From: Frankiales bacterium
GTDB lineage: Bacteria; Actinomycetota; Actinomycetes; S36-B12; CAIYMF01
NCBI GenBank assembly: GCA_016125335.1
Contig: WGLY01000035.1
Span: forward strand, 1 to 64,000
Length of the DNA: 64,000 nt
Direction of reading: 5' to 3'
Shown here: one piece after another, positions 1 through 64,000 of the stretch
Numbering within the stretch: the first letter of the stretch is position 1
How the letters are laid out: each line of letters opens with the position of its first letter
Position numbers and translations under genes: made by a program
Notes under the pieces: generated by a model
Database searches by the model: none
The model's input: the letters and a program-made list of their open reading frames with translations, nothing else
What the model was told of the DNA's origin: nothing

Positions 1-141
1 CACCCCTTCGGCATGACCGGCGCCCGCATCACCACCACCCTGATCCACTCCCTGACCCACCACGACAAGCAGATCGGCCTCGAGACCATGTGCGTCGGCG
101 GCGGCCAGGGCATGGCCATGGTCCTCGAACGCCTCAGCTAG
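1..141 (+). CDS. Thiolase (acetyl-CoA acyltransferase), C-terminal end
   Basis: This is the last 46 codons of a thiolase whose body lies left of the window. The first visible residues, HPFGMTGARI, correspond to the conserved active-site His/Gly loop of thiolases (GHPxGxTG), and CVGGGQGMAM near residue 31 is the canonical C-terminal catalytic cysteine motif, so this looks like a classical degradative or biosynthetic thiolase and not an SCP-x type. It would cleave or form beta-ketoacyl-CoA, fitting the acyl-CoA catabolic genes that follow. It ends 25 bp from the convergent acyl-CoA ligase. The reading frame is open from the first base of the window. Substrate cannot be told from this fragment. 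Confidence 0.9.
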   Translation, partial: HPFGMTGARITTTLIHSLTHHDKQIGLETMCVGGGQGMAMVLERLS

Positions 142-166
142 CACCCACCCGCGGGCGGGCGGCCGC

Positions 167-1720
167 TCACGCCTGGGGGTCGGACCCCCACCGCCGGCGC
201 AGCTCGGGCTTGTCGATCTTCAGGCTCGCCGTGCGCGGGAGCGGGTCGTCCACGAAGCGCACGGTCGTGGGCTTCTTGTACGACGCGATCCGCTCGCGGG
301 CCGCGGCGATCACGGCCGCCTCGTCCAGGGACGGGTCCGAGCGGCGCGCCACGGCCACCACCGTCTCGCCCCACTTCTCGTCCGGCACGCCGAACACCGC
401 GATCTCCTCCAGGCCGGGGAGGTCCACCAGCGCCGCCTCGACCTCGGCCGGGAACACGTTCATGCCGCCGGACACGATCATGTCCTTGAGCCGGTCGGTG
501 ACGTAGAGGTAGCCGGCCTCGTCGAGGCGTCCGATGTCGCCCGTGCGCAGCCGGCCGTCGACGACGGCCTCGGCGGTGGCGTCCGGGCGCTTGTAGTAGC
601 CGGCGAACATGGTGTCCGAGCCCACCGTGATCTCGCCCGGCTCACCGGGCGGCAGGACTCGGCCGTCGGCGTCGACGATGGTCAGGTCCATGATGTGCAC
701 GGCCCGGCCGGAGCTGGCGAAGACGTCGTCCGCCTCGCACCCGGCCTCCCAGTCCGCGCTCTCCGTGCGGGTCACCGAGGAGCCGGTCTCGGTCATGCCG
801 TACGCCGTCGCGAACCGGCCCCGGGTGGCCTCCACCACGCGCTGGACCACCGGCGCGGGCATCTGGGAGCCCGAGTGCATGGCCGTGCGCAGGGTGTCCA
901 GCACGCGCGGCTGGCGGCCGAGCTCCTCGGCGAACGCGGAGGCCAGCGGGGTGGGCACGTAGGTGAAGTTCGAGCCCTCCTCGATCATCCGGGCGCACCA
1001 CTCGTCGGCCGGCAGCCCGGACATGAACGACAGCTCGCCGCCCAGGAAGAGATGGGGCAGCACCACGCCCCAGATGCCGGCGACGAAGGACAGCGTCCCC
1101 GTCATCGCGCACCGGCTGCGCGGCCGGAGGTCGAAGTGGACCGGCATGTGCTGGAGGATCCGCAGCATCGAGTACTGCGTGTGCATCACGCCCTTGGGCG
1201 TGCCCGTGGTGCCGCTCGTGAAGCCGACGATCGTGAGGTCGTCCGGCCCGCGCGGCACGTCGGGCGTCGAGGTCGAGGCGGCCGCGAGCAGCGTCTGCCA
1301 GTCGAGGTGGCGCCCGTCGGCGCGCTCGCCGACCGCGACCACGACGCCGATGTCCTCGAGCGCGGCGAGCCCGGCGAGCTTGGGGGCGACGTGGCCGGTG
1401 TAGAGGAAGGCTCGCGCGTCGGCCTCGGCGAGGACGGCCTCGACCTCGCGGGGGGCCCAGCGGTCGTTGACGTGGATCGCGGGGAAGCCGCCGATCAGGC
1501 AGCCGACGTAGGCCTCCACCGACTCGACCCGGTCGGCCACCATGAGCGCCACGTGGTCCCCGGGCCGCAGCCCCGCACCGGCCAGGGCGTTGGCGAACCG
1601 CGAGGCGTTCTCGAGCAGCTGCCGGTGGGTGCGCACCTGGCCGCCGCCGCGCAGCGCGACGCGGTCGCCGGCCCGCGTGATCGCCCGGGTGAGCAGGGAT
1701 CCGGCGGTGTCGATGGGCAT
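167..1720 (-). CDS. Acyl-CoA synthetase (AMP-dependent, ANL superfamily)
   Basis: This 517-aa protein activates a carboxylic acid to its CoA thioester via an acyl-adenylate. The P-loop-like motif FTSGTTGTPKGVMH, the YGMTETG motif, the TGDIGRLDEAGYLYVTDR hinge with KDMIVSGGMN, and the C-terminal lysine segment (PRTASLKIDK) are all present, so the enzyme should be active. Length is normal for fatty or aryl acyl-CoA ligases. The ATG is preceded by a GGGAAGGGA-like ribosome site. It is a single leftward gene whose upstream region carries a 27-bp motif shared with the livG operon (see 1787-1813). The substrate is unknown; it is one of five ANL ligases within 19 kb. Confidence 0.92.
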   Translation of the reverse strand: MPIDTAGSLLTRAITRAGDRVALRGGGQVRTHRQLLENASRFANALAGAGLRPGDHVALMVADRVESVEAYVGCLIGGFPAIHVNDRWAPREVEAVLAEADARAFLYTGHVAPKLAGLAALEDIGVVVAVGERADGRHLDWQTLLAAASTSTPDVPRGPDDLTIVGFTSGTTGTPKGVMHTQYSMLRILQHMPVHFDLRPRSRCAMTGTLSFVAGIWGVVLPHLFLGGELSFMSGLPADEWCARMIEEGSNFTYVPTPLASAFAEELGRQPRVLDTLRTAMHSGSQMPAPVVQRVVEATRGRFATAYGMTETGSSVTRTESADWEAGCEADDVFASSGRAVHIMDLTIVDADGRVLPPGEPGEITVGSDTMFAGYYKRPDATAEAVVDGRLRTGDIGRLDEAGYLYVTDRLKDMIVSGGMNVFPAEVEAALVDLPGLEEIAVFGVPDEKWGETVVAVARRSDPSLDEAAVIAAARERIASYKKPTTVRFVDDPLPRTASLKIDKPELRRRWGSDPQA

Positions 1721-1786
1721 GGAGGTCCCTTCCCGAGCGGTGGCGGTGCACGGCGGCCGTGCGCGGCGGGCCGGTGCCCGCCCGCA

Positions 1787-1813
1787 CTTCAGTTAGCGGT
1801 GCTGCCTTGTATA
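1787..1813 (-). promoter_or_regulatory. Shared upstream motif, copy A
   Basis: A 27-bp block 66 bp upstream of the ligase start codon matches the block at 16976-17002 upstream of livG at 21 of 27 positions. The first 11 bases on the plus strand (CTTCAGTTAGC) are identical. Both lie upstream of leftward catabolic genes, so this is a candidate operator or promoter core. No canonical -35/-10 pair is obvious inside it. The function is inferred only from the repetition and location. Confidence 0.45.
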
Positions 1814-1856
1814 CCGCGCCCACCCGCCCCGGTCCACACCCCGGGGTCGGGGCGGT

Positions 1857-2915
1857 TCAGCCGCCGGGGGTGCGCCGCTTGCGCGGGCCCTGGAAGCCCT
1901 GCCGCAGCGGGCGGCCGTTGCCGCCGCGCACGGCGGCCACCGCGTCGCCGGCCCGCACCACCTGCACCGCGTGGCCGCGCAGCCGCTGGCCGCACGCGCT
2001 GCACTGGAGCCTCGGGTGGAACGCGTTCCCGCACTCGACGTGCGTCATGAGCAGCGCGGGCCCCTCGGGCGACTGGAACCACCGCTCGCCCCAGTCGAGC
2101 ACGAGCGCGGTGACCGGGTAGAAGGAGCCGCCCTTCTCGGTGAGGGCGTAGATGCTCCAGTCCGGCCGCGTGGGGTTGGGGCTCGGGGTGAGGACGCCGA
2201 TCTCGCAGAAGGTCCGGAGCCGCTCGGCGACGATCGTGGGCGGTGCGCCCATCCAGGCCTCGAACTCGCCGAAGCGGCGCGCGCCCATGAAGGCCGCGCC
2301 GATCATCGCGGTCGACCACCGGTTGCCGATGAGCGCCATGGTCTGCTCGACGAGCTCGGGCGGGCGGGTGCCGGAGTGCGAGCGGCGGCGGGTGGACGCG
2401 GCGGGGATGCTGCGCGGCCACGACCCGCTGGGCCCGAAGGCGGCGCGGACGTCGTGGATGGTCGTGGGCTTGTCGCAGGCGGCGCACACGTGCACCGGGG
2501 AGAAGACCTGGCCGCACTCGGTGTGCCGCATCTGCGGGAGGCGGTTGTCCGGGTCGTCGACCCAGGTCTCCTCCCAGGCCCACATGCTGATGAGGATCGG
2601 CCACAGCTGCCGGCCGCGGGTGGTGAGGTGGTAGTCGTTGCGGGGCGGCCGGGAGTTGTACGGCGCCCGCTCGAAGACGTCGGCCTCGACCAGCCTCGCG
2701 AGGCGCGCGGTGAGCACGGAGCTCGAGATCGGACCGGCCCGCAGCCACTCGTTGTACTGGGTGAAGCCCTGCTGGAGCGCCATCTCGACGATCCAGAGCG
2801 TCCACTCGTCGCCCACGATCCCGATGCTGGCGGCGATCGAGTTCGGGCCACCGGCCGGGAGCAGGGTGACGCGACTGTCGGATCGCTCCGTCACGAGGTC
2901 CACGCCACCGCCCAT
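1857..2915 (-). CDS. Tandem HxlR-family transcriptional regulator with Cys motifs
   Basis: Two HxlR-type winged-helix domains occur in one chain. The N-terminal copy contains SIAASIGIVGDEWTLWIV and NDYHLTTRGRQLWPIL. The second contains TMALIGNRWSTAMI and a YALTEKG segment. Each domain is followed by an H-x2-C-G plus C-x2-C pattern (HTECGQ...CAACD and HVECGN...CSACGQ), suggesting a small metal or redox site in each half. I chose the ATG at 2915 because the longer reading frame runs into poorly conserved Arg/Pro-rich sequence toward the divergent promoter. The gene faces away from the thiolase operon at 3053, so it is the likely regulator of that operon. HxlR proteins often respond to aldehydes or other reactive compounds; the ligand here is unknown. 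Confidence 0.85.
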   Translation of the reverse strand: MGGGVDLVTERSDSRVTLLPAGGPNSIAASIGIVGDEWTLWIVEMALQQGFTQYNEWLRAGPISSSVLTARLARLVEADVFERAPYNSRPPRNDYHLTTRGRQLWPILISMWAWEETWVDDPDNRLPQMRHTECGQVFSPVHVCAACDKPTTIHDVRAAFGPSGSWPRSIPAASTRRRSHSGTRPPELVEQTMALIGNRWSTAMIGAAFMGARRFGEFEAWMGAPPTIVAERLRTFCEIGVLTPSPNPTRPDWSIYALTEKGGSFYPVTALVLDWGERWFQSPEGPALLMTHVECGNAFHPRLQCSACGQRLRGHAVQVVRAGDAVAAVRGGNGRPLRQGFQGPRKRRTPGG

Positions 2916-2994
2916 CCGCCGAGTCGGGGGCGATGCTAGCGCCGCGCCGCACAGGGATCGACCACGAGCACCGCCCGGGACCCGGACCCGTCCG

Positions 2995-3023
2995 TTGACG
3001 GCACACTCTGTTTGTTGTAGTAA
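2995..3023 (+). promoter_or_regulatory. Promoter of the thiolase-oxygenase-ligase operon
   Basis: TTGACG at 2995-3000 and TAGTAA at 3018-3023 are separated by exactly 17 bp, a good sigma-70-type match in very GC-rich DNA. Transcription would begin near 3030, leaving about 20 nt before the ribosome site AAGGAG (3041-3046) of the thiolase. The promoter lies in the 137-bp divergent gap shared with the HxlR regulator gene. Confidence 0.65.
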
Positions 3024-3052
3024 TGGAACCCCGCACACCGAAGGAGCAGCCG

Positions 3053-4288
3053 ATGGAGCGTCCGGGCAGCTGGGTCGTCGGCGGGTACCAGACGGACTTC
3101 GCCCGCAACACCGTCCGCGAGGGCACCGGCTTCGACGGCCTCTTCGAGGAGACCGTCGCGCACACGCTCGAGTCCGCCGGCGTGCCGGCGGCCGAGATCC
3201 AGGTCGTGCACGTCGGCAACGCCTTCGGCCAGCTCTTCACCGGCCAGGGCCAGCTCGGCGGCATGCCCGCCACGGTCGACCCCGCGCTGTGGGGCCTCCC
3301 GGCCGTGCGCCACGAGGCCGCCTGCGCCTCCGGCTCCATGGCCCTGCTCGCGGCCACCGCCGAGATCGAGGCGGGCCGCTACGACGTCGCCCTCGTGCTC
3401 GGCGCCGAGATCGAGAAGACGGTCGACGGCGAGACGGGCGCGCGCTACCTCGGCGCGGCGGCGTGGATCGGCCACGAGGGCGAGACGGCCACCTTCATGT
3501 GGCCGCACATGTTCGACCGGCTCACCGACGAGTACGACCGCCGCTACGGCATCGACGACCGCTACGTGCACGCGATCGCCGAGCTCAACGTGCGCAACGC
3601 CAAGCGCAACCCCAACGCCCAGACCCGCGGCTGGAGCTTCAGCGACGCCAGCTTCACCGACGACGACGAGGCCAACCCGGTCGTCGAGGGCCGCGTGCGC
3701 CGCACCGACTGCAGCGCGATGACCGACGGCGCGGCCGGGATCGTCGTGGTGAGCGACCGCTACCTGCGCGAGCACGGCGGGCTGCCCGGACGACGCAAGG
3801 CGCGGGTGCTCGGCTGGGGGCACCGCACGGTGGGGCTCTCGCTGTCGCAGAAGCTCGAGCAGTCCGCGTCCGAGCCCTACGTGCTCCCGCACGTGCGGCA
3901 GACCATCGTCGACGCGTTCGACCGCGCCGGCATCGGCGACGTCGACCAGCTCGACGCGATCGAGACGCACGACTGCTTCTCCATGAGCGAGTACGCCGCC
4001 ATCGACCACTTCGGCATCACCGGTCCCGGCGACAGCTGGAAGGCGCTCGAGGGCGGCGACATCGAGATCGGCGGCCGGCTCCCCGTCAACCCGAGCGGCG
4101 GCCTCATCGGCGGCGGCCACCCGGTCGGCGCCACCGGCGTCCGCATGGTGCTCGACGCCTACAAGCAGGTCACCGGCCAGGCCGGCGACTACCAGGTCGA
4201 GGGGGCGCGCACCGTCGCGACGCTCAACATCGGCGGCAGCACCACCACCAGCGCGAGCTTCGTGATCGGCGCAGACCCCGCGGCCTGA
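3053..4288 (+). CDS. SCP-x/Ltp-type thiolase
   Basis: Thiolase-fold enzyme of 411 aa acting on acyl-CoA substrates. Nucleophilic Cys is in HEAACASGSM (C91), and the HDCFS motif (H306-C308) and GGGHPVGATG (H356) follow. The usual C-terminal catalytic Cys-Gly-Gly is replaced by LNIGGSTTT, the pattern of SCP2/Ltp thiolases and aldol-cleaving relatives, not of classical thiolases. The ATG at 3053 is preferred over an upstream in-frame ATG at 3023 because AAGGAG sits 6 nt before it and 3023 falls in the promoter -10 box. It is the first gene of a five-gene operon with the oxygenase, VOC protein and two acyl-CoA ligases. A role in chain shortening of a CoA-activated side chain is inferred. Confidence 0.88.
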   Translation: MERPGSWVVGGYQTDFARNTVREGTGFDGLFEETVAHTLESAGVPAAEIQVVHVGNAFGQLFTGQGQLGGMPATVDPALWGLPAVRHEAACASGSMALLAATAEIEAGRYDVALVLGAEIEKTVDGETGARYLGAAAWIGHEGETATFMWPHMFDRLTDEYDRRYGIDDRYVHAIAELNVRNAKRNPNAQTRGWSFSDASFTDDDEANPVVEGRVRRTDCSAMTDGAAGIVVVSDRYLREHGGLPGRRKARVLGWGHRTVGLSLSQKLEQSASEPYVLPHVRQTIVDAFDRAGIGDVDQLDAIETHDCFSMSEYAAIDHFGITGPGDSWKALEGGDIEIGGRLPVNPSGGLIGGGHPVGATGVRMVLDAYKQVTGQAGDYQVEGARTVATLNIGGSTTTSASFVIGADPAA

Positions 4289-4317
4289 GCCGCGCTCCGC
4301 ACACTGGGAGGAACACG

Positions 4318-5829
4318 GTGGAGATCGAGATCCTGGGCCGCGCGCTCACGACCATCCCCGCGGACGACGACCACCCCTACCGCACCGGCCCCTGGCGGCC
4401 GCAGCAGGTCGAGCGCAAGGCCGACGACCTCGACGTCATCGGCGAGCTGCCGGCCGACCTCGACGGCGTCTACCTGCGCAACACCGAGAACCCGGTGCAC
4501 CCCGCGCTCGAGGTCTACCACCCGTTCGACGGCGACGGCATGGTGCACGTCGTCGGCTTCCGCGACGGGAAGGCCTTCTACCGCAACCGGTTCGTGCGCA
4601 CCGACGGGTTCGTCGCCGAGCAGGAGGCGGGGCACGCCCTGTGGGCCGGCCTGGCCGAGGACCCGGCGAAGTCCCCCACCCAGACGGGCTGGGGCGCGCG
4701 CGGGCGCCTCAAGGACTCCTCCAGCACCGACGTCATCGTGCACAACGGCGTGGCGCTCACCAGCTTCTACCAGTGCGGCGACCTCTACCGGCTCAACCCC
4801 ACCACCCTGGAGACGCTGGGCAAGGCGACCTGGAACGGCAAGTTCCCCAGCGACGTCGGGGTCTCCGCCCACCCGAAGCTCGACGAGCACACCGGCGACC
4901 TGCTGTTCTTCAACTACTCCACCGAGGCGCCATACATGCACTACGGCGTCGTCGACCCGGACGACAACCTCGTGCACTACGTCGACGTGCCGCTGCCCGG
5001 ACCGCGGCTGCCGCACGACATGGCGTTCACGGAGAACTACACGATCCTCAACGACATGCCGCTGTTCTGGTCGCCCGAGGCGCTCGCGGCCGGCAAGTAC
5101 GCCGCGCGCTTCTACCCGGACATCCCGGCCCGCTTCGCCGTCATCCCGCGCTACGGCAGCACCGAGGACATCCGCTGGTTCGAGGCCGACCCCACGTACG
5201 TGCTGCACTTCGTGAACGCCTACGAGGACGGCGACGAGATCGTGCTCGACGGCTACTTCCAGGAGAACCCGGAGCCCCCGGCCGGCGGCGGCACGCTCTA
5301 CCAGCGGATGTTCCGCTTCCTCGACAACGACCGCCTCGGCCCCAAGCTGCACCGCTGGCGCCTCAACCTCGCGACCGGCCTCACCAAGGAGGAGTCGCTC
5401 ACCGACACCGTGAGCGAGTTCGGCATGCTCAACGGCCGCCACGCCGGGCGTCGGCACCGCTACAGCTACTCGGCCACCGCGCTGCCCGGCTGGTTCCTGT
5501 TCAACGGCATCGTCAAGCACGACGCCGAGACCGGTCGCGAGGAGAAGTTCTCGCTCCCGGAGGGCGTCTACGCAAGCGAGACGGCGATGGCCCCGCGAGT
5601 CGGCTCGCAGAGCGAGGACGACGGCTACCTCGTCACGATCGTCAGCGACATGAACCGCGACCTGTCCGAGTGCCTCGTGTTCGACGCGAGGAGCATCGCG
5701 GACGGCCCGGTCGCCCGCGTGCAGCTGCCCGAGCGCGTCTCGAGCGGCACGCACTCCACCTGGGCGCCCGGCTCGGACATCCCCGGCTGGGGCGTCGCCG
5801 ACGACCCGGCAGCCGCCGTCGCGCTCTGA
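4318..5829 (+). CDS. Carotenoid-cleavage/lignostilbene dioxygenase-family enzyme
   Basis: A 503-aa non-haem iron oxygenase of the RPE65/carotenoid oxygenase family, which cleaves olefinic double bonds in apocarotenoids, stilbenes or phenylpropenes. The four iron-ligand histidines can be placed at H185 (SAHPKLDEH), H233 (LPHDMAF), H297 (VLHFVNAYEDG) and H479 (GTHSTWAP), and the N-terminal YLRNTENPVHP block is typical. Translation starts at GTG with GGGAGGA 6-9 nt upstream, 29 bp after the thiolase stop. The downstream feruloyl-CoA-synthetase-like ligase makes a phenylpropanoid or stilbene substrate more likely than a carotenoid, but that is inference from context. No signal peptide is visible; it is probably cytoplasmic. 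Confidence 0.9.
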   Translation: MEIEILGRALTTIPADDDHPYRTGPWRPQQVERKADDLDVIGELPADLDGVYLRNTENPVHPALEVYHPFDGDGMVHVVGFRDGKAFYRNRFVRTDGFVAEQEAGHALWAGLAEDPAKSPTQTGWGARGRLKDSSSTDVIVHNGVALTSFYQCGDLYRLNPTTLETLGKATWNGKFPSDVGVSAHPKLDEHTGDLLFFNYSTEAPYMHYGVVDPDDNLVHYVDVPLPGPRLPHDMAFTENYTILNDMPLFWSPEALAAGKYAARFYPDIPARFAVIPRYGSTEDIRWFEADPTYVLHFVNAYEDGDEIVLDGYFQENPEPPAGGGTLYQRMFRFLDNDRLGPKLHRWRLNLATGLTKEESLTDTVSEFGMLNGRHAGRRHRYSYSATALPGWFLFNGIVKHDAETGREEKFSLPEGVYASETAMAPRVGSQSEDDGYLVTIVSDMNRDLSECLVFDARSIADGPVARVQLPERVSSGTHSTWAPGSDIPGWGVADDPAAAVAL

Positions 5830-5884
5830 TCCCGCCGCCGGTCTCGCCCGCGGCACCGCCTGCACCACGGACGAAGGAGAACGC

Positions 5885-6610
5885 ATGACCGGGTCGAACG
5901 CTGCGCCGAGCTGGGCCAAGCTGCGCCAGGTGGTCATCGCCACCACCGAGCACGACTCCGACCTGACCGCGGTGCGCAAGGCGTTCGGCCTCGGCGCCGG
6001 CTTCGCCGACCCCGAGCTGCACGAGCTGCACATGGACGACGCGACCATGCCGGTGTCCGGGGAGCGCTACCTCGAGTTCGTCGCACCGACCGGGCCCGAG
6101 GCCGCGGTGCACCGCTGGATCACCCGCATCGGCGGTCGCGGCGGCTACGTCCTGTCCGTCCAGCACCCCGACCCCGACGCGGTCAAGGCTCGCGCGCTCG
6201 CCGCCGGCGTCCGCGTGCCGATCGACACCGAGGCGCTCGGGCACCGGATCATCCAGCTGCACCCGCAGGACGTCGGGCTGCTCCTCGAGCTCGACGGCAT
6301 CGCCGACCCGCAGGCCTGGTTCTGGGACGACATCAACCCCGGGCCCGAGCCGGACGCGACCGTGAGCGACATCGTCGGCGTCGAGGTGCCGGTGGCCGAC
6401 CCGGCCGCCACTGCGGCGCAGTGGCACAGCCTGCTCGACCTCGGCGAGCCCGGCAGCGAGCCCGTGGTCGACCTGGGCGGCTGCTGGGTGCGCTTCGTCG
6501 AGGGCGGGCCGTCGGCCGAGTGGACCGTGCACCTGCGTCGTGCCGACACCCCCGCGGGTGCCGCCGCCCAGGCGCCCGAGCTCCCCGGTCTCCGGTTCGT
6601 CCTCGTCTGA
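5885..6610 (+). CDS. VOC-superfamily (glyoxalase-like) protein
   Basis: A 241-aa protein with the paired beta-alpha-beta-beta-beta architecture of the vicinal oxygen chelate fold: residues 11-140 begin KLRQVVIATTEHDSDLTAVR and contain ERYLEFVAP, and a second half from about 155 contains VGVEVPVADPAATAAQWHSLL. It resembles the glyoxalase-like domain proteins of actinobacterial catabolic clusters. Metal ligands are not clear, so it may be an isomerase, a binding protein or an epimerase-like enzyme. It lies between the oxygenase and the feruloyl-CoA-like ligase with short gaps (55 and 13 bp) and is therefore co-transcribed. Confidence 0.8.
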   Translation: MTGSNAAPSWAKLRQVVIATTEHDSDLTAVRKAFGLGAGFADPELHELHMDDATMPVSGERYLEFVAPTGPEAAVHRWITRIGGRGGYVLSVQHPDPDAVKARALAAGVRVPIDTEALGHRIIQLHPQDVGLLLELDGIADPQAWFWDDINPGPEPDATVSDIVGVEVPVADPAATAAQWHSLLDLGEPGSEPVVDLGGCWVRFVEGGPSAEWTVHLRRADTPAGAAAQAPELPGLRFVLV

Positions 6611-6623
6611 AGGAGCAGCCGAC

Positions 6624-8474
6624 GTGTCCACGGGCACCCCGCAGACCGCTCCCCGCTTCCGCGCGACGCACCTGTTCCCCCCGGTACGGCTCTCCGTCGA
6701 GGAGCGCCCCGACGGCGTCCTGGTGCTGAGCACGGGCCAGCTCGCCAGCACCCCGCCGCCGACCCTGGCGCAGATCCTCGTGGACCGGGCGGCGGAGCAC
6801 CCGGACAAGCCGTTCGTGTGCGCGCGCGGCGCCTCGGGCGACTGGGACACGGTCACCTACGGGGCGATGAAGGACACCGCCGACCGCATCGCCGGGTGGC
6901 TCGCCTCGCGGGCGCCCGTCGAGGGGCGCGAGGAGCGGATCCTCATCGTCACCGGCAACTCCGTCGCCCACGCCGAGCTGATGTTCGGCGCCTCCGCCGC
7001 CGGCGTCCCCATCTGCCCCGTCAGCGCGCAGTACGCCCTGTCGCCGAGCGGGCGCTACGGCCGGCTCGCGCACGTCGTGGACGTCCTGCACCCCACGATC
7101 GTGTTCGCCGAGCACGTGGCACCCGTGGCGGGCGCGCTCACGGCCGTGCTCGACCCGGACGTCACCGTCGTGTGCCGCGACGCCGAGCACTGGCCGGGCG
7201 CCGTCGCCTGGGACGACGTCCTCTCGCACCCCACCGTCGCGGACCCGGACGCCGCGATCGCGGCGCTCGACCCCGCCACCCCCCTGCGCTACATGCTCAC
7301 CTCGGGGTCGACCGGCCTGCCCAAGATCGTGGTCCAGACCCACCGGATGTGGTGCACCCTCATGACCGGCGCCACCGAGGTGCTCGCGGCCGCCTCCGGC
7401 TGGGGCGTGCGCACGCTCGACTGGATGCCGTGGAGCCACGTGGCCGGTGCCAGCGTGCTCATGGGCTCGCTCATCAACGGCGGCACCTTCTACCTCGACG
7501 ACGGCCGGCCCACGCCCGACCTGTTCGCCGCCACCCTGCGCAACCTCGCCGAGGTGCAGCCGCTGTTCTTCGCCAACGTGCCGGCGGCGTTCGCCATGCT
7601 GTGCGACGCCGTGGAGGCCGACGCCGAGCTGCGCGCGCGGTTCTTCGAGCACCTCCAGCTGTGCCTGTTCGGCGGCGCCGGGCTGCCCCAGCCGGTGTAC
7701 GACCGGTTCCAGCGCATGGCCGAGGAGGTGCTCGGCGAGCGCGTCATGTTCACCACCGGCTACGGCGCCACGGAGACGACGGCCGGTGTCATGTCCATCT
7801 CCTGGCCGACCACCCAGGTGGGCGTCGGGCTGCCGGTGCCCGGGGTCGAGGTCAAGCTCCTCCCGGTCGACGACGAGCGCTACGAGGTGCGCTTCCGCGG
7901 CGACTGCGTGATGTCGGGCTACCTCGACAACCCGACCTCGTCCGCGGCCGTCTTCGACGAGGAGGGGTTCTACCGCAGCGGTGACACCCTCACCTTCGTC
8001 GACCGCAGCCGCCCCGAGCTCGGGCTGGTCTTCGCCGGCCGCACGGCCGAGGAGTTCAAGCTGCTCACGGGCACCTTCGTGCCCGGCGGCCGCCTGCGCG
8101 CGCAGCTCGTCGCCAGCACCACGCCGGTGGTGCTCGACGCCGTCATCTGCGGCGAGGGCCGCGACGAGGTCGGCGTGCTGGTGTGGGTGAACCCGAACGG
8201 CTGCGCCGCCGAGATCGGCGTCGAGGGCACGCCGGCCCAGCTCGCCGAGGACCCCCGCGTGCTGGACTGGATCTGCGACCGGATCCGCGCGGCGGACTCC
8301 GACGGAGGCACCGCGGAGCGGATCGCCCGCGTCGCCGTCCTCGTGGCACCGCCCGACCCCGAGATCGGCGAGGTGTCCGACAAGGGGACCATCAACCAGT
8401 CGATCGCGCTGAAGAACCGCGCCGCCGACGTCGACCGCCTGTACGCGGGCGGCCCCGGCGTCCGCGTGCTCTGA
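6624..8474 (+). CDS. Feruloyl-CoA synthetase-like acyl-CoA ligase
   Basis: A 616-aa ANL ligase matching the feruloyl-CoA synthase subfamily more than general FadD enzymes. Marks include the PVSAQYALSPSGRYGRLAHV region, the LTSGSTGLPK adenylate motif, LDWMPWSHVAG, FYLDDGRPTP, the YGATETT motif and DEEGFYRSGDTLTF followed by GLVFAGRTAEEFKLLTGTFV. This subfamily activates ferulate, coumarate or related hydroxycinnamates. The GTG at 6624 is preceded by AAGGAG directly after the VOC stop codon. As the fourth gene of the operon it suggests that the pathway handles a phenylpropanoid acid; exact substrate unknown. Confidence 0.88.
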   Translation: MSTGTPQTAPRFRATHLFPPVRLSVEERPDGVLVLSTGQLASTPPPTLAQILVDRAAEHPDKPFVCARGASGDWDTVTYGAMKDTADRIAGWLASRAPVEGREERILIVTGNSVAHAELMFGASAAGVPICPVSAQYALSPSGRYGRLAHVVDVLHPTIVFAEHVAPVAGALTAVLDPDVTVVCRDAEHWPGAVAWDDVLSHPTVADPDAAIAALDPATPLRYMLTSGSTGLPKIVVQTHRMWCTLMTGATEVLAAASGWGVRTLDWMPWSHVAGASVLMGSLINGGTFYLDDGRPTPDLFAATLRNLAEVQPLFFANVPAAFAMLCDAVEADAELRARFFEHLQLCLFGGAGLPQPVYDRFQRMAEEVLGERVMFTTGYGATETTAGVMSISWPTTQVGVGLPVPGVEVKLLPVDDERYEVRFRGDCVMSGYLDNPTSSAAVFDEEGFYRSGDTLTFVDRSRPELGLVFAGRTAEEFKLLTGTFVPGGRLRAQLVASTTPVVLDAVICGEGRDEVGVLVWVNPNGCAAEIGVEGTPAQLAEDPRVLDWICDRIRAADSDGGTAERIARVAVLVAPPDPEIGEVSDKGTINQSIALKNRAADVDRLYAGGPGVRVL

Positions 8475-8536
8475 CGCCGCCCAGCGCCACCCCAGGGACC
8501 GGCACGGGCCGGCCCCGGCACCGAGGAGGACCGTCG

Positions 8537-10066
8537 ATGTCCGTCGCAGAGCTGGTCCGACGGGGGATCGCCGTCGACCCCTCCGCCCCCGCGATCCTCG
8601 GGGACGGCCGTCCGGCCACGTTCGCCGAGCTCGACCGCGCCTCCAACCGGGTGGCGCAGGCGCTCGTCCGGGCCGGCGTCGCGCGCGGCGACCGGGTGGC
8701 CTTCGTCGACCGCAACTCCACGGAGTACTGGGAGGTCTTCCTCGGGGCGCTCAAGGCCGGGGCGGTGCTGGTGCCGCTGAACTTCCGGCTGACGACGCAC
8801 GAGCTGGCCTGGGCCCTCGAGGACTCGGGCGCCGTGCTGGTGGTGGCCGGCGCCCCCTACGCGCCGCTGCTGGCCGGCTCGGGCGTCCCGGTGGTGGTCA
8901 CCGGGGGCGAGGGCGCCGGTGCCACGGCCTACGAGGAGTGGGTCGGGGACGCCGCCGACCTCGACCCCGGCCGCGACGCGCGGGGCGACGAGCTCGCGCA
9001 GATCATCTACAGCTCGGGCACCACCGGCCGGCCCAAGGGCGTGCTCATCGGCGCGGACCAGCTCGCGTGGTCGGTGCAGGCGTTCGGCGCGGTCTTCGAC
9101 GTCGGGCCCGACTCCCGCAGCCTGGTACCGGTGCCGTACTACCACGTGGCCGGCGGCGGCTGGGCCCTCATCACGCTCACCAAGGGCGGCACGATCGTGC
9201 AGTCGCGCGAGCCCACGGCGGCCTCGATGCTCCAGCAGATCGTCGACCTGCGCGTGACGCACACCGCGATGGTCCCGGCCGTGATGCAGGTGCTCACGCA
9301 GGACCCGGACTCGCGCTCGGCGGACTACTCCGCGCTGCGGCAGGTGGTCTACGGCGGGTCGCCGATCTCCGAGCCGCTGCTGCGCGCGTCGGTGGCCACG
9401 TTCGGCGCGGACCTGTTCCAGTCCTACGGGCTGTCCGAGACGGTCGGCGTCACCACGGTGCTCGGCCCCGAGCAGCACCGCCTCGACGGCGACCTGAGCC
9501 GGCTGAGCTCGGCCGGCCGGGCCATCGAGGGGATCGAGATCGAGATCCGCGACGTGGCCACCGGACGACGGCTCGAGCCGGGCGGCAGCGGCGAGGTCGT
9601 CGTGCGCGGTCCCAGCGTCACGCGCGGCTACTGGCAGCGGCCGGAGGCGACCGCCGACGCGTTCACCGACGACGGCTTCTTCCGCACGGGCGACATGGGC
9701 GTGATGGACGACGAGGGCTTCCTGTACATCCGCGACCGGATCAAGGACATGATCGTGACCGGCGGGGAGAACGTGTACCCGGCCGAGGTCGAGAGCGTCC
9801 TCGCCGCGCACCCGGACGTGCTCGACGTCGCGGTGGTGGGGGTCCCCTCGGAGAAGTGGGGCGAGACCGGGCTGGCCTTCGTGGTGGCCCGCCCCGGTGC
9901 CACGGCGGAGGACATCATCGCGTTCGGCCGCGAGCGCATGGCCCACTACAAGTGCCCCACCTCGGTGGAGTTCGTGCCCGAGCTGCCCCGCAACCCGTCC
10001 GGCAAGGTGCTCAAGCGCGAGCTGCGGGCGCCGTACTGGGAGGGCGCGAGCCGCCAGGTCGGTTGA
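8537..10066 (+). CDS. Acyl-CoA synthetase (fatty/aryl acyl-CoA ligase)
   Basis: A 509-aa ANL-superfamily ligase. Visible motifs are IIYSSGTTGRPKGVLI, YGLSET, RTGDMGVMDDEGFLYIRDR, KDMIVTGGENVYPAEVE and the C-terminal lysine in NPSGKVLKREL. It starts at ATG 8537 with GAGGAGGA upstream, 62 bp after the preceding ligase, and ends the operon just before a strong hairpin. It looks like a FadD3/FadD13-like enzyme for medium-size or cyclic acids, though the substrate cannot be read from sequence. Two ligases in one operon imply either two acid intermediates or a broad feed of substrates. Confidence 0.9.
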   Translation: MSVAELVRRGIAVDPSAPAILGDGRPATFAELDRASNRVAQALVRAGVARGDRVAFVDRNSTEYWEVFLGALKAGAVLVPLNFRLTTHELAWALEDSGAVLVVAGAPYAPLLAGSGVPVVVTGGEGAGATAYEEWVGDAADLDPGRDARGDELAQIIYSSGTTGRPKGVLIGADQLAWSVQAFGAVFDVGPDSRSLVPVPYYHVAGGGWALITLTKGGTIVQSREPTAASMLQQIVDLRVTHTAMVPAVMQVLTQDPDSRSADYSALRQVVYGGSPISEPLLRASVATFGADLFQSYGLSETVGVTTVLGPEQHRLDGDLSRLSSAGRAIEGIEIEIRDVATGRRLEPGGSGEVVVRGPSVTRGYWQRPEATADAFTDDGFFRTGDMGVMDDEGFLYIRDRIKDMIVTGGENVYPAEVESVLAAHPDVLDVAVVGVPSEKWGETGLAFVVARPGATAEDIIAFGRERMAHYKCPTSVEFVPELPRNPSGKVLKRELRAPYWEGASRQVG

Positions 10067-10068
10067 GT

Positions 10069-10118
10069 CACGCACGAGGCCCCGCGCACCCGGACCGGTG
10101 CGCGGGGCCTCGTGCGTG
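10069..10118. terminator. Bidirectional hairpin terminator
   Basis: Two arms of 21 bp (10069-10089 and 10098-10118) are perfect reverse complements around an 8-nt loop. The hairpin fills the 57-bp gap between the convergent ligase genes ending at 10066 and 10124, so it can stop transcription from both sides. There is no long T run, as is usual in GC-rich actinobacteria. Confidence 0.9.
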
Positions 10119-10123
10119 CGGCG

Positions 10124-11851
10124 TCAGTCGCGGACCGGTCCTGCCTCGGCCCGCACGTCGTCGCGCAGCTGGCGCTTGAGGACCTTGCCCACGGGGTTGC
10201 GCGGCAGGGCCTCGCGCACCTCGAGCCGCTCGGGCAGCTTGTAGGAGGCGATGTCCTGCGCGGTCAGGTGCGCCACGACGCTCTCGAGGGTGACGGTGCG
10301 GCCGGGCTTGGGGGCCACCACCGCGCACACGCGCTCGCCGAGCACGTCGTCCGGGTAGCCGACGACGGCCACCTCGGCGACGTCGGGGTGGCCGGCGATG
10401 AGCTGCTCGAGCTCGGCCGGGGCGATGTTCATGCCGCCGCGGATGATGAGGTCCTTGGCCCGGTCGACGTAGCGCAGGAACTCGTTGTTCGGGCCGTCGA
10501 TCACGAAGACGTCGCCGGTCTTGAGGTAGCCCTGCTCGTCGAAGGGGCTCGCCATGCTCTCACCGTCGACGTACCCCGCGAACAGGCTCGGGCCCTTGAG
10601 CCGCAGCTCGCCGGGGCGGCCGGGCTCGTCGATCTCCTCGCCGGTGTCCGGGTCGACCAGCCGCACGGAGGTGGTGCGGGAGGCCGGGAAGCTCCACTCG
10701 CGGCCGCCGCCGTAGCGCGGGAAGTAGCGCGCCCGCTGGGCGGGGTCGGTCATCAGCTTCACGTCGGTCATGAGGCTGATGCCCTCGTTGGAGCCGAAGA
10801 AGTTGATGATCGAGATCCCGTGCCGCTCGTACCAGCCGCGCACCATCCACTCCTGGAGCGGCACGGAGCCGGAGCCGATGCCCGTGAGGCTGGAGATGTC
10901 GGCGTTGGCGAGGATGTCCTCGTTCTGGAGCAGCAGCGCGAGGACCGCCGGCGGCGCCACCGTGTAGGTGACGCGCTCCTGCGCGATCTGCGTGAGGAAC
11001 ACCTTGAGGTCGAACGGATGGTGCTGCACCATCACGCAGCCGGTGCGCAGCCAGGGCAGGAACATGCCGTTGATGCTGGCCATGTTCACCATGGGGAACG
11101 GGTTGAGCACGCGCGAGTCGTGCTGGAGGTCCGGCGAGTAGACGGTGTCCCAGCTCATCGCCAGCCACTCGTAGTGCGCCCGCGGGACGCCCTTGGGCCG
11201 GCTCTCGGTGCCGGAGGTCCAGCAGATGGTGATGCAGTCGTTGGGGTCCACCGGGTGGGCCTCGGCGTACGCCGCCACCTCGGCCAGCTCGGCCTCGCCC
11301 ACGGCCGCCAGCGCGTCGGCCAGGCGCACGGAGCCCTCGACCTCGGTGGGGCCGTAGTGCAGCACCGTGCGCAGCGACGGGATGCCCGCTCGCTCCGCCA
11401 CGACCTCGGCGGCCATCTCGCGGTGGCCCACGCGGTCGGCGGTGAGGAACGCCTTGATCCGGCCGATGTTGCCCAGCTCGGTGACCTCGTGGCGCCGGTA
11501 CTGCACCGGCAGAGGAGAGACGATCGCCCGCACGCGCCAGGCGGCGAAGTAAACCAGGATCAGCTCGACGATGTTGGGCAGCTGGACGGCGAGGACGTCG
11601 CCCTCACCGATGTCGTGGGCGCGCAGCACGGCCGCGAGGCGCTCGCTCTCGGCGGCCAGGTCGTCCCAGGTCAGCCGGAGCTCGTCGAGGTCGACCAGGT
11701 CGCGCTTGTTGGGGGGGTCGACGGCGGCGAGCTCCGGGCCGTACTCGGCCACCCGGTCGGCGATGACCTGCTGGACCGTCTCGTCGGCCCACCAGCCCTT
11801 CCCCGTGTACTCCGCGATCCGCTCCTGCGGGTGCATCTTGCGTCCCGGCAT
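10124..11851 (-). CDS. Acyl-CoA synthetase with variant motifs
   Basis: A 575-aa ANL ligase at the 3' end of the Liv-type transporter operon. The adenylate motif reads CWTSGTESRPKGVPRAH and the tyrosine-type motif reads FFGSNEG instead of YGxTE; the hinge and C-terminal lysine (KTGDVF, KDLIIRGGMNIAPAELE, NPVGKVLKRQL) are intact. The same unusual features occur in the ligase at 17326-19044, so the two are paralogues. Position behind livJ, 91 bp downstream, suggests that it activates the acid imported by the transporter. It starts with ATG preceded by GAGGGAG. Confidence 0.88.
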   Translation of the reverse strand: MPGRKMHPQERIAEYTGKGWWADETVQQVIADRVAEYGPELAAVDPPNKRDLVDLDELRLTWDDLAAESERLAAVLRAHDIGEGDVLAVQLPNIVELILVYFAAWRVRAIVSPLPVQYRRHEVTELGNIGRIKAFLTADRVGHREMAAEVVAERAGIPSLRTVLHYGPTEVEGSVRLADALAAVGEAELAEVAAYAEAHPVDPNDCITICWTSGTESRPKGVPRAHYEWLAMSWDTVYSPDLQHDSRVLNPFPMVNMASINGMFLPWLRTGCVMVQHHPFDLKVFLTQIAQERVTYTVAPPAVLALLLQNEDILANADISSLTGIGSGSVPLQEWMVRGWYERHGISIINFFGSNEGISLMTDVKLMTDPAQRARYFPRYGGGREWSFPASRTTSVRLVDPDTGEEIDEPGRPGELRLKGPSLFAGYVDGESMASPFDEQGYLKTGDVFVIDGPNNEFLRYVDRAKDLIIRGGMNIAPAELEQLIAGHPDVAEVAVVGYPDDVLGERVCAVVAPKPGRTVTLESVVAHLTAQDIASYKLPERLEVREALPRNPVGKVLKRQLRDDVRAEAGPVRD

Positions 11852-11942
11852 CTCGACTCCCTCCTCGATCCGTCCTGGTACGTGCCGAGCGGACGGCCGA
11901 CCGTCGTTCCCGACGGCCGGCCGTCCGCTCGTGGTGCCTGGC

Positions 11943-13256
11943 CTAGGCGATCGGGATCACGTTGCCTTCCAGGTCGAACATCTTCTTCGACGCGTTCCAC
12001 ACCTGGGTCTGGAATCCGGAGAATCCGGTCATCGCCGTGGGCGTGCTCAGCCACGTGATGCCGTCGATGAACATCGGGCAGGGGTAGTTCTGGTTGCGTG
12101 CTGCCTGGATGACGCTCTCCTGGGTGAGGCCGTTGGCGGAGTCAGCGGCCTGCTGGAGGGTGTTGATCGTCATGTCGGCGGCGATCCAGCCCGCGATGGT
12201 GATCGTGTTGCCGGAGTCGCTGGTGGTCACCTCGGAGAGGTACTCCTTGACCCCGGCGTCGGAGGCGAGGCTCGGGTCGGCCGGGTTCTTGCTCCAGGTC
12301 GGCACGATGACGCCGTTGGCGGCCTTGCCGGCCGCGATCCAGCCGGTCTGGTCGGCGCAGTTGCTCGGCGCGATGACCAGCTTGGGCGTGAAGCCCACCC
12401 GGGCCATGGCCTGGACGTCGGGACCGCAGTCGTTGGTGATGCCCGCGATGTAGACGACGTCCGGGTTGGCCGCCTTCAGCGCCGTCGCCGCCGCGTTGGG
12501 GTCGGTCGACGGGGCGATCGTGCCGACGGTGACGTTGGTGCCCTTGGCGGCGTTCTGGAACGCCTCCGAGTAGCCCTTGCCGGACGCCGTCTGGTTCTCC
12601 GCGATGCCGACGTTGGCGCCGTTGGGGAACTTCGACTGGATCAGCGAGACGTCGTACTTGGCCTCGAGGTCCGCGTTGGGCAGGAACTGGACGGTCCAGG
12701 GGTACTGCGAGATGTCGCGGTACTGCGCCACCGAGGAGCTCGGGTAGAGCAGCGGGACGCACGCGGCGTTCTGGTCGTCGGCGATGGCCCCGACCGGGCC
12801 GCTGCCGAAGGTGATCAGCGAGTCGACGTGGTCGCTCTGGATGAACTCCGTCGCGTTGGTCTTGGCACGGTCGGGCGTGAACGCGTCGTCCTTGTACTGG
12901 ACGTCGATCTTCACGCCGTTGATGCCGCCGGCGTCGTTGGCCGCCTTGATGCGGGCCTTCCAGCCGTCGAAGTAGAGCCCGACGACGCCGGCCACGGGGC
13001 CGGAGAGCGGTGCGCTGTAGCCGATGGTCCACGTGTCCGTGACCTTCTGCGTCGGCGCGGCCGGGTCGGTGCAGTCGTTCAGGTTGACCTGGAACTGGTC
13101 GGACGCAGCCGAGCTGCTGCTCGCCGCTCCTGTGTCGGAGGAGCTCTCGCTCGGAGTGGTGGAGCTGCTGGAGCCGCACGCTGCGAGCAGCAGCGCGGCG
13201 GCGGCGAGGCCGGCGGTGGGGAGAACCAGCCGTCGACCGGGCTTGCGGTGGGCCAT
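11943..13256 (-). CDS. Branched-chain-type ABC transporter substrate-binding lipoprotein
   Basis: A 437-aa extracytoplasmic solute receptor of the LivJ/periplasmic-binding type I family. A signal peptide ends in the lipobox LLLAAC with Cys27, followed by a Ser/Thr-rich linker (to about residue 55), then the binding domain (IGYSAPLSGPVAGVVGLYFDGW, GGINGVKIDVQYKDDAF). A pair of cysteines (NLNDCTDP and NDCGPD) may form disulfides. It belongs to the leftward livG-F-H-M-J operon, 83 bp after livM. In actinobacterial catabolic clusters such receptors often bind aromatic or alicyclic acids; this specificity is inferred from the co-located ligases. Confidence 0.92.
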   Translation of the reverse strand: MAHRKPGRRLVLPTAGLAAAALLLAACGSSSSTTPSESSSDTGAASSSSAASDQFQVNLNDCTDPAAPTQKVTDTWTIGYSAPLSGPVAGVVGLYFDGWKARIKAANDAGGINGVKIDVQYKDDAFTPDRAKTNATEFIQSDHVDSLITFGSGPVGAIADDQNAACVPLLYPSSSVAQYRDISQYPWTVQFLPNADLEAKYDVSLIQSKFPNGANVGIAENQTASGKGYSEAFQNAAKGTNVTVGTIAPSTDPNAAATALKAANPDVVYIAGITNDCGPDVQAMARVGFTPKLVIAPSNCADQTGWIAAGKAANGVIVPTWSKNPADPSLASDAGVKEYLSEVTTSDSGNTITIAGWIAADMTINTLQQAADSANGLTQESVIQAARNQNYPCPMFIDGITWLSTPTAMTGFSGFQTQVWNASKKMFDLEGNVIPIA

Positions 13257-13339
13257 CGGGTTCTGCCTCTCGTGAGGGGGTGGTGCGAGATAGGGAAGAG
13301 GGGGGCCGGGGCGGCTCCGGGCGAGCCGTCGCTGCGCAG

Positions 13340-14488
13340 TCAGGCATCCTCCGTTCTGCCGGCATGGGTCGGCGAGGCTGCCGCGGACGCGGCGTGCGGT
13401 TCTGGGGGACTGGCGGAGCCCGAGTCGGGCGCCGCGCCGGTGGTCGGGAGGTCCGGGGGAGCGGGCAGCACCCGCACGAAGCGTCGGCCGAGCTTCAGCA
13501 CGCCGCCGACGATCCCCTCGGGGACGATGAAGATGATCGCGATGAGCGCCGCCCCGAACAGCACCGCGGACACCTGGCCCTGGCCGAGGTCCGAGGTGTA
13601 GTAGGGCAGGTACACCACGACGAGGCCGCCCACGATCGGGCCCAGGTAGGTCGCCTGGCCGCCGATCATGAGCCCCGTGAGCAGCACGATCGCGCTGAGC
13701 AGGGTGAACGAGTCGTCCGCGACGAGGCTGCCGAGGAACATGGCGAACAGCCCGCCGGCCAGGCCGGTGAGGCCGCCCGAGAGCCCGAACGAGACGGTCT
13801 TGACCACGGCGAGGTTCACGCCGGACGCCGCCGCGGCGATCTCGTTGTCGCGCACGGCGACGAGGGCGAGCCCGTAGCGGCTGCGCAGCAGGCTCTTGAG
13901 CACGATCATCACGAGCACGAGCAGGATCGCGGACAGCCAGTAGAGCCACAGCGACTTCTGGTTGAGACCCAGCCCGGTCCACTCGGGCGGGCGCAGCATC
14001 GTGCGCCGGATGGTGAGGCCGCTCGAGCCGCCGGTGAGGTCCGGGAAGCGGTCGATCACCTCGGGGAAGGCCACGCCGAACGCGAGGGTGACCATCGCGA
14101 AGTAGAGGCCGCGGATGCGCAGCGCCGGCAGGCCCACGACCAGGCCGGTGAGGAAGCACACGACGATCGCCACGGGCAGCGTGTACGTCGCGTTCCAGCC
14201 GAACTGCACCACGAGGATGCCGGTGGTGTACGCGCCGAGGCCGAAGAAGGCCGAGTGGCCCACCGAGATCATGCCCGTGTAGCCGGTGGAGACGTTGAGG
14301 CCGGCGATGGCGATCGAGTAGATCAGCACGCGCGTGACCTGGCCCTGGTCGAAGGCCGGCAGCCCCGCGCCCCAGATCATGGCGAGGACGACGAGCACCC
14401 CGCCCAGGCCGATGAGGCCGAGGTGGGTGCGGGAGTTGCGCCGGATCACCCAGGGCCGGCGCGCGGCACGAGCCTCCGCGGTGCTCAT
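13340..14488 (-). CDS. Branched-chain-type ABC transporter permease (LivM-like)
   Basis: A 382-aa integral membrane subunit with about ten hydrophobic segments and the LivM signature GYTGMISVGHSAFFGLGAYT near residues 65-85. The EAA-like loop ALVAVRDNEIAAAASGVN interacts with the ATPases. An unusual Pro/Ala/Ser-rich cytoplasmic tail of about 45 residues follows the last helix. The start codon overlaps the livH stop by 4 bp (14485-14488), indicating translational coupling. Confidence 0.93.
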   Translation of the reverse strand: MSTAEARAARRPWVIRRNSRTHLGLIGLGGVLVVLAMIWGAGLPAFDQGQVTRVLIYSIAIAGLNVSTGYTGMISVGHSAFFGLGAYTTGILVVQFGWNATYTLPVAIVVCFLTGLVVGLPALRIRGLYFAMVTLAFGVAFPEVIDRFPDLTGGSSGLTIRRTMLRPPEWTGLGLNQKSLWLYWLSAILLVLVMIVLKSLLRSRYGLALVAVRDNEIAAAASGVNLAVVKTVSFGLSGGLTGLAGGLFAMFLGSLVADDSFTLLSAIVLLTGLMIGGQATYLGPIVGGLVVVYLPYYTSDLGQGQVSAVLFGAALIAIIFIVPEGIVGGVLKLGRRFVRVLPAPPDLPTTGAAPDSGSASPPEPHAASAAASPTHAGRTEDA

Positions 14489-15384
14489 ACGCGCTCCACG
14501 CGTCGCGAGCCGAACAAGCCGGTGGGCCGGGCGACGAGCACCAGCACGATGATCGTGAAGGCGACGGTGAGCTGGAGCGTGCCGCCGAGGAAGGTGGCGT
14601 ACCCGTTGAGCAGGGACGCCCCGATGCCGAAGATCAGGCCGCCCACCACAGCGCCCTTGATGCTGTCGAGGCCCCCGAGCAGCGCGGCCGCGGACGCGAA
14701 GATCAGGATCGGGAAGAACCCGCTGAGGTTGAGCTGGTTGGGGGGCAGGACCGGTACGAGCAGCACGCCGGCGAAGGAGCCGATGGCGGCCGACAGGCCC
14801 CAGCTCAGGCTGAGCACGCGCCCCACGCGGACGCCCGACAGCGAGGCGGACTCGGGGTTGGTGGCGACGGCGCGCATCTTCAGGCCCAGCGACGTCCGGT
14901 TGAGCAGCAGGTTGAGCAGCGCGACCACCACGATCATGAGGAGGACGATCCCGATGGTGTCGTAGTGCAGCCGCGAGCCGGCGACGAGGAAGTAGCTGTC
15001 GCCGCCCGAGGGGAGCAGCCGCGGGAAGAGCTTGTCGGCCGGGCCCCAGATCCAGCCGTCGGCGCCGTTGAGGCCGATGAACAGGCCCAGGGCCACGATG
15101 AGCACGGCTGACTCGCTGCGTTTCGCGACGGGTCTGATGAGGAAGCGCTCGGTGAGCACCCCCATCACGAAGCCGACGGCGATGCAGACAGCCATGGCGA
15201 GCAGCAGCGGCCAGCCCTTGGTGGTGAGCCACCACGCGATGAAGCAGGTGAACAGCGCGAACTCGCCCTGGGCGAAGTTGATCGTGCCTGAGCTGCGGAA
15301 CACCACCACGAGGGCGAGCGCCACGAGCACGTAGATGGCTCCGGCCGTGAGGCCGGAGAACGTGCGGTCGAGGAAGATCTCCAC
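14485..15384 (-). CDS. Branched-chain-type ABC transporter permease (LivH-like)
   Basis: A 299-aa membrane subunit with the LivH marks GAIYVLVALALVVVFRSSGTINFAQGEFA near the N terminus and the coupling loop MRAVATNPESASLSGVRVGR. It pairs with LivM to form the channel of the importer. Translation begins with GTG, 21 bp after the livF stop. Length is typical for the family. Confidence 0.93.
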   Translation of the reverse strand: MEIFLDRTFSGLTAGAIYVLVALALVVVFRSSGTINFAQGEFALFTCFIAWWLTTKGWPLLLAMAVCIAVGFVMGVLTERFLIRPVAKRSESAVLIVALGLFIGLNGADGWIWGPADKLFPRLLPSGGDSYFLVAGSRLHYDTIGIVLLMIVVVALLNLLLNRTSLGLKMRAVATNPESASLSGVRVGRVLSLSWGLSAAIGSFAGVLLVPVLPPNQLNLSGFFPILIFASAAALLGGLDSIKGAVVGGLIFGIGASLLNGYATFLGGTLQLTVAFTIIVLVLVARPTGLFGSRRVERV

Positions 15385-15405
15385 TGTTGCGTCCCTGGTC
15401 CCTTG

Positions 15406-16179
15406 TCAGTAGCCGAGGTAGGCGCGTCGGATGGCGTCGTTGTTGCGGAAGGTCTCCGCAGGGCCCGAGTCGACGACCGACCCGACCTCGAGGAGGTACA
15501 CGCGGGAGGCGATGTCGAGCGCGAGCTCGGCGTTCTGCTCCACGAGCAGCAGTGCGGTGCCGAACTCCCGGTTGATGTCGCGCAGCACGCGGAAGAGGTC
15601 CTGCACGATGACCGGCGCGAGGCCCAGGCTCACCTCGTCGCACAGCAGGAGGCGCGGCCGGGCCATCAGCGCGCGGGCGATCGCGAGCATCTGCTGCTCG
15701 CCGCCGGAGAGCGTGCCGGAGACCTGGTTACGCCGGTCGGCGAGCGGCGGGAAGATCTGGAACATCCGCTCGACGTCCTCCGCGATCTCCTTCTTGGAGG
15801 AGCGGGTCACGGCGCCGACGCGCAGGTTGTCGCGGACGGTCATCGCGGTGAGCGTGCCGCGGCCCTGCGGGACGAGGCCGACGCCGTGGCCGAGCATCTG
15901 GTCCGGCCGCGCCCGCCCCACGGACCGGCCCTGCACCCGGATGTCGCCGGTGTGCGGGATCAGGCCCGCGATCGCGCTGAGCAGCGTGGACTTGCCCGCG
16001 CCGTTGGCGCCGAGGACGACGACGACCTCGCCGGGGTCGACGTACAGGTCGATGCCGTGCAGCACGTTGGCGGCGCCGTAGCCGGCGCGCAGGCCCAGCA
16101 CGTCGAGCAGCGCGCCCTCGTGGCCCGGGCCCGAGGTGGTGGCCGCGGAGTCCTGCACGGCGGGGTCGGAGGCGGTCAT
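15406..16179 (-). CDS. Branched-chain-type ABC transporter ATPase (LivF-like)
   Basis: A 257-aa nucleotide-binding subunit. Walker A is GANGAGKST, the Q-loop lies in VGLVPQGRGTLTAMTV, the ABC signature is TLSGGEQQMLAIARAL and Walker B is LLLCDEVSLGLAP, with the LivF-typical EQNAELAL segment. The ATG overlaps the livG stop (16176-16179). The first 35 residues form an Ala/Pro-rich extension not needed for activity. Confidence 0.93.
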   Translation of the reverse strand: MTASDPAVQDSAATTSGPGHEGALLDVLGLRAGYGAANVLHGIDLYVDPGEVVVVLGANGAGKSTLLSAIAGLIPHTGDIRVQGRSVGRARPDQMLGHGVGLVPQGRGTLTAMTVRDNLRVGAVTRSSKKEIAEDVERMFQIFPPLADRRNQVSGTLSGGEQQMLAIARALMARPRLLLCDEVSLGLAPVIVQDLFRVLRDINREFGTALLLVEQNAELALDIASRVYLLEVGSVVDSGPAETFRNNDAIRRAYLGY

Positions 16180-16934
16180 GCGGCCCGGCCCAGGTAGGCG
16201 TTGACGACCTCGGGCGAGCGCTGGACCTCTTCGGGGTCGCCGTCGGCGATCTTGCGGCCGAAGTCCATGGCGACCACGTGGTCGGAGATGCCCATGACCA
16301 GGCCCATGTGGTGCTCGACCAGCAGGACGCTGAAGCCGTACTCGTCGCGCAGGCGGACCACGAGCGAGCCGAGCTCGGCCACCTCGGAGTGGGTGAGGCC
16401 GCCGGCGGGCTCGTCGAGCAGCAGGAGGCGCGGGTGCCCCATCAGGGCGCGGGCGAGCTCGACGCGCTTGAGGGTGCCGAACGGAAGGCCGTGGGCGGGG
16501 CGCAGGGCGACGTCGGTGAGCTCGAGGTCCGCGAGGATCGCCCACGCCTCGTCGGTGAGACGGCGCCGGGCGCGGTAGTTGGTGGGCCAGCTGACCAGCG
16601 ACGGGAACAGGTGCGGGGTGCTGCGGGAGTGCGCCCCGAGCATCGTGTTGTCGAGCACGGTCTGCGTGGGGAACAGCGCGAGGTTCTGGAACGTGCGCGC
16701 GACGCCGGCGCCCACGACCTGGTCGCGCCGCTTGGAGAGCAGGTCCGTGCCGTCGAAGGTGATCTGGCCGGAGTCCGGCCTGTAGATGCGCGTGATGCAG
16801 TTGAACAGCGACGTCTTGCCGGCGCCGTTGGGCCCGATGAGCCCGCAGATCTGGCGGTCCTCGACGCGGAAGCTGATCCGGTCGAGGGCGGTGATCCCGC
16901 CGAACCGCAGCACGACGTCTGTGACCTCAAGCAC
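16176..16934 (-). CDS. Branched-chain-type ABC transporter ATPase (LivG-like)
   Basis: A 252-aa nucleotide-binding subunit with Walker A GPNGAGKTS, the LivG-typical VARTFQNLALFPTQTVLDN stretch, a weak signature region (LPFGTLKRVELARALMG, where LSxGxQ is replaced by LPFGTLKR) and Walker B LLLLDEPAGGLTHSE. It is the first gene of the leftward importer operon, with a GTG start. The shared motif at 16976-17002 lies 41 bp upstream. Confidence 0.93.
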   Translation of the reverse strand: MLEVTDVVLRFGGITALDRISFRVEDRQICGLIGPNGAGKTSLFNCITRIYRPDSGQITFDGTDLLSKRRDQVVGAGVARTFQNLALFPTQTVLDNTMLGAHSRSTPHLFPSLVSWPTNYRARRRLTDEAWAILADLELTDVALRPAHGLPFGTLKRVELARALMGHPRLLLLDEPAGGLTHSEVAELGSLVVRLRDEYGFSVLLVEHHMGLVMGISDHVVAMDFGRKIADGDPEEVQRSPEVVNAYLGRAA

Positions 16935-16975
16935 CTGGCAGCTCCCGGCTGGTCTCGCTCGAAACGCGGTTGTTG

Positions 16976-17002
16976 CTTCAGTTAGCAGCGCGGCAATGTC
17001 TA
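16976..17002 (-). promoter_or_regulatory. Shared upstream motif, copy B
   Basis: This 27-bp block matches copy A at 1787-1813 in 21 of 27 positions, including 11 identical bases at one end (CTTCAGTTAGC on the plus strand). It lies 41 bp upstream of the livG start codon. The conservation outside any coding sequence suggests a common regulator or promoter class for the importer operon and the ligase at 167-1720. Confidence 0.45.
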
Positions 17003-17288
17003 TAGGACGGTACGCCCCGGGTCAACGGATTGAACGAGATTGGTGGCGAACCGGAATGTGTCTCGGCGGAGCGATCGCTCCGGATCCCCGGCAGTGGCGG
17101 AGTTGAAACGGCAACGATCTGATTTCGGTTGCGGCGCAAGCGAAATGAGGACATCGCGTGACACCGTGTTCACAACGCTCGCGGGGCGCGCGCAGGCGCA
17201 CGGCGGACGACGGACGGCACGTCGCGTCCCGCCCCGCGGGCCGCGACGACCCCGGGTCACGCCGGCAGTCGTCGCGGTGTCCTCGCCC

Positions 17289-17318
17289 GTCGGGACGCGG
17301 TCGCGGCCGTCCCGACGT
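17289..17318 (-). terminator. Hairpin terminator after ligase
   Basis: Arms 17289-17298 and 17309-17318 (10 bp, perfect) enclose a 10-nt loop, ending 8 bp beyond the stop codon of the leftward ligase gene at 17326. A factor-independent terminator for the SDR-TesB-ligase operon is the simplest reading. Confidence 0.7.
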
Positions 17319-17325
17319 GTGGGCC

Positions 17326-19044
17326 TCACGGCACCGGCTGAGGACTCGTCGTCTCCTCGCGCAACCGCTGGCGCAGGTCGCGCTTGAGCACCTTGCCGAT
17401 CGGGTTGCGCGGCAGCGCCTCCACGATCACGAGCCGCTCAGGCCATTTGAAGCGGGCCACCTCCTTGTCCTGGAGCAGCTGGACGAGGTCGTCCAGCGTG
17501 GGCGGTGATGCGGGGTCGCGCGGGACGACGAACGCGCACGGGCGCTCGCCGAGGCGCTCGTCGGGCATGCCCACCAGCGCCACCTCGACGACGTCGTCGT
17601 GGGCGATGAGCAGCGCCTCGATCTCCGCGGCGGACACCTTGTAGCCGCCGCGGCTGATGAGGTCCTTGGCCCGGTCGACGTACACGAGCGTGTGCGCGCC
17701 CTCGTCGGCGAACTCGAAGATGTCGCCCGTGCGGAAGAAGCCCTGCTCGTCGAACGGGGACGGCGCGTCGCCCCAGTAGCCGGCGAACAGGGCCGCCGAG
17801 CGCACGCGCAGCTCACCCGGCCGGTGGGGCTCGTGGATGTCCTCGCCCGTCTCGACGTCGACCAGGCGGGACTGCGACTCGCGGCCGATGCGCGCCCGCC
17901 AGGCGAAGCCGGGATCGCCCGGCCGCGGGAAGAGGTGGCCGCGGTCGGCCGGGTCGGGCACGGTGTCGGGGCAGCCGAACAGGCACAGGCCCTCGTTGGA
18001 GCCGAAGAGGTTGAGCACCTCGACGCCGTGGCCGCGCTCCCAGCCCTCGATCATCCAGCCGGACATCGGCGCCGAGCCCGAGCCCACGGCGCGCAGCGAC
18101 GAGAAGTCGCGCTGCCGCATGAGCTCGCCGTTGGCCACGAGGCTGTCGAGCACCGCGGGCGGCGCGCAGGTGTAGGTGACGCGCTCGGTCTCGATCTGGG
18201 TGAGGAACGTCTCGAGGTCGAACGGGTGGTGCTGCACGAGGCGTGCGCCGAGCACCACCCACGGCACGAACATGCCGCCCATGCCGCCCGCGTTGACCAT
18301 CGGGAACAGGTTGAGCAGCACGTCGTCGGCGACCAGGCGCGGCTCGGCGATGGTGGCGCTGGCGATCGCCTCCCAGTCGCCGTGCGCGCGGGGGACGCCC
18401 TTGGGCGTCCCCTCGGTGCCCGACGTCCAGCACAGGGTGACGAGGTCGTTGGGGTGCAGGTCGAGGCCGTCGGCGTAGGCGCGGAACTCCGCGTCGAGGG
18501 CGTCGTCGGCGAGGTCCTGGTCGAGCGCGACCGCGCCCTGCGGGACGTCGTCGCCGAAGGTCAGCACCGTGCGCAGGGTGGGCACGGCGCCGACGAGCCC
18601 GAGGGCCTGCTCGGCGAGCCGGTTGCGCGCCGCCCGCGTGGTGGTGAGGAACGCGCTGAACCCGGCCATCGTGCCCATCTGCGTGAGCTCGTGGCGCGCG
18701 TACTGGATCGGGAACGGCGAGGCCGCGGCACCGAGCCGGATGATCGCGAGGTAGGCCAGCGCCAGCTCGACGGTGTTGGGCAGCTGGACGCCCACGATGT
18801 CGCCCTGCCGCACACCCGCCCGGTAGAGGGAGCGGGCCAGCCGGTCGGTCTCCGTGTCGACGTCGGTCCACGTGAGCCGGCGGGGCTCGCCGTCGGTGAA
18901 CGACGTGCGGTTGGGCGCGTCGACCAAGGCGACGACGTCCGGCTTCTGCTGCACGTGCTCGGCGACGTGGCCGAGCCAGGTCAGGCCGGACCACCAGCCG
19001 TCGCGGAGGAACTCGTCCACGCGGTCCTCGGGGAAGAGCCGCAT
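17326..19044 (-). CDS. Acyl-CoA synthetase with variant motifs (paralogue)
   Basis: A 572-aa ANL ligase closely resembling the protein at 10124-11851: both have CWTSGTE-x2-PKGVPRAH, NPFPMVN/NLFPMVN, HHPFDL, and FGSNEG in place of YGxTE. Adenylation and hinge motifs (RTGDIFEF, KDLISRGGYKVSAAEIE, NPIGKVLKRDL) are complete. ATG 19044 is preceded by GGAGAGGA, and a longer upstream frame is not supported. It is the last gene of the operon with a TesB-like thioesterase and an SDR. Substrate unknown. Confidence 0.9.
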   Translation of the reverse strand: MRLFPEDRVDEFLRDGWWSGLTWLGHVAEHVQQKPDVVALVDAPNRTSFTDGEPRRLTWTDVDTETDRLARSLYRAGVRQGDIVGVQLPNTVELALAYLAIIRLGAAASPFPIQYARHELTQMGTMAGFSAFLTTTRAARNRLAEQALGLVGAVPTLRTVLTFGDDVPQGAVALDQDLADDALDAEFRAYADGLDLHPNDLVTLCWTSGTEGTPKGVPRAHGDWEAIASATIAEPRLVADDVLLNLFPMVNAGGMGGMFVPWVVLGARLVQHHPFDLETFLTQIETERVTYTCAPPAVLDSLVANGELMRQRDFSSLRAVGSGSAPMSGWMIEGWERGHGVEVLNLFGSNEGLCLFGCPDTVPDPADRGHLFPRPGDPGFAWRARIGRESQSRLVDVETGEDIHEPHRPGELRVRSAALFAGYWGDAPSPFDEQGFFRTGDIFEFADEGAHTLVYVDRAKDLISRGGYKVSAAEIEALLIAHDDVVEVALVGMPDERLGERPCAFVVPRDPASPPTLDDLVQLLQDKEVARFKWPERLVIVEALPRNPIGKVLKRDLRQRLREETTSPQPVP

Positions 19045-19085
19045 CCCATCCTCTCCGTCCGTGTCGGGGTGTCGTGCCGGTGGTG

Positions 19086-19976
19086 TCACGCGCGCAGGTC
19101 GGTGATCAGCCCCTCCTGCGCGCTCGAGGCGACGAACTCGCCGTCGTGGGAGTAGATCGAGGCGCGGCTGAGCGCGCGTCCGCCGTGGGCGACCGGCGAC
19201 TCCTGCACGAACAGGGTCCAGGAGTCCGTGCGGGCCGGCCGGTGGAACCACAGCGCGTGGTCGAGCGAGACGCCGTCCCACAGCCGCGAGCCGCGGCGCT
19301 CCATGCCGATCGGGACGCCGTGAGCCACGAGGGCCGCGGCGAGCAGCGTGATGTCGCTGAGGTAGGCGAGCAGTGCGCGGTGGAGCAGGTCGTCGTCCGG
19401 CAGCGCCTCGCGGACGCGCATCCAGATGAGGTCCGGCGCGGCGGGCAGGCCGCCGCCCTCCGGAGCCTGCGCGCTGGGCGCCATGCGCACCTCGACGGCC
19501 TGGAAGCCCGACCACACCTCGTGCAGCCCGCCCCACGCCTCGGCGTTGTCGGCGAGGGTGGGCGTGTCCTCGGGCGCGGCCACCTCGGGCCGCGGCGCGG
19601 CGTGGGTGATGGTGCCCTCGGTGTCGGCGAACGAGCAGATGACCGTGGCGATCTCGCGGCCCGCCTGGAGCGCGGACACCGAGCGCGTGGACATGCGGCG
19701 CCCGTCGCGCACCGTGCCGACGGCGTACTCGATGGGGAGGTCGGGGTCGCCGGCGCGCAGGAAGTAGGCGTGCAGCGAGTTCGCCGTCTTGGGGCCCTCG
19801 ACGGTGCGCGCCGCGGCGACGAGGCCCTGCCCGAGCACCTGCCCGCCGAACACGTGGTGCATGTTCATCGGCACCGGGTGCGCGCGGAACCGCCCGTCGT
19901 CGACGCGCTCGAGCTCCAGCGAGCCGAGCAGGCCGGCGACGGACGTGATCTGCAGCGATCCGGTGGTGTCGGTCAT
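19086..19976 (-). CDS. Acyl-CoA thioesterase II (TesB-like)
   Basis: A 296-aa double-hotdog thioesterase hydrolysing acyl-CoA to free acid and CoA. Family features are HHVFGGQVLGQGLVAAARTV near residue 40, HAYFLRAGDPDLPIEYAV, and the C-terminal SLDHALWFHRPARTDSW block with the catalytic Asp-region. Length is typical of TesB (about 285 aa). Its start overlaps the SDR stop by 4 bp (19973-19976), so the two are translationally coupled. Likely recycles CoA or releases blocked intermediates in the pathway. Confidence 0.92.
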   Translation of the reverse strand: MTDTTGSLQITSVAGLLGSLELERVDDGRFRAHPVPMNMHHVFGGQVLGQGLVAAARTVEGPKTANSLHAYFLRAGDPDLPIEYAVGTVRDGRRMSTRSVSALQAGREIATVICSFADTEGTITHAAPRPEVAAPEDTPTLADNAEAWGGLHEVWSGFQAVEVRMAPSAQAPEGGGLPAAPDLIWMRVREALPDDDLLHRALLAYLSDITLLAAALVAHGVPIGMERRGSRLWDGVSLDHALWFHRPARTDSWTLFVQESPVAHGGRALSRASIYSHDGEFVASSAQEGLITDLRA

Positions 19977-20887
19977 GCGCCGGCCACCTCGGCGGCGAAG
20001 TCGAGGAACCCCGCCAGCGCGTCCGGGTACTCGTGGGCCGCTCCGGCGCGGCTCTGCGCCACGAGGGCGGCGAGCCCGTCCGGGTCGAGCGCGTCGCCGG
20101 GCAGCGCCACCGTGCCCCACTCGACCGCGCTCGCCGCGCGCAGGCCGCCGCCGCCGGCCACGAGCACCTGGCCGTTGAGCCGGCAGCGCGGGTCGACGAG
20201 CGCCGTGACGACGGGCGCGACCGCCTCGGCGGTCATCGCGTCGCGGTAGCGCTGGTCCATGCCGGTGTCGGTCATCTGCGTGGTGGCGTAGGGGAGGAGC
20301 ACGTTGGTGAGCACGCCGCGCCGCTCGCCCTCGACCGCGATCGCGCGGCCGAGCGCGATGACCGCGCCCTTGCTCGCGGAGTAGGCCGACGCCGTGGGCT
20401 CCCCGTGCAGGCCGGCGGTGGAGGCGACGAGCACGATGCGGCCCGAGCCCGCCTCGCGCATGCGCTGGGAGCACAGCCTCGCCACGTGCGCGCTGCCGCC
20501 GATGTTGATGCCGGTGACCGTGTCGAACCGCTCGGCCGTGGTCTTGTGGAACATCTCCGGGCTGCTGACGCCGGCGCTCGTGACGAGGAAGTCGATGCGG
20601 CCGAAGGCCGACAGCGCGGCGTCGAGCATCGCCTGGGCCGCGTCCGGTGCGGCGACGTCGCTGTGCTCGGCCACCGCTGTACCGCCGGAGGCGAGGATCT
20701 CGGCCACGACGTGGTCGGCCGGGCCGCGGCCCTCGGCGTCGACCTCGCGGTTGCGGTTGTTGACCACGACGCTGGCGCCCGCCGCGGCCAGGTGCAGCGC
20801 GAAGGCGCGGCCGAGGCCCTTGCCGCCGCCGGTGACGATCCCGGCCAGCCCGGCGAGGGGGCGGCCGTCGGCGGGCGTCACGGACAC
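19973..20887 (-). CDS. SDR-family oxidoreductase (3-hydroxyacyl-CoA dehydrogenase-like)
   Basis: A 304-aa short-chain dehydrogenase. The cofactor motif is TGGGKGLGR with the extended VVVNNRNREVDAEGRGPAD insertion seen in HSD17B4/multifunctional-enzyme-type SDRs, which oxidise (3R)-hydroxyacyl-CoA. NNR and the catalytic Ser and YSASKGAV (Tyr-x3-Lys) are present. Translation begins at a GTG. It is the first gene of the operon followed by TesB and a ligase, which fits a beta-oxidation-like step. Cofactor preference (NAD versus NADP) is not certain. Confidence 0.88.
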   Translation of the reverse strand: MSVTPADGRPLAGLAGIVTGGGKGLGRAFALHLAAAGASVVVNNRNREVDAEGRGPADHVVAEILASGGTAVAEHSDVAAPDAAQAMLDAALSAFGRIDFLVTSAGVSSPEMFHKTTAERFDTVTGINIGGSAHVARLCSQRMREAGSGRIVLVASTAGLHGEPTASAYSASKGAVIALGRAIAVEGERRGVLTNVLLPYATTQMTDTGMDQRYRDAMTAEAVAPVVTALVDPRCRLNGQVLVAGGGGLRAASAVEWGTVALPGDALDPDGLAALVAQSRAGAAHEYPDALAGFLDFAAEVAGA

Positions 20888-21070
20888 CCCCGCGCGGGCG
20901 CCGGCGCCCGGCCGGGCCAGGAAGGAAAGGCTCGACTCACTTCGCCATTTGTAGTACGTCGGTCCCGGGTTGGCAAGGATCCGTGCCGCGGTCGGGGGGC
21001 GGCTGCGGCCGCGGACGGCCGTGGGAGCGCTCCGGGGCGGGGCGGGTCCGGGCGGGCGGGCGGCGCGGCC

Positions 21071-21532
21071 TCAGGCGGGGTCGCCGGGCCGGGCCGGCAG
21101 GACCGGCAGGGCCTGGGCGGCGGCGCGGATCTCCGGCGGGACGGGGGCCGGGCGCCGGGTGGTGCGGTCGACGTAGACGTGCACGTAGCGGCCCAGGGCG
21201 CGCAGCTGCGGCGAGCCCTGGCGGAACACGGCGATGCGGTACGTGAGGCTCGAGCGGCCCACCCGCTCCATCGCGAGCCCGATCTCGAGCACGTCGGGGA
21301 AGCTGGTGTCGGCGTAGAACTCGCACCCCACGCTGGCCACGAGCGCGATCGAGGGCTCGTCGCGGATGTCGCGGCCGAGCACGCCGAGCAGCCAGCTGTT
21401 GACGGCGGTGTCGAGGTACTCGAAGTAGCGCGCGTTGTTGAGGTGGCCGTAGTGGTCGTTGTCGGCCCACCGGGTCGGCAGCACGGAGACGACCGCGAAC
21501 GCGCCGCGGTCGAGGTCCGGGGCTGGGGTCAT
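21071..21532 (-). CDS. Hotdog-fold acyl-CoA thioesterase (4HBT-like)
   Basis: A 153-aa single hotdog-domain protein. The N-terminal TRWADNDHYGHLNNARYFEY matches the 4-hydroxybenzoyl-CoA thioesterase/YbgC signature, whose Asp (here WADND) is the catalytic residue. It would hydrolyse a short or aromatic acyl-CoA. It lies 7 bp downstream of the iron alcohol dehydrogenase on the same strand and is therefore probably co-transcribed with it. Exact substrate not readable. Confidence 0.88.
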   Translation of the reverse strand: MTPAPDLDRGAFAVVSVLPTRWADNDHYGHLNNARYFEYLDTAVNSWLLGVLGRDIRDEPSIALVASVGCEFYADTSFPDVLEIGLAMERVGRSSLTYRIAVFRQGSPQLRALGRYVHVYVDRTTRRPAPVPPEIRAAAQALPVLPARPGDPA

Positions 21533-21539
21533 GCTCGCC

Positions 21540-22817
21540 TCACAGGGATGCGCGGAAGACCTCGGCGAGGTCGTCGGGGGTCAGGGCCACCGGGGCCAGG
21601 GCGAGCAGGCGCTGCTGGGCCAGCGCGCCGTCGACGAGGTCGGGCACGTCGGCGGCGGTGAACCCCACGTCGTGCAGCCGGCCGGGCACGCCGACCGCCT
21701 CGACGATGCGCCGCAGGACGCCGGGCAGCACGTCCTGCGGGTGCTCGGCGTCCGCCCGCGGGTCGAGCAGGCGGGCCGCGCGCAGGTGCCGCTCGGGCGA
21801 GGCGGGGAACGTGAGCCGGAAGGCCGCGGGGGCGGTGAGCGACACCGCGATCCCGTGCGGCACCAGCGCCTCGCCGTCCGGGTATCCGTCGGGCCGGTAG
21901 TCGCGGGCCCGGCCTGCGATGGGGTACGCGTCCGCGTGCGGGACGTGCACGCCGGCGTTGCCGAAGCCCATCCCGGCGAGCGTGGCGGCCAGCGCCATGC
22001 CCGCGCGGGCCTCGGCGTCCGACCCGTCGGTGACCGCGCGCACAAACGACTCGCTCATGAGCCCGAGCGCCTTCTCGGCCCACAGGTCCGACACCGGGTT
22101 GGCGCCGCAGTAGGGCACCCGCTGCTCGGGGCGCTTGGCCTCGAAGGCCGTGTAGGGGCGCGCGGTGTAGGACTCCAGCGCGTGGCAGAGCACGTCGAGG
22201 CCGGAGCTCGCCGTGACCATGGGCGGCTGCGACGCGGTGAGGTCCGGGTCGACGACGGCCAGCGAGGGCCGCAGCGCGGCATGGCTGATGCCGGTCTTGA
22301 CGTGGCGGTCGAGGACGTCGAGGACGCACACCGTGGTGCTCTCCGCGCCGGTTCCGGTCGTCGTCGGCACCGCCACGAGCGGGGGCAGCGGGTGCTCCGG
22401 GGCCCGGCCGCCGCCGATCGGCGCGTTGACGTAGTCGAGCAGGTCGCCCGGGTTGGCGGTGAGCAGCGCGACGGCCTTCGCCGTGTCGATGCTCGAGCCG
22501 CCGCCCACGGCGACGAGCGCGTCCCAGGGCCCGGTGGCGCGCGCCTGCTCCACGGCGTCGCGCAGCGAGGCGTCGGTGGGCTCCACGTGCACGCCGGCGT
22601 ACGTCGCGACCTCGTGGCCCGCGGCGCGCAGCGCCTCGGCGACCCGCTCGGGGGCACCGGTGGCGGCGACGCCGGCGTCGGTCACCACGAGCACGCGGCC
22701 CGCGTGCCGCAGCGCGAACGGGATCTCGGCGACCGCGCCGCGGCCGTAGACGAGCGGCGGCGCGGCGTAGGTGAAGACCGTCTCGGGTCGAGCCGGCGAG
22801 TCGAGCGCTCCGGCCAT
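21540..22817 (-). CDS. Iron-containing alcohol dehydrogenase, HOT-like
   Basis: A 425-aa group III dehydrogenase. NAD-binding GGGSSIDTAKAVALL, PTTTGTGAEST and the metal-binding run GLDVLCHALESYTARPY are present. The segment RPEQRVPYCGANPVSDLWAEKAL and GFGNAGVHVPHADAYPIAG resemble hydroxyacid-oxoacid transhydrogenase (ADHFE1) more than maleylacetate reductase or simple alcohol dehydrogenases. That enzyme couples oxidation of a hydroxy acid such as 4-hydroxybutyrate to reduction of 2-oxoglutarate. It is followed by a hotdog thioesterase in the same direction. The reaction here is inferred from the family. Confidence 0.88.
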   Translation of the reverse strand: MAGALDSPARPETVFTYAAPPLVYGRGAVAEIPFALRHAGRVLVVTDAGVAATGAPERVAEALRAAGHEVATYAGVHVEPTDASLRDAVEQARATGPWDALVAVGGGSSIDTAKAVALLTANPGDLLDYVNAPIGGGRAPEHPLPPLVAVPTTTGTGAESTTVCVLDVLDRHVKTGISHAALRPSLAVVDPDLTASQPPMVTASSGLDVLCHALESYTARPYTAFEAKRPEQRVPYCGANPVSDLWAEKALGLMSESFVRAVTDGSDAEARAGMALAATLAGMGFGNAGVHVPHADAYPIAGRARDYRPDGYPDGEALVPHGIAVSLTAPAAFRLTFPASPERHLRAARLLDPRADAEHPQDVLPGVLRRIVEAVGVPGRLHDVGFTAADVPDLVDGALAQQRLLALAPVALTPDDLAEVFRASL

Positions 22818-22892
22818 GGCGGGCCTCCTCGGCCGGCGTCCCGGCGACGCCGACGCCGGTCACCCTAGGCCGGAGCCCTCCCGCGCCCGGGC

Positions 22893-23258
22893 TCAGCGGT
22901 CCCAGGGCGCGGTCTCGCCGAACTTCTCGTAGTACTTGGCCAGGTGGCTCTTCACGCGCGGGACGTCCTTCTCCGGCAGGTCGACCCCGCCGCGGCCGCC
23001 CTGCATGACGTTGCCGGCGGCCATCACCCCGCGGGGGACCGCGCGCAGCCTGCCGTCGACGACGTCGGCGATGAGCAGCTTGTACGCGGTGAAGTTGTCC
23101 TTGCTGTCGGCGTCGTACCACACGTGGGCGTCGCGGTACTTCGCGTTGGGGTCGTCCTGGGCGTCGGCCCACTCGCGCACCCGCTTCTCGGCGGCGCTGC
23201 CGTCCCACTCGAGGTCGCGGTCGGCGACGGGCAGGTCCTGGAAGGCGGTGACGGCCAT
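22893..23258 (-). CDS. Small protein with phage prohead-protease-associated C-terminal-like domain
   Basis: A 121-aa protein. Its two halves, EWDGSAAEKRVREWAD and the region DVVDGRLRAVPRGVMAAGNVMQGG with LPEKDVPRVKSHLAKYYEKFGE, resemble the segment that often trails HK97-type prohead proteases and related phage proteins. The protease domain itself is absent, and no other phage genes surround it. ATG 23258 follows an AGGGAGA ribosome site. It is divergent from the CDF transporter. Function unknown; a domesticated phage-derived protein or a widespread actinobacterial small protein are both possible. Confidence 0.8.
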   Translation of the reverse strand: MAVTAFQDLPVADRDLEWDGSAAEKRVREWADAQDDPNAKYRDAHVWYDADSKDNFTAYKLLIADVVDGRLRAVPRGVMAAGNVMQGGRGGVDLPEKDVPRVKSHLAKYYEKFGETAPWDR

Positions 23259-23439
23259 GTGATCTCCCTGTCTCGCGTGCGGATGGACGTCGCGCGCGCT
23301 ACCCGTGCGCCCCGGGGCGAAACGGCCGCCGGCGCAGATTCGGGCCGGTGCCCGCGTTCCGGTCCGCCGTCCGGCGGGCCTGGGCGAGCGGTGGTGCGGG
23401 ACACGTTCGCGGCAGCGTCGACCGGGTACGGCGTCGGCC

Positions 23440-24378
23440 GTGCCCGCACCCCGCGCCCGGGAGCACCGGGAGTCCTTCGCCACCGTCCTCGTCGCCGGCT
23501 CGGCCAACCTGCTCATCGCCGTGGCCAAGCTCGTGGCCGGCCTGCTGAGCGGCTCGGCGGCCATGCTGTCCGAGGCCGCGCACTCGATGGCCGACACCCT
23601 CAACGAGGTGTTCCTGCTCGCCGCCCTGCGCCGTAGCGGCAAGCCCGCCGACGGTGAGCACCCCTTCGGCTACGGCATGGAGCGCTACTTCTGGTCGCTG
23701 CTGGCCGCGGTGTCGATCTTCGTGCTGGGCGCGGGGTTCTCGGTGCTCCAGGGCGTCCGGGGGCTGGTGTCGCCGACCCCCGAGCGCGACATCGGCGTCG
23801 CCCTCGGGGTGCTGGCCGTGGCGCTGGTGCTGGAGGGCGCCTCGCTGGTGCGCGCGCTGTGGCAGATCCGGTCGCAGCGCGACGGCGAGGAGCTGCCCGA
23901 GCTCGACGAGCTCGAGCCGACCGTGCGGGCCGTGGCCTTCGAGGACGGCGCCGCCGTCGTCGGCGTGGTGCTCGCGGCGTCCGGTCTGCTGCTCGACCGC
24001 TGGCTGGGCACCACGGTCTTCGACGCCGTGGCGTCGCTGGCCATCGGCGTGCTGCTGGCCGTGGTCGCGGTGGTGCTGGGGCGGCAGAACCAGGAGGGGC
24101 TCATCGGGCGGTCGCTGCCGGCCGACGACCTCGCCGCCATCGAGCGCGAGATCGTGGGGACTCCGGGGGTGGTCGGCGTCGTCGAGCTCATGAGCCTTCA
24201 GCTCGGCCCCGGCAACGTGCTGCTCGCCGCGCGGGTGACGGTCGGTGCGGACGTGCCGGGAGAGCGGGTGGCCCGGCTGGCCGACGACGTCGACGACCGG
24301 GTTCAGGAGCGCTTCCCCGACGTGCGCCACGTGTTCGTCGACCCCACGCCGCGGGCGCCGGCGGTGCGGCGTCCGTAG
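23440..24378 (+). CDS. Cation diffusion facilitator (metal exporter)
   Basis: A CDF-family protein of about 312 aa that exchanges divalent metal for protons at the cytoplasmic membrane. Six hydrophobic segments are visible; TM2 carries SEAAHSMADTLNE (the HxxxD metal site) and TM5 carries FEDGAAVVG and FDAVASLAIG, with the EHPFGYGMERYFWSLL loop. The C-terminal domain (VELMSLQLGPGNVLLAARVTV) is the usual cytoplasmic dimer domain. I prefer the GTG at 23440 because the longer frame adds an Arg/Pro-rich non-conserved stretch; the true start is uncertain. Metal specificity (Zn, Mn or Fe) unknown. Confidence 0.88.
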   Translation: MPAPRAREHRESFATVLVAGSANLLIAVAKLVAGLLSGSAAMLSEAAHSMADTLNEVFLLAALRRSGKPADGEHPFGYGMERYFWSLLAAVSIFVLGAGFSVLQGVRGLVSPTPERDIGVALGVLAVALVLEGASLVRALWQIRSQRDGEELPELDELEPTVRAVAFEDGAAVVGVVLAASGLLLDRWLGTTVFDAVASLAIGVLLAVVAVVLGRQNQEGLIGRSLPADDLAAIEREIVGTPGVVGVVELMSLQLGPGNVLLAARVTVGADVPGERVARLADDVDDRVQERFPDVRHVFVDPTPRAPAVRRP

Positions 24379-24415
24379 GGTGCTCGGCAGGCGGCGCCGC
24401 CGTCGAGGAGGTCGC

Positions 24416-25132
24416 GTGCCCGAGCCCGAGCCCCCGTCGCTGCTGGACGCCGCCGTGGCGGCGGACGTCCATGCGCTGCGCCCGGACTACCTGGCGCTGC
24501 TCCTCGTGGTGCGCGGGGTGCGCGGCGGGCCCACGGACGCCGTCAGCGACGCTGCCCTGCACCGGGCCGAGCAGGCCGCGCGCGAGCGGCTCGCGGGGTC
24601 GGCGCCCGAGACGCTGCCGGAGATCGCGGCCTGGCGCGAGGCGTTCGCGTCCTTCGGCGTGCGACCGCGGCAGGCGCGCAGCAGCGTCGAGGCGCTGCTG
24701 CGGCGGGTCGACGCCGGCCTGCCGCGGGTCGACCGGCTCACCGACCTGTACAACGCGGTGTCCGTCGAGCACCTGCTGCCCGTCGGCGGCGAGGACCTCG
24801 ACCGGTACGTCGGCCCGCCCGGGCTGGTGCGCGCCACGGGGGACGAGCCCTTCGACACCGTCGCGGACGGCGAGCCCGTCGTCACCGCGCCGGAGCCGGG
24901 CGAGGTGGTCTGGCGCGACGACGCCGGGGTGACGTGCCGGCGCTGGAACTGGCGCCAGTGCGTGCGCACCCGCCTCACCGCCGGCACGACGTCGGTGCTG
25001 TTCATCCTCGACGGCCTGGCCCCGATGGGGGTTCGCGACCTCGAGGCCGCCGGCGACGCGCTCGTGGCCTCCGTCGCCGCGGGCGAGGCCGGCGTCGAGG
25101 TCGACTCGACCCTGCTCGGCCCCGCCGGCTGA
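24416..25132 (+). CDS. Stand-alone B3/B4 tRNA-binding domain protein
   Basis: A 238-aa protein with the B3/B4 fold of the phenylalanyl-tRNA synthetase beta chain, which in that enzyme edits mischarged tRNA. The central VDRLTDLYNAVSVEHLLPVGGEDLD, and later VVWRDDAGVTCRRWNWRQCVRT and TTSVLFILDGLAP, are characteristic of the free-standing family. The GTG start has GAGGAGG upstream. It follows the CDF gene by 37 bp. Role in tRNA editing is family-based inference only. Confidence 0.82.
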   Translation: MPEPEPPSLLDAAVAADVHALRPDYLALLLVVRGVRGGPTDAVSDAALHRAEQAARERLAGSAPETLPEIAAWREAFASFGVRPRQARSSVEALLRRVDAGLPRVDRLTDLYNAVSVEHLLPVGGEDLDRYVGPPGLVRATGDEPFDTVADGEPVVTAPEPGEVVWRDDAGVTCRRWNWRQCVRTRLTAGTTSVLFILDGLAPMGVRDLEAAGDALVASVAAGEAGVEVDSTLLGPAG

Positions 25133-25225
25133 GCCGGCACCGCAGCGCGGACGCCGACGGCGCCGCCCGCCCCTCGGCGCCGGCCCGGGGCAGGCTCGGG
25201 AGCCGGGAGGACCGGCGTCGGCGAG

Positions 25226-26122
25226 GTGACCGGACGGATGACGGCACGGCGAGCGGGGTCCCCGGGCGGCCCTCAGGGCTCGGTGCGGGTGGGGACGTCG
25301 GGCTGGCAGTACGACGGCTGGCGCGGCGACTACTACCCGGCCGGGCTCGCGGCCGCGCGGCGCCTGCCGTTCCTCGCCGCTCGGCTGGACTCGGTGGAGC
25401 TCAACGGCACCTTCTACTCCCTGCAGCTGCCGAGCAGCTTCGCCCGCTGGCACGAGGAGACCCCGGCCGGCTTCACCTTCGCGGTGAAGGGCAGCCGGTA
25501 CATCACCCACCTGCGGCGGCTGCACGACGTCGAGCTGCCGCTCGCCACGTTCTTCGCCTCCGGGGTGCTGGGCCTCGCGGGCAAGCTGGGCCCCTTCCTG
25601 TGGCAGCTGCCGGCGTCGATGCCCTTCGACGCCGGCCTCCTGCGGGACTTCCTCACGCTGCTGCCCGCGACCAGCGCGCAGGCCGCCCGGCTGGGCGAGC
25701 GGGCCTCGCTGCCGCCGGAGCGCAGCGACCACGAGCGGCACGGCGAGCGCTCGCTGCGCCACGCCGTCGAGGCCCGGCACCCGTCCTTCGCCGACGACCG
25801 CTTCCCGGACCTGCTGCGCGAGCACGGCGTCGCCTGCGTCGTGTCCGACTCGCCGCGCTGGCCGCTCATCGACGTCGCGACGAGCCCGCTGGCCTACGTA
25901 CGCCTGCACGGGCACACCGAGCTCTACGCCAGCGGCTACGCCTCGCGCAGCCTCGACCGCTGGGCCGAGCGGTGCCGCGAGCTGGCGGCCGCGGGGCACG
26001 ACGTCGTCGTGTACTTCGACAACGACAGCCGCGGCCGCGCGCCGCACGACGCCGAGGCGCTGGCCGCCCGCGTGGCCGACCTGCGGCCCCGCACCGTCAG
26101 AGCGAGAGGTCGACCACGGTGA
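25226..26122 (+). CDS. DUF72 domain protein
   Basis: A protein of up to 298 aa belonging to the DUF72 (YecE-like) TIM-barrel family of unknown function. The family opening VRVGTSGWQYDGWRGDYYP, followed by VELNGTFYSLQLPSSFARWHEETPAGFTFAVKGSRYITH and the end YFDNDSRGRAPHDA, are clearly visible. GTG 25226 and ATG 25238 are both possible starts behind GGGAGG at 25205-25210. Its 3' end overlaps the convergent alcohol dehydrogenase gene by 26 bp. Confidence 0.87.
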   Translation: MTGRMTARRAGSPGGPQGSVRVGTSGWQYDGWRGDYYPAGLAAARRLPFLAARLDSVELNGTFYSLQLPSSFARWHEETPAGFTFAVKGSRYITHLRRLHDVELPLATFFASGVLGLAGKLGPFLWQLPASMPFDAGLLRDFLTLLPATSAQAARLGERASLPPERSDHERHGERSLRHAVEARHPSFADDRFPDLLREHGVACVVSDSPRWPLIDVATSPLAYVRLHGHTELYASGYASRSLDRWAERCRELAAAGHDVVVYFDNDSRGRAPHDAEALAARVADLRPRTVRARGRPR

Positions 26123-27152
26123 TGCCGGCGCCCACCGGCGGCCCGCCCATCGCGACGAGCGCGGCCGGCGCGTCGTCCAGCGCGACGACGCGGCCCACCA
26201 GGCGGTGGACGTCGAGCGCGCCGGAGGCGACGAGGTCGAGCATCGCCGGGTAGTCGCGGGCGGCCATGCCGTGGCTGCCGACCAGGACGAGCTCCTCGGC
26301 GATCACGCGGCCCATCGGCGCGGGGGCCACGGAGTCGGCGCCGAGCATGAGCCCCACCTGCACGTGGCGGCCCCGGCGGCGCAGGGACGCGACCGACGCC
26401 GACATCGCGGCGGTGCCGCCCAGCGCGTCGACCGACACGTGCGCGCCCCCGTGGGTCGCGTCGCGGACGGCATCGCCGACCTGCTGCGGCGTCCACGACG
26501 GGTCGACCTGCACGACCGCCTCCGCGCCGAGCGACCGGGCCGCGTCCAGGGCCGCGGGGGAGACGTCGACGGCGACCACGCGCGCCCCGCGCGCGACCCC
26601 GGTCATCACCGCGGACAGGCCCACGCCGCCGCAGCCGTGCACCGCGAGCCACTCGCCGTCGGCGACGCGGCCCTGGTGGGCGACGGCGCGGTAGGCCGTG
26701 GCGAACCGGCAGCCGAGCGGGGCGGCGTCGACGAAGGACACGTCGTCGGGCAGGGCCACGAGGTTGGTGTCGGCGGCGCGGACCACCACCCGCTCGGCGA
26801 ACGAGCCCCAGTGGGTGAAGCCGGGCTGGGTCTGCTGCGCGCACACCTGGGCGTCGCCGGCGGCGCACACCGGGCACCGGCCGCACCCGCAGGCGAACGG
26901 CGTGGTGACCCGTTCGCCCCCGCGCCAGCGCCGCACGCCGGCGCCCGCCGCGACGACCGTGCCGGCGAGCTCGTGCCCCGGCACCCAGGGCAGCGACGGC
27001 ACGGGGTCGTGGCCCTGCCAGGCGTGCCAGTCGGACCGGCACACGCCGGTGGCCGCGACCTCCACGACGACGGCGTCCTCCGGGCACTCCGGCTCGGGCA
27101 CCTCGCGCACCGTCGGCGTCGCGCCGTAGGACTCCCACACCACTGCCCGCAC
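26097..27152 (-). CDS. Zinc-dependent alcohol dehydrogenase (MDR family)
   Basis: A 351-aa medium-chain dehydrogenase. The catalytic zinc residues are in GVCRSDWHAWQG and GHELAGTV; the structural zinc lobe has four cysteines (CGCGRCPVCAAGDAQVC); the Rossmann motif is GCGGVGLSAV. It oxidises an alcohol with NAD(P). The GTG at 27152 has GGGAGG 9-14 nt upstream, whereas the longer reading frame runs through the tRNA fragment at the element end and is rejected. It ends by overlapping the DUF72 gene tail to tail. Confidence 0.9.
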   Translation of the reverse strand: MRAVVWESYGATPTVREVPEPECPEDAVVVEVAATGVCRSDWHAWQGHDPVPSLPWVPGHELAGTVVAAGAGVRRWRGGERVTTPFACGCGRCPVCAAGDAQVCAQQTQPGFTHWGSFAERVVVRAADTNLVALPDDVSFVDAAPLGCRFATAYRAVAHQGRVADGEWLAVHGCGGVGLSAVMTGVARGARVVAVDVSPAALDAARSLGAEAVVQVDPSWTPQQVGDAVRDATHGGAHVSVDALGGTAAMSASVASLRRRGRHVQVGLMLGADSVAPAPMGRVIAEELVLVGSHGMAARDYPAMLDLVASGALDVHRLVGRVVALDDAPAALVAMGGPPVGAGITVVDLSL

Positions 27153-27184
27153 GAGCGGCACCCTCCCACGACCGGGCTCAGCAC

Positions 27185-27212
27185 GAAGGCCCGGGCGCGC
27201 GCCCGGGCCTTC
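27185..27212. terminator. 28-bp perfect palindrome, probable tRNA-Phe terminator
   Basis: A perfect 28-bp palindrome (arms up to about 12 bp around a short loop) lies 25 bp beyond the displaced 3' fragment of tRNA-Phe. Before insertion of the element it would have terminated the leftward tRNA-Phe transcript. It now lies just upstream of the alcohol dehydrogenase. Confidence 0.7.
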
Positions 27213-27237
27213 GCAGTGCTGGAGGGGTGGTGCCGGA

Positions 27238-27281
27238 GGTGGCCAGGGGCGGGGTCGAACCGCCGACCTTCCGATTTTCAG
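27238..27281 (-). repeat. attL: displaced 3' fragment of tRNA-Phe
   Basis: Forty-four bases identical to 47347-47390. They cover the anticodon-loop end, variable loop, T arm and acceptor 3' side of tRNA-Phe plus part of the encoded CCA. Identity stops at 27282, where the element sequence begins. It is not a functional tRNA. Confidence 0.95.
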
Positions 27282-27663
27282 AGCCATCAACCGGTGTTTG
27301 CTGATGACGCTTTGGAGCATCGTTGCAGGTCAGAGTCGGTTCATGTGATGCTCCGTGTTCGTGCCTGCGGGTGTCTGCCGGGTCTTTTGTGAGAAATCGT
27401 GAGAGGTCGGTCGCCTCGCCCTCGGACCCTGCTGTATCCCTGGGCCGGCTCCCGACGGTCGCGACCCGGCACGCTCGACTCGGCCGCGGGCAGTGGCACC
27501 GCGCCGAGCTTTAGGCAGATCCACTAAACACGACCAATCTTCGAAAAGTCCGCCGATGTGTGTCCGAACAGGACCGCTTGAGACTCCATCGAATCCGTAG
27601 GGGTCGCATGTTGCGGCGCGGTCTGTCGACCCGTGGCAGCCGTTGCCTGTGGACGAGACGCCG
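27282..27663. other. Left-end non-coding region of the element
   Basis: About 380 bp between attL and the relaxase stop codon without a credible gene. It contains an inverted repeat GGAGCATC (27314-27321) / GATGCTCC (27347-27354) and one arm-type repeat (27386-27406) that recurs at the other end. Base composition is lower in GC around 27520-27600 than in nearby genes. It is probably the integrase/excisionase arm region. Confidence 0.5.
27386..27406 (+). repeat. Arm-type direct repeat, left copy
   Basis: Twenty-one bases matching 47268-47288 at 19 of 21 positions in the same orientation. Each copy holds a doubled GTGAGA core spaced by about 10 bp, as expected for recombinase or excisionase binding sites near att cores. 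It is 105 bp inside attL. Confidence 0.6.
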
Positions 27664-30600
27664 TCAGATGCGGAGGTAGTAGTCGTCGTCTGCGTCCGGC
27701 GTGGGCGAGTCGCCGATGAGGGCGCGTTCGAGCTCGTGGGGGTCCATCTCGAGGCTCTGGAGGTACATGCGCCGCAGGGGGCTGGTGTCGCGTTTCGCCT
27801 TCGGCTCGGGCCGGCCGGGGTGGAGGAGGGCGTCGATCTCGATGATGGCCGCGTCGACCTCCACGTCGATCTCCGGTGTGGAGGCAGGGTTCTGGAGGAG
27901 GTCGGGGGTGTCGACGGCCCAGGGGGTGCCGGCTTGCAGGGAGTCGCGGATGGGCAGCAGCCGCGACGGCTTGGTGGTGGCGTTCTGGTTGTCGCGGAGG
28001 GTCTCGGTGGCGGAGCGTTCGCGGTCCCTGTGAGCGATGATCCCGGCCAGGACGTCCAGGGCGGTGGGGTCGGGTCGTCCGGGGTCGGGGATCTCGTCGT
28101 GACCGTGGTCGGGGGTGTCGAGGGGGACGTAGAGCCGGTTTGAGTCGCTGCCGCGGGTCATCGCGACGTAGAGGGCTTCGCGGCTCATGCCGGGGGTTAC
28201 CAGGACGTGGGCGTGGTCGACGGTGACGCCTTGAGCGCGGTGGATGGTGGTGGCGTAGCCGAGCTCGAGATGGTCGCGGACATACGTCGCCGGCAGCAGG
28301 ACCCGCTCCTCGCCTCTCCCGACCTCGCGACCCGTCTCGTCGCGGACGGCGGTGACGGCGCCGTCGGGGTGGGTGGCGGTGATGGTCCACCTGTCGCCGT
28401 TGCGGACGTGCTGCCCCCCGGTGGTCAGCAGGCGTCGGTCGTTGCGGCGGGTGAGCACGACGTCGCCTACTCCGACCGAGACGCCGTCGGCAGCCGGGAC
28501 CTCGGTGGTGGGGTCGACGCATCCGGCCGCGAGCCGGTCCTGGTGGGCGCGTTCGTTCAGCTGGCTGACGGTGTCGGTGTCCGCCGCGAGCAGCAGGGTC
28601 GACGCGTCCGCCGCCTGGTCGTGGGTCCAGGCGTCGTAGGCGGCGTCGAGGACCTCGTCGCTCGTGCCCGCTGTGATGCGCCGCTGCGACTCGTAGACGT
28701 CGAGGACGGATGGGTCGCCGTGGCGCAGGCGTCGGGTGGCGTGGGCCTCCCAGCGGTGGGTGAACCGCCACAGCGAGGTGAGCTCGCGGGCCTGCGCTGT
28801 GGCGGCGAGGAGGCCGAACGCGCCGCCGGCGTCGACGGCGGACAGCTGGTGGTGGTCCCCGACGAGCAGCACCTTCGCCGCGGCGGCGGTGGCCTGGGTG
28901 GTGAGGTCGTCGAGGGTGAGGGTTCCGGCCAGGGAGGCCTCGTCGACGATGAGGAGCTGCCCGGGTTCCAGTGTCCAGGCCGAAGCGGTGCGCCGGACCT
29001 CGGCGATGCCGCGGGCGACGCGGTTGGCGGCGCTGGTGTCCCCGGTCCGTCGGCAGGCCAGTTCGGAGTCGCGGAGGTGGTCGAGGTGGCGTTGGCGTTC
29101 CTGTCCGCCGGGGCCGGTGGTCTCGTGCAGCCATTTCGCGGTGTTCTCGCACCCGATCCCGAGTCTCGCGGACAGCTCGGCTGCGGCCGTCGCGGAGGGA
29201 GCGAGCCCGACGACCGACCCACGCCCGAACTGCGCCTCCCACGTACTGCGCAACGCGGCGAGGGTGGTGGTCTTGCCGGTGCCGGCTGGGCCGACCAGGA
29301 CGTCGACGCGGCGCCCGGACGTCGCGATCGCGACGACGGCGTTCGCCTGGTCCGCTGCCAGCTTGACTCCGGAGCTGTCGCCCGCGTGCCGCGGCGGAGG
29401 GCCGATCGCGGCGGACGAGATGACGGACGGTTCCACGGGCGACGACGAGGCGGCGGACTGGCCGACGGACGGGTCCGAGCCGACGGACGAGCCGACGAGC
29501 GAGACGGCGGACGGCGCGATGGAGGGGGCGGTGAGGTCGTCGAGGGCGGCGAGGAGGCGGGCTTCGGCGTCGAGGATGGCAGGGTGGGTGTAGAGGTCCT
29601 GGCCGGGGCGGGTGAACACGGACACGCCGTCGGGGGTGAGGAAGGCGGCGGGGACGGTGAACACCTCCGGCGTCTCGAGGCTGATGCACTGGTCGAGCGC
29701 GGCGGCCACGATGCGGTCGTGCAGGGCGTGCCGGTCGGTGGTGGTGGCGCAGCGGATCGGGCGGGTGGCGCGGGCGGCTTCGGCGAGCAGGTTCCACCGG
29801 GTCCAGGTCGAGCGCCGGTCCAGGACGGCGGTCAGGGTGGTCGCGGCGAGGTCGGCGATCACCGGGTCGGGGATCTCGGCGTCGGCCCAGGCGCGGGCGG
29901 ACCGGTGGGGTTCGGTCCTGCGGAGGCCGGGTTTGATCTCGTACTTGTTGAGCAGGCGGACGGCGTCGGCGCCGGTCATGGCTGGTTCCCCGCCGAAGGG
30001 GATGCGTGGGTGGATGTCCCCGGCGTAGATGCCCCGCGGCGGCGGCACCTCGGCGGACCAGAGCCGGAGCCGGTCGGTCTCCGACACTCCCTCGAGCATC
30101 CGCTCGGCCTGGCGTCGGCGGGTGAGGTTGCGGTGCTCGCCGGCCTCGCCGAGCCGGGCCAGGATCGGCAGGAGCGGTCCGGTCACGTGCTCGGGCAGGT
30201 CGGCGATCAGGGCCGCGGCGCGCACCCGCCACCAGGCGACCAGCTCGGCCAGCGCGTGAACGGTCTTGGCCGGTCGGGTGGCGAGGGTGAGCTTCTGTCG
30301 CAGCCGGGTGGTCTCCACCGGTGAGGGTGCGCGCCCGTTCCGGGCGCGGAACTCCGCGACAGCGCCAGTCATGCCGGCGTCGATCCCGCGGGTCCTCAGG
30401 GAGAACTCCTTCAAGACCCAGTCGGGGACGCCGTCGATCTCGAACCCGGGCGAGCGTCGTGGTCCGCGGTCCCGCAGCGACCAACGCACCGGGAGCACCG
30501 TTTCGAGGCGGTCGGCGAGGAGGTTGTCGTAGACCTCGGAGAACGCGACCGCGGCGTGGTGCAGGGCGCGGGAGTCCAGCGACCGCCACTGCCCGTCCAG

Positions 30601-31296
30601 GCCCTGGACCTTGTTGGCGATCACGACGTGGGAGTGCAGGTCGGGGTCGCCGAGGCGGGTGTCCCAGTGGTCGAACACCGCCGCGACCATCCCCTTCGTG
30701 GGGACCTGTGCGCAGGACCGGGCACCGACTCGGGTGAAGATCGCCCGGTCTTCGATCAGGGCGAGGGTGTCGCGGACCGCCGCCCGGTGCGCCTCGAGGA
30801 CGACCGCCTGGGTCGCGGCGTCCGAGAGGCCCCACAGGACGGAGGCGGACTTGCGGGCGGAGAAGGTCAGGTCGAACCCCGCTACCGCACCCCGCGTCCG
30901 CCGTCCGGACTCCGAACGGCGGACGGCGTCGACCGCGGCGGCCCGCTGTCCGTCCTCCAGGTCCGCGGGCAGGGCGGCGACGGCGTCGGCGATCCGCTGG
31001 CTCGAGCTGCGGAACACGGGGTAGGGGCGGCCGAGCGGGGTGTCCGTCGCCGGATCGTGGCCGGCGCCGAACAGGCGGGCCATCGCGTCCTCAGTGACGA
31101 CAGACCCCGCCAGCACGCGGTGCTCTTCGTCGCCCAGGCCCTCGAGGCCGGCGCCCCACCAGGTGCCCGGCGGGTAGCCGGACTCCGCGTAGTACGCCGT
31201 CAACGGCTTGGCTGGATCACGCGGCACGTCGCCGCACGCCGTATGACGAACCAGGTACTGGTAGCCCGCGCCCGCCGACAGGCGCGCTATCGACAT
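27664..31296 (-). CDS. MobF-family relaxase with C-terminal helicase (TrwC/TraA-like)
   Basis: A relaxase-helicase that nicks and unwinds DNA at oriT for conjugative transfer. I choose the ATG at 31296, because MSIARLSAGAGYQYL is the MobF-type N terminus; a GTG at 31341 would add 15 residues. In the 1225-aa numbering from 31341, candidate catalytic tyrosines are Y27/Y29 and Y50/Y51, and the metal histidines H225, H236 and H238 lie in HWDTRLGDPDLHSHVVI. The RecD-like helicase follows: Walker A GPAGTGKTTTL (about 684), LLIVDEASL, GDHHQLSAVD, TIHRAQGVTVDH and YVAMTRG. A Ser/Pro/Val-rich linker joins the domains (about 615-660). All motifs look intact. It is the only transfer gene seen in the element. 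Confidence 0.93.
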   Translation of the reverse strand: MSIARLSAGAGYQYLVRHTACGDVPRDPAKPLTAYYAESGYPPGTWWGAGLEGLGDEEHRVLAGSVVTEDAMARLFGAGHDPATDTPLGRPYPVFRSSSQRIADAVAALPADLEDGQRAAAVDAVRRSESGRRTRGAVAGFDLTFSARKSASVLWGLSDAATQAVVLEAHRAAVRDTLALIEDRAIFTRVGARSCAQVPTKGMVAAVFDHWDTRLGDPDLHSHVVIANKVQGLDGQWRSLDSRALHHAAVAFSEVYDNLLADRLETVLPVRWSLRDRGPRRSPGFEIDGVPDWVLKEFSLRTRGIDAGMTGAVAEFRARNGRAPSPVETTRLRQKLTLATRPAKTVHALAELVAWWRVRAAALIADLPEHVTGPLLPILARLGEAGEHRNLTRRRQAERMLEGVSETDRLRLWSAEVPPPRGIYAGDIHPRIPFGGEPAMTGADAVRLLNKYEIKPGLRRTEPHRSARAWADAEIPDPVIADLAATTLTAVLDRRSTWTRWNLLAEAARATRPIRCATTTDRHALHDRIVAAALDQCISLETPEVFTVPAAFLTPDGVSVFTRPGQDLYTHPAILDAEARLLAALDDLTAPSIAPSAVSLVGSSVGSDPSVGQSAASSSPVEPSVISSAAIGPPPRHAGDSSGVKLAADQANAVVAIATSGRRVDVLVGPAGTGKTTTLAALRSTWEAQFGRGSVVGLAPSATAAAELSARLGIGCENTAKWLHETTGPGGQERQRHLDHLRDSELACRRTGDTSAANRVARGIAEVRRTASAWTLEPGQLLIVDEASLAGTLTLDDLTTQATAAAAKVLLVGDHHQLSAVDAGGAFGLLAATAQARELTSLWRFTHRWEAHATRRLRHGDPSVLDVYESQRRITAGTSDEVLDAAYDAWTHDQAADASTLLLAADTDTVSQLNERAHQDRLAAGCVDPTTEVPAADGVSVGVGDVVLTRRNDRRLLTTGGQHVRNGDRWTITATHPDGAVTAVRDETGREVGRGEERVLLPATYVRDHLELGYATTIHRAQGVTVDHAHVLVTPGMSREALYVAMTRGSDSNRLYVPLDTPDHGHDEIPDPGRPDPTALDVLAGIIAHRDRERSATETLRDNQNATTKPSRLLPIRDSLQAGTPWAVDTPDLLQNPASTPEIDVEVDAAIIEIDALLHPGRPEPKAKRDTSPLRRMYLQSLEMDPHELERALIGDSPTPDADDDYYLRI

Positions 31297-31346
31297 CACG
31301 TCCGCACCACTGACGGTGCTGCCGATCCCTGCTCGAACCACGAGTT

Positions 31347-31360
31347 CACCTAGGGAGGTG
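31347..31360. repeat. Small inverted repeat near the relaxase start (possible oriT element)
   Basis: CACCT and AGGTG separated by 4 bp lie directly upstream of the relaxase coding region. MobF origins of transfer commonly carry inverted repeats near the relaxase gene, but this one is short and its role is only a suggestion. Confidence 0.25.
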
Positions 31361-31406
31361 TGCTCGCGAGACGGCCGAGATCGAGTCAGCCACCGACGAA
31401 AGCTCC

Positions 31407-31679
31407 GTGGAGCCAGACGTGTATCCGATCTCGGGTGTTGGGGCGGACTCGCTGAGGGACAGCGGGTGCGTCATGAGTGCGGCGATGGGATGCAGCTCGT
31501 GGGCGGAGCTGACTCGAGTTCCTGTTGATCAGGTGGTGTCGGTCTGCGAGCTCGCTCGTTCACGCCTGTGGGATCTGCCGGTGTTCGAGGACATCGTGAG
31601 TGTCTCGGTGCCGGTGGACGGGTCGACTGTCGTGGTGATGGGTGAAGTGGCCGCGGAGCAGCTACGGTTGGATGCGTAG
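31407..31679 (+). CDS. Hypothetical small protein
   Basis: A possible 90-aa protein (or shorter from ATG 31473) read divergently from the relaxase. The central part, SWAELTRVPVDQVVSVCELARSRLWDLPVF, looks alpha-helical and the end EDIVSVSVPVDGSTVVVMGEV looks like beta strands. I do not recognise a family, and there is no strong ribosome site. It could be a small accessory protein of the relaxase or a chance frame. Confidence 0.35.
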   Translation: MEPDVYPISGVGADSLRDSGCVMSAAMGCSSWAELTRVPVDQVVSVCELARSRLWDLPVFEDIVSVSVPVDGSTVVVMGEVAAEQLRLDA

Positions 31680-31759
31680 TTGCCGGGGCTGGTGTCGGTC
31701 ACCGGGGCGGCTGCATCGGACGGGTGAGCGGGAGCGGTTCCCGGGGCGTGCTCCGCTGA

Positions 31760-32602
31760 TCACCTTGGGCGCTGGTCGGTCTCGACGTCGCGGCGGGTGA
31801 GGGCGAGGTAGGTGACGAGGGCGGCGATCGCCAGGCTCCACAGCACGGTGACGAGACCGGTGCCGAGGCCGATGCCGCCACGCGAGGGTGGCAGCGCCAG
31901 CCAGTCCGCGTAGGACGCGCCCAGCGGCCGGGTGATGATGTAGGCGGTCCAGAACGTCGTGATCTCCGCGGCGCCGAAACGGGATTGAGCGACCAGCGGG
32001 ATCGCGAACAGCACCGAGAACACGATCCCGGAAGTGAGGTAGCCCCAGCCGAAGGTGACGGCCGTCATGTCCCCTGCGGCGGTGCCTAGCGCGAAGCTGG
32101 CCAGGACCGTGCCCCAGTAGAACAGCTCGCGGGGCTTGGTGTGGATGCTGTGAATCGACAGGGTGCCCTCGTGGGACCGCCACTGCCAGAGGATGACCGC
32201 AAGCGCAACAGTGAACGCGGTGGTCGACACGAGGTAGGGGATCCCGATCCCTACGTGGAGGACGTCCGCTGCCATCGTGCCGAAGACGCTCACCATCGCG
32301 ACCGCGAGCCAGTACTTCCACGCGACGTAGGTCCGTGAACGCATCTGAATGACGAACGAGACTGCGAACCCGGCGAACCCCAGCGGCAGGGATATCAGCG
32401 GGCCGATGGCGTGGACCAGGAAGTCGGATGCCGTCTCACCCATCCCGGTGGTGAGGATCTTGATGATCCAGAAGAACGCGGTGATCTCCGGGACCTTGCT
32501 GCGCGGGTGCCGCGGCGTGGTGACGGGGCCGCACACGACCGGAATGGGGGCGGTGTCGTCGTGGGTGAACGCATAGGGCACCCGGTCGCGCTCAGGCGTC
32601 AT
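31760..32602 (-). CDS. COG4705-like integral membrane protein
   Basis: A protein of about 280 aa with around eight hydrophobic segments. The opening KVPEITAFFWIIKILTTGMGETASDFLV and the later repeat-like GIPYLVSTTAFTVALAVILWQW and WGTVLASFALGTAAGDMTA are typical of the uncharacterised COG4705 membrane protein family, whose biochemical function is not known. The ATG at 32602 is chosen; a further ATG at 32656 is possible. It lies on the same strand as, and about 100 bp downstream of, the PAP2 phosphatase, which suggests co-transcription in the envelope-related cargo. Confidence 0.8.
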   Translation of the reverse strand: MTPERDRVPYAFTHDDTAPIPVVCGPVTTPRHPRSKVPEITAFFWIIKILTTGMGETASDFLVHAIGPLISLPLGFAGFAVSFVIQMRSRTYVAWKYWLAVAMVSVFGTMAADVLHVGIGIPYLVSTTAFTVALAVILWQWRSHEGTLSIHSIHTKPRELFYWGTVLASFALGTAAGDMTAVTFGWGYLTSGIVFSVLFAIPLVAQSRFGAAEITTFWTAYIITRPLGASYADWLALPPSRGGIGLGTGLVTVLWSLAIAALVTYLALTRRDVETDQRPR

Positions 32603-32702
32603 CGGCAGTCCTGTGGTTGACCCTTGAGTTGGGGCAGGGCGGGCGACGATTCGCAATTCGCGAAGGCGCCTCTTGACCGGTTGGCCGGCGGGTGTCGGCG
32701 CG

Positions 32703-33323
32703 TCATGCGTTGGGGGAGGGGTGCGCGACGACCAGGGGGCGGAAGGACCGGTAGCCGGCCAAGCGAGTCACCAGTGCGGTGAGCAGTCGTCCGACGGCAA
32801 GCCACCCGAGAACGGAGATCATCGCACCGACGAGAAGTCCGGCGACGACGTCGCCGGGGTAGTGGGCGCCCACGTAGACCCGAGCGAATGCCAGCAGCAC
32901 GGCCAGCACCGTTCCTGTGACCGCCAGGCCGCGAGTCCGCGGCCCCGCGTACCGGCCGATGATCCACAGCCCCGCTGCCGCGGCGCCTGCGGTGACGGCG
33001 TGATCGGACGGGAACGAGTAGTCGCTGCTCTTCACGACCAGAACCTCGACGCCGTGCAGGGTGAGATAGGGCCGAGGCCGGGCCACGACCCCACCGATGA
33101 GCTGGTTGATACCGACCGCGACCACGGTGCCGGCTCCGGCCCACAGCGCCGCTGCGACACCACGAGCCGGGTCGTCCTGCGACCGTGCGAGCCACCACCC
33201 AATGGCGACCAGGACCGCGAAGACGGCTACCCCGTAGACGGCGTAGACGGTGAGGACCCCGTGCAGCCACGGAGTGCGCACCGCGAAGTCGTTCACGTCC
33301 AGATACCAGCTGGCGTCCACCAC
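32703..33323 (-). CDS. PAP2-family membrane phosphatase
   Basis: A 206-aa polytopic protein with the three-part PAP2 signature: ARPRPY after the second helix (KxxxxxxRP-like), SFPSDHAVT (PSGH-like with Asp) and ARVYVGAHYPGDVVAG (SRxxxxxHxxxD-like). Such enzymes dephosphorylate phosphatidate or undecaprenyl pyrophosphate at the membrane. Together with a second PAP2 protein at 42413-43348 it may support lipid-carrier recycling. It is the upstream gene of the COG4705-like protein. Confidence 0.85.
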   Translation of the reverse strand: MVDASWYLDVNDFAVRTPWLHGVLTVYAVYGVAVFAVLVAIGWWLARSQDDPARGVAAALWAGAGTVVAVGINQLIGGVVARPRPYLTLHGVEVLVVKSSDYSFPSDHAVTAGAAAAGLWIIGRYAGPRTRGLAVTGTVLAVLLAFARVYVGAHYPGDVVAGLLVGAMISVLGWLAVGRLLTALVTRLAGYRSFRPLVVAHPSPNA

Positions 33324-33601
33324 AGTCCCCTCCCGGAGAGTCGTCCACGAACGCCAGCACCCGGAGACGACGAGGGAAGCGTGCCCGGACGTGTCCCGCC
33401 CGGCAGACAGTGCGGTGATTCTAGGATTCCACCGCAGCGCCTACCTGAGGACCCAGTGACTCGTACTTATGAGGGCACTGAGAAACCGATCCAACCTCGT
33501 GTGTGCGTCCCGGTCGTGGCAGATCGCGCGCTCGAGCCCGTCCGAATCCGTGCGACGCTTGGAGCCGGCGATCACGATCCGATACGGGAAGGACCTCGAG
33601 G

Positions 33602-33820
33602 ATGCGCACGAGCGGTGCAACGAGGGGCGGCGTCCCGGCGTGGACGGTGTGGATGCTCGCAGTCCCGGGGGTTCTCGCCGTCTGCGCCGCACTCCTCGAC
33701 TTCGACGACAAGCCCACGGGCGGCGTGCCGCTGCGCGCCCGGATCGGCGTACTCGGGCTCGCTTTGCTCGCGATGGCCTGGACCGCCAGTGCCGCTACGC
33801 GGCGGCGTCCCCGTTGGTGA
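33602..33820 (+). CDS. Small two-helix membrane protein
   Basis: A possible 72-aa protein with two hydrophobic segments, VWMLAVPGVLAVCAALL and IGVLGLALLAMAWTASA, separated by a short polar loop, ending in Arg-rich residues. The ATG at 33602 follows AAGGACC. No family is recognised. Small membrane proteins of this sort are common as regulators or partners of transporters. Confidence 0.45.
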   Translation: MRTSGATRGGVPAWTVWMLAVPGVLAVCAALLDFDDKPTGGVPLRARIGVLGLALLAMAWTASAATRRRPRW

Positions 33821-34075
33821 GTTCGGAGAGCCAAGCAGCCACGAGCCCCACCGCTCCAGCGGTAGCTCGCACGCATGGGCGACGCGCGAGGACCGGCGGT
33901 CCCGGCCCGATCAGCCCGCACGGAGCTCAAGCCGTCCCGCAAAGGTCGTATCCCTGGATGGATGTGCTCTGTGTTGTTCGTGGCGAGGCCATCCGCAGGT
34001 GAGGCGTGGCCCGGTCCAGGAGCGCGCCTGATCGGCTGCTGAGCACCGGTCCATGACCCGGAGACTAGGGCGGCC

Positions 34076-34427
34076 TCACGCTCGGCCCCGTCTACGCAAC
34101 AGGGCCATCACCACCTCAACGATCTCATCGGCCGCTGCGGTCATGGTGACCACTTGGTCCACTCCGCCGCACAGCGGGTCGATGCGCTTTGGTGGACTGC
34201 CGTCAAACCGAACGGCGAGCAACGGAACTCTTCCGCCGATGGTGTTGCTTCGCCTTGGGTCGGTGCGCCGGCTGTCCGTCACGACGACGTCGATCGAGGT
34301 TTCGTGGATACGAGGTTCCCGTGGCGTCGCGACGATGAGCGCGAACAGGGTCAACCGGCGGCGAGCTCCGAGGCCAGGGTGCGTCGCTGATGTCGATGAG
34401 CACGACCGGCGGCGCCGGCTCGCTCAT
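34076..34427 (-). pseudogene. Frameshifted receiver-like protein
   Basis: An ATG at 34427 with AGGAG upstream begins MSEPAPPVVLIDISDA, while the frame that reads from about 34380 down to the stop at 34076 continues LTLFALIVATPREPRIHETS, IDVVVTDSRR, VPLLAVRF and GGVDQVVTMTAAADEIVEVV. Together they resemble a small receiver-like domain. The 352-bp span is one base over a multiple of three, so a net +1 shift is needed; TLASELAAG in the third frame at the junction suggests two small indels. It is probably a decayed response regulator or an orphan receiver. Confidence 0.5.
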
Positions 34428-34662
34428 GGGGGCTCCTGACATGGACGTGGTCAACAAGGCCCCCAGGTGTTGACGGTCGCGCATGATCGCTGTTTCGCGA
34501 CTGCGCGCGATGCGTCACAGTTTCAACTGCAGCGCATTCTCAGGATTTCAACGTTGGCAAGACCGCAGTGGTGGCAGCTACGCGATGTCACGGTGGTTCG
34601 GGCTGTCGACGGCCGTGTCGATGCGCTCGTCGACGATCTAGCGAAGACCCATTCTTGTTGCT

Positions 34663-35946
34663 CTACTGATCGACAGGGGGCAGCAGAAGGGTGAACTGAG
34701 TGGTGGGCTCCCGTTGGCTGAGCCGAAGTCGGCCACCACCGTCTTCGGCGAGACCGCGCGCCAGTGCTAGCCCAATGCCGCTGCCGCCGCCGTGGGAGAC
34801 GCCGCGGGCAAAGACGTCCAGATCGAAGGGGATGCCGTGTCCGTCGTCACGGACGTCGATGGCGATGGCCCCGCCTACAGGACGGGCTGTCATAGTCACG
34901 GCTCCCGCACCATGTCGAAGCGCATTGTCGAGGAGGACGTCGAGGATCTGGCGCAGCGCCGATTCGGTGAACCGAACGGGTGGACAGCCTTCCGTCAACC
35001 GGAGGCGCAATGGACGACCAGCGGCAGCGAGCGGTGGACCCCAGCGCAAGACGGCGGCGTCAAGCACGGCCGTCACCTCGACAGCCACGTTGGGGGGGCT
35101 GTTTCCACGTGTCAGATCGATGAGTTCCGCGATCGTCAGCTCCAACTGGTCCGCAGCCCTGATGGCAGTCCGAGCTGCCGTGGTCAGATCGGCGGAAGGG
35201 TCGGACAGCGCGGATTCCAGCGAGGCGCGAAGTCCACTGAGCGGGGTTCGCAGCTGGTGCGAGGCGTTGGCGGCGATCTGCTGCTCGCGGCGCACGAGGT
35301 CACCGATCCGCTCCGCTGTGGCGTTGAGCGAGTTGCCGGCGTCGTCGATCTCCGGCATGCCGGTGGGTGTGGTTCGAACATCGAAGTCGCCGTCACCGAG
35401 CCGGTGAGCGGTCAACGCGAACTCCTCCAGGGGACGGTTCACCCGTCGGGCCAGCACCCGTGCGGCGAGGATCGCGATGCCGATCGCCAGCGCCGCGGCA
35501 AGGACCATCGCAGCCCAGGTGAGCGCGGTGCGCCGCCATACCTCGGCGATCGGCGCCGCGGTGCGGACTGCGCCGACGACCTGCTCGGCTGATGACACCG
35601 GCACCGAAACGATGATCCAGCCGCCGGACAAGTCCTGGCCCACACCACCGCCGAGCGCCGTCGCCGTAGCAGGGTCGGCTCGATCCGGTCCGGAGCCGCT
35701 GATGCGCAGCCCACGCGGGTCGTAGAGGCCGAGCTGCTCCCCGGCACCTGGATCGGGCAATTCGGCCGGGTCGCGACCGGCGAAGTCCGGGCCGATGCCG
35801 ATCGCCGTTCTTAGCGCCGTGCGCTCGAGGGCGACCTGCGCGTCACCGAGGTAGATGCGTTGGACGGCGATGCCCAGCGGCAGTGCGAACAGGGCAACCG
35901 CAAGGACCGCGCTGGCCAGTGCAACCCGCACGATGCGTCGTCTCAT
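34663..35946 (-). CDS. Sensor histidine kinase
   Basis: A 427-aa membrane kinase: TM1 about 7-29, extracytoplasmic sensor domain about 30-140, TM2 about 142-166, HAMP to about 220, then the H-box ANASHQLRTPLSGLR with phospho-accepting H230, N-box LLDNALRHGAG, and G-boxes DDGHGIPFD and GGGSGIGLALARGLAEDGGG. It is divergent from the lipoprotein-ABC operon at 36064, with the most likely partner regulator at 40819-41544 on the far side of that operon. AGGGAG precedes the ATG. It probably senses envelope stress or the transporter substrate (inference). Confidence 0.92.
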   Translation of the reverse strand: MRRRIVRVALASAVLAVALFALPLGIAVQRIYLGDAQVALERTALRTAIGIGPDFAGRDPAELPDPGAGEQLGLYDPRGLRISGSGPDRADPATATALGGGVGQDLSGGWIIVSVPVSSAEQVVGAVRTAAPIAEVWRRTALTWAAMVLAAALAIGIAILAARVLARRVNRPLEEFALTAHRLGDGDFDVRTTPTGMPEIDDAGNSLNATAERIGDLVRREQQIAANASHQLRTPLSGLRASLESALSDPSADLTTAARTAIRAADQLELTIAELIDLTRGNSPPNVAVEVTAVLDAAVLRWGPPLAAAGRPLRLRLTEGCPPVRFTESALRQILDVLLDNALRHGAGAVTMTARPVGGAIAIDVRDDGHGIPFDLDVFARGVSHGGGSGIGLALARGLAEDGGGRLRLSQREPTTQFTLLLPPVDQ

Positions 35947-36063
35947 GCAGGCTCCCTGAACGGCGACGCAGCGTTAACCGTCCGCTTGCCATGCGCGATC
36001 CGAGCGTTAGCCAGCACGTCCCTAGCGTGACAGACGCACACCCTCACAACCTCGGAGGACTCC

Positions 36064-36738
36064 ATGGCCCGACCTCGCGTTGGCACCACGATCGCGTTAG
36101 GAGTGCTGGGCCTGACGCTGGCCGCCTGCGGGACGACAGCGCCCGCACCCGTAGCGGTGACGAGCACTCCGTCGGGATCCGCGACAAGTCCCGCACCGAC
36201 CACGTCGGGGAGCACGTCATCAGCGCCTCCCACCTCAGCCGCGCCCTCCCCCGCGGTGACGGAGAGCAACCCGCCCGGCGACATCCCCGACAACCAGGCT
36301 TACGTGACCTACCAAGGTGTGAGTGGGCACTACACCGTCGAGGTTCCGGAGGGCTGGGCGCGCACATCAGGCGGGGCCTCGGCGTCGTTCACCGACAAGC
36401 TCAACGCCATCACTGTGGTGGAGTCGTCGGCGCCGAGCGCCCCGACCGCCACGTCGGCGACGGCGACGCAGGTGCCGGCGCTTGCCTCCAGCGTGCCGAA
36501 GTTCCAGCTGGTCAAGGTCGCGCCGTTCACCCGAGCCGGAGGGTCAGGCGTGCTCATCACCTACCTCGCTGACTCGCCCGCCAACCCAGTCACCGGCAAG
36601 GTCGTCCGCGACGCCGTCGAGTCCTTCCTCTTCTGGAAAAACGGCCAGCTCGTGACCTTGAGCCTGTCCGGCCCGCAGAGCGCCGACAACGTTGATCCGT
36701 GGGCGAAGGTCAGCGATTCCTTCCGGTGGACCCCGTGA
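36064..36738 (+). CDS. Lipoprotein of the ABC export operon
   Basis: A 224-aa lipoprotein. The signal peptide ends at the lipobox LTLAAC (Cys22), followed by a Ser/Thr/Pro/Ala-rich linker to about residue 75, and then a compact domain starting QAYVTYQGVSGHYTVEVPEGWART that resembles LpqN/LpqT-like Mycobacterium lipoprotein domains. It is probably anchored to the outside of the membrane, working with the permease encoded downstream. GGAGG lies 5 bp before the ATG. The first ABC ATPase gene overlaps its stop by 4 bp. Confidence 0.88.
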   Translation: MARPRVGTTIALGVLGLTLAACGTTAPAPVAVTSTPSGSATSPAPTTSGSTSSAPPTSAAPSPAVTESNPPGDIPDNQAYVTYQGVSGHYTVEVPEGWARTSGGASASFTDKLNAITVVESSAPSAPTATSATATQVPALASSVPKFQLVKVAPFTRAGGSGVLITYLADSPANPVTGKVVRDAVESFLFWKNGQLVTLSLSGPQSADNVDPWAKVSDSFRWTP

Positions 36739-37406
36739 CCGGCACAGTGCATGCCGCGTTGGAGGCACGGGATCTCTACCGGTTCTTCCGCGCCGGCGAA
36801 GAGGAGACCCTGGCTCTGCGCGGCGTCTCGTTGACCGTGCAGTCCGGTGAGATCGTGGCCGTCGTCGGGCCGTCCGGCTCGGGCAAATCCACCCTGCTCG
36901 GCTGCCTCGCCGGGTTGGACGAACCTGCCGGTGGCACGGTGTGGATCGACGGGGAACGGATCAGCCACCGCTCCGAAGCCGAACGGGCCGCTGTGCGCGC
37001 ACGATCAGTCGGTGTGCTGTTCCAGGTCGGCAACCTCATCGAGCACCTCACCGTCAGTGAGAACGTCGCACTGGCGCAACGATTGAGTACCGGAGAAGCA
37101 CCCGACCCCACGGTCGTGATCGACCGGGTGGGGTTGGGTGCACGGGCCGAGGCATACCCCTCCCAGCTCTCGGGTGGGGAGGCTGCCCGAGCCGGACTGG
37201 CGGTCGCGCTGGCCAACGACCCCACGGTGCTCCTCGCTGACGAGCCGACCGGCGAGCTCGACGGCGAGACCGAGCAGCGGCTCCTCGCGCTCCTGCGCAC
37301 CCGCGCCAACGCCGGGTGCGGCGTCCTGCTGGTCACGCACAGCCCCGACGTGGTGGCGATCGCCGACCGCGTCGTCACCCTCTCCGACGGACAGGTCGTC
37401 TCATGA
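36735..37406 (+). CDS. ABC transporter ATPase (MacB/LolD-like), first
   Basis: A 223-aa ATPase with Walker A GPSGSGKST, Q-loop VLFQVGNLI, signature LSGGEAARAGLAVAL, Walker B VLLADEPTGELD and switch His VTHSPD, all intact. It belongs to the MacB/LolD/FtsE-like class that energises FtsX-type permeases. The GTG start overlaps the lipoprotein stop by 4 bp (36735-36738). Unusually, a second complete ATPase follows before the single permease gene, suggesting a heterodimer. Confidence 0.93.
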   Translation: MTGTVHAALEARDLYRFFRAGEEETLALRGVSLTVQSGEIVAVVGPSGSGKSTLLGCLAGLDEPAGGTVWIDGERISHRSEAERAAVRARSVGVLFQVGNLIEHLTVSENVALAQRLSTGEAPDPTVVIDRVGLGARAEAYPSQLSGGEAARAGLAVALANDPTVLLADEPTGELDGETEQRLLALLRTRANAGCGVLLVTHSPDVVAIADRVVTLSDGQVVS

Positions 37407-38158
37407 ACGCACAAGCAAGTGCTCCCTCGGCCGTCACCGCAGCGACGCCGGGCCGCGCCGCCACGCCCGGAACGCTGATCGAGATGCATGATGTCGCGCT
37501 GACCTATGGAACGGGGTCGACGGCGGTCGTCGCGATCCACGGCGCGACCTGCCAGGTAGCTACCGGGGCGAGGCTGACCATCACCGGCCCCTCGGGGTCG
37601 GGGAAGTCCACCTTGTTGCACCTCATGGCCGGACTCGAGCGACCGACCACCGGTTCGGTGACCTGGCCGGCGCTGGGGGAGGACCCGCTCGGTCGGCCCG
37701 GGCTCGTCGGCGTCGTCTTCCAAGGGCCGAGCCTCATCCCCACCCTCGACGTCGCCGAGAACGTCGCCCTTCCCCTCGTCCTGGCTGGGACAGCGGATCG
37801 GGTCGCGCACGAGCTGGCGATGGACGCACTGGACACCTTGGAGATCGACGATCTCGCCAGCAAGCTCCCCGACGAGCTCTCCGGCGGCCAGGCCCAGCGG
37901 GTGGCCATCGCACGAGCCATGGCCACCCGCCCGGTGCTCATCCTCGCCGACGAACCCACCGGTCAGCTCGACCGAGCAACCGGCGTGCACGTGATCGACG
38001 TCCTGCTCGGGGCGGGCGACCTGCTCGGCGCCGCCGTGGTGATCAGCACCCACGACCCGGCGGTCTCCGACCGGCTGACCACGCAGTGGCGGATCAGGGA
38101 CGGCGTGCTGTCCACGACCGACTCGTCCACCCCGCACGATCGAGGAGTGACCCGATGA
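37403..38158 (+). CDS. ABC transporter ATPase (MacB/LolD-like), second
   Basis: A 251-aa ATPase with Walker A GPSGSGKST, VVFQGPSLIPTLDVAENVALPL, canonical signature LSGGQAQRVAIARAMA, Walker B ILADEPTGQLD and switch STHDP. An N-terminal Ala/Thr-rich extension of about 25 residues precedes the core. The ATG overlaps the stop of the first ATPase by 4 bp and its own stop overlaps the permease start by 4 bp, so all are translationally coupled. It differs clearly from the first ATPase, so this is not a recent duplication. Confidence 0.93.
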   Translation: MNAQASAPSAVTAATPGRAATPGTLIEMHDVALTYGTGSTAVVAIHGATCQVATGARLTITGPSGSGKSTLLHLMAGLERPTTGSVTWPALGEDPLGRPGLVGVVFQGPSLIPTLDVAENVALPLVLAGTADRVAHELAMDALDTLEIDDLASKLPDELSGGQAQRVAIARAMATRPVLILADEPTGQLDRATGVHVIDVLLGAGDLLGAAVVISTHDPAVSDRLTTQWRIRDGVLSTTDSSTPHDRGVTR

Positions 38159-40815
38159 CCGGTACCTGGCTGCGCGGACTCCTGCGACGACGCCGCGGAG
38201 CCCTGATCGCGACCGCGTCCGGGATCGCGGTCGCGGTTGCCCTGTTGGCCTCATTGGGGGCGTTCCTCGCGGCCTCCAAGGCCACCATGACCGCCCGCGC
38301 AGCGTCAGGCGTCGTCGTCGACTGGCAGGTGCAGGCCGCCAGCGGTACAGACCCGGCCGCTGTCCTTGCCGCGACCCGTCGCGCCGACGGAGTGACGGCG
38401 GCGCTCCCGGTCCAGTTCGCCACGACAGACGGCTTCACCGCCACCACGGGCGGCACCCAGCAGAACACCGGTGTCGGTGTCGTTCTCGGGCTCCCCGCGG
38501 ACTACCGCACCGTGTTTCCAGGTGAGATCCGCACGCTGTCGGGGTCCCCGGACGGCGTCCTGGTCGCGCAGCAGACGGCGTCGAACCTGCACGTGGCCCC
38601 TGGCGACAAGGTCACGGTCGCGCGTGCCGGCCTCCCCTCGGTGACTGTGACGGTCGCGGGCGTGGTCGATCTCCCCTACGCGGACTCCCTGTTCCAGAAG
38701 GTTGGTGCCCCCCCGCAGTCCCAGCCCGCCGCGCCACCGGACAACGTGATGCTCATGCCCGCGTCCACGTTCGCGTCGACGATGGCCCCGCTGTCCGCGA
38801 CGCGACCGGACCTCGTGACGACTCAGGTCCATGTCGCACACACCCACGACCTGCCGCCCGACCCGGCCGAGGCCTACATCGCGGTGACGGCGGCCGCGCA
38901 CAACCTCGAGGCCACGCTCGCGGGTTCCGGACTGGTGGGCGATAACCTCGCCGCATCACTGGACGGGGCGCGCAAGGACTCCCTGTACTCCCAGGTCCTG
39001 TTCCTCTTCCTGGGACTCCCCGGCGCGATCCTGGCCGGGATCCTGACCGCCGCGATCGCGGGTGCCGGAGCCGTGCGCCGGCGACGCGAGCAGGCGTTGC
39101 TGCGTGCCCGCGGAATGAGCGTGCGCCAGGTCGTGCGCCTCGCGGCGGTCGAGGCGCTGCTCGTCGGCGTGGTCGGTGGCATCGTGGGGCTTGGTGTGGC
39201 CGCGGCGATCGGCCGGTTTGCCTTCGGCGCCTCGGGATTCGGGGCCTCCACCACGAGTGCCTTGAGTTGGACTGTCGGCGCGTTCGTCGTGGGTCTCCTC
39301 ATCGCCGTGGTCGCCGTCCTGGTCCCGACGGTGCGGGACTTCCGCGAGAGCACCGTGACGGGTGCCCGGGCGCGGGTGCACCGGGAACGGGCACCTCGCT
39401 GGATGCGCTTCGGCCTCGACATCATCATGCTCGCGGGCGCCGCCGTGATGTTCGCGATCACCAGCCAGGCCGGCTACAGCCTCGTGCTCGCCCCGGAAGG
39501 GGTCGCCACGATCTCGGTCAGCTACTGGGCCTTCCTCGGCCCGGCTCTGCTGTGGATCGGCGTCGCCCTGCTGGCCTGGCGCATCGCCTACGTCGTCCTG
39601 GGGCGAGGTCGACCGGTCGTCGCCCGCGCGATCCGGCCGCTGACGGGCAACCTGTCCTCGACGACCGCCGCCGGGCTCTCCCGGCAGCGAACCATCGTGG
39701 CGCGCGCGGTCGTACTGGTGGCTCTCGCGGTCTCCTTCGCCGCCTCGACGGCCACCTTCAACGCCACCTACAAGGCGCAGGCGGAGGTCGACGCCCGGCT
39801 TACCAACGGCGCCGACATCGCGGTGACCCAGTCCCCAGGCTCCAACGTAGGGCCGGACGGGGCGGCCGCCATCGCGTCGGTCCCGGGTGTGATCAGCGTG
39901 GAACCGCTGCAGCACCGCTTCGCCTACGTCGGTGCCGACCTGCAAGACCTCTACGGCGTCCGACCGGCCACGATCGGTGCCGCGACATCACTGCAGGACG
40001 CGTACTTCCAGGGCGGAACAGCTGCGCAGCTCATCGGTCGCCTCGCCGCGCAGCCCGACGCGATTCTGGTCAGCGACGAAACGGTCAAGGACTTCCAGCT
40101 CTCGCCGGGCGACCTCATCCGGCTCCGCCTGCAGGACGGGCAGACCAAGAAGCTCATCACCGTGCCGTTCCACTATGCCGGCATCGCCAAGGAGTTCCCG
40201 ACCGCACCGCACGACAGCTTCTTCATCGCCAACGCCGACTACATCGCCAAGGCCACCGGAAGCAACGCCGTCGGAGCGTTCCTCGTCGACACCGGGGGTC
40301 AGAACACCGCCGCAATCGCGACAGCTCTTCAGGACAAGCTCGGCGCTGCGGCACATGTGACCGACATCGGATCGACCCGCTCGGCGATCGGGTCCAGCCT
40401 GACCTCGGTCGACCTCGCCGGTCTCACACGCGTCGAGCTCGGGTTCGCGCTCGTACTGGCCGCAGCCGCCGGCGGTCTCGTCCTGGCGCTCGGGCTCGCC
40501 GAACGCCGTCGCACCTTCGCGATCGCCAGCGTGCTGGGTGCGACGGGGCGGCAGCTGCGGGGGCTCGTTCTCAGCGAGGCGGTGATCGTGGTTGTCGGCG
40601 GGATCGCAGCGGGAGCGGTGAGCGGATGGCTGCTCTCCCAGATGCTCGTGACCGTGCTCACCGGTGTCTTCGACCCGCCGCCGGAGAAGCTGTCGGTGCC
40701 GTGGCCGTATCTGGCGACGACGGTTCTCGTGGCGGCTCTTGCCATCGGTGCTGCGGCCCTCATGGCTGCTCAGCGGTCGCGCCGCCCGGCGGTGGAAGCG
40801 CTGCGAGGACTCTGA
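38155..40815 (+). CDS. Large FtsX-family ABC permease
   Basis: An 886-aa permease with the double MacB/LolE-like arrangement: TM1 (about 17-41), a large extracytoplasmic domain (about 42-275), a cluster of membrane segments (about 280-500 with the coupling loop RRRREQALLRARGMSVRQVVRLAAVEALLVG), a second external domain (about 530-740), and a last three-helix FtsX block ending ALMAAQRSRRPAVEALRGL. Both halves show the FtsX-typical ERRRTFAIASVLGATGRQLRG signature. Such permeases move lipids, peptides or lipoproteins or act as mechanotransmission devices. It forms one complex with the two upstream ATPases and the lipoprotein by operon logic. Confidence 0.92.
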   Translation: MTGTWLRGLLRRRRGALIATASGIAVAVALLASLGAFLAASKATMTARAASGVVVDWQVQAASGTDPAAVLAATRRADGVTAALPVQFATTDGFTATTGGTQQNTGVGVVLGLPADYRTVFPGEIRTLSGSPDGVLVAQQTASNLHVAPGDKVTVARAGLPSVTVTVAGVVDLPYADSLFQKVGAPPQSQPAAPPDNVMLMPASTFASTMAPLSATRPDLVTTQVHVAHTHDLPPDPAEAYIAVTAAAHNLEATLAGSGLVGDNLAASLDGARKDSLYSQVLFLFLGLPGAILAGILTAAIAGAGAVRRRREQALLRARGMSVRQVVRLAAVEALLVGVVGGIVGLGVAAAIGRFAFGASGFGASTTSALSWTVGAFVVGLLIAVVAVLVPTVRDFRESTVTGARARVHRERAPRWMRFGLDIIMLAGAAVMFAITSQAGYSLVLAPEGVATISVSYWAFLGPALLWIGVALLAWRIAYVVLGRGRPVVARAIRPLTGNLSSTTAAGLSRQRTIVARAVVLVALAVSFAASTATFNATYKAQAEVDARLTNGADIAVTQSPGSNVGPDGAAAIASVPGVISVEPLQHRFAYVGADLQDLYGVRPATIGAATSLQDAYFQGGTAAQLIGRLAAQPDAILVSDETVKDFQLSPGDLIRLRLQDGQTKKLITVPFHYAGIAKEFPTAPHDSFFIANADYIAKATGSNAVGAFLVDTGGQNTAAIATALQDKLGAAAHVTDIGSTRSAIGSSLTSVDLAGLTRVELGFALVLAAAAGGLVLALGLAERRRTFAIASVLGATGRQLRGLVLSEAVIVVVGGIAAGAVSGWLLSQMLVTVLTGVFDPPPEKLSVPWPYLATTVLVAALAIGAAALMAAQRSRRPAVEALRGL

Positions 40816-40818
40816 TCC

Positions 40819-41544
40819 TCAGGTGTCCGTTGGAGGATCGAGGCGGTAGCCGTGCCCGCGCAGCGTTGTCACTGCGGGGAGCGCGGCTATCGCTTCGGCA
40901 CCTGCGAGGGCTGCCGCGTCGGAGAGCTTGCGCCGCAGTGCGACCATGTGAACGTCGAGGGTCTTGGTCGAGCCGAACCAGTGCTCGTCCCACACGTCGC
41001 TCATCAGCGTCTCGCGGCTCACCGCGACGCCCGCGTCGGTCGCGAGTCGCAGCAGCAGGTCAAGCTCACGCGCACGGAGCCCCACCTCGACCTGGGCCAC
41101 GTGAACCCGACGCGAGGCGACGTCGATGACCAGGGAGCCCAGTCGGAGTTCCGCGGGCTGAGCGGGTACAGACAACGCAGTGTTGGACCGCCGCAAGTGG
41201 GCACGAATGCGGGCCAGCACCTCGCTGACCTTGAACGGCTTCGTGAGGTAGTCGTCCGCGCCGGCGTCCAACCCGGAGATCACGTCCATCTCGTCCTGGC
41301 GTGCCGTCAGGATCACGATCACCGCAGTCGGCTGGCGGCTCCTGAGCTCGCGGCACACGTCGATGCCATCGCGATCGGGCAGTCCAAGATCGAGGAGTAC
41401 CAGGTCGGCCCCGGCTTCGCGGGCCTCGATCAGGCCGCTGCCGCCGGAGCGATGCCAACGGACCTGGTACCCGCTCGCGCCCAGGGCAGATTCGAGCGCG
41501 GCACCGATCGTGTCGTCGTCCTCGATCAGCAGGATGCGGGCCAC
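40819..41544 (-). CDS. OmpR-family response regulator
   Basis: A 241-aa regulator with a receiver domain (acidic IEDDD at 8-12, phospho-acceptor D52 in LLDLGLPDRDG, LTARQDEMD, conserved Lys in YLTKPF) and an OmpR-like winged helix (LRARELDLLLRLATDAGVAVSRETL and LRGHGYRLD). Its 3' end meets the permease gene with a 3-bp gap. It and the kinase at 34663-35946 flank the ABC operon, so they are the likely sensor-regulator pair of that operon. Kinase and regulator being split by 4.9 kb is unusual. Confidence 0.92.
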   Translation of the reverse strand: MARILLIEDDDTIGAALESALGASGYQVRWHRSGGSGLIEAREAGADLVLLDLGLPDRDGIDVCRELRSRQPTAVIVILTARQDEMDVISGLDAGADDYLTKPFKVSEVLARIRAHLRRSNTALSVPAQPAELRLGSLVIDVASRRVHVAQVEVGLRARELDLLLRLATDAGVAVSRETLMSDVWDEHWFGSTKTLDVHMVALRRKLSDAAALAGAEAIAALPAVTTLRGHGYRLDPPTDT

Positions 41545-41761
41545 GAGTCCAGCCTACGAGCCTCGAGGACCCCAGCCACGATGACGCCGGGTGCGGCGGA
41601 CACCGGATCGCGACTCGCAGCGTGCAGCTGCGCGCGAAGGCTGCGCGGCACGACAGTCGCTCGCGATGAAGGTTTCCCCCAGGATCGGGAGCACCGTGCT
41701 TGGGTTCGACGGGAACCGGGCACACGTGAGGACGCGGCAACGCGACGGCTGTGTGAACATG

Positions 41762-41799
41762 CCGGACGGGACGTCGCCTCACAGCGGCGTCCCGTCCGG
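41762..41799 (-). terminator. Hairpin after secreted protein gene
   Basis: Perfect 12-bp arms (41762-41773 and 41788-41799) with a 14-nt loop lie 8 bp past the stop codon of the leftward gene 41807-42202. The arrangement indicates a terminator. Confidence 0.75.
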
Positions 41800-41806
41800 G
41801 TGCGAC

Positions 41807-42202
41807 CTACTTCTCGCTGGCGCCGCCCTCGTGGTTAATGTCGACGCCGGGGGCGTCGGCGTGGCCTCCGTCGTTCCCGTCAGACGGGCCGGTCTCGGAC
41901 GCCGTCTCGGTGCCGGCGGCGGACTCCGTCGTCGACTCGGTGCCGGCCGCGGTCTCGGCGGAAGAACCGGTGTCCGGGGTCGTCTGGTCGCCCTGCTGGA
42001 GTGTGTCGGTGTCCTTCGCCGAGTCGGCGGTCTCGGCGTCCGCCGCAGTCGAGCTGACCGCGGCAACGGCCGGCGCGGCGACCGGCGGCTTCGTCGAGGT
42101 GGCCGGGGCGGCCTGGGCGACGGAGCCCAGGCCGAGACCCACGCTGGCGAGCAGGGCGGCGGCGCCGACAGTTCCGGCGACGCCCTTCTTGGTGAGCTTC
42201 AT
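41807..42202 (-). CDS. Secreted low-complexity Ala/Thr/Ser/Glu-rich protein
   Basis: A 131-aa protein with a clear Sec signal peptide (MKLTKKGVAGTVGAAALL, cleavage near AQAAP about residue 32), followed by a low-complexity tail with repeated acidic and hydroxyl residues (TAADAETADSAKDTD, TESTTESAAGTETASETG) and a C-terminal Asp/His/Gly-rich end (GGHADAPGVDINHEGGA). No family is recognised. AGGAG precedes the ATG by 5 nt and a hairpin follows the stop, so it is a true gene. It could be an extracellular metal-binding or cell-wall-associated peptide; this is speculation. Confidence 0.8.
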   Translation of the reverse strand: MKLTKKGVAGTVGAAALLASVGLGLGSVAQAAPATSTKPPVAAPAVAAVSSTAADAETADSAKDTDTLQQGDQTTPDTGSSAETAAGTESTTESAAGTETASETGPSDGNDGGHADAPGVDINHEGGASEK

Positions 42203-42412
42203 GACGACTCCTGGGGTGAGGTGATGGTCCGCGAACGGGGGTGTCGAGGACTGGAGACACGCTGTCCTGCGGCGGCTGTGGTGGGCATGAGAGCGCATGA
42301 GAAGCCCCAATTCCCCGTCATGGTTCGGGAGTCCCGCAGCCACGACGCACGCGAGGCGCCCGTGACGGCGGATCCTCAGCGTCACCACAGGAGCAGTGCG
42401 CAGGCTGGGGTC

Positions 42413-43348
42413 ATGACGTCCATGTCGCGACGCGCGACCGTGTCGATCTCGGCTGTCGCTCTCGTCGTGCTCTACGCGCTCATCACCTTCGTCCCCCGCC
42501 TCGCGTCGGTGGATCGTTCGGCGTTCGCCGGCCGGTTGGACAGCGGAACCAGGTTGATCGTCATGGAGCGCCTTGCCTTGTCGACGATCACGATCTTGAC
42601 CCTGTCCGCGGGTCTACTCGTGGTCTGCGGGCGAACGTATCGACGGCAAGGGCTTGGGCCCGCGTTGCGCATGGCGACCGCCGTGGTCGGTGCCGTCGTG
42701 TCCGCCGAGCTGCTCAAGCACTTCCTGCCGACCGCATCAGGCACCTCGCCGCTGGGGCTGGTCGTTGCCGGCGGGTCGTTCCCGAGCGGGCACGCCACCA
42801 TCGCCACCGGGTTCGCTCTCGCCCTGGCATCCACGTTGGGCCCGAAGCTCGCGCGCCGGTGGTGGGGGCCCCTCGTCGCCTGGGTGAGCCTCGTCGCCGC
42901 AGGCACTGTGGCAGCGGGGTGGCATCGCCCCAGCGACGCCGTCGGCGGTGTCCTGCTCGCGGTGATCTGGCACGCGGCACTGGTACGCGGGCGCGAGGCC
43001 GACGAGGCAACTGCCGCTGCGGCTACACGGTCGCGAGTGGGTGTTCCGATTGCCGCCTTGATCTCAGGGTGGGGCTGGTGGGCGGCGATGGCCACGGCGG
43101 TCATCGCTGGCGCCCTCGCTCCTCAGGCACGATCAGGTCACGAGCTCGGGGAGGCGGCCAGCCCGCTCTACCTTGTCGGCCTGGCCGCGGTGCTGGCCGC
43201 CACGGGGGCCTTGATACTCCTGGGTCCGTGGCGAGAACCGGCACTGCGGACGGGATCGTCGCGAGGCGCACGAGTGAGCGTCGAGCGAGTGATGCAGCCG
43301 CATACCGCAACTCAGCGTCGTCTCAGGCGGGATGAGAGACAGTGGTGA
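42413..43348 (+). CDS. PAP2-family membrane phosphatase with extra C-terminal helices
   Basis: A 311-aa protein with PAP2 motifs: ELLKHFLPTASG (KxxxxxxRP-like, degraded RP), SFPSGHATIATGFALAL (PSGH) and AAGWHRPSDAVGGVLLAV (histidine-Asp motif). Additional hydrophobic segments follow (about 205-225 and 250-275), longer than the usual PAP2 domain. The K/RP motif being partly altered leaves the catalytic status open. Its 3' end overlaps the following response regulator frame by 17 bp, indicating linked expression. It is the second lipid phosphatase of the element. Confidence 0.82.
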   Translation: MTSMSRRATVSISAVALVVLYALITFVPRLASVDRSAFAGRLDSGTRLIVMERLALSTITILTLSAGLLVVCGRTYRRQGLGPALRMATAVVGAVVSAELLKHFLPTASGTSPLGLVVAGGSFPSGHATIATGFALALASTLGPKLARRWWGPLVAWVSLVAAGTVAAGWHRPSDAVGGVLLAVIWHAALVRGREADEATAAAATRSRVGVPIAALISGWGWWAAMATAVIAGALAPQARSGHELGEAASPLYLVGLAAVLAATGALILLGPWREPALRTGSSRGARVSVERVMQPHTATQRRLRRDERQW

Positions 43349-44027
43349 GGTGAAGGTCCTGCTGGTCGACGACGAACCCAGGCTCGTCGACGCCGTGCAG
43401 CGCGGTCTGGCGGCCGAGGGCTTCCAAGTCGAGGTGGCCAGGGACGGCGAGCAGGGACTCTGGATGGCCTGTGAAGGCAGCTACGACGTCATCGTCCTAG
43501 ACATCATGCTGCCCAAGCTTAACGGCTACCGGATTTGTCAGAGACTCCGCGACGAGGAGATCTGGACGCCCGTCCTCATGCTCACGGCCAAGGACGGCGA
43601 GCATGACGAAGCGGACGCGTTCGACCTGGGAGCCGATGACTACCTGACGAAGCCGTTCTCCTTCGTTGTGCTGGTGGCGCGCCTGCGCGCGCTGCTACGT
43701 CGTGGTGCACCTGAGCGACCGGTCGTCCTGCAGGCCGGGGATCTCTCTCTGGACCCGGCGCGTCGCCACGTGCTTCGAGCAGACCAAGAGATTGCGTTGA
43801 CGCCCCGAGAGTTCGGGCTCCTGCACTTCCTTCTCCGACGCAAGGGCGACGTCGTCACCAAGAGCGAAATCCTCGCTGCCGTATGGGACGAGAACTACGA
43901 GGGAGATTCCAACGTCGTCGAGGTCTACATCGGCTACCTGCGCCGCAAGATCGACGCGCCCTTCGACCGGCAGGCCATCGAGACGGTGCGCGGCGTGGGC
44001 TACAGGCTCTCAGAAAGCGGAGGGTAG
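43332..44027 (+). CDS. OmpR-family response regulator (second)
   Basis: A 231-aa regulator: receiver domain with DDEPRLVDAV, phospho-acceptor D57 in VIVLDIMLPKLNG, LMLTAKDGEHDEAD and YLTKPFSFVVL; then an OmpR/PhoB winged helix (LTPREFGLLHFLLRRKGDVVTKSEIL, VYIGYLRRKID, TVRGVGYRL). ATG 43332 overlaps the PAP2 gene by 17 bp; a GTG at 43350 directly after the PAP2 stop is an equally good start and gives the usual VKVLLVDDE beginning. Its probable kinase is encoded convergently at 44088-45473. Confidence 0.92.
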   Translation: MRDSGEVKVLLVDDEPRLVDAVQRGLAAEGFQVEVARDGEQGLWMACEGSYDVIVLDIMLPKLNGYRICQRLRDEEIWTPVLMLTAKDGEHDEADAFDLGADDYLTKPFSFVVLVARLRALLRRGAPERPVVLQAGDLSLDPARRHVLRADQEIALTPREFGLLHFLLRRKGDVVTKSEILAAVWDENYEGDSNVVEVYIGYLRRKIDAPFDRQAIETVRGVGYRLSESGG

Positions 44028-44087
44028 TCGGGACAGTAGGCCGCGGTGGCCGCACCGTTGCAGTTGGCTGCACCGACCACGACGACG

Positions 44088-45473
44088 TCATGCTTCCTGA
44101 GCCGGGAGGCGGACGACGAACCGTGCGCCGCTGGTCGAATCCTCCACAGCTACCGTTCCGCCGTGGGCGTGCGCCACCTCGAAGACAATCGCCAGACCCA
44201 GCCCTGCGCCACCGGAGAGGCGGTCCCGCGCCGGATCCAGGCGCACGAACCGGTCAAAGACGCGGTCTCGGTCCCCGACCGGTACCCCCGGCCCGTCGTC
44301 CTGCACGACCAAGACAGCCCACGCGCCCTCGATTCCGACCGAGAGAGCGACCGATGACGTCGCGTAGCGGGCGGCGTTGTCGCACAGGTTGCGCACCAGG
44401 CGTTCGAGCTGCTGACGATCGCCGGATACACGCGCGGGCGCTACGTCGACGGAGACGTCGATGTCTCCCAGCCGCGCAAGGCGATCTGCCTCCATGATCA
44501 TGAGGTCGTCGAGATCGACATCATGATGATCCTGGCGGCTGTCGATCTCGTCCGAGCGCGCGAGCAGCAGCAGGTCGTCCACCAGGGTACTGAGCCGATC
44601 GGTCTCGGCCAGAACCGCAGGGGCTGTATCGGCCCATGGCTGCGACCCGGGATGCTCCAGACCCACCTCGACGGTCGCTCGAATGGCCGCCAGGGGGCTG
44701 CGCAACTCGTGGCTGGCATCAGCGACGAACCGTCGCTGCGTGGCCTGGGAGTCCTGCAACCGATCCAGCATGCTGTTCATTGTGAGCGCGAGCCGACCTA
44801 CCTCATCGTCGGCAGCCGGCACCGGGACTCGCATGTCAAGGTCCGTCGCGCCGATCGCAGCGACCCGCCGACGGATCTCCTCGACTGGGCGGAGGGTTTT
44901 GCCCACGACGAAGTACACCGACGCGGCCACGACCAGCAGGACGACGGGGAATCCGAAGGCAAGAAGGCGTTCGACCGTGGTGACGCTGGCAACCACCGTG
45001 CCAAGCGATTGCGCAACGACCACGATCGCATCGCCGGTTGGCGTGTGAACTCCGCGCGACACGACGACGAACAACTCCTGGTCGGCCACCGGGACGCTCT
45101 GGGTGGAGACTTCGACAGTTCCAGGTGCCGGGCGGGCCGAGGTCAGTGCGGGCTCGCCGTCTATCTCGGGACTGGAGATCAACACGCTCCCTCGGGAGTC
45201 GAGAACCTGGACGACGGAGCGTTCGCTGAGGTTGCCGACGACGATCGCATCGCGGGCGGCTCCCTCCGCCGCCACCGACGTCGCCACGTCACTGGCACGC
45301 TGCTGCGCCGAGTCCCGGACCGTCTGGCTCAGCGACGCACGCAGGATCCACACCATGCCGATTGCCCCGATCGTCAGGGCTGTTGCGACGACGAGAGTCG
45401 CGGCGAGGGTCGAGCGCAGCCTCGCCCCGGGTGGGGCTACCACGCCAGCCCCGCGCCGATCGTGCTGCACCAA
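44088..45473 (-). CDS. Sensor histidine kinase (second)
   Basis: A 461-aa membrane kinase. TM1 about 22-45, an external sensor domain of about 120 residues, TM2 about 171-192, HAMP ([14 protein letters not shown]), H-box [15 protein letters not shown] with H255, N-box [11 protein letters not shown], and G-boxes [18 protein letters not shown] and [19 protein letters not shown]. It pairs with the OmpR-type regulator at 43332-44027, but the two genes run tail to tail with a 60-bp gap, so expression is not operon-coupled. Sensed signal unknown. Confidence 0.92.
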
Positions 45474-45727
45474 TCACGGAACATGGCCGAACGGTACGCA
45501 ACGGTGGCTGTGAAATGGCTGAGTGGCGTCCGCGCCGCCTTGCCGGTCGGGCCTCTCGCGAGCTCGTTCCTCGACTGCAGTCGCACGCCACCGCCAACCG
45601 CTTGGGGAGCTGGAGTCCAGTCTCTCGGCGTCGCTATCCGCGATCGCGTCGACCGTCGTGTCGCGTCGCACTTCTGCACACCTCCCGGTGACGCCATCGC
45701 AGCAGGCGGTGGAACCCAACGGACGGG

Positions 45728-45937
45728 ATGAAGATGGACCACGAGGAAATGGCTGGGTTGCCGGCGCTGCTTGACGTCCCGGAGGCCGCCCGCGTGCTGG
45801 GCATCGGCCGATCATTGGCCTACGAGCTCGTGCGCCGCGGTGACTGGCCCACGGAGGTACTGAGGATCGGGAAACTCATCAAGATCCCAAGTGCGCCGCT
45901 CCTCCGGCTGCTGAGGGGGGACCGGCCACAACAGTGA
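45728..45937 (+). CDS. AlpA/excisionase-like helix-turn-helix protein
   Basis: A 69-aa protein with a MerR/AlpA-type winged helix: LLDVPEAARVLGIGRSLAYELVRRGDWPTEVLRIGKLIKIPSAPLLRLL matches the excisionase DNA-binding fold (HTH_17-like). It lies 161 bp upstream of the integrase in the same direction, the usual place for a recombination directionality factor. It probably directs excision with the integrase. Several ATG codons (45728, 45734, 45749) are possible starts. Confidence 0.88.
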   Translation: MKMDHEEMAGLPALLDVPEAARVLGIGRSLAYELVRRGDWPTEVLRIGKLIKIPSAPLLRLLRGDRPQQ

Positions 45938-46098
45938 TGGCCGGCCTGGGGCGCTGGCGAGTGCACTCGCACCTTCCCGGTCCGTCGGGCGCGCGCGGAG
46001 AGACGCCCGCAATGGGACCACTGGCAGCGTCTGCACGACCTGGGGCCCGTGGTGTTGAAGCCTGTCGACTCATCAGAAGTGCCTACCAGGAGTAGCTC

Positions 46099-47274
46099 GT
46101 GAGCCGGACCGCCAAGGACTCCGTCCGCAAGGTGACGCTGCGCGATGGCAGGGTCCGATGGCGGTGCGTCGTCGACGCCGGCATCGACGTCGACGGTCAC
46201 CGTCGACAGCTCACGCGCACGTTCGACACGATGAAGGAGGCGCGCAACTTCGTCGCGTCGACGCGAGTACTAATCAGCACCGGCGCCTATGTCGGCAAAG
46301 TGGACATGACCCTCGCCGAGTACGCGCAACTGTGGCTGACGTCGCGCAAGCATGCGGTCCGGCCCAAGACGCTCGAGGGCTACTCGGTCGCCCTGGATCG
46401 GGCCCTGCGCAAGTTCGGGCACCGGCGGCTCGATCAAGTGTCGAAGGCCGATCTCGTCGCGCTGGTCGCTGACATGCGCAGCGAACCGCGTCCGGCCGCG
46501 AGCCGAACGGTGAACCTCACCCTCGGTGTGCTGCGCCAGGTCTTCAAGGCGGCTGTCCGCGAGGGCCTTGTCGTGCGTAGTCCTGCGGCGATGGTGGACC
46601 TGCTCCCGCAGCCGGCGCAGGAGATGCAGGCGTGGACGCCCGAGGAGGCGGCCACGTTCTTGCGCGCTGTTGCCGATCACCCGTGGGCGGGCGCATACGC
46701 GCTCAGCCTGTCGGGTCTTCGCCGTGGAGAGGTGCTGGGCATCCGCTGGGACGACGTGCAGCTCAGCGGCGACCTCCCGCACGTGCTCGTGCGCAGGTCG
46801 CGCGTCCAGCTCGGTCGAGATGGCGGCGGCGTGGTGGAGGGCGAGCCCAAGTCCGCACGATCGAGACGCTTGGTACCGCTGGCCCCGTTCGCGGTGGAGG
46901 CCCTCGTCGCGACGAATCGCCAGCAGGCCGCCGATCGCGCGAGGCTGGGGACGGACTACCAAGACCTGGGCTTCGTATGTGCCGACGCGTCGGGGCGACC
47001 ACCTCGGCCGGAGACCTACTCCAGCGTCTTCCACCGATTGGCGAGCGGGGCCGGCCTTCGTCGCGTTCGTCTGCACGACCTCCGCCACACGAGCGTGACT
47101 CTGATGCTCAACGCCGGGATTCCCGTGCACGTCGTGGCGAGCATCCATGGGCACGACCCCATCATCACGCAGCGGATCTACGCCCATACGCGGCACGACG
47201 ATGCGGTCGCGGCTATGAACACCCTGGACCGCATCCTGCGTCGGGACGACGGGGCGCCGCAGATGTCTTTGTGA
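46099..47274 (+). CDS. int: Tyrosine recombinase (integrase)
   Basis: A 391-aa site-specific integrase: an N-terminal arm-binding region (about 8-60), SAM-like core-binding domain (about 66-160) and catalytic domain with R208 (SGLRRGEVLGI), K251 (EPKSARSRR), H326-x2-R329 (LHDLRHTSV), H352 (IHGHDP) and nucleophile Y361 (RIYAHT). All catalytic residues are in place. The GTG start has AGGAG upstream. The gene ends 72 bp from the att core of tRNA-Phe and will insert the element there. An arm-type repeat overlaps its 3' end. Confidence 0.95.
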   Translation: MSRTAKDSVRKVTLRDGRVRWRCVVDAGIDVDGHRRQLTRTFDTMKEARNFVASTRVLISTGAYVGKVDMTLAEYAQLWLTSRKHAVRPKTLEGYSVALDRALRKFGHRRLDQVSKADLVALVADMRSEPRPAASRTVNLTLGVLRQVFKAAVREGLVVRSPAAMVDLLPQPAQEMQAWTPEEAATFLRAVADHPWAGAYALSLSGLRRGEVLGIRWDDVQLSGDLPHVLVRRSRVQLGRDGGGVVEGEPKSARSRRLVPLAPFAVEALVATNRQQAADRARLGTDYQDLGFVCADASGRPPRPETYSSVFHRLASGAGLRRVRLHDLRHTSVTLMLNAGIPVHVVASIHGHDPIITQRIYAHTRHDDAVAAMNTLDRILRRDDGAPQMSL

Positions 47275-47288
47275 GAGATTGTGAGAGG
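47268..47288 (+). repeat. Arm-type direct repeat, right copy
   Basis: Twenty-one bases matching 27386-27406 at 19 positions, same orientation, overlapping the integrase stop codon. It lies 59 bp from the right att core and is a candidate integrase arm site. Confidence 0.6.
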
Positions 47289-47313
47289 CCCGGGTCGATG
47301 ACCCGGGCCTCTC
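47283..47313. terminator. Hairpin between integrase and tRNA-Phe
   Basis: Arms 47283-47296 and 47300-47313 are perfect 14-bp complements with a 3-nt loop. It can terminate the integrase transcript and the leftward tRNA-Phe transcript. It replaces the ancestral hairpin (27185-27212) separated from the tRNA by insertion. Confidence 0.85.
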
Positions 47314-47345
47314 GACGTTCATCAGGCCTCTGACCTGCAGTGATG

Positions 47346-47422
47346 TGGTGGCCAGGGGCGGGGTCGAACCGCCGACCTTCCGATTTTCAGTCGGACGCTC
47401 GTACCAACTGAGCTACCTGGCC
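47346..47422 (-). tRNA. tRNA-Phe (GAA)
   Basis: A 74-nt cloverleaf plus encoded CCA (47346-47348). Acceptor arm GGCCAGG pairs with CCTGGCC; D-arm region GCTCAGTTGGTA; anticodon stem-loop TCCGA-CTGAAAA-TCGGA with anticodon GAA; T arm GGTTCGACC. It is complete and functional in appearance, with its 3' 44 bases supplied by the element's att copy. Confidence 0.97.
47347..47390 (-). repeat. attR: 3' part of tRNA-Phe
   Basis: Forty-four bases identical to 27238-27281. Identity ends at 47390 inside the anticodon stem-loop, which marks the likely extent of the recombination core. The intact tRNA is restored on this side. Confidence 0.95.
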
Positions 47423-47488
47423 GTCGCCGCCGCAGCGGCCCGCAGATCCTAGCCCAGCCACGTCGGCCACCCCCAAATCCCCATCTGG

Positions 47489-48751
47489 TCAGGCGAGGGC
47501 GAGCGGATCGGAGAGGACGGCGCGCAGGGGGGCCTGGGCGGCCCCGACGACCGCGGCGTCGCGGCCCAGGCGGGAGGCGGCCAGCCGCACCGGGGCCCAC
47601 CGGGCCGAGAGCACGCGGCGCGCGACCACCTCGGCGACCCCGTCCTCCAGCCACGGGAACAGCGGGGCGAACACGCCGCCGAGCACCACGGTGTCGACGT
47701 CGAAGAGGTTCACCAGGGCGGCCACGCCGACGCCGAGCGACTCCGCCGCCTCGCGCAGCGCCGTCACCGCCCGCTCGTCGCCGCGCTCGAGCCGAGCGAG
47801 CAGGGGGCCGACGGCGTCCTCGCCGATGACCGGCTCCTCGCGGACCCCGGCGCGGCGCAGGATCCAGTCCAGGCCGGCCACCTGCTCGAGGCAGCCGCGC
47901 GCCCCGCAGCGGCACTCCGGCCCGTCCGGGGCCACGGTGAGGTGACCGAGCTCGCCGCCGAAGCCGCGGGTGCCCCGGTGCAGCCGGCCGTCGAGCACGA
48001 CGCCGGCGCCGACGCCGACGTCGCCGTTGACGAGCACGAAGCTGTCGGCGTCGCCGTGGCCGCCGGACCACAGCTCGCCGAGCGCCGCGAGGTTGGCCTC
48101 GTTGTCGAGGATCACCGCGCCGGGCCAGGCGGTGACGGCGTAGCCGCGCAGCCGCTCGACCACCGCGACGTCGGTCCAGCCCAGGTTCGGCGCCAGGCGC
48201 AGGGTCTGCTCCCCCAGGTCCACCAGGCCCGGCACGGCGACGCCGATGCCGCGCACCGGCAGGCCCTCGTCGTAGGCGGCCGCCATGGCGTCGTCGACCA
48301 GGCGGGCGGCCGAGCGCAGCACGGCGCTCGGGGCGCGGTCGCGCTGGTCGCCGCTGCGGGCGACCCGGTGGCGCACGCCGCCGGCCAGGTCCACCACCAC
48401 GGCGGCCAGGCCGTCGACGTTGACCTCCAGGCCGATCCCCGCGCCGCCGTCCGGGTTGAGGACGAGGTCGGTGCCGGGCCGCCCGACGCCGCTCGGGGCG
48501 CGCGTGCCGCGCTCGCTCACGAGCCCGGCGTCGAGCAGGCCGTCGACGATGCTGCCGACCGTGGCCCGGGTGAGCCCTGTGCGGGCGGCCACGCGCGCGC
48601 GGCTGAGCGGGCCGTCGGCCACAACGGAGCCGAGCACCAGCGCGGCGTTGTGGCGGCGCACGTCGGCCTGGTCGGTGGGACGGGGGCGCTCGTCGCGCAG
48701 CGGCCCCGCGGGACGCAGCGGAGCGGCTCCGGAGCCTGTCGACACGGCCAC
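47489..48751 (-). CDS. ROK-family transcriptional regulator (XylR-like)
   Basis: A protein of about 420 aa: N-terminal winged helix ([49 protein letters not shown]) and a ROK sugar-kinase-like domain with [10 protein letters not shown], the [10 protein letters not shown] zinc cluster and [26 protein letters not shown]. The position divergent from xylA-xylB indicates a xylose-responsive repressor. The GTG at 48751 is preferred over the longer frame reading across the xylA promoter. The gene ends 67 bp upstream of tRNA-Phe. Confidence 0.9.
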
Positions 48752-48812
48752 CCCCGGCGAGTATGTTTGGGCGCTGAACGAATAGTAGTGCATCGAGGAC
48801 CAGGAGCCCGCC
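48752..48812. promoter_or_regulatory. Divergent xylA / ROK-repressor promoter region
   Basis: A 61-bp gap between two divergent genes is locally AT-richer (GTATGTTTGG, GAACGAATAGTAG) and must contain the control sites of both. GTTTGGGCGCTGAAC has imperfect dyad symmetry and is a candidate operator for the ROK protein. No clear -35/-10 pair was assigned. Confidence 0.45.
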
Positions 48813-49982
48813 ATGACCGCGTTTCCGGCACCGTCACCCGCCGACAAGTTCACCTTCGGGCTCTGGACCGTGGGCTGGCAGGCCCGCGACCCGTTCGGCG
48901 ACGCCACCCGGCCCTGGCTCGACCCGGTCGAGTCGGTGCACCGGCTCGCCGAGCTCGGCGCCTACGGCGTCACCTTCCACGACGACGACCTGATCCCGTT
49001 CGGCGCCGACGCCGACGAGCGCGCGAAGGTCATCGCGCGGTTCAAGGACGCGCTCGCCGAGACCGGCATGCAGGTGCCGATGATGACCACCAACACCTTC
49101 ACCCACCCGGTGTTCAAGGACGGCGCGTTCACCAGCAACGACCGCGACATCCGGCGCTTCGCCGTCCGCAAGATCATGCGCAACCTCGACCTCGCGGCCG
49201 AGCTCGGTGCGCACACCTACGTGTTCTGGGGCGGGCGCGAGGGCGCCGAGATCGACGCCGGCAAGAACGTGCGCGACGCGCTCTCCCGCTACAAGGAGGG
49301 CCTCGACCTCCTCTGCCAGTACGTGATCGACAAGGGCTACGGCATCCGGTTCGCCATCGAGCCCAAGCCCAACGAGCCGCGCGGCGACATCCTGCTGCCG
49401 ACGATCGGCCACGCGCTGGCGTTCATCAACGAGCTCGAGCACTCGGAGATGGTGGGCCTCAACCCCGAGGTGGGCCACGAGCAGATGGCCGGGCTCAACT
49501 TCATGCACGGCATCGCGCAGGCGCTGTGGCACGGCAAGCTCTTCCACATCGACCTCAACGGCCAGCACGGCCCGAAGTACGACCAGGACCTCGTCTTCGG
49601 CCACGGCGACCTCATCAACGCGTTCTTCCTCGTCGACCTCCTCGAGAGCGCCGGCTACGAGGGCCCGCGGCACTTCGACTACAAGCCGATGCGCACCGAG
49701 GACATCACCGGCGTGTGGGCGTCGGCCGCGGCGAACATGCGCACCTACATCGTGCTGCGCGAGCGGGCGAAGGCCTTCCGCGCCGACCCGCGCGTGCAGG
49801 ACGCACTGGAGGCCTCGCGCGTGCCCGGCACCGGCGTGGCCACCCTCGCCGAGGGCGAGACCTACGACGACCTCGCTGCCGACGTCGACGCGACGTTCGA
49901 CGTCGAGGCCGCCGGGCAGCGCGGCTACCACTACGCCCAGCTCGACCAGCTCGCGCTCGAGCACCTGCTCGGCACGGCCTGA
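48813..49982 (+). CDS. xylA: Xylose isomerase
   Basis: A 389-aa class I (actinobacterial-length) xylose isomerase, converting D-xylose to D-xylulose with divalent metals. Hallmarks are [17 protein letters not shown] at the start, [14 protein letters not shown] with the catalytic His, the [11 protein letters not shown] strand, [13 protein letters not shown] with metal-binding Glu, [13 protein letters not shown] and [21 protein letters not shown] precedes the ATG. xylB begins 2 bp after its stop codon. A ROK-type repressor is encoded divergently. Confidence 0.97.
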
Positions 49983-49984
49983 CC

Positions 49985-51391
49985 GTGGCGCGCCTGCTCG
50001 TCGCCGGGGTCGACTCCTCGACCCAGTCGTGCAAGGTGGTCGTCCGCGACGCGCGTACGGGGGAGCTGGTGCGCTCCGGCCGGGCGCCGCACCCGGACGG
50101 CACCGAGGTGGACCCCGCCGCGTGGGCGCACGCGCTGCGCGCGGCGCTCGCCGACGCCGGCGGCCTCGAGGACGTCGCCGCGCTCGCGGTCGGCGGGCAG
50201 CAGCACGGGATGGTGCTGCTCGACGAGTTCGGCGCCGTCGTGCGCCCGGCGCTGCTGTGGAACGACACCCGCTCGGCCGGCGCCGCCGCCGACCTCGTGA
50301 CCGAGCTCGGTGCCGACACGTGGGCCCGCGTCACCGGCACGGTGCCGGTCGCGGCGATCACCGTGTCGAAGCTGCGCTGGGTCGCCGAGCACGACGCGCA
50401 CGGAGCCGAGCGGGCGGCGTCGGTGTGCCTGCCGCACGACTGGCTCACCCGGCTGCTGCGCGGCGGCGACGAGCTGACCACGGACCGGGGCGACGCCAGC
50501 GGCACGGGCTACTGGTCGCCGACGTCGGGCGCCTACCAGGACGACCTGCTGGTGCGCGCCTTCGGCCGCACCCTGGGGGTCCCGCGGGTCGCCGGGCCGA
50601 CGGAGGAGGTCGGGCAGGTCGCCCCGCACTGGGGTGCCGCGCCGGACGCGCTGCTCGCCCCGGGCACGGGCGACAACATGGCCGCTGCGCTCGGCCTCGA
50701 CGCCCGCCCCGGCGACGTCGTGGTGTCCCTGGGCACCTCAGGCACGGCGTTCGCGGTGTCGGACGTCGCCACGCACGACGCCTCGGGGCTCGTCGCCGGC
50801 TTCGCCGACGCGACTGGACGGTTCCTGCCGCTCGTGTGCACGCTCAACGCCGCCCAGGTGCTCGACGTCGCCCGGCGGATGACCGGGACCGGCACCGAGG
50901 CCTTCGACGCCCTCGCGCTCGCGGCCGAGCCGGGCGCGGGCGGGCTCACCCTGCTGCCGTACCTGGCCGGGGAGCGGACGCCGAACCGCCCGGACGCCAC
51001 GGGGGTCCTGGCCGGGCTCACCGTGTCGAACGGGACGCCGGAGAACCTGGCCCGGGCGGCGGTGGAGGGGATGCTCTGCGGGCTCGCCGACGCCGTCGAC
51101 GCGCTGGTGGCCCAGGACGTCCCGGTGGAGCGCGTGATCCTCATCGGCGGCGCGGCGCGCTCGGCGGCGGTGGCCGCCGTGGCACCCGCGGTGCTCGGCC
51201 GTCCCGTGCTCGTCGCCGAGCCCGGCGAGTACGTCGCCGACGGCGCGGCCCGTCAGGCCGCGCAGACGCTGCTCGCCCGCCACGGCGAGGCGCCGGCCTG
51301 GCCGGCCACGGCGGGCACGTGGGTGCGGGCCGAGCCGACCCCGCAGGTGCGCGAGGCCTACGCCGTGCTGCGCGACGCGTCCCCGGGATGA
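49985..51391 (+). CDS. xylB: Xylulokinase
   Basis: A 468-aa FGGY-family kinase that phosphorylates D-xylulose. Motifs include [15 protein letters not shown] (phosphate 1), [35 protein letters not shown] (phosphate 2) and [25 protein letters not shown] (adenosine region). The GTG start follows the xylA stop by 2 bp, so the two are translated together. A strong hairpin follows at 51459-51492. Confidence 0.95.
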
Positions 51392-51458
51392 CCCGGCGCC
51401 CGGCTCAGCCGCCGGGCACAGGCTCCGGGCACCGACCTCCCTCGGGTGCCCGGCAACG

Positions 51459-51492
51459 ACGAAGGGGCGCCGCGAGAGCGGCGCCCCTTCGT
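51459..51492 (+). terminator. Hairpin terminator of xylAB / tRNA-Asp
   Basis: Arms 51459-51473 and 51478-51492 (15 bp, perfect) around the loop GAGA lie 67 bp past xylB. Located directly 3' of the leftward tRNA-Asp, it can serve both strands. Confidence 0.88.
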
Positions 51493-51497
51493 GCGAG

Positions 51498-51571
51498 CGA
51501 CCCCGACCGGGCTCGAACCGGCGACCTCCGCCGTGACAGGGCGGCGCGCTAACCAACTGCGCTACGGGGCC
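51498..51571 (-). tRNA. tRNA-Asp (GTC)
   Basis: A 74-nt cloverleaf. Acceptor GGCCCCG pairs with CGGGGTC (one G-U), anticodon loop CTGTCAC gives GTC, T arm GGTTCGAGCC. No CCA is encoded. It is 20 bp downstream of tRNA-Glu on the same strand, likely one transcript. Confidence 0.95.
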
Positions 51572-51591
51572 TTGCGTGGTGCTGTCGTGCG

Positions 51592-51664
51592 TACCCCCAA
51601 CGGGATTCGAACCCGTGCTGCCGCCGTGAAAGGGCGGTGTCCTGGGCCACTAGACGATGGGGGC
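51592..51664 (-). tRNA. tRNA-Glu (TTC)
   Basis: A 73-nt cloverleaf with acceptor GCCCCCA/TGGGGGT (G-U at the first pair), anticodon loop CTTTCAC giving TTC, and T loop GGTTCGAATCC. No CCA is encoded. It precedes tRNA-Asp in the same transcript. Confidence 0.95.
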
Positions 51665-51793
51665 CGGTCGTGCAGGCCTGTCCGACGTCGCCCGTCGGGG
51701 GACCGGGAGAGCATACGGGACGTCCGGCCCCGGCAACAAAACGGCGCCGGACGCCGCCCGCTGCTCGGGTGGTGCTCCTGCCAGGATGCCACC

Positions 51794-52138
51794 GTGCTCG
51801 ACATCCCGCGGGAGCAGTTCGAGGACCTCGTCGCGCAGGCCCTCGACGAGATCCCCGACGAGCTGGCCCGCCTCGTCGACAACGTGGTGTTCGTCGTGGA
51901 GGACGACTCGCCCGGCGGCGACCTGCTCGGGCTCTACGAGGGCATCCCGCTCACCGAGCGCGGGAGCTGGTACGCCGGCGCCCTCCCGGACCGGATCTCG
52001 ATCTACCGGCTCCCCATCCTGGCGCTGTGCGACACGGAGGACGACGTGGTCGACGAGGTGCACGTGACCGTGGTGCACGAGATCGCCCACCACTTCGGCA
52101 TCGACGACGACCGCCTGCACGAGCTCGGCTACGACTGA
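51794..52138 (+). CDS. Small zincin metallopeptidase-family protein
   Basis: A 114-aa protein of the actinobacterial metallopeptidase (DUF1025-type) family. The zinc motif HEIAHHFGID (H95, E96, H99) near the C terminus is complete, and IPLTERGSWYAGALPDRISIYRLPIL precedes it. It is small and lacks a signal peptide, so it is probably cytoplasmic. The GTG start at 51794 is preferred. It is convergent with the large GGDEF protein, with a 10-bp gap. Substrate unknown. Confidence 0.88.
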   Translation: MLDIPREQFEDLVAQALDEIPDELARLVDNVVFVVEDDSPGGDLLGLYEGIPLTERGSWYAGALPDRISIYRLPILALCDTEDDVVDEVHVTVVHEIAHHFGIDDDRLHELGYD

Positions 52139-52148
52139 GCGCCCGTCG

Positions 52149-55100
52149 TCACTCGTCGTCGGGGAGCTCGATGTCGAGCTCGCGGGCCACCTGCTCGGCC
52201 AGCGAGCGCGGCGGGGGCAGCCACACGCCGAGCTCGCGGGCCACGTCGTCGGCGATCGACGGACGGTCGACCGGGCCGACGTCGATCCCGAGCTCGCGCG
52301 CCAGGGAGTCGCCGATGGGGCCGCCGGACGCCGGGGCCGCGGGCGGGGTCACCGGCTCGTCGGTGCCCGCCACGCGCACGGACCCCTCGCGCAGGTCGAT
52401 CTCGAGCAGCGGCACCGGCCCCGCCCGGTCGACCGGTCCGGGCTGCTCCTGCTGCTCGACCGCCTCGGGCGCCTCGGGTGCCTCGGGCTGGTCGGGCGTC
52501 CCGGGCGCGACGTCGTCGTCGAGGTCCGCGACGGGCGGCAGCTCGGAGAGCGCGACCGCCTCGGCGGCCGGCGCGGAGCCGGCCTCGGCGAGCGGTGCCG
52601 GCTCGGCCTCGGCGGTGGGCCACAGCGGCGGCGCGGGCGGCAGGGGAGCGTCGGCGTCGTGCGGCGCCCGGGGCTCCGGCGGGATGTCCGGGTAGGGCTC
52701 GAGGGCGACGACCGGCTCGTCGTGCGGCTCCTCGCCCGCGGCGGGCGCGGTGGGCTCGTCCGGCGCGCTGGTGCGCCGCACGTCGAACAGGGCGGCCCAG
52801 ATGTCCTCGTCGCTGGGGCCCTCGTCCGGCCCGGGCCGCAGCTCGGTCCCCGGCGCCGGCCGGGCGGCGGACCCGGCGGCGGACCGGGCGGCGGACCCGG
52901 CGGCCACGTCGTCGACGACGTCGCGGGCCGGTGCCGGCTCCGCGCCGGGCAGCTCGCAACGGCCGCCGTGCAGCAGGTCCGCGTAGGTGTCCATCGGGGC
53001 CGCCGGCCCGGCGATGTCGCCGAACGCCGCGTGGATCCCCAGGGACCGGGCCAGCGCCAGCTGCTCGGGGGAGTCGACGTCCGCCGCGATCGTGATGACG
53101 CCGAGGGCGGAGGCCGCGGACACCAGGGCGCGGACCAGCTCCTCGGTGGCGTGGTTCTCGCCGGCCGAGCCGAGCAGGTCCGGGTCGAAGGTGACCGACG
53201 CCGCGGAGAGCAGCTGGAGCATGCCGACGGGGACGAGGTCGGCGGTGAAGTGCTCGACGCCGAGGGCGAGCGGGCCTACCTCGAGCAGGTCGTCGAGATG
53301 GCGGTGCAGGGCCTGCCGGCGGGTCAGGGACGCGACGTCCACCTCGTGCACGTCGAGCACCAGCGAGGGTGCGGTGTCGGCGGTGCGCGAGCCGTCCGCG
53401 CCCGCGATGGCGGCGGCGATGGCGTCGCGGGTGCTCGCTGCCAGGGCCGCGCGCCCGGGGACCGACAGCCAGATCGACACGTGCTCGGCCCGGGTCGGCG
53501 CGACGGTGCGCACGTCGGTGACGGCGGTGTCGATGGCCCAGTGGACGACGGGCAGGGCGCTCGCGCCGGCGCCCAGGGCGGAGCGCAGCTCGTGCGCGGG
53601 CACGAGGCCGCGGTCGGGGTCGTCCCAGCGCAGCGCGGCCGAGAGCCCGAGCACGGCGCCGGAGCCCAAGGACACCACAGGCTGGTAGTGCAGCCGCAGC
53701 TCGCGACGGGCGAGCGCCCCGACGAGGTCGAGGTGCTGCGGCACGTCGATCGGCCCGGCGTCCGCACGGGAGACGCGTGACCCACCGGCCGCCTTGGCCA
53801 TGTACATCGCGGCGTCGGCCCGGCGCAGCAGGTGCTCGGCGGCCTCGTCGTCGTCGTCGGTCACGGCGACGCCGACGCTCACCCCGACCGGGACGGTCTC
53901 CGTGCCGATGGACAGCGGCCGGCACACCGCGGCGAGCAGGCGGTCGCCGATCTCGCGGATGGCGTCGTCGTCGCCGACGTCCTCGCAGACCGCCACGAAC
54001 TCGTCGCCGCCGAGGCGACCGAGGGTGTCGGCCTCGCGCAGCGTCTCGCGCAGGCGCGACGCGACGGAGGTGATGAGCAGGTCGCCGGCGCGGTGCTGCC
54101 AGGGGTGGGTGTCGTTGACCCGCTTGAGGTCGTCGAGGTCGATGAAGAACACGGCGACGCGGCTGCGGGCGCGGCGGGCGCGCGTGAGCGCGAGCTCGAG
54201 GCGGTCGGTGATGAGCCGCCGGTTGGGCAGGCCGGTGAGCTCGTCGTGAAGGGCGTCGTGGCGCAGTCGCGCCTCGGTGTCCTTCGCCGCGGTGACGTCC
54301 TCGAGCGAGACCAGCGTGCGCGGCTCGTCGTCGGTGTCGAGGTCGGTCGTGCGCAGCCGCACCCAGATCGTGGACCCGTCGGCCTTGGTCAGCCGTCGCT
54401 CGGCGGAGGACGTGGTGGCGCCCTCCGTGACGCGCCGCGCGCGCGAGATCACCGCCGCGGCACGGTCCTCCGGGTGCAGCAGCGCCTCGAACACCGTGGC
54501 CAGCACGGCGTCGCGCGGGCGGCCCACCAGCCCGCAGAACGCGTCGTTGACGTCGGTGAAGCGGCCCGACTCGTCGAGCACGGCGAGCCCGACCGGGCTC
54601 GACGCGAACAGCTCGCGGAACGCGCGTTCGCTGGCCGCGACGCGGTGGGCGGCCGAGACCCGCTCGTGCACGTCGCGCACGATGAGGACGACCTCGGTCG
54701 CACGGTCGTCGGCGTCGCGGCGGAACTCCGAGCCGCGCACCTCGGTCCAGCGCCAGCCGTCCGGGTGGCGCAGGCGCACGTCGACGTGGCGCACCTCGTC
54801 GGGCTCCAGGCTGCCCAGCGCGTCGCGCCACGCGGCCAGCGTCGCGACGTCGTCGGGGTGGACGTCGTCGGACAGGTGGCCCCCGTGGCGCAGCCGCTCG
54901 ATGAGCGCCCGCGCGTCGTCGTCGTTGCCGGCCATGCTCACCAGCTGCTGGGCGGCCACGTCGTAGAGCAGCACGAGGTCCGGCGTGGCCGAGAGCACCG
55001 CCGCGGCCAGGTCGAGGTCCGCCGCGTCCGGCTCGCCCTCGGCGACGGCGGGCTCGCCCGCAGCGGTCCCGTCGGCGTCGGGCGCGACCGGCTCGGGCGC

Positions 55101-55739
55101 GACCTCACCGGACGGCTCGGCGACGGTGGGCTCGACGGCGGTGGGCTCGGCGACGGTCGGCTCGACGGCGGGCTCGGCGGCCGTGGGCCTGCCGGCTGCG
55201 GGCTCCGGCGTGGGCCGGCCGGTGCGGGCGGCCTCGGAGGCGCGTGCCGGGGTGGCCGGCGGTGCGGCCGGGCCTCGGCGGCCGTCGCGCACGTCGACGA
55301 CCGACGCCGGCCGGGCTTCGCGGCCGGCGCGGTGCACCAGGGCCACGCCCTCGCCGATGGCGCGCAGCACGAGCTCGCGGCGCTCGCCCTGGGCACCGGT
55401 CACGGTGTAGCGCAGGTCGGTGTCGGGGTCGGTCAGCGTCGCGGCGTAGGCCTGGAGCAGGTCGACGGCGGACGCGGGGTCGACGCCGAGCGTGACGTCG
55501 TCGAGCAGTCGCACCCGGCGCCAGCGGGGCCGCCCGTGCAGGCGGTAGGCCTCGTCGCTCCACCAGACCCCGCCGTCGGCCGACACGCTCACGACGCCCA
55601 CTTCGACCGCGGTCGCGGCGCGCACCAGGGCGTCGTCGACGGCACCGCGCGCGGAGTACTGCTCCGCGACGGTCGTCAGCCAGCCCGGGGCCGTGTCTCG
55701 CACGTCCTGATTGTGCGGGCTGATCACGCAGAGCGTCAT
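52149..55739 (-). CDS. Multidomain PAS-PAS-GGDEF-degenerate EAL protein
   Basis: A 1196-aa protein for cyclic-di-GMP signalling. After an N-terminal sensor-like region and a Pro/Glu/Ala-rich linker (VEPTVAEPTAVEPTV), two PAS domains follow (about 235-350 and 365-480; ELFASSPVGLAVLDESGRFTDVN). The GGDEF domain carries an intact active site, RLGGDEFVAV (577-581). The EAL domain begins LRLHYQPVVSLGSGAVLG, but EAL is changed to SAA (G-L-S-A-A-L-R-W, 694-701), so phosphodiesterase activity should be lost. A disordered acidic tail ends in three short VARELG-like repeats (residues 1143-1196). The start at 55739 is uncertain, with no clear ribosome site. Confidence 0.9.
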   Translation of the reverse strand: MTLCVISPHNQDVRDTAPGWLTTVAEQYSARGAVDDALVRAATAVEVGVVSVSADGGVWWSDEAYRLHGRPRWRRVRLLDDVTLGVDPASAVDLLQAYAATLTDPDTDLRYTVTGAQGERRELVLRAIGEGVALVHRAGREARPASVVDVRDGRRGPAAPPATPARASEAARTGRPTPEPAAGRPTAAEPAVEPTVAEPTAVEPTVAEPSGEVAPEPVAPDADGTAAGEPAVAEGEPDAADLDLAAAVLSATPDLVLLYDVAAQQLVSMAGNDDDARALIERLRHGGHLSDDVHPDDVATLAAWRDALGSLEPDEVRHVDVRLRHPDGWRWTEVRGSEFRRDADDRATEVVLIVRDVHERVSAAHRVAASERAFRELFASSPVGLAVLDESGRFTDVNDAFCGLVGRPRDAVLATVFEALLHPEDRAAAVISRARRVTEGATTSSAERRLTKADGSTIWVRLRTTDLDTDDEPRTLVSLEDVTAAKDTEARLRHDALHDELTGLPNRRLITDRLELALTRARRARSRVAVFFIDLDDLKRVNDTHPWQHRAGDLLITSVASRLRETLREADTLGRLGGDEFVAVCEDVGDDDAIREIGDRLLAAVCRPLSIGTETVPVGVSVGVAVTDDDDEAAEHLLRRADAAMYMAKAAGGSRVSRADAGPIDVPQHLDLVGALARRELRLHYQPVVSLGSGAVLGLSAALRWDDPDRGLVPAHELRSALGAGASALPVVHWAIDTAVTDVRTVAPTRAEHVSIWLSVPGRAALAASTRDAIAAAIAGADGSRTADTAPSLVLDVHEVDVASLTRRQALHRHLDDLLEVGPLALGVEHFTADLVPVGMLQLLSAASVTFDPDLLGSAGENHATEELVRALVSAASALGVITIAADVDSPEQLALARSLGIHAAFGDIAGPAAPMDTYADLLHGGRCELPGAEPAPARDVVDDVAAGSAARSAAGSAARPAPGTELRPGPDEGPSDEDIWAALFDVRRTSAPDEPTAPAAGEEPHDEPVVALEPYPDIPPEPRAPHDADAPLPPAPPLWPTAEAEPAPLAEAGSAPAAEAVALSELPPVADLDDDVAPGTPDQPEAPEAPEAVEQQEQPGPVDRAGPVPLLEIDLREGSVRVAGTDEPVTPPAAPASGGPIGDSLARELGIDVGPVDRPSIADDVARELGVWLPPPRSLAEQVARELDIELPDDE

Positions 55740-55811
55740 CCCGCGAGGCTGCGATTGCGCCGTGTGGGTGGGACGCCGGTCACGCAGCGTGAGGCCGGCG
55801 CGACGAAGGCG

Positions 55812-56639
55812 TCAGGATGCGCCCGTCAGGGTGCTGCCGAGCGCGGCGAGCCGCCCGGCGACCGCCGCCGCCAGCGCGTCGAGCGTGGTGAGCTCGGCGC
55901 TGGTGAAGTCGGTGCCCGCGCTCGTGGCGATGAGGTCGGCGAGCACCCGGCCGCGCACCTGGTAGACGCCCACCACGCGGTAGGTCGCGTTGGCCTTCGG
56001 GTCGGTGACGGAGTTGGACACGAGGGTGCGGCGGTCGGAGGGCACCAGGCCCTCCACCGGCACGTCGGTGGCCGGCACCTGGCGCACGGTGAGCGGGTCG
56101 CCGGACACCGTGACCGTGCGGGGCGAGGGGCAGGAGGCCGCCGCCTGCTCGAGCTCGTGCAGCGCCGCCGCGGCCTCCGCGGGCGTGCGGTAGAGCACGA
56201 CCTCGCTCGTCACCCCCACCCGCTGGCCGTCGCTGGTGCGCACCTCGACCTTGCGCCGCGCCACCCGCTGGTCCTCGCTGGGGTACGTGGCCGAGCAGTA
56301 GGCCAGCGAGTGCTGGGAGAGGGAGGCACCGTCCTGCGCGAGCACCACGGTCACGCCGTCGCCGAAGTCGGCGGCCCGCAGGCCCACGCGGGCCAGGGCC
56401 CTCTGCACCGCGTCGGTGGCCGCCGGGTCCGTCGCCGAGGGGGACGCCGAGGCCGCCGCCGCGGGGCCGAGCCCCTGGGCCGGATGGCCCTGCGCGAACA
56501 GCGCCGGCCACCACGCCGAGGCCGTCGGGATCGGCGTCTGCGTCGCGGCCGAGGGACCGGACGGGGCGCACCCGGCCGTCGCGAGCATCGTCGCGACGCC
56601 GAGGAGAGCGGCGGCGGCGCGGGCGCGGCGGCGGTTCAT
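55812..56639 (-). CDS. Lipoprotein
   Basis: A 275-aa lipoprotein with signal peptide and lipobox MLATAGC (Cys24), an Ala/Pro/Ser linker to about residue 70, then a domain containing DFGDGVTVVLAQDGASLSQHSLAYCSATYPSEDQRVARRK with VLYRTPAEAAAALHELEQAAASCPSP. This pattern resembles the extracellular sensor domain of PknH-like kinases and related lipoproteins. The ATG at 56639 is preferred; another ATG is at 56672. It lies between the GT39 gene and the GGDEF gene on the same strand, with gaps of 85 and 72 bp. Function unknown. Confidence 0.85.
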   Translation of the reverse strand: MNRRRARAAAALLGVATMLATAGCAPSGPSAATQTPIPTASAWWPALFAQGHPAQGLGPAAAASASPSATDPAATDAVQRALARVGLRAADFGDGVTVVLAQDGASLSQHSLAYCSATYPSEDQRVARRKVEVRTSDGQRVGVTSEVVLYRTPAEAAAALHELEQAAASCPSPRTVTVSGDPLTVRQVPATDVPVEGLVPSDRRTLVSNSVTDPKANATYRVVGVYQVRGRVLADLIATSAGTDFTSAELTTLDALAAAVAGRLAALGSTLTGAS

Positions 56640-56724
56640 GGCGTGCAGTATCGCGCCTGGCCCGCGGCGCACCGCGGGGCGGACCCGAGGGAGACGGTCC
56701 GCCCCGCGACGCGTGGGGAGCCGG

Positions 56725-58920
56725 TCAGCCGCCGGTCCCCGTCACCGGTGAGGTGAGGTCGTACACGGTCACCCCGTCGACGGTCGTGGCGGTGAAGTTC
56801 GCCGCCACCCAGCTCGCGATCTGGCTGGAGTCCGACGAGCCGCCGTTCTGGCCGCCGAAGCCCCCGCCGCCGATGAAGTAGTGGATCCGGCCCTCGGCGA
56901 CGTACTGCTGGAACCCGGCCAGGCTCAGCGACGGGTCGCTGCCGTTGAAGCCGCCGAGCGCCATCACCGGCTCGCCCGAGGCGAGCTGGTAGCCCGCCGC
57001 GGTCTGGGCGCCGACCGCCGCCGCGACCCAGGTGTAGGAGCCGGCGTCGGCCTGCAGCATCGCGGTGATCTGCGCGCCGGGCGTGCTCGCCTCGAGCAGC
57101 CCGCCCCCACCGCCGCCCGGCCCGCCCGCACGGCCCCCGCCCGGGATGCCCTGGCCGGTCGTGCCCGTACCGCCCTGGCCGGTGGCGCCGGGCCCGCCGC
57201 CGGGCAGGCCCTGCGCCGTGCCGGTGCCGGTCTGGGCCCCGGGACCGCCGGGGAACCCGCCGAACCCGCCGCCGAACCCGCCGCGTCCGGGACCGCCCGC
57301 GCCGCCCGGGCCGAAGCCGCGGGAGCCGGCGACGGCGGGGCCGGCCGAGGGCAGCGAGCCCGAGTGCGGCGTCGCCGCGGTCTGCACCGAGTACGCCGCC
57401 GGCGCGAGCAGCACGGCCACGAGCCCGGTGCCGGCGACCGCGGCCGCGGCCCGCCGCGAGAGGCGGTCGACGGCCAGCACCGCGAGGGCGCCGCCGACGC
57501 CGAGGGCGAGCACGACGTAGCGCAGCCACGGCATCCAGTCGGCCGAGCGGGTGAGCAGCACGACGGCCCACAGCGCGCTGCCGGCGAGGGTCAGCGCGAG
57601 GGTGACGCGGGCCGCGGTGTGCTCGCGCACGGACCACAGCCGCGTGGCGCCGATGCCGACGAGGGCGCCGATCGCCGGGGCGAGGGCGACGGTGTAGTAG
57701 GGGTGGATGATCCCCTGCGCGAAGGAGATCGTCAGGCCGGTGACGAGCAGCCAGCCGAGCCAGAGGATCGCGCTCGCACGCAGCGTGTCGGTGCGCCGCG
57801 CGCGGCGGGTGATCCAGAGCACGGCCAGGCCGAGCACCAGCGCCGCCGGGAGCAGCCACGCGATCTGGCCGCCGTAGTCGGCGGAGAACAGACGCGGGAT
57901 GCCGGTCTCGCCCCAGACCCCCGCGCCGCCGCCGGGCCCGGCGCCGCCGCCCGTCACGCTGCCGGTCTCGTTGCCCGTGATCCGGCCCAGGCCGTTGTAG
58001 CCCAGGATGAGCTCGATCACCGAGTTGGTCTGCGAGCCGCCGATGTAGGGCCGGCTCGACGCCGGCCACAGCTCCACGAGCAGCACCCACCAGCCGGCGG
58101 CGACCACGAGGGCCAGCCCCGCGGCGAGCAGGTCGAGCACGCGTCGCCCGAGCCGCGCCGGCGAGGCCACGAGGTACACGAGGGCGAACGCGGGCAGCAC
58201 CAGGAACGCCTGGAGGCTCTTGGTGAGGAAGGCGAGGCCGAGCAGCGCGCCGGTGCCGAGCAGCCAGCGGGTGGACGCCTTCTCGGTCGCGCGCACCGTG
58301 GTGTACGCCGCGGCCACCATGAGCAGCACGAGCAGGGCGTCGGGGTTGTTGAACCGGAACATCAGCGTCGCCACGGGCGTGAGGGCGAGCACCGCGCCGG
58401 CGACCAGGCCGGCCGCGGGAGTGGCCCACCGGCGCACCGCGAGGTAGAGCAGGGCCACGCTGGCCACGCCCATGAGCGCCTGCGGCACGAGGATGCTCCA
58501 CGAGCTGACGCCGAAGATGCGCGCCGCGATCTCCATCGGCCACAGCGAGGCCGGCGGCTTGTCCACCGTGATGAAGTTCGAGGCGTCGCTCGAGCCGAAC
58601 AGGAAGGCCTTCCAGCTCTGGCTGCCGGCCTGCACGGCCGCGGAGTAGAAGGCGTTGGCCCAGCCGGACGCCGACAGGCCCCACAGGTAGAGGACGCCGG
58701 TCGCGGCCAGCAGCGAGAGCAGCGACGGCCGCACCCACGCCGGGTCGTCGGGCCGGCCGCGCCAGAGCCGCCCGGCCCACGAGCGCGGCGCCGCGGGGGC
58801 GGGCGGCGCCGTGCCCGGGCCGGCCGGGCCGTCGTGCGGGCCGGCGTCCTCCGGCTGCACCGGGGGCACGAGGTCGGACAGCGGCGGGACGAAGGCCGCG
58901 TCGTGGGAGACGGTGGTCAT
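56725..58920 (-). CDS. Membrane glycosyltransferase, GT39/ArnT-like
   Basis: A 731-aa polytopic glycosyltransferase (PMT_2 family), using a lipid-linked sugar donor. The N-terminal conserved loop (ASGWANAFYSAAVQAGSQSWKAFLFGSSDASNFITVDKPP with the acidic/Lys-Pro-Pro motif) and RFNNPDALLVLLM are typical. About ten membrane helices are followed by a Gly/Pro-rich low-complexity stretch (about 525-595) and a C-terminal external domain ending SPVTGTGG. The ATG overlaps the stop of the GT2-GtrA gene by 4 bp. The pair probably makes and transfers a polyprenyl-phosphate sugar. Confidence 0.9.
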   Translation of the reverse strand: MTTVSHDAAFVPPLSDLVPPVQPEDAGPHDGPAGPGTAPPAPAAPRSWAGRLWRGRPDDPAWVRPSLLSLLAATGVLYLWGLSASGWANAFYSAAVQAGSQSWKAFLFGSSDASNFITVDKPPASLWPMEIAARIFGVSSWSILVPQALMGVASVALLYLAVRRWATPAAGLVAGAVLALTPVATLMFRFNNPDALLVLLMVAAAYTTVRATEKASTRWLLGTGALLGLAFLTKSLQAFLVLPAFALVYLVASPARLGRRVLDLLAAGLALVVAAGWWVLLVELWPASSRPYIGGSQTNSVIELILGYNGLGRITGNETGSVTGGGAGPGGGAGVWGETGIPRLFSADYGGQIAWLLPAALVLGLAVLWITRRARRTDTLRASAILWLGWLLVTGLTISFAQGIIHPYYTVALAPAIGALVGIGATRLWSVREHTAARVTLALTLAGSALWAVVLLTRSADWMPWLRYVVLALGVGGALAVLAVDRLSRRAAAAVAGTGLVAVLLAPAAYSVQTAATPHSGSLPSAGPAVAGSRGFGPGGAGGPGRGGFGGGFGGFPGGPGAQTGTGTAQGLPGGGPGATGQGGTGTTGQGIPGGGRAGGPGGGGGGLLEASTPGAQITAMLQADAGSYTWVAAAVGAQTAAGYQLASGEPVMALGGFNGSDPSLSLAGFQQYVAEGRIHYFIGGGGFGGQNGGSSDSSQIASWVAANFTATTVDGVTVYDLTSPVTGTGG

Positions 58921-60224
58921 CGGGTCGTCCTTCGGTCGGGCTCGGCCACGACGGGGCGAGCGGGGGCGGGCGAGGTCGGGTGTGCGGGCGAGGCTGCGGG
59001 GCGCCCGGCCGCTCGGCGCGGGAACACCCAGGAGCGGAAGAGCAGGAAGCGCACGAGCGTGGCGGCCACGTTGGCCAGCACGAGCACCGTCAGCTCGGTC
59101 CAGCGCGCGGCGTCGGGCGCGCCAGCGTGCAGCGCGGCCAGCGACGCCGACGTCAGCGCGAGGCCGATGCCGAACACCACGAGGCCCTGCACCTGGTGGC
59201 GGAAGCGGTCCGTGGGGCCGCGCACGCCGAACGTGAGCCGGCGGTTGGCCGCGGTGTTGGCCAGCGCGGTCAGCAGCAGGGCCGCGAAGTTGGCGCCCTG
59301 CGCCCCGAGCGGGCCGCGCAGCAGGAGGTACAGGACGAGGTAGGCCAGCGTGGACGCGACGCCGACCGCCGCGAACCGCACGAGCTGCGAGGTGAGGCCC
59401 CGGGGCACGTCGGCGCCGGCGTACGTCGGCAGCGCCGTCACGGGGATGCGGCCGGAGGCCATCCCCCGGGCCAGTCGCCACATGCCCTTCAGGTCGGCCA
59501 GCGCCGTCGGGACGATGTCCACGCGCGAGTCGGGGTCGTCGGTCCAGTCCACCGGCACCTCGTGGATGCGCAGCCCGCGGCGCTCGGCGAGCACGAGCAG
59601 CTCGGTGTCGAAGAACCAGCCCGGGTCCTCCACGAGCGGCAGCAGCTCGCGCGCGCGGTCGGCGCGGATCGCCTTGAAGCCGCACTGGGCGTCGGAGAAC
59701 CGCGCCGCCAGCGTGGTGCGCAGCAGCAGGTTGTAGGCCCGGGAGATCAGCTCGCGCTTGGGGCCGCGCACCACGCGCGACCCACGCGCCAGGCGCGTCC
59801 CGATCGCGAGGTCGCTGTGCCCGGACAGCAGCGGCGCGACGAGGGGGAGCAGCGCCGCGAGGTCCGTGGACAGGTCGACGTCCATGTAGGCCAGCACGTC
59901 GGAGTCGCTGTGCGACCACACCTGCCGCAGCGCCCGGCCGCGACCCTTCTCGTCGAGGTGCACGGCGCGCACGCCGGGCAGGCGGCGCTCGAGGTCGAGC
60001 GCGAGCTCCCAGGTGCGGTCGGTGCTGGCGTTGTCGGCGATCGTGATGCGCGAGGTCACCGGCATCGAGGCGGCGAGGTGGGCGTGCAGGCGCTCGATGC
60101 TGGCCACCAGGTCGTCCTGCTCGTTGTGCACGGGGACGACGACGTCGAGCACCGGGTGCGGGCCGGCCGGAGCACCGGCCGGCGCGGGCGCCGCCGCCGT
60201 CGCGGGGAGGGCTGTCGTGGTCAT
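58917..60224 (-). CDS. GT2 polyprenyl-phosphate glycosyltransferase fused to GtrA
   Basis: A 435-aa fusion. Residues about 25-260 form a DPM1-like glycosyltransferase 2 domain (VVVPVHNEQDDL, ADNASTDRT, YMDVDLSTDL, RGSRVVRGPKRE, FSDAQCGFKAIR), which loads a sugar on polyprenyl phosphate. Residues about 285-405 form a four-helix GtrA domain (LVRFAAVGVASTLAYLVLYLLL, ANRRLTFG, FLLFRSWVFPRR) presumed to flip the product. It is translationally coupled to the downstream GT39 transferase that would use the lipid-sugar. Such pairs glycosylate envelope polymers or proteins. Acceptor unknown. Confidence 0.92.
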   Translation of the reverse strand: MTTTALPATAAAPAPAGAPAGPHPVLDVVVPVHNEQDDLVASIERLHAHLAASMPVTSRITIADNASTDRTWELALDLERRLPGVRAVHLDEKGRGRALRQVWSHSDSDVLAYMDVDLSTDLAALLPLVAPLLSGHSDLAIGTRLARGSRVVRGPKRELISRAYNLLLRTTLAARFSDAQCGFKAIRADRARELLPLVEDPGWFFDTELLVLAERRGLRIHEVPVDWTDDPDSRVDIVPTALADLKGMWRLARGMASGRIPVTALPTYAGADVPRGLTSQLVRFAAVGVASTLAYLVLYLLLRGPLGAQGANFAALLLTALANTAANRRLTFGVRGPTDRFRHQVQGLVVFGIGLALTSASLAALHAGAPDAARWTELTVLVLANVAATLVRFLLFRSWVFPRRAAGRPAASPAHPTSPAPARPVVAEPDRRTTR

Positions 60225-60476
60225 GGCCCCCACGCTCGGGGCCGGCCCTGGCGGTTGGCTGGCAACGGCCTGGAGCACCCGTGCCGCGTGCCTTCGAGCA
60301 CGATGAGAACGCTGTGAGGGCGGTGAGCGGGCGTGGTCACCTGCCGCGCGCGACCGGCCACGCAGGGTCACACCGTCGTCCGGGCGGGTCGTCGCTGCGT
60401 CGTCGCAGGTCACGGACCTGCGGGAATCCGCGCGTTCGTGGGGTTTGTTCCGTCTCACGTGACGCACACTGGGCGC

Positions 60477-61283
60477 ATGTCCGGACCTCCGGGCCGCCGT
60501 CCGCTCGAGGAGCTCGGCGACCTGCTGACGCACCCGACGGGTTTCCGCCCGCCGGTGCTCAGCCTCGTGCGCGAGAACCTCTCGGTGCTGAAGGTCGCCG
60601 GACGCCTGCTGCCCCACCAGCGGGCCGAGACCACGCCGGACCCGGACCGCGTGCCGGTGCTGCTCGTGCCGGGGTTCCTCTCCGGCGACTTCGCCCTCGA
60701 GCCCATGGCCGAGGCGCTGCGCGGGCTGGGCCACTGGACCTCCCGCTCGGGCATCGCGCCCAACATCGGCTGCACGCGCGAGCTCGCCGACGCCGTCGAG
60801 TCGCGGCTCGAGCAGGTGGCCGAGCGCACCGGCCGCCGCGTGGCCATCGTGGGCTGGAGCCGCGGCGGCACCCTCGGCAAGATCGCCACGATCCGCCGGC
60901 CCGACCTCGTGGCCGCGCTGGTCACGCTGGGCACCCCCAACACCGACCCGCTCGCGGTCAACTCCACCCTCGCGGCGCAGCTCACCGTCATCCGCCGCCT
61001 CAGCGCGCTCGGCGTGCCGGGCCTGCTCGGCGACGACTGCCTCTCGGGCGACTGCGCCCTCGAGGTCAAGGGCTGGCTCGAGCAGGACGTCCCCGACGCG
61101 ATCCCCTACACCTCGCTGTTCTCCCTCGACGACGCCGTCATCGACTGGCGCGCCTGCCTCGACCCGGACGCGGAGCCGCTCGAGGTGCACGCGACGCACA
61201 TGTCGATGGGCGCCGACCCCGAGGTGATCGACGTCGTCGGCGAGCTGCTCGGCGGGCTGGTGCCCACGGCGCTGGCCGCCTGA
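60477..61283 (+). CDS. Alpha/beta-hydrolase (lipase/esterase-like)
   Basis: A 268-aa hydrolase with the nucleophile elbow GWSRGG, preceded by VPVLLVPGFLSGDFALEPMAEAL, which resembles PGAP1/LipB-like lipases and esterases acting on lipids. A candidate acid and His appear near SLFSLDDAVIDWRACLDPDA and HATHMSMGADPEV. No signal peptide is evident. The ATG start lacks a strong ribosome site; a longer frame upstream is non-conserved. Stands alone on the plus strand, divergent from the glycosyltransferase pair. Confidence 0.82.
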   Translation: MSGPPGRRPLEELGDLLTHPTGFRPPVLSLVRENLSVLKVAGRLLPHQRAETTPDPDRVPVLLVPGFLSGDFALEPMAEALRGLGHWTSRSGIAPNIGCTRELADAVESRLEQVAERTGRRVAIVGWSRGGTLGKIATIRRPDLVAALVTLGTPNTDPLAVNSTLAAQLTVIRRLSALGVPGLLGDDCLSGDCALEVKGWLEQDVPDAIPYTSLFSLDDAVIDWRACLDPDAEPLEVHATHMSMGADPEVIDVVGELLGGLVPTALAA

Positions 61284-62002
61284 GCCCGGTCACCGCTCGC
61301 TGTCCTGAAGATCCGGCGCGCCCCCTGACCGATCCGTGTCGGCCGCGTCGTTGTCCACGGATGTTGTCCACACGGGTGTGCACGGACCGGCGGCTGAGCA
61401 CGACGCCCTGTGGACGGAGCTGTGCACCGACCTGTGCAGAAGAATTCCTCGCCGAAACCCCTTGTGCCCGTGGAGGGATCGCCACTATCAATCTCCCACG
61501 CCCTCCGCGGCGGACCGAGGAACCGGGAGACCGGGGACACGGACCACGAGGGAGGCGGCTCGGTCGGAGAACGGCGAACCACTCCGGAGAGGGCGACCTC
61601 ACCGGCTGCGCGTGTCAGCGCAGGGCGAGTCAGGACCGGCTGGGAGACCATCCGCTCGCGCGGTGCCCGTCGCGACGGCGACCTGCTCGCAGGACGCCGG
61701 GACGGCAGGCGACCCGGCTCGCCGGGAGACGGCGCAGCGGCCGCGGTGACACCCGCGGGTCGAGCCCTCCCCGGGTCTCCCGGGGCGGGGCCGACGGTCG
61801 GCAGCAGGCCCCTTGACCTCATACGTCGAGGGGCCTTGTTGCGTCCGGGGTCGTCCGCTGCCTGTCGCGCAACCCCTTGTGCCCCAGGGGTTGTCGAGGT
61901 CTCGACACACGCATCGCTCAGTTGGGTCAAAGGTCCTCCGGTCCCTCCCGGGCCTCGCTAGCCTGCGGCGCTGATCCCGACGCGCGCCACCGAAGGAGTC
62001 CC
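61284..62002. other. Gene-free 0.7-kb region with DnaA-box-like sites
   Basis: No convincing coding sequence in 719 bp. TTGTCCACG at 61351-61359 and an exact TTGTCCACA at 61364-61372 stand 13 bp apart in the same direction, with TGTGGACGG (inverted, 7 of 9) at 61409-61417. A 14-bp direct repeat AACCCCTTGTGCCC occurs at 61456-61469 and 61871-61884. A hairpin with T-rich flank lies at 61806-61836. dnaA, dnaN or recF are not near, so this is not an evident oriC. Confidence 0.5.
61806..61836 (+). terminator. Hairpin with T-rich flank
   Basis: Arms 61806-61817 and 61825-61836 pair over 12 bp with one T-G wobble, loop of 7 nt, followed by TTGTTGCG. It looks like an intrinsic terminator on the plus strand without a recognised gene directly before it, so it may end an unannotated short transcript. 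Confidence 0.55.
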
Positions 62003-63472
62003 ATGGCCGTCGACACGACAACCGCCACCACGTCCTCCTGGGACCGCTGGTTCCACCTCAGCGAGCGGCGCTCCACCAACGGCCGCGAGGTGCGCGGCGG
62101 CCTCGTCACCTTCTTCACGATGGCGTACATCGTGGTGCTCAACCCGCTCATCATCGGCACCGCCAAGGACGACACAGGCGCCTTCATCGGCGGCAGCAGC
62201 GTCGTCACCTCGATCGCGCAGGTGACGGCCGCCACGGCCCTCGCAGCCGGCCTGATCACCGTCGCCATGGGCGTGTTCGGCCGTTTCCCCGTGGCGCTGG
62301 CCGCGGGCCTGGGCATCAACGGCGTCGTCGCGTTCACGCTGGCCCCGCACATGACGTGGGCCGACGCGATGGGCATCGTCGTGCTCGAGGGCCTGCTCAT
62401 CTCGGTGCTGGTGCTCACCGGGTTCCGCACGGCGGTGTTCCACGCCGTGCCCGAGCAGCTGAAGTACGCCATCGGCGTGGGCATCGGCCTGTTCATCACC
62501 ATCATCGGCCTGGTCGACGCCGGCATCACGCGCCCGGGCGTCCCGCTGATCAGCTTCGGCGACAACGGCGCGCTGCGCGGCTGGCCCTCGTTCGTGTTCG
62601 TGTTCGGCCTGCTGCTCACGTCGGTGCTGGTGGCCCGCAAGGTGCGCGGCGCCATCCTCATCGGGATCGTCGCCAGCACGGTGCTCTCGATGGTGATCGA
62701 GGCGATCGCGCACGTCGGCCCGCAGACCGGGCCGGACGGCACGGTGGTGAACCCGAACGGCTGGTCGCTCAACGTCCCGAGCTGGCCGTCGTCCGTGGTC
62801 GCGACGCCGGACTTCGGGGCCATCGGCCACGTGAGCCTGTTCGGCGGGTTCTCGGCCATCGGCTGGGTCGCGGCGTCGCTGGCCGTCTTCTCGCTCATGC
62901 TCAGCGACTTCTTCGACACCATGGGCACGGTGTTCGGCCTGGCCAACGAGGGCGAGATCCTCACCGAGGAGGGGGAGGTGCCGCACTTCGAGGCGATCCT
63001 GCTCGTGGACTCGCTCGCGGCGGTGGCCGGCGGCGTGGCCAACACCTCGAGCAACACCAGCTACATCGAGTCGGCGTCCGGCGTCGGCGAGGGGGCGCGC
63101 ACCGGCATCGCGTCGCTCGCCACGGGGGCGCTGTTCCTCGTGGCGATGTTCTTCTCGCCGCTGGTGACGATCGTGCCCCACGAGGCGGCGACGCCGGCGC
63201 TGGTGGTGGTCGGGTTCCTGATGATGACCCAGATCCGCCACATCGACTTCACCGACTACGAGATCGGCATCCCCGCGTTCCTCACGATGGTGCTGATGCC
63301 CTTCACCTACTCGATCACCAACGGCATCGGGGCGGGCTTCATCTCCTACGTGCTCATCAAGTCGGTCAACGGCAAGGCCCGCGAGGTGCCGGTCCTGCTC
63401 TGGGTGGTCTCGGCCGCGTTCGCCGTCTACTTCGCCTACGACCCGATCACGCAGCTGCTGGGCGTGGGGTAG
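62003..63472 (+). CDS. Purine permease, AzgA-type (NCS2 family)
   Basis: A 489-aa integral membrane protein. The start REVRGGLVTFFTMAYIVVLNP, GRFPVALAAGLGINGVVAF, DFFDTMGTVFGLANEGE and the NTSSNTSYIESASGVGEGARTG motif are those of the AzgA/hypoxanthine-adenine-guanine permease branch, which imports purines with protons. About twelve hydrophobic segments are visible. The ATG is preceded by AAGGAG 6 nt upstream, after the 0.7-kb gene-free region. Confidence 0.93.
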   Translation: MAVDTTTATTSSWDRWFHLSERRSTNGREVRGGLVTFFTMAYIVVLNPLIIGTAKDDTGAFIGGSSVVTSIAQVTAATALAAGLITVAMGVFGRFPVALAAGLGINGVVAFTLAPHMTWADAMGIVVLEGLLISVLVLTGFRTAVFHAVPEQLKYAIGVGIGLFITIIGLVDAGITRPGVPLISFGDNGALRGWPSFVFVFGLLLTSVLVARKVRGAILIGIVASTVLSMVIEAIAHVGPQTGPDGTVVNPNGWSLNVPSWPSSVVATPDFGAIGHVSLFGGFSAIGWVAASLAVFSLMLSDFFDTMGTVFGLANEGEILTEEGEVPHFEAILLVDSLAAVAGGVANTSSNTSYIESASGVGEGARTGIASLATGALFLVAMFFSPLVTIVPHEAATPALVVVGFLMMTQIRHIDFTDYEIGIPAFLTMVLMPFTYSITNGIGAGFISYVLIKSVNGKAREVPVLLWVVSAAFAVYFAYDPITQLLGVG

Positions 63473-63556
63473 GCGGGCGGCGGCCGGTCCGGCGCCTCCC
63501 CCGGGACCCCCGGACGGGGCCCGGACGGGGGCCCGCGCTCCACTGGCGGGGCCGTT

Positions 63557-63576
63557 CACCGGCCGTTCGGCCGGTG
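63557..63576 (+). terminator. Hairpin after purine permease
   Basis: Eight-bp arms (63557-63564 and 63569-63576) with loop GTTC, in the gap between the permease and the phosphate transporter gene, followed by TTCGCC. Termination is plausible but other GC-rich hairpins in 63480-63540 could serve instead. Confidence 0.5.
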
Positions 63577-63670
63577 TTCGCCCCCCGGCTGGACAACCGT
63601 TGCCAGATGGTCATGATGGTGCGCGGCGGGATGGTCGACGTGACTGCCCCACGGGTGGTGGAGACGGTTC

Positions 63671-64000
63671 GTGGACCTGACCCTGGTCGCCCTGGTCGCG
63701 GTCGTGGCCCTGGCGCTGCTCTTCGACTTCACCAACGGCTTCCACGACGCCGCCAACTCCGTGTCCACGGTCGTGGCCACGCGCGTGCTGCCGGCCAAGT
63801 GGGCGGTCTGGTTCTCGGCCTTCTTCAACTTCGCCGCCGTGTTCATCGTCGGCACGGCCGTGGCCAACACCGTGGCCAAGACCGTGCACTCCGACGTCAC
63901 CGGCATCGCGGTGGTGTTCTCGGCGCTCTTCGCGGCCATCCTGTGGAACTACGCCACCTGGTGGTTCGGCATGCCGTCGTCGTCGAGCCACGCCCTCATC
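63671..64000 (+). CDS. Inorganic phosphate transporter (PitA-like), N-terminal part
   Basis: The first 110 codons of a low-affinity phosphate:cation symporter, continuing past the right edge. The PHO4/Pit signature GFHDAANSVSTVVATRVL and WNYATWWFGMPSSSSHALI are both present, with three hydrophobic segments. The GTG at 63671 is chosen as it directly precedes the first helix (VDLTLVALVAVVALALLFDFTNGFHD); a weak GGAG lies upstream. Confidence 0.92.
   Translation, partial: MDLTLVALVAVVALALLFDFTNGFHDAANSVSTVVATRVLPAKWAVWFSAFFNFAAVFIVGTAVANTVAKTVHSDVTGIAVVFSALFAAILWNYATWWFGMPSSSSHALI

Follow-up and report, generated by a model that had tools for sequence, protein, structure and literature searches.

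A probable MobF-type integrative and mobilizable element in the tRNA-Phe gene of a Frankiales bacterium

The window is a 64,000-nt stretch of contig WGLY01000035.1 from a Frankiales bacterium (genome G000), an actinobacterium related to Nanopelagicales; the order is known mainly for freshwater genomes that are small and streamlined. The host is apparently environmental and non-pathogenic. Within the window a 20.1-kb unit lies between two copies of a repeat at a tRNA-Phe gene. This raises the question of what class of mobile element the unit belongs to, and by what means it could leave the chromosome and reach another cell. The answer given here is that the unit is probably an integrative and mobilizable element (IME) that its own tyrosine integrase placed in the 3' end of tRNA-Phe, a gene of which no other copy was detected, and that is mobilised in trans. 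Statements about the whole of G000 are based on family and sequence searches.

Repeat core, target tRNA and borders

An exact 44-bp direct repeat is present at 27238-27281 and 47347-47390, with a spacing of 20,109 bp, precisely where a preceding sequence-only reading had placed it. The repeat finder returned no other exact 44-bp pair, and the remaining repeats in the region are imperfect and typical for sequence at 67-78% G+C. The right copy (attR, 47347..47390, minus strand) is the 3' part of the target gene, an intact tRNA-Phe(GAA) on the minus strand (47346..47422). ARAGORN and Rfam both identify this gene, with a start at 47346 or 47349 and an end at 47422. The left copy (attL, 27238..27281, minus strand) is a 3' fragment of tRNA-Phe and represents the original chromosomal 3' end; neither program called a tRNA there. 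Joining the two flanks in silico gave one intact tRNA-Phe with the tRNA finder, while joining the element ends (attP) gave none. The tRNA calls and the rejoined flanks thus agree with the earlier description of an intact gene beside the integrase and a mere 3' fragment at the left end.

No second full tRNA-Phe was found by a tRNA search of G000, and restoration of the target gene therefore matters. The integrated gene was called with an encoded CCA end (47346), whereas after rejoining the terminal CC is followed by T, so the present 3' end of tRNA-Phe is supplied by the element. The borders had been described as known to the base. This holds for the circle length of 20,109 bp, which alone is fixed, but not for the crossover point, which can lie anywhere within the 44 identical bases. 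The G+C content is 69.5% in the element, 73.6% to the left (10.0-27.2 kb) and 75.3% to the right.

Alignment with a relative carrying an empty tRNA-Phe site had been proposed as a check, but none of the relatives examined has such a site with both element flanks. Five genomes have an integrase-free tRNA-Phe (G001, G004, G005, G006 and G007), but the left flank is unrecognisable there. The neighbourhood of the left-flank alcohol dehydrogenase was matched in G009 only, and G009 has another element at the same site.

Integrase, arm sites and related elements

The integrase gene (46099..47274, plus strand) was identified by domain match, and R208, H326, R329, H352 and Y361 were read from its sequence. 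It is preceded by a small gene for a helix-turn-helix protein (45728..45937, plus strand; PF12728, 1.8e-7), which had been named an AlpA-like excisionase. The gene is confirmed and its name corrected: HTH_17 scored 31.8 against a cut-off of 27 and AlpA stayed below its cut-off (13.7 against 21), so that HTH_17/Xis-like is more exact. Homologues with 66% identity are found beside integrases on G009 C11 and G000 C32.

Two candidate integrase arm sites were identified. The motif GACCTGC is found on the plus strand at 47332..47338, -15 from the core, and inverted on the minus strand at 27325..27332, at position 88 from the core start. All seven junctions examined on the integrase side (the window, G002 C303, G002 C281, G009, G010, G003 and G191) have it starting exactly 15 bases ahead of the core; these junctions are partly kin by descent, and no probability is attached to the count. 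In the distal junctions its distance from the core start is 85-95 bases, in four of four examined, among them G009 C14, G002 C281 and G003 C16. It is absent within 250 bp of the integrase-free tRNA-Phe at four sites (G001, G004, G005 and G007). On G002 C303 the motif is present, yet the contig has no integrase match.

The integrase family adjoins tRNA-Phe in five genomes, one of which, G191, belongs to another family of the class (57% identity). At the same core in genus-mates, the integrase sequence is 55% identical in G009, 86% in G003 and 71% over the remaining part in G010, and G002 keeps a fragment. Plasmid and phage collections gave distant integrases only (<60%). Named relatives of the integrase were found at five loci only, all on MAG contigs; the labels of related contigs are Candidatus Nanopelagicales or unclassified Actinomycetota. 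One MAG contig labelled Marmoricola has an integrase with 73% identity and stops just short of the expected att core. Upstream of this integrase, ORFs look on inspection like multicopper-oxidase, hemerythrin and Rieske proteins.

The element in G009 is a different one with an identical 44-bp core; as in the window, it is bordered by this tRNA on one side and by the alcohol dehydrogenase neighbourhood on the other. The alcohol dehydrogenase (70% identical protein) lies about 3.5 kb further from the distal core than in the window. Between MobF and the distal core (G009 C14, 1-6490) the cargo looks by inspection like restriction-modification, with cytosine methyltransferase, HNH-type and restriction-like ORFs. 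Most copies at tRNA-Phe are decayed. The integrase gene of G010 (C103, 12756-13322) has lost its catalytic part by an internal deletion of 498 bp, the relaxase and integrase of the G003 element are both truncated, and in G002 only att and a piece of the integrase gene, lying ahead of a second core, are left. A protein of 2,200 amino acids resembling RHS/YD-repeat proteins is encoded inside the decayed G003 element (C16, 6664-13266). Of these copies, only the one in the window is intact as well as assembled from one end to the other.

The elements of the genus-mates (G009, G003, G010 and G002) thus resemble the one in G000 in having the same core, the same -15 arm motif and a related integrase (55-86% where measured). 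They differ from it in their cargo, in the clade of their relaxase (G009 and G003) and in being mostly decayed or incompletely assembled. Because different relaxase clades are found at the same tRNA-Phe site, one integrase/att chassis carries different relaxases. Judged from these sequences, relaxase and cargo are exchanged on this fixed chassis across the genus.

Relaxase, candidate oriT and cargo

The earlier placement of a tyrosine integrase at one end and a MobF relaxase at the other is supported by domains in both cases. The relaxase gene (27664..31341, minus strand) encodes a relaxase-helicase of the TrwC plus RecD-like type, with a probable true start near 31296. It matches PF08751 (6e-81), AAA_30 and the NCBIfam MobF equivalog NF041492 (227.8 bits, cut-off 100), and its N-terminal part aligns to TraI/TrwC structures. 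The features of a MOBF relaxase are present, namely the TrwC domain, the three-histidine motif, N-terminal tyrosines and a C-terminal helicase; the tyrosines and histidines were read in the sequence by eye. In the phylogenetic tree the relaxase falls in one group (support 98/98) with the relaxases of the T4SS loci on G000 C1 and G009 C63, with G038 and with G000 C32/G009 C81. The relaxases of the tRNA-Phe elements in G009 and G003 form a separate clade together with G000 C25 and C32 (support 100/99). The identity between the relaxase of the element and that of the C1 locus is about 60%, and 65% over the relaxase domain.

Upstream of the relaxase gene a candidate oriT was identified (31375..31434, minus strand), in which a 9-bp inverted repeat (31375-31383 and 31426-31434) flanks CGTCTGGCTCC (31409-31419). 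The same 11-mer is found upstream of the relaxase of the C1 T4SS locus, also inside an inverted repeat. When the stretch from the element was shuffled with dinucleotides preserved, an 11-base match to C1 arose in 11% of shuffles, a match at a similar offset in 0.9% and one within an inverted repeat in 0.1%; 9-bp inverted repeats alone arose in 14%. For the C1 and C63 relaxases, inverted repeats that are longer and differ in sequence surround a related core at an equal distance (75-91 bases). It is mainly the one 11-base match and the 9-bp inverted repeat that are suggestive of an oriT in this stretch. A comparison with more distant MobF plasmids gave no common inverted repeat. The motif TCTGG reappears close to the start in another clade of relaxases, though not in all, and was therefore not used as proof of oriT.

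The C1 locus (about 161-178 kb) is T4SS-like and contains DUF6112, a TrbL/VirB6-like gene, TraG/VirD4, a transglycosylase, an AbiEii/DUF6088 pair and a MobF relaxase. Its TraG/VirD4 is the one coupling protein found in G000 by a genome-wide family search, and a resembling locus is carried on G009 C63. Genes of TadE/T2SSF type lie near the C1 locus, which is possibly an ICE or a plasmid. VirB4 as defined by PF19044 had no match in 11 genomes; there was only a weak AAA_10/TrwB-like match, and the C1 locus may therefore be incomplete as a helper. Besides the relaxase of the element, G000 has at least four MobF matches (C1, C25 and C32 twice), and C32 has a compact MobF-Xis-Int block. The copies on C32 (32.9-37.7 kb and 52.7-57.0 kb) and C25 (77.6-79.9 kb) include two beside integrases, and one of the C32 copies is interrupted by three stops.

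Between the relaxase and the excisionase-like gene lies the cargo. It begins with a DUF347 membrane protein (31760..32656, minus strand; PF03988, 2.9e-47), 83% identical in amino acid sequence to its counterpart in G006, and an undecaprenyl-diphosphatase-like PAP2 phosphatase (32703..33323, minus strand; PF01569, with NCBIfam similarity below cut-off). The stretch of 1.3 kb that follows (33400-34660) has no convincing gene, and a piece of 110 bp within it matches G006 at 74%. A degenerate OFeT gene was considered for this ORF-poor part (33.4-34.6 kb) and ruled out, as no similarity was found. Next are sensor histidine kinase 1 (34663..35946, minus strand; domain match), a lipoprotein-like secreted protein (36064..36738, plus strand), the N-terminus of which was read by eye, a LolD/MacB-like ABC ATPase (36699..37406, plus strand), a second ABC ATPase (37403..38158, plus strand), both identified by family match, and an FtsX-type ABC permease (38155..40815, plus strand; PF02687). 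The remaining cargo genes encode response regulator 1 (40819..41544, minus strand; domain match), a small secreted-type protein without Pfam match that has a homologue in G006 (41807..42388, minus strand), a second PAP2 phosphatase (42413..43348, plus strand), response regulator 2 (43332..44027, plus strand) and sensor histidine kinase 2 (44088..45473, minus strand), the last two by domain match.

In G006 a cluster on contigs C115 and C30 is collinear with 31775-45528 at 83-87% nucleotide identity. Compared with the element, this cluster has an added beta-propeller gene and an added iron-permease-like gene, and the PAP2 genes, including the second one, are missing. No integrase or relaxase was found beside it, and the tRNA-Phe region of G006 (two contigs joined via a 127-base overlap) has no integrase match. 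A protein 95% identical to the permease is found in G006 alone, so that two of 166 genomes of the order carry it, and the cargo cluster is therefore accessory in the genus. A native locus was sought through the genes next to the G006 cluster, but they share no informative neighbourhood with the other genomes; the island may have captured the cluster or delivered it. The combination of two two-component systems, a LolD/MacB-like ABC exporter, PAP2 phosphatases and DUF347 hints, weakly, at a probable role in sensing and resisting envelope stress, for instance from antimicrobial peptides.

Class of the element and comparison with known systems

The element combines site-specific integration, with direct repeats and a restored target gene, with its own integrase and Xis-like gene and its own relaxase. 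Among the element ORFs scanned there was no match to coupling-protein, VirB4/T4SS, TraB/FtsK or Rep families and none to phage structural, packaging or lysis families, and hence no mating-pair formation system was recognised, as is expected of an IME. A self-transmissible ICE would have a coupling protein and VirB4/T4SS together with the relaxase within the element; only the relaxase is found. The TraB/FtsK translocase and Rep of an AICE and the structural and packaging genes of a prophage were likewise not recognised. The sequence-only reading had called the element complete, and this is correct for an IME but does not extend to a self-transmissible ICE or an AICE, since genes for a coupling protein, a T4SS, TraB or replication were not recognised in it. 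That reading named neither the transfer class nor the arm site shared at att, the exchange of relaxases and cargo among relatives, the T4SS locus on C1 or the cargo counterpart in G006. Small element ORFs without family match could conceal unrecognised transfer genes.

Other readings differ in how much of the evidence they account for. The unit may be an immobile genomic island, with the repeat and genes left as relics after excision was lost, and the evident decay of its relatives (the G010 integrase minus its 498-bp catalytic part, the truncations in G003, the fragment and att in G002) points in this direction. Here, however, the core copies match exactly, arm sites are in place, the integrase, Xis-like and relaxase frames are open and the catalytic residues of the integrase are kept, which makes the island unlikely. 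More doubtful is a decayed ICE, in which a former T4SS of its own has gone and relaxase, Xis and integrase remain on either side of acquired cargo. The relaxase is indeed closest to those of T4SS-linked loci (its relaxase domain is 65% identical to that of C1), but nothing in the element was recognised as a remnant of a T4SS. The different relaxase clade of the sister elements at tRNA-Phe and the compact block on C32 are also easier to reconcile with an IME architecture and exchange of relaxases than with a T4SS lost in situ.

A prophage or phage satellite using tRNA-Phe is very improbable. Actinophage integrases, for instance the one of Rhodococcus phage REQ2, are about 36% identical to the integrase of the element, but the ORFs scanned include no structural, packaging or lysis family and there is a MobF relaxase. 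Hardly any credence is given to an actinomycete AICE, which a TraB/FtsK protein would transfer in double-stranded form, in spite of the similar size, tRNA target and Xis/Int pair (PMC3218068). The element has no FtsK/TraB match, the single FtsK_SpoIIIE match of G000 being on another contig, and in place of RepSA, RepAM or Prim-Pol, which gave no match, it has the MobF relaxase.

As an IME, the element would be excised by the integrase and the HTH_17 protein as a circle of 20,109 bp, with attP formed by the 47390 side joined to the 27282 side. The relaxase would then nick the candidate oriT just upstream of its own gene, and the single strand would exit through the channel of another conjugative element. 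The most likely helper would be an element like the C1 T4SS locus of G000, with its roughly 60% identical relaxase and the candidate oriT core in common. Tentatively, and with somewhat more doubt than trust, the data can be read as a compact, undescribed actinobacterial IME family of this lineage, in which one tRNA-Phe integrase/att chassis swaps relaxase clades and cargo freely and several co-resident MobF elements use a single T4SS through a common oriT core. Since its ends are defined, its attP and arm sites predicted, and candidates for both oriT and helper available within one genome, the element allows direct tests of excision and helper dependence.

Canonical IMEs and iMOB elements (Guedon et al. 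2017, PMC5704250; Ares-Arroyo et al. 2024, PMC11389934) are chromosomal and have a tyrosine integrase, a tRNA 3' end as target, their own relaxase and no recognised mating-pair formation genes, as does the element described here. Canonical MobF IMEs were not known in 2017, when the review of Guedon et al. (PMC5704250) counted none with MobF and a single canonical IME in Actinobacteria (ATE-1, MobV), and actinobacterial IMEs are still few in the literature consulted. The AICEs and T4SS-type ICEs of Actinobacteria (PMC3218068) share the tyrosine integrase and the tRNA 3' end, and the T4SS-type ICEs were defined there with MOBF (TrwC) relaxases; the element differs in having no recognised TraB/FtsK, Rep, coupling protein or VirB4. 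The MOBF IMEs of Mesorhizobium (PMC8627217) are similar in having MOBF relaxases at tRNA genes, tRNA-Phe included, but they belong to a different phylum and most have a Ti-like traACD locus with accessory genes, in contrast to the lone MobF gene found here. In Streptomyces (PMC9513070) IMEs likewise have a relaxase and an integrase without a T4SS in an actinobacterium, although the IMEs and ICEs there measure 86-100 kb and the present element is 20 kb and bounded by att repeats. Given the IME anatomy, the MOBF IMEs delineated in Mesorhizobium (PMC8627217) and the large Streptomyces IMEs (PMC9513070), the type of element is already known.

Follow-up and report, generated by a model that had tools for sequence, protein, structure and literature searches.

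Does a MobF relaxase gene with no coupling or mating gene beside it belong to an element that moves by borrowing another's transfer machinery? The relaxase gene 27664-31296 raises this question in the window, the whole stretch of 64,000 nucleotides of actinobacterial DNA that was analysed. The preliminary description had read the locus as a mobilizable element leaning on another conjugative element. We arrive at a similar reading, supported by two observations: no coupling gene was found in the element, and a candidate helper lies on another contig (C1) of the same genome. It is very probable that 27238-47390 is an integrative and mobilizable element (IME) of the relaxase-bearing type (iMOB), most likely mobilized by the C1 element with its MobF, VirD4, VirB4-like and Tad genes.

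Relaxase, borders and gene content

The relaxase gene product exceeded the profile cut-offs for Pfam TrwC (272.5 bits, cut-off 25) and NCBIfam MobF (227.8 bits, cut-off 100), and matched the Pfam helicase profile AAA_30 with 187 bits. The N-terminal tyrosines, the three-histidine motif and the C-terminal SF1 helicase place it in the MobF family together with these matches. Conservation was examined in an alignment of 33 relaxase rows, including a 325-aa fragment (L041). Of these, 32 have Tyr14, with a gap in the remaining row, and 26 have Tyr12; His210, His221 and His223 are kept in all rows, and the Walker A Lys675 and Walker B Asp/Glu in 32 each. The profile matches and the alignment thus bear out the earlier statement that relaxase and helicase motifs are intact.

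An exact 44-bp direct repeat occurs at 27238-27281 and 47347-47390. Because these repeats and the adjoining integrase and excisionase genes mark its borders, the element spans 20.15 kb (27238-47390). Its features, read directly from the DNA unless marked putative, are as follows.

27238-27281, no strand: attL-like copy, 44 bp shared with the 3' part of tRNA-Phe (exact repeat)
27664-31296, minus: MobF (TrwC-type) relaxase-helicase, 1210 aa, ATG at 31296 (profile matches, alignment)
31375-31434, no strand: putative oriT core, predicted from a perfect 9-bp inverted repeat (31375-31383 and 31426-31434)
31760-32602, minus: DUF347 protein (Pfam)
32703-33323, minus: PAP2 phosphatase, undecaprenyl-diphosphatase-like, under NCBIfam cut-offs (Pfam/NCBIfam)
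34663-35946, minus: sensor histidine kinase (Pfam/NCBIfam)
36064-36738, plus: lipoprotein-like ORF (N-terminus by eye; weak NCBIfam match, no Pfam match)
36726-37406, plus: ABC transporter ATPase, LolD/MacB-like, under NCBIfam cut-offs (profile scans)
37484-38158, plus: second ABC transporter ATPase (profile scans)
38155-40815, plus: FtsX-type ABC permease (profile scan)
40819-41544, minus: response regulator (profile scans)
42413-43348, plus: second PAP2 phosphatase (profile scans)
43332-44027, plus: second response regulator (profile scans)
44088-45473, minus: second sensor histidine kinase (profile scan)
45728-45937, plus: excisionase-like HTH protein, 69 aa (profile scans)
46099-47274, plus: tyrosine integrase, 391 aa (Pfam/NCBIfam scans)
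47347-47390, no strand: attR, 44 bp within the intact tRNA-Phe gene (47346-47422, minus; exact repeat)

The excisionase-like protein matched HTH_17 (31.8 bits, cut-off 27) and, under the cut-off of 28.8, the excise profile (21.7 bits). The genes from 31760 to 45473 are cargo; their content would suit sensing and export under cell-envelope stress. Gene calling left 33324-34662 empty, and none of four ORFs examined in that interval matched a Pfam profile above cut-off.

Sequence related to the window integrase lies beside tRNA-Phe or its 3' fragment in four of 16 other genomes of the family (53% over 391 aa in G029, 71% over 153 in G028, 86% over 98 in G036 and 62% over 53 in G032; flanks are short there and some stop at contig ends), so the site is in repeated use. 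No clean empty tRNA-Phe site was seen in these 16 genomes.

No match to T4CP, FtsK/TraB, VirB4, mating-pore or Rep families was obtained when the element's called genes were scanned with Pfam and NCBIfam, a result bounded by profile sensitivity and by the genes scanned, which left out part of the small ORFs. When all six frames of the genome (3.93 Mb, 99.7% complete) were searched with PF02534, PF12696, PF01580 and PF12846, the matches fell on other contigs and none on this one. The earlier observation that coupling ATPase, FtsK/TraB, mating-pore and Rep genes are missing within the borders therefore holds in the profile scans of called genes, and these scans and the six-frame searches likewise revealed no divergent coupling ATPase or TraB-like protein in the element. 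What was found corresponds to an iMOB: DNA integrated between direct repeats with its own integrase, encoding its own relaxase, and free of mating-pore and coupling genes among the genes scanned and within profile sensitivity. The combination of T4CP, VirB4 and mating pore that would define an ICE was not detected inside it by the six-frame searches.

A candidate helper on contig C1

A search for a helper elsewhere in the genome had been suggested, and a candidate was located on C1, where a syntenic module holds both a T4CP gene and a MobF relaxase from the clade of the window relaxase. This T4CP gene (C1:166607-168418; TraG-D_C, 94.2 bits) is the one VirD4-type gene detected genome-wide. The module also encodes a VirB4-like ATPase (C1:164188-165465; PDB 4ag5, E 1.1e-8, with NCBIfam VirB4 models under their cut-offs), a TrbL/VirB6-like protein (21.6 bits, below the Pfam cut-off of 25.9), an SCO6880-family protein (326.3 bits, cut-off 60), a DUF6112 protein, a transglycosylase and the MobF relaxase (C1:173301-176888). 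Tad-type genes on C1 comprise T2SSE, two T2SSF, TadE and a CpaB-like SAF protein. The transfer module is syntenic, Tad genes included, at G029:C63 and at the relative locus L023. At L021 the core of the module is present, and Tad genes were not found within the DNA read.

Two versions of the helper were discarded. A C1 system without VirB4 had been suggested by the PF12846 six-frame search, whose one match was below cut-off and on contig C27; it was overturned by the 4ag5 match and the sub-cut-off NCBIfam VirB4 models. The notion of a Tad pilus in place of a T4SS was dropped because C1:164188-165465 is VirB4-like; Tad genes were also not found at L021 within the DNA read. The C1 combination has a distant parallel in PAPI-1, in which a VirB4/VirD4 system is described as acting together with a type IV pilus (PMC12857230).

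G+C on C1 is 0.73-0.77 in the first 100 kb versus 0.63-0.71 beyond. Since the contig continues into this DNA of higher G+C, the helper probably resides in the chromosome. Neither borders nor an integrase of its own were found for the C1 element, and a search for a tRNA repeat of the C1 tRNA-Lys gave none.

The window and C1 relaxases share 64% identity over residues 1-375. In a tree of 33 rows (23 of 28 relative loci, the five genes of this genome and five from G029 and G025; L027, L029, L042 and L044, cut or short, and L046 were omitted), they fall in one clade (support 1.0) with G029:C63, L021, L023, L019 and L020. The relaxase adjoins a T4CP at C1, G029:C63, L021 and L023; at L019 and L020 none was found nearby, in 6.7 and 23 kb examined by tblastn with the C1 T4CP, the one protein used for this purpose around all 28 relative loci. 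The closest relatives by relaxase are actinobacteria, and a PF12696 match occurs somewhere in 19 of the 22 genomes behind 23 of the 28 loci.

Other MobF genes and a shared nic-like motif

The genome carries five MobF genes: those of the window and C1, one on C25 and two on C32 (C32a and C32b). The C25 gene (C25:77356-80679) lies between 36-bp copies of a tRNA-Met 3' end (61993-62028 and 82665-82700), and the stretch bounded by these also holds ars genes (ArsA, ArsD, ACR3). The C32 genes are at C32:32615-36004 and C32:52346-55513. After each of these three genes comes a tyrosine integrase with a relationship to that of the window. By eye, small genes between relaxase and integrase at the C25 and C32 loci are excisionase-like. 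Also by eye, the sequence after the C32b integrase includes a piece matching the tRNA-Lys 3' end of G029. MobF genes with an integrase nearby and no T4CP nearby recur in this genome, and they do so in G029. At a contig end in G036, a relaxase similar to that of C32a (91% over 566 aa) precedes a window-like integrase piece (51 aa, 76%), an arrangement suggesting exchange of integrase and relaxase modules.

Upstream of the window relaxase gene, the nic-like sequence CGTCTGGC lies at 31412-31419 (minus strand), inside the 9-bp inverted repeat. The 11-mer CGTCTGGCTCC is found upstream of both the window and C1 relaxase genes. The 8-mer CGTCT[GT]GC, chosen after inspecting the data, precedes all five MobF genes of this genome on the relaxase strand, at a distance of at most 203 bp; the background is 0.011 per strand in 300 bp. 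With the C32a and C25 relaxases 69% identical, the five do not count as independent cases. Among 29 upstream stretches of 450 bp (24 of the 28 relative loci plus the five own genes), it was present on the relaxase strand in 11 versus 2 on the other strand. Gene starts of the 24 relatives were taken from tblastn match starts, and L027, L029, L042 and L044, cut or short, were omitted. Two of seven additional stretches contained it on the relaxase strand. The G029:C63 helper has the variant CCTCTGGC at the corresponding place, and the 8-mer is absent from the upstream stretches of G029:C14 and three G025 loci.

The C1 core is placed between 12-bp inverted-repeat arms that none of 200 shuffles reached. 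Support is modest for the 9-bp arms around the window core (reached by 6 of 200) and the C32b repeat was reached by 23 of 200. Shuffle counts are meaningful for these three loci only, the zero counts elsewhere being empty because no arm of 8 bp exists there. The nic-like core may resemble the nic site of R388, and the CGTCT core at 31412-31419 (minus) is probably the position of the oriT nick. C1-type modules (C1, G029:C63, L021 and L023) share with the window element a same-clade MobF relaxase and a similar core, in variant form at G029:C63. They differ from it in carrying a VirD4-type T4CP, a VirB4-like ATPase, a VirB6-like protein and a transglycosylase, with Tad genes at C1, G029:C63 and L023.

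A route of transfer can be proposed from these parts. Integrase and excisionase would insert the element into the tRNA-Phe 3' end and excise it again. The MobF relaxase would nick the oriT close by, with the CGTCT core as the probable place, and its helicase domain would unwind the nicked strand. Another element, most likely that of C1, would then take up the relaxase-DNA complex through its coupling protein, which would have to recognize it, and its transfer channel. We infer dependence on the C1 helper from this arrangement. With enzymes for excision and initiation of its own but not the transfer machine, which a likely helper in the same genome has, the window element looks like a hitch-hiker of a known kind. 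Given the three further loci pairing MobF with an integrase, it would be one of several MobF hitch-hikers, which may share one transfer system.

Alternative readings and known elements

Relaxase-T4CP pairings are often specific, and the C1 system might not recognize the window element, which would then owe its mobilization chiefly to helpers of other hosts or to a plasmid missing from the assembly. In keeping with this, 7 of 23 MobF-bearing genomes of the order had no T4CP match, most of them drafts in many contigs. We nevertheless regard this as rather unlikely, as the window relaxase belongs to the C1 clade and the 11-bp nic-like core is common to both. Double-stranded DNA transfer through FtsK/TraB, as in actinomycete AICEs, would suit an actinobacterial host and a tRNA-integrated element with Xis and Int. 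This reading was rejected as extremely improbable: in the six-frame search the genome's sole FtsK_SpoIIIE match is on contig C27, none of the element's called genes that were scanned belongs to a Rep family, and a relaxase is present.

The element could also be a remnant ICE, that is, a MobF element stripped of its coupling and mating genes and now immobile. Its relaxase does group among those of larger transfer modules, and the interval lacking a called gene (33324-34662) might be read as a trace of such loss. Against decay stand the identical att repeats and the open reading frames of relaxase, excisionase and integrase. The recurrence of MobF-integrase loci without a nearby T4CP, here and in G029, further argues for a stable design, and we judge a remnant improbable. 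The preferred reading remains an IME most likely mobilized by the C1 element.

IMEs are a known kind of element, and MobF IMEs are little described. Canonical IMEs, as listed in a 2017 review, carry MobP, MobQ, MobV or MobC relaxases, none of them MobF, and one is from Actinobacteria (PMC5704250). Those without a coupling protein resemble the window element in having their own relaxase and integrase, no coupling-protein or mating-pore gene and a tRNA 3' end as a frequent target (PMC5704250). A 2021 Mesorhizobium study, as far as its text describes them, delimited 24 IMEs called MOBF, most with Ti-like traACD and those without it carrying a virD4-like T4CP gene (PMC8627217). Ti TraA is listed elsewhere as MOBQ (PMC12857230). 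Compared by description, the Mesorhizobium elements likewise use tRNA-adjacent sites, including tRNA-Phe, but are alphaproteobacterial (PMC8627217).

MOBF is described as rare in Gram-positive bacteria (PMC12857230), and Ghinet et al. (2011) listed 17 T4SS-type ICEs with MOBF in Actinobacteria (PMC3218068). A marine survey reports MGE_MAG_063 from Microbacterium (Actinobacteria) as mobilizable, of ICE type and with MOBF and MOBT relaxase; by its description it differs from the window element in being 60 kb and metagenome-assembled, and neither borders nor a helper are given in that description (PMC11104534). In the actinobacterium 'Candidatus Leucobacter sulfamidivorax' GP, contigs 7 and 9 carry MOBF genes, have no T4CP and were judged mobilizable, but these are contigs, one with a Rep gene, and are not described in that account as delimited integrative elements (PMC6868719). 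In Rhodococcus, a MobF-type relaxase is reported from a region gained by horizontal transfer, with tad genes outside it (PMC12915292). Within the parts of the open-licence literature available to us, we saw no account that names a helper for a MobF IME of Actinobacteria. The present genome combines a delimited actinobacterial MobF IME, a helper candidate identified by sequence and a short candidate nic site, making helper dependence directly testable in one strain.

Across 166 genomes of the order, MobF was found in 23, PF12696 in 25 and both in 16 (Fisher p 4e-11, ignoring phylogeny). A T4CP match lies within 30 kb of 14 of the 56 MobF matches and of none of the other 42, although the 56 include genes split over several matches, and the 42 are too many because most of the genomes are drafts. 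This suggests that a MobF gene standing alone in this order may in many cases belong to a satellite and not to a conjugative element that has broken down. We tentatively extend this to a set of four or more MobF satellites in this genome (window, C25, C32a and C32b) that differ in their integrases and cargoes, share one nic-like core and depend on one T4SS-Tad helper. Such satellites would represent a widespread and little-described class of actinobacterial mobile DNA; we give this somewhat less than even credence.

Candidate helper on contig C1

The candidate helper of this genome (G000), C1:150630-169617 (L096, L011), combines a Tad pilus cluster with a T4SS-like core comprising:
VirB4-like protein
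VirB6-like protein
VirD4

This module is syntenic with contig C63 of a related genome (G029) and with locus L023. The two contig ends (C1:1-60 and C1:184434-184493) are mutual inverted copies of ~59 bp, and C1 therefore probably ends in repeated sequence.

Other MobF elements and likely tRNA sites

A second tRNA-bounded MobF element was found in G000 at C25:61993-82700 (L015, L016), containing a relaxase, an integrase and ars genes (ArsA, ArsD, ACR3). Its border is marked by:
36-bp repeat, tRNA-Met copy

Two additional MobF-integrase modules occupy C32:32615-57200. A tRNA-Lys-like 3' piece follows the integrase of the second (C32b). At the left end of C1 (290-1722), an integrase with 95% similarity over 467 aligned aa adjoins tRNA-Lys. 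Together, these sequence features suggest elements at tRNA-Lys.

In another genome of the family (G036), window-like tRNA-Phe integrase pieces adjoin the relaxase of a different MobF subfamily (C16, L085; C5, L108). This arrangement suggests a module exchange, with the integrase/relaxase locus seemingly divided between the two contigs.

Cargo of the window element

Besides two two-component systems, the cargo includes an ABC exporter and two PAP2 phosphatases (32703-33323 and 42413-43348); together these genes may form a cell-envelope stress or peptide-antibiotic module. Within the element, 1.3 kb (33324-34662) is devoid of called genes.
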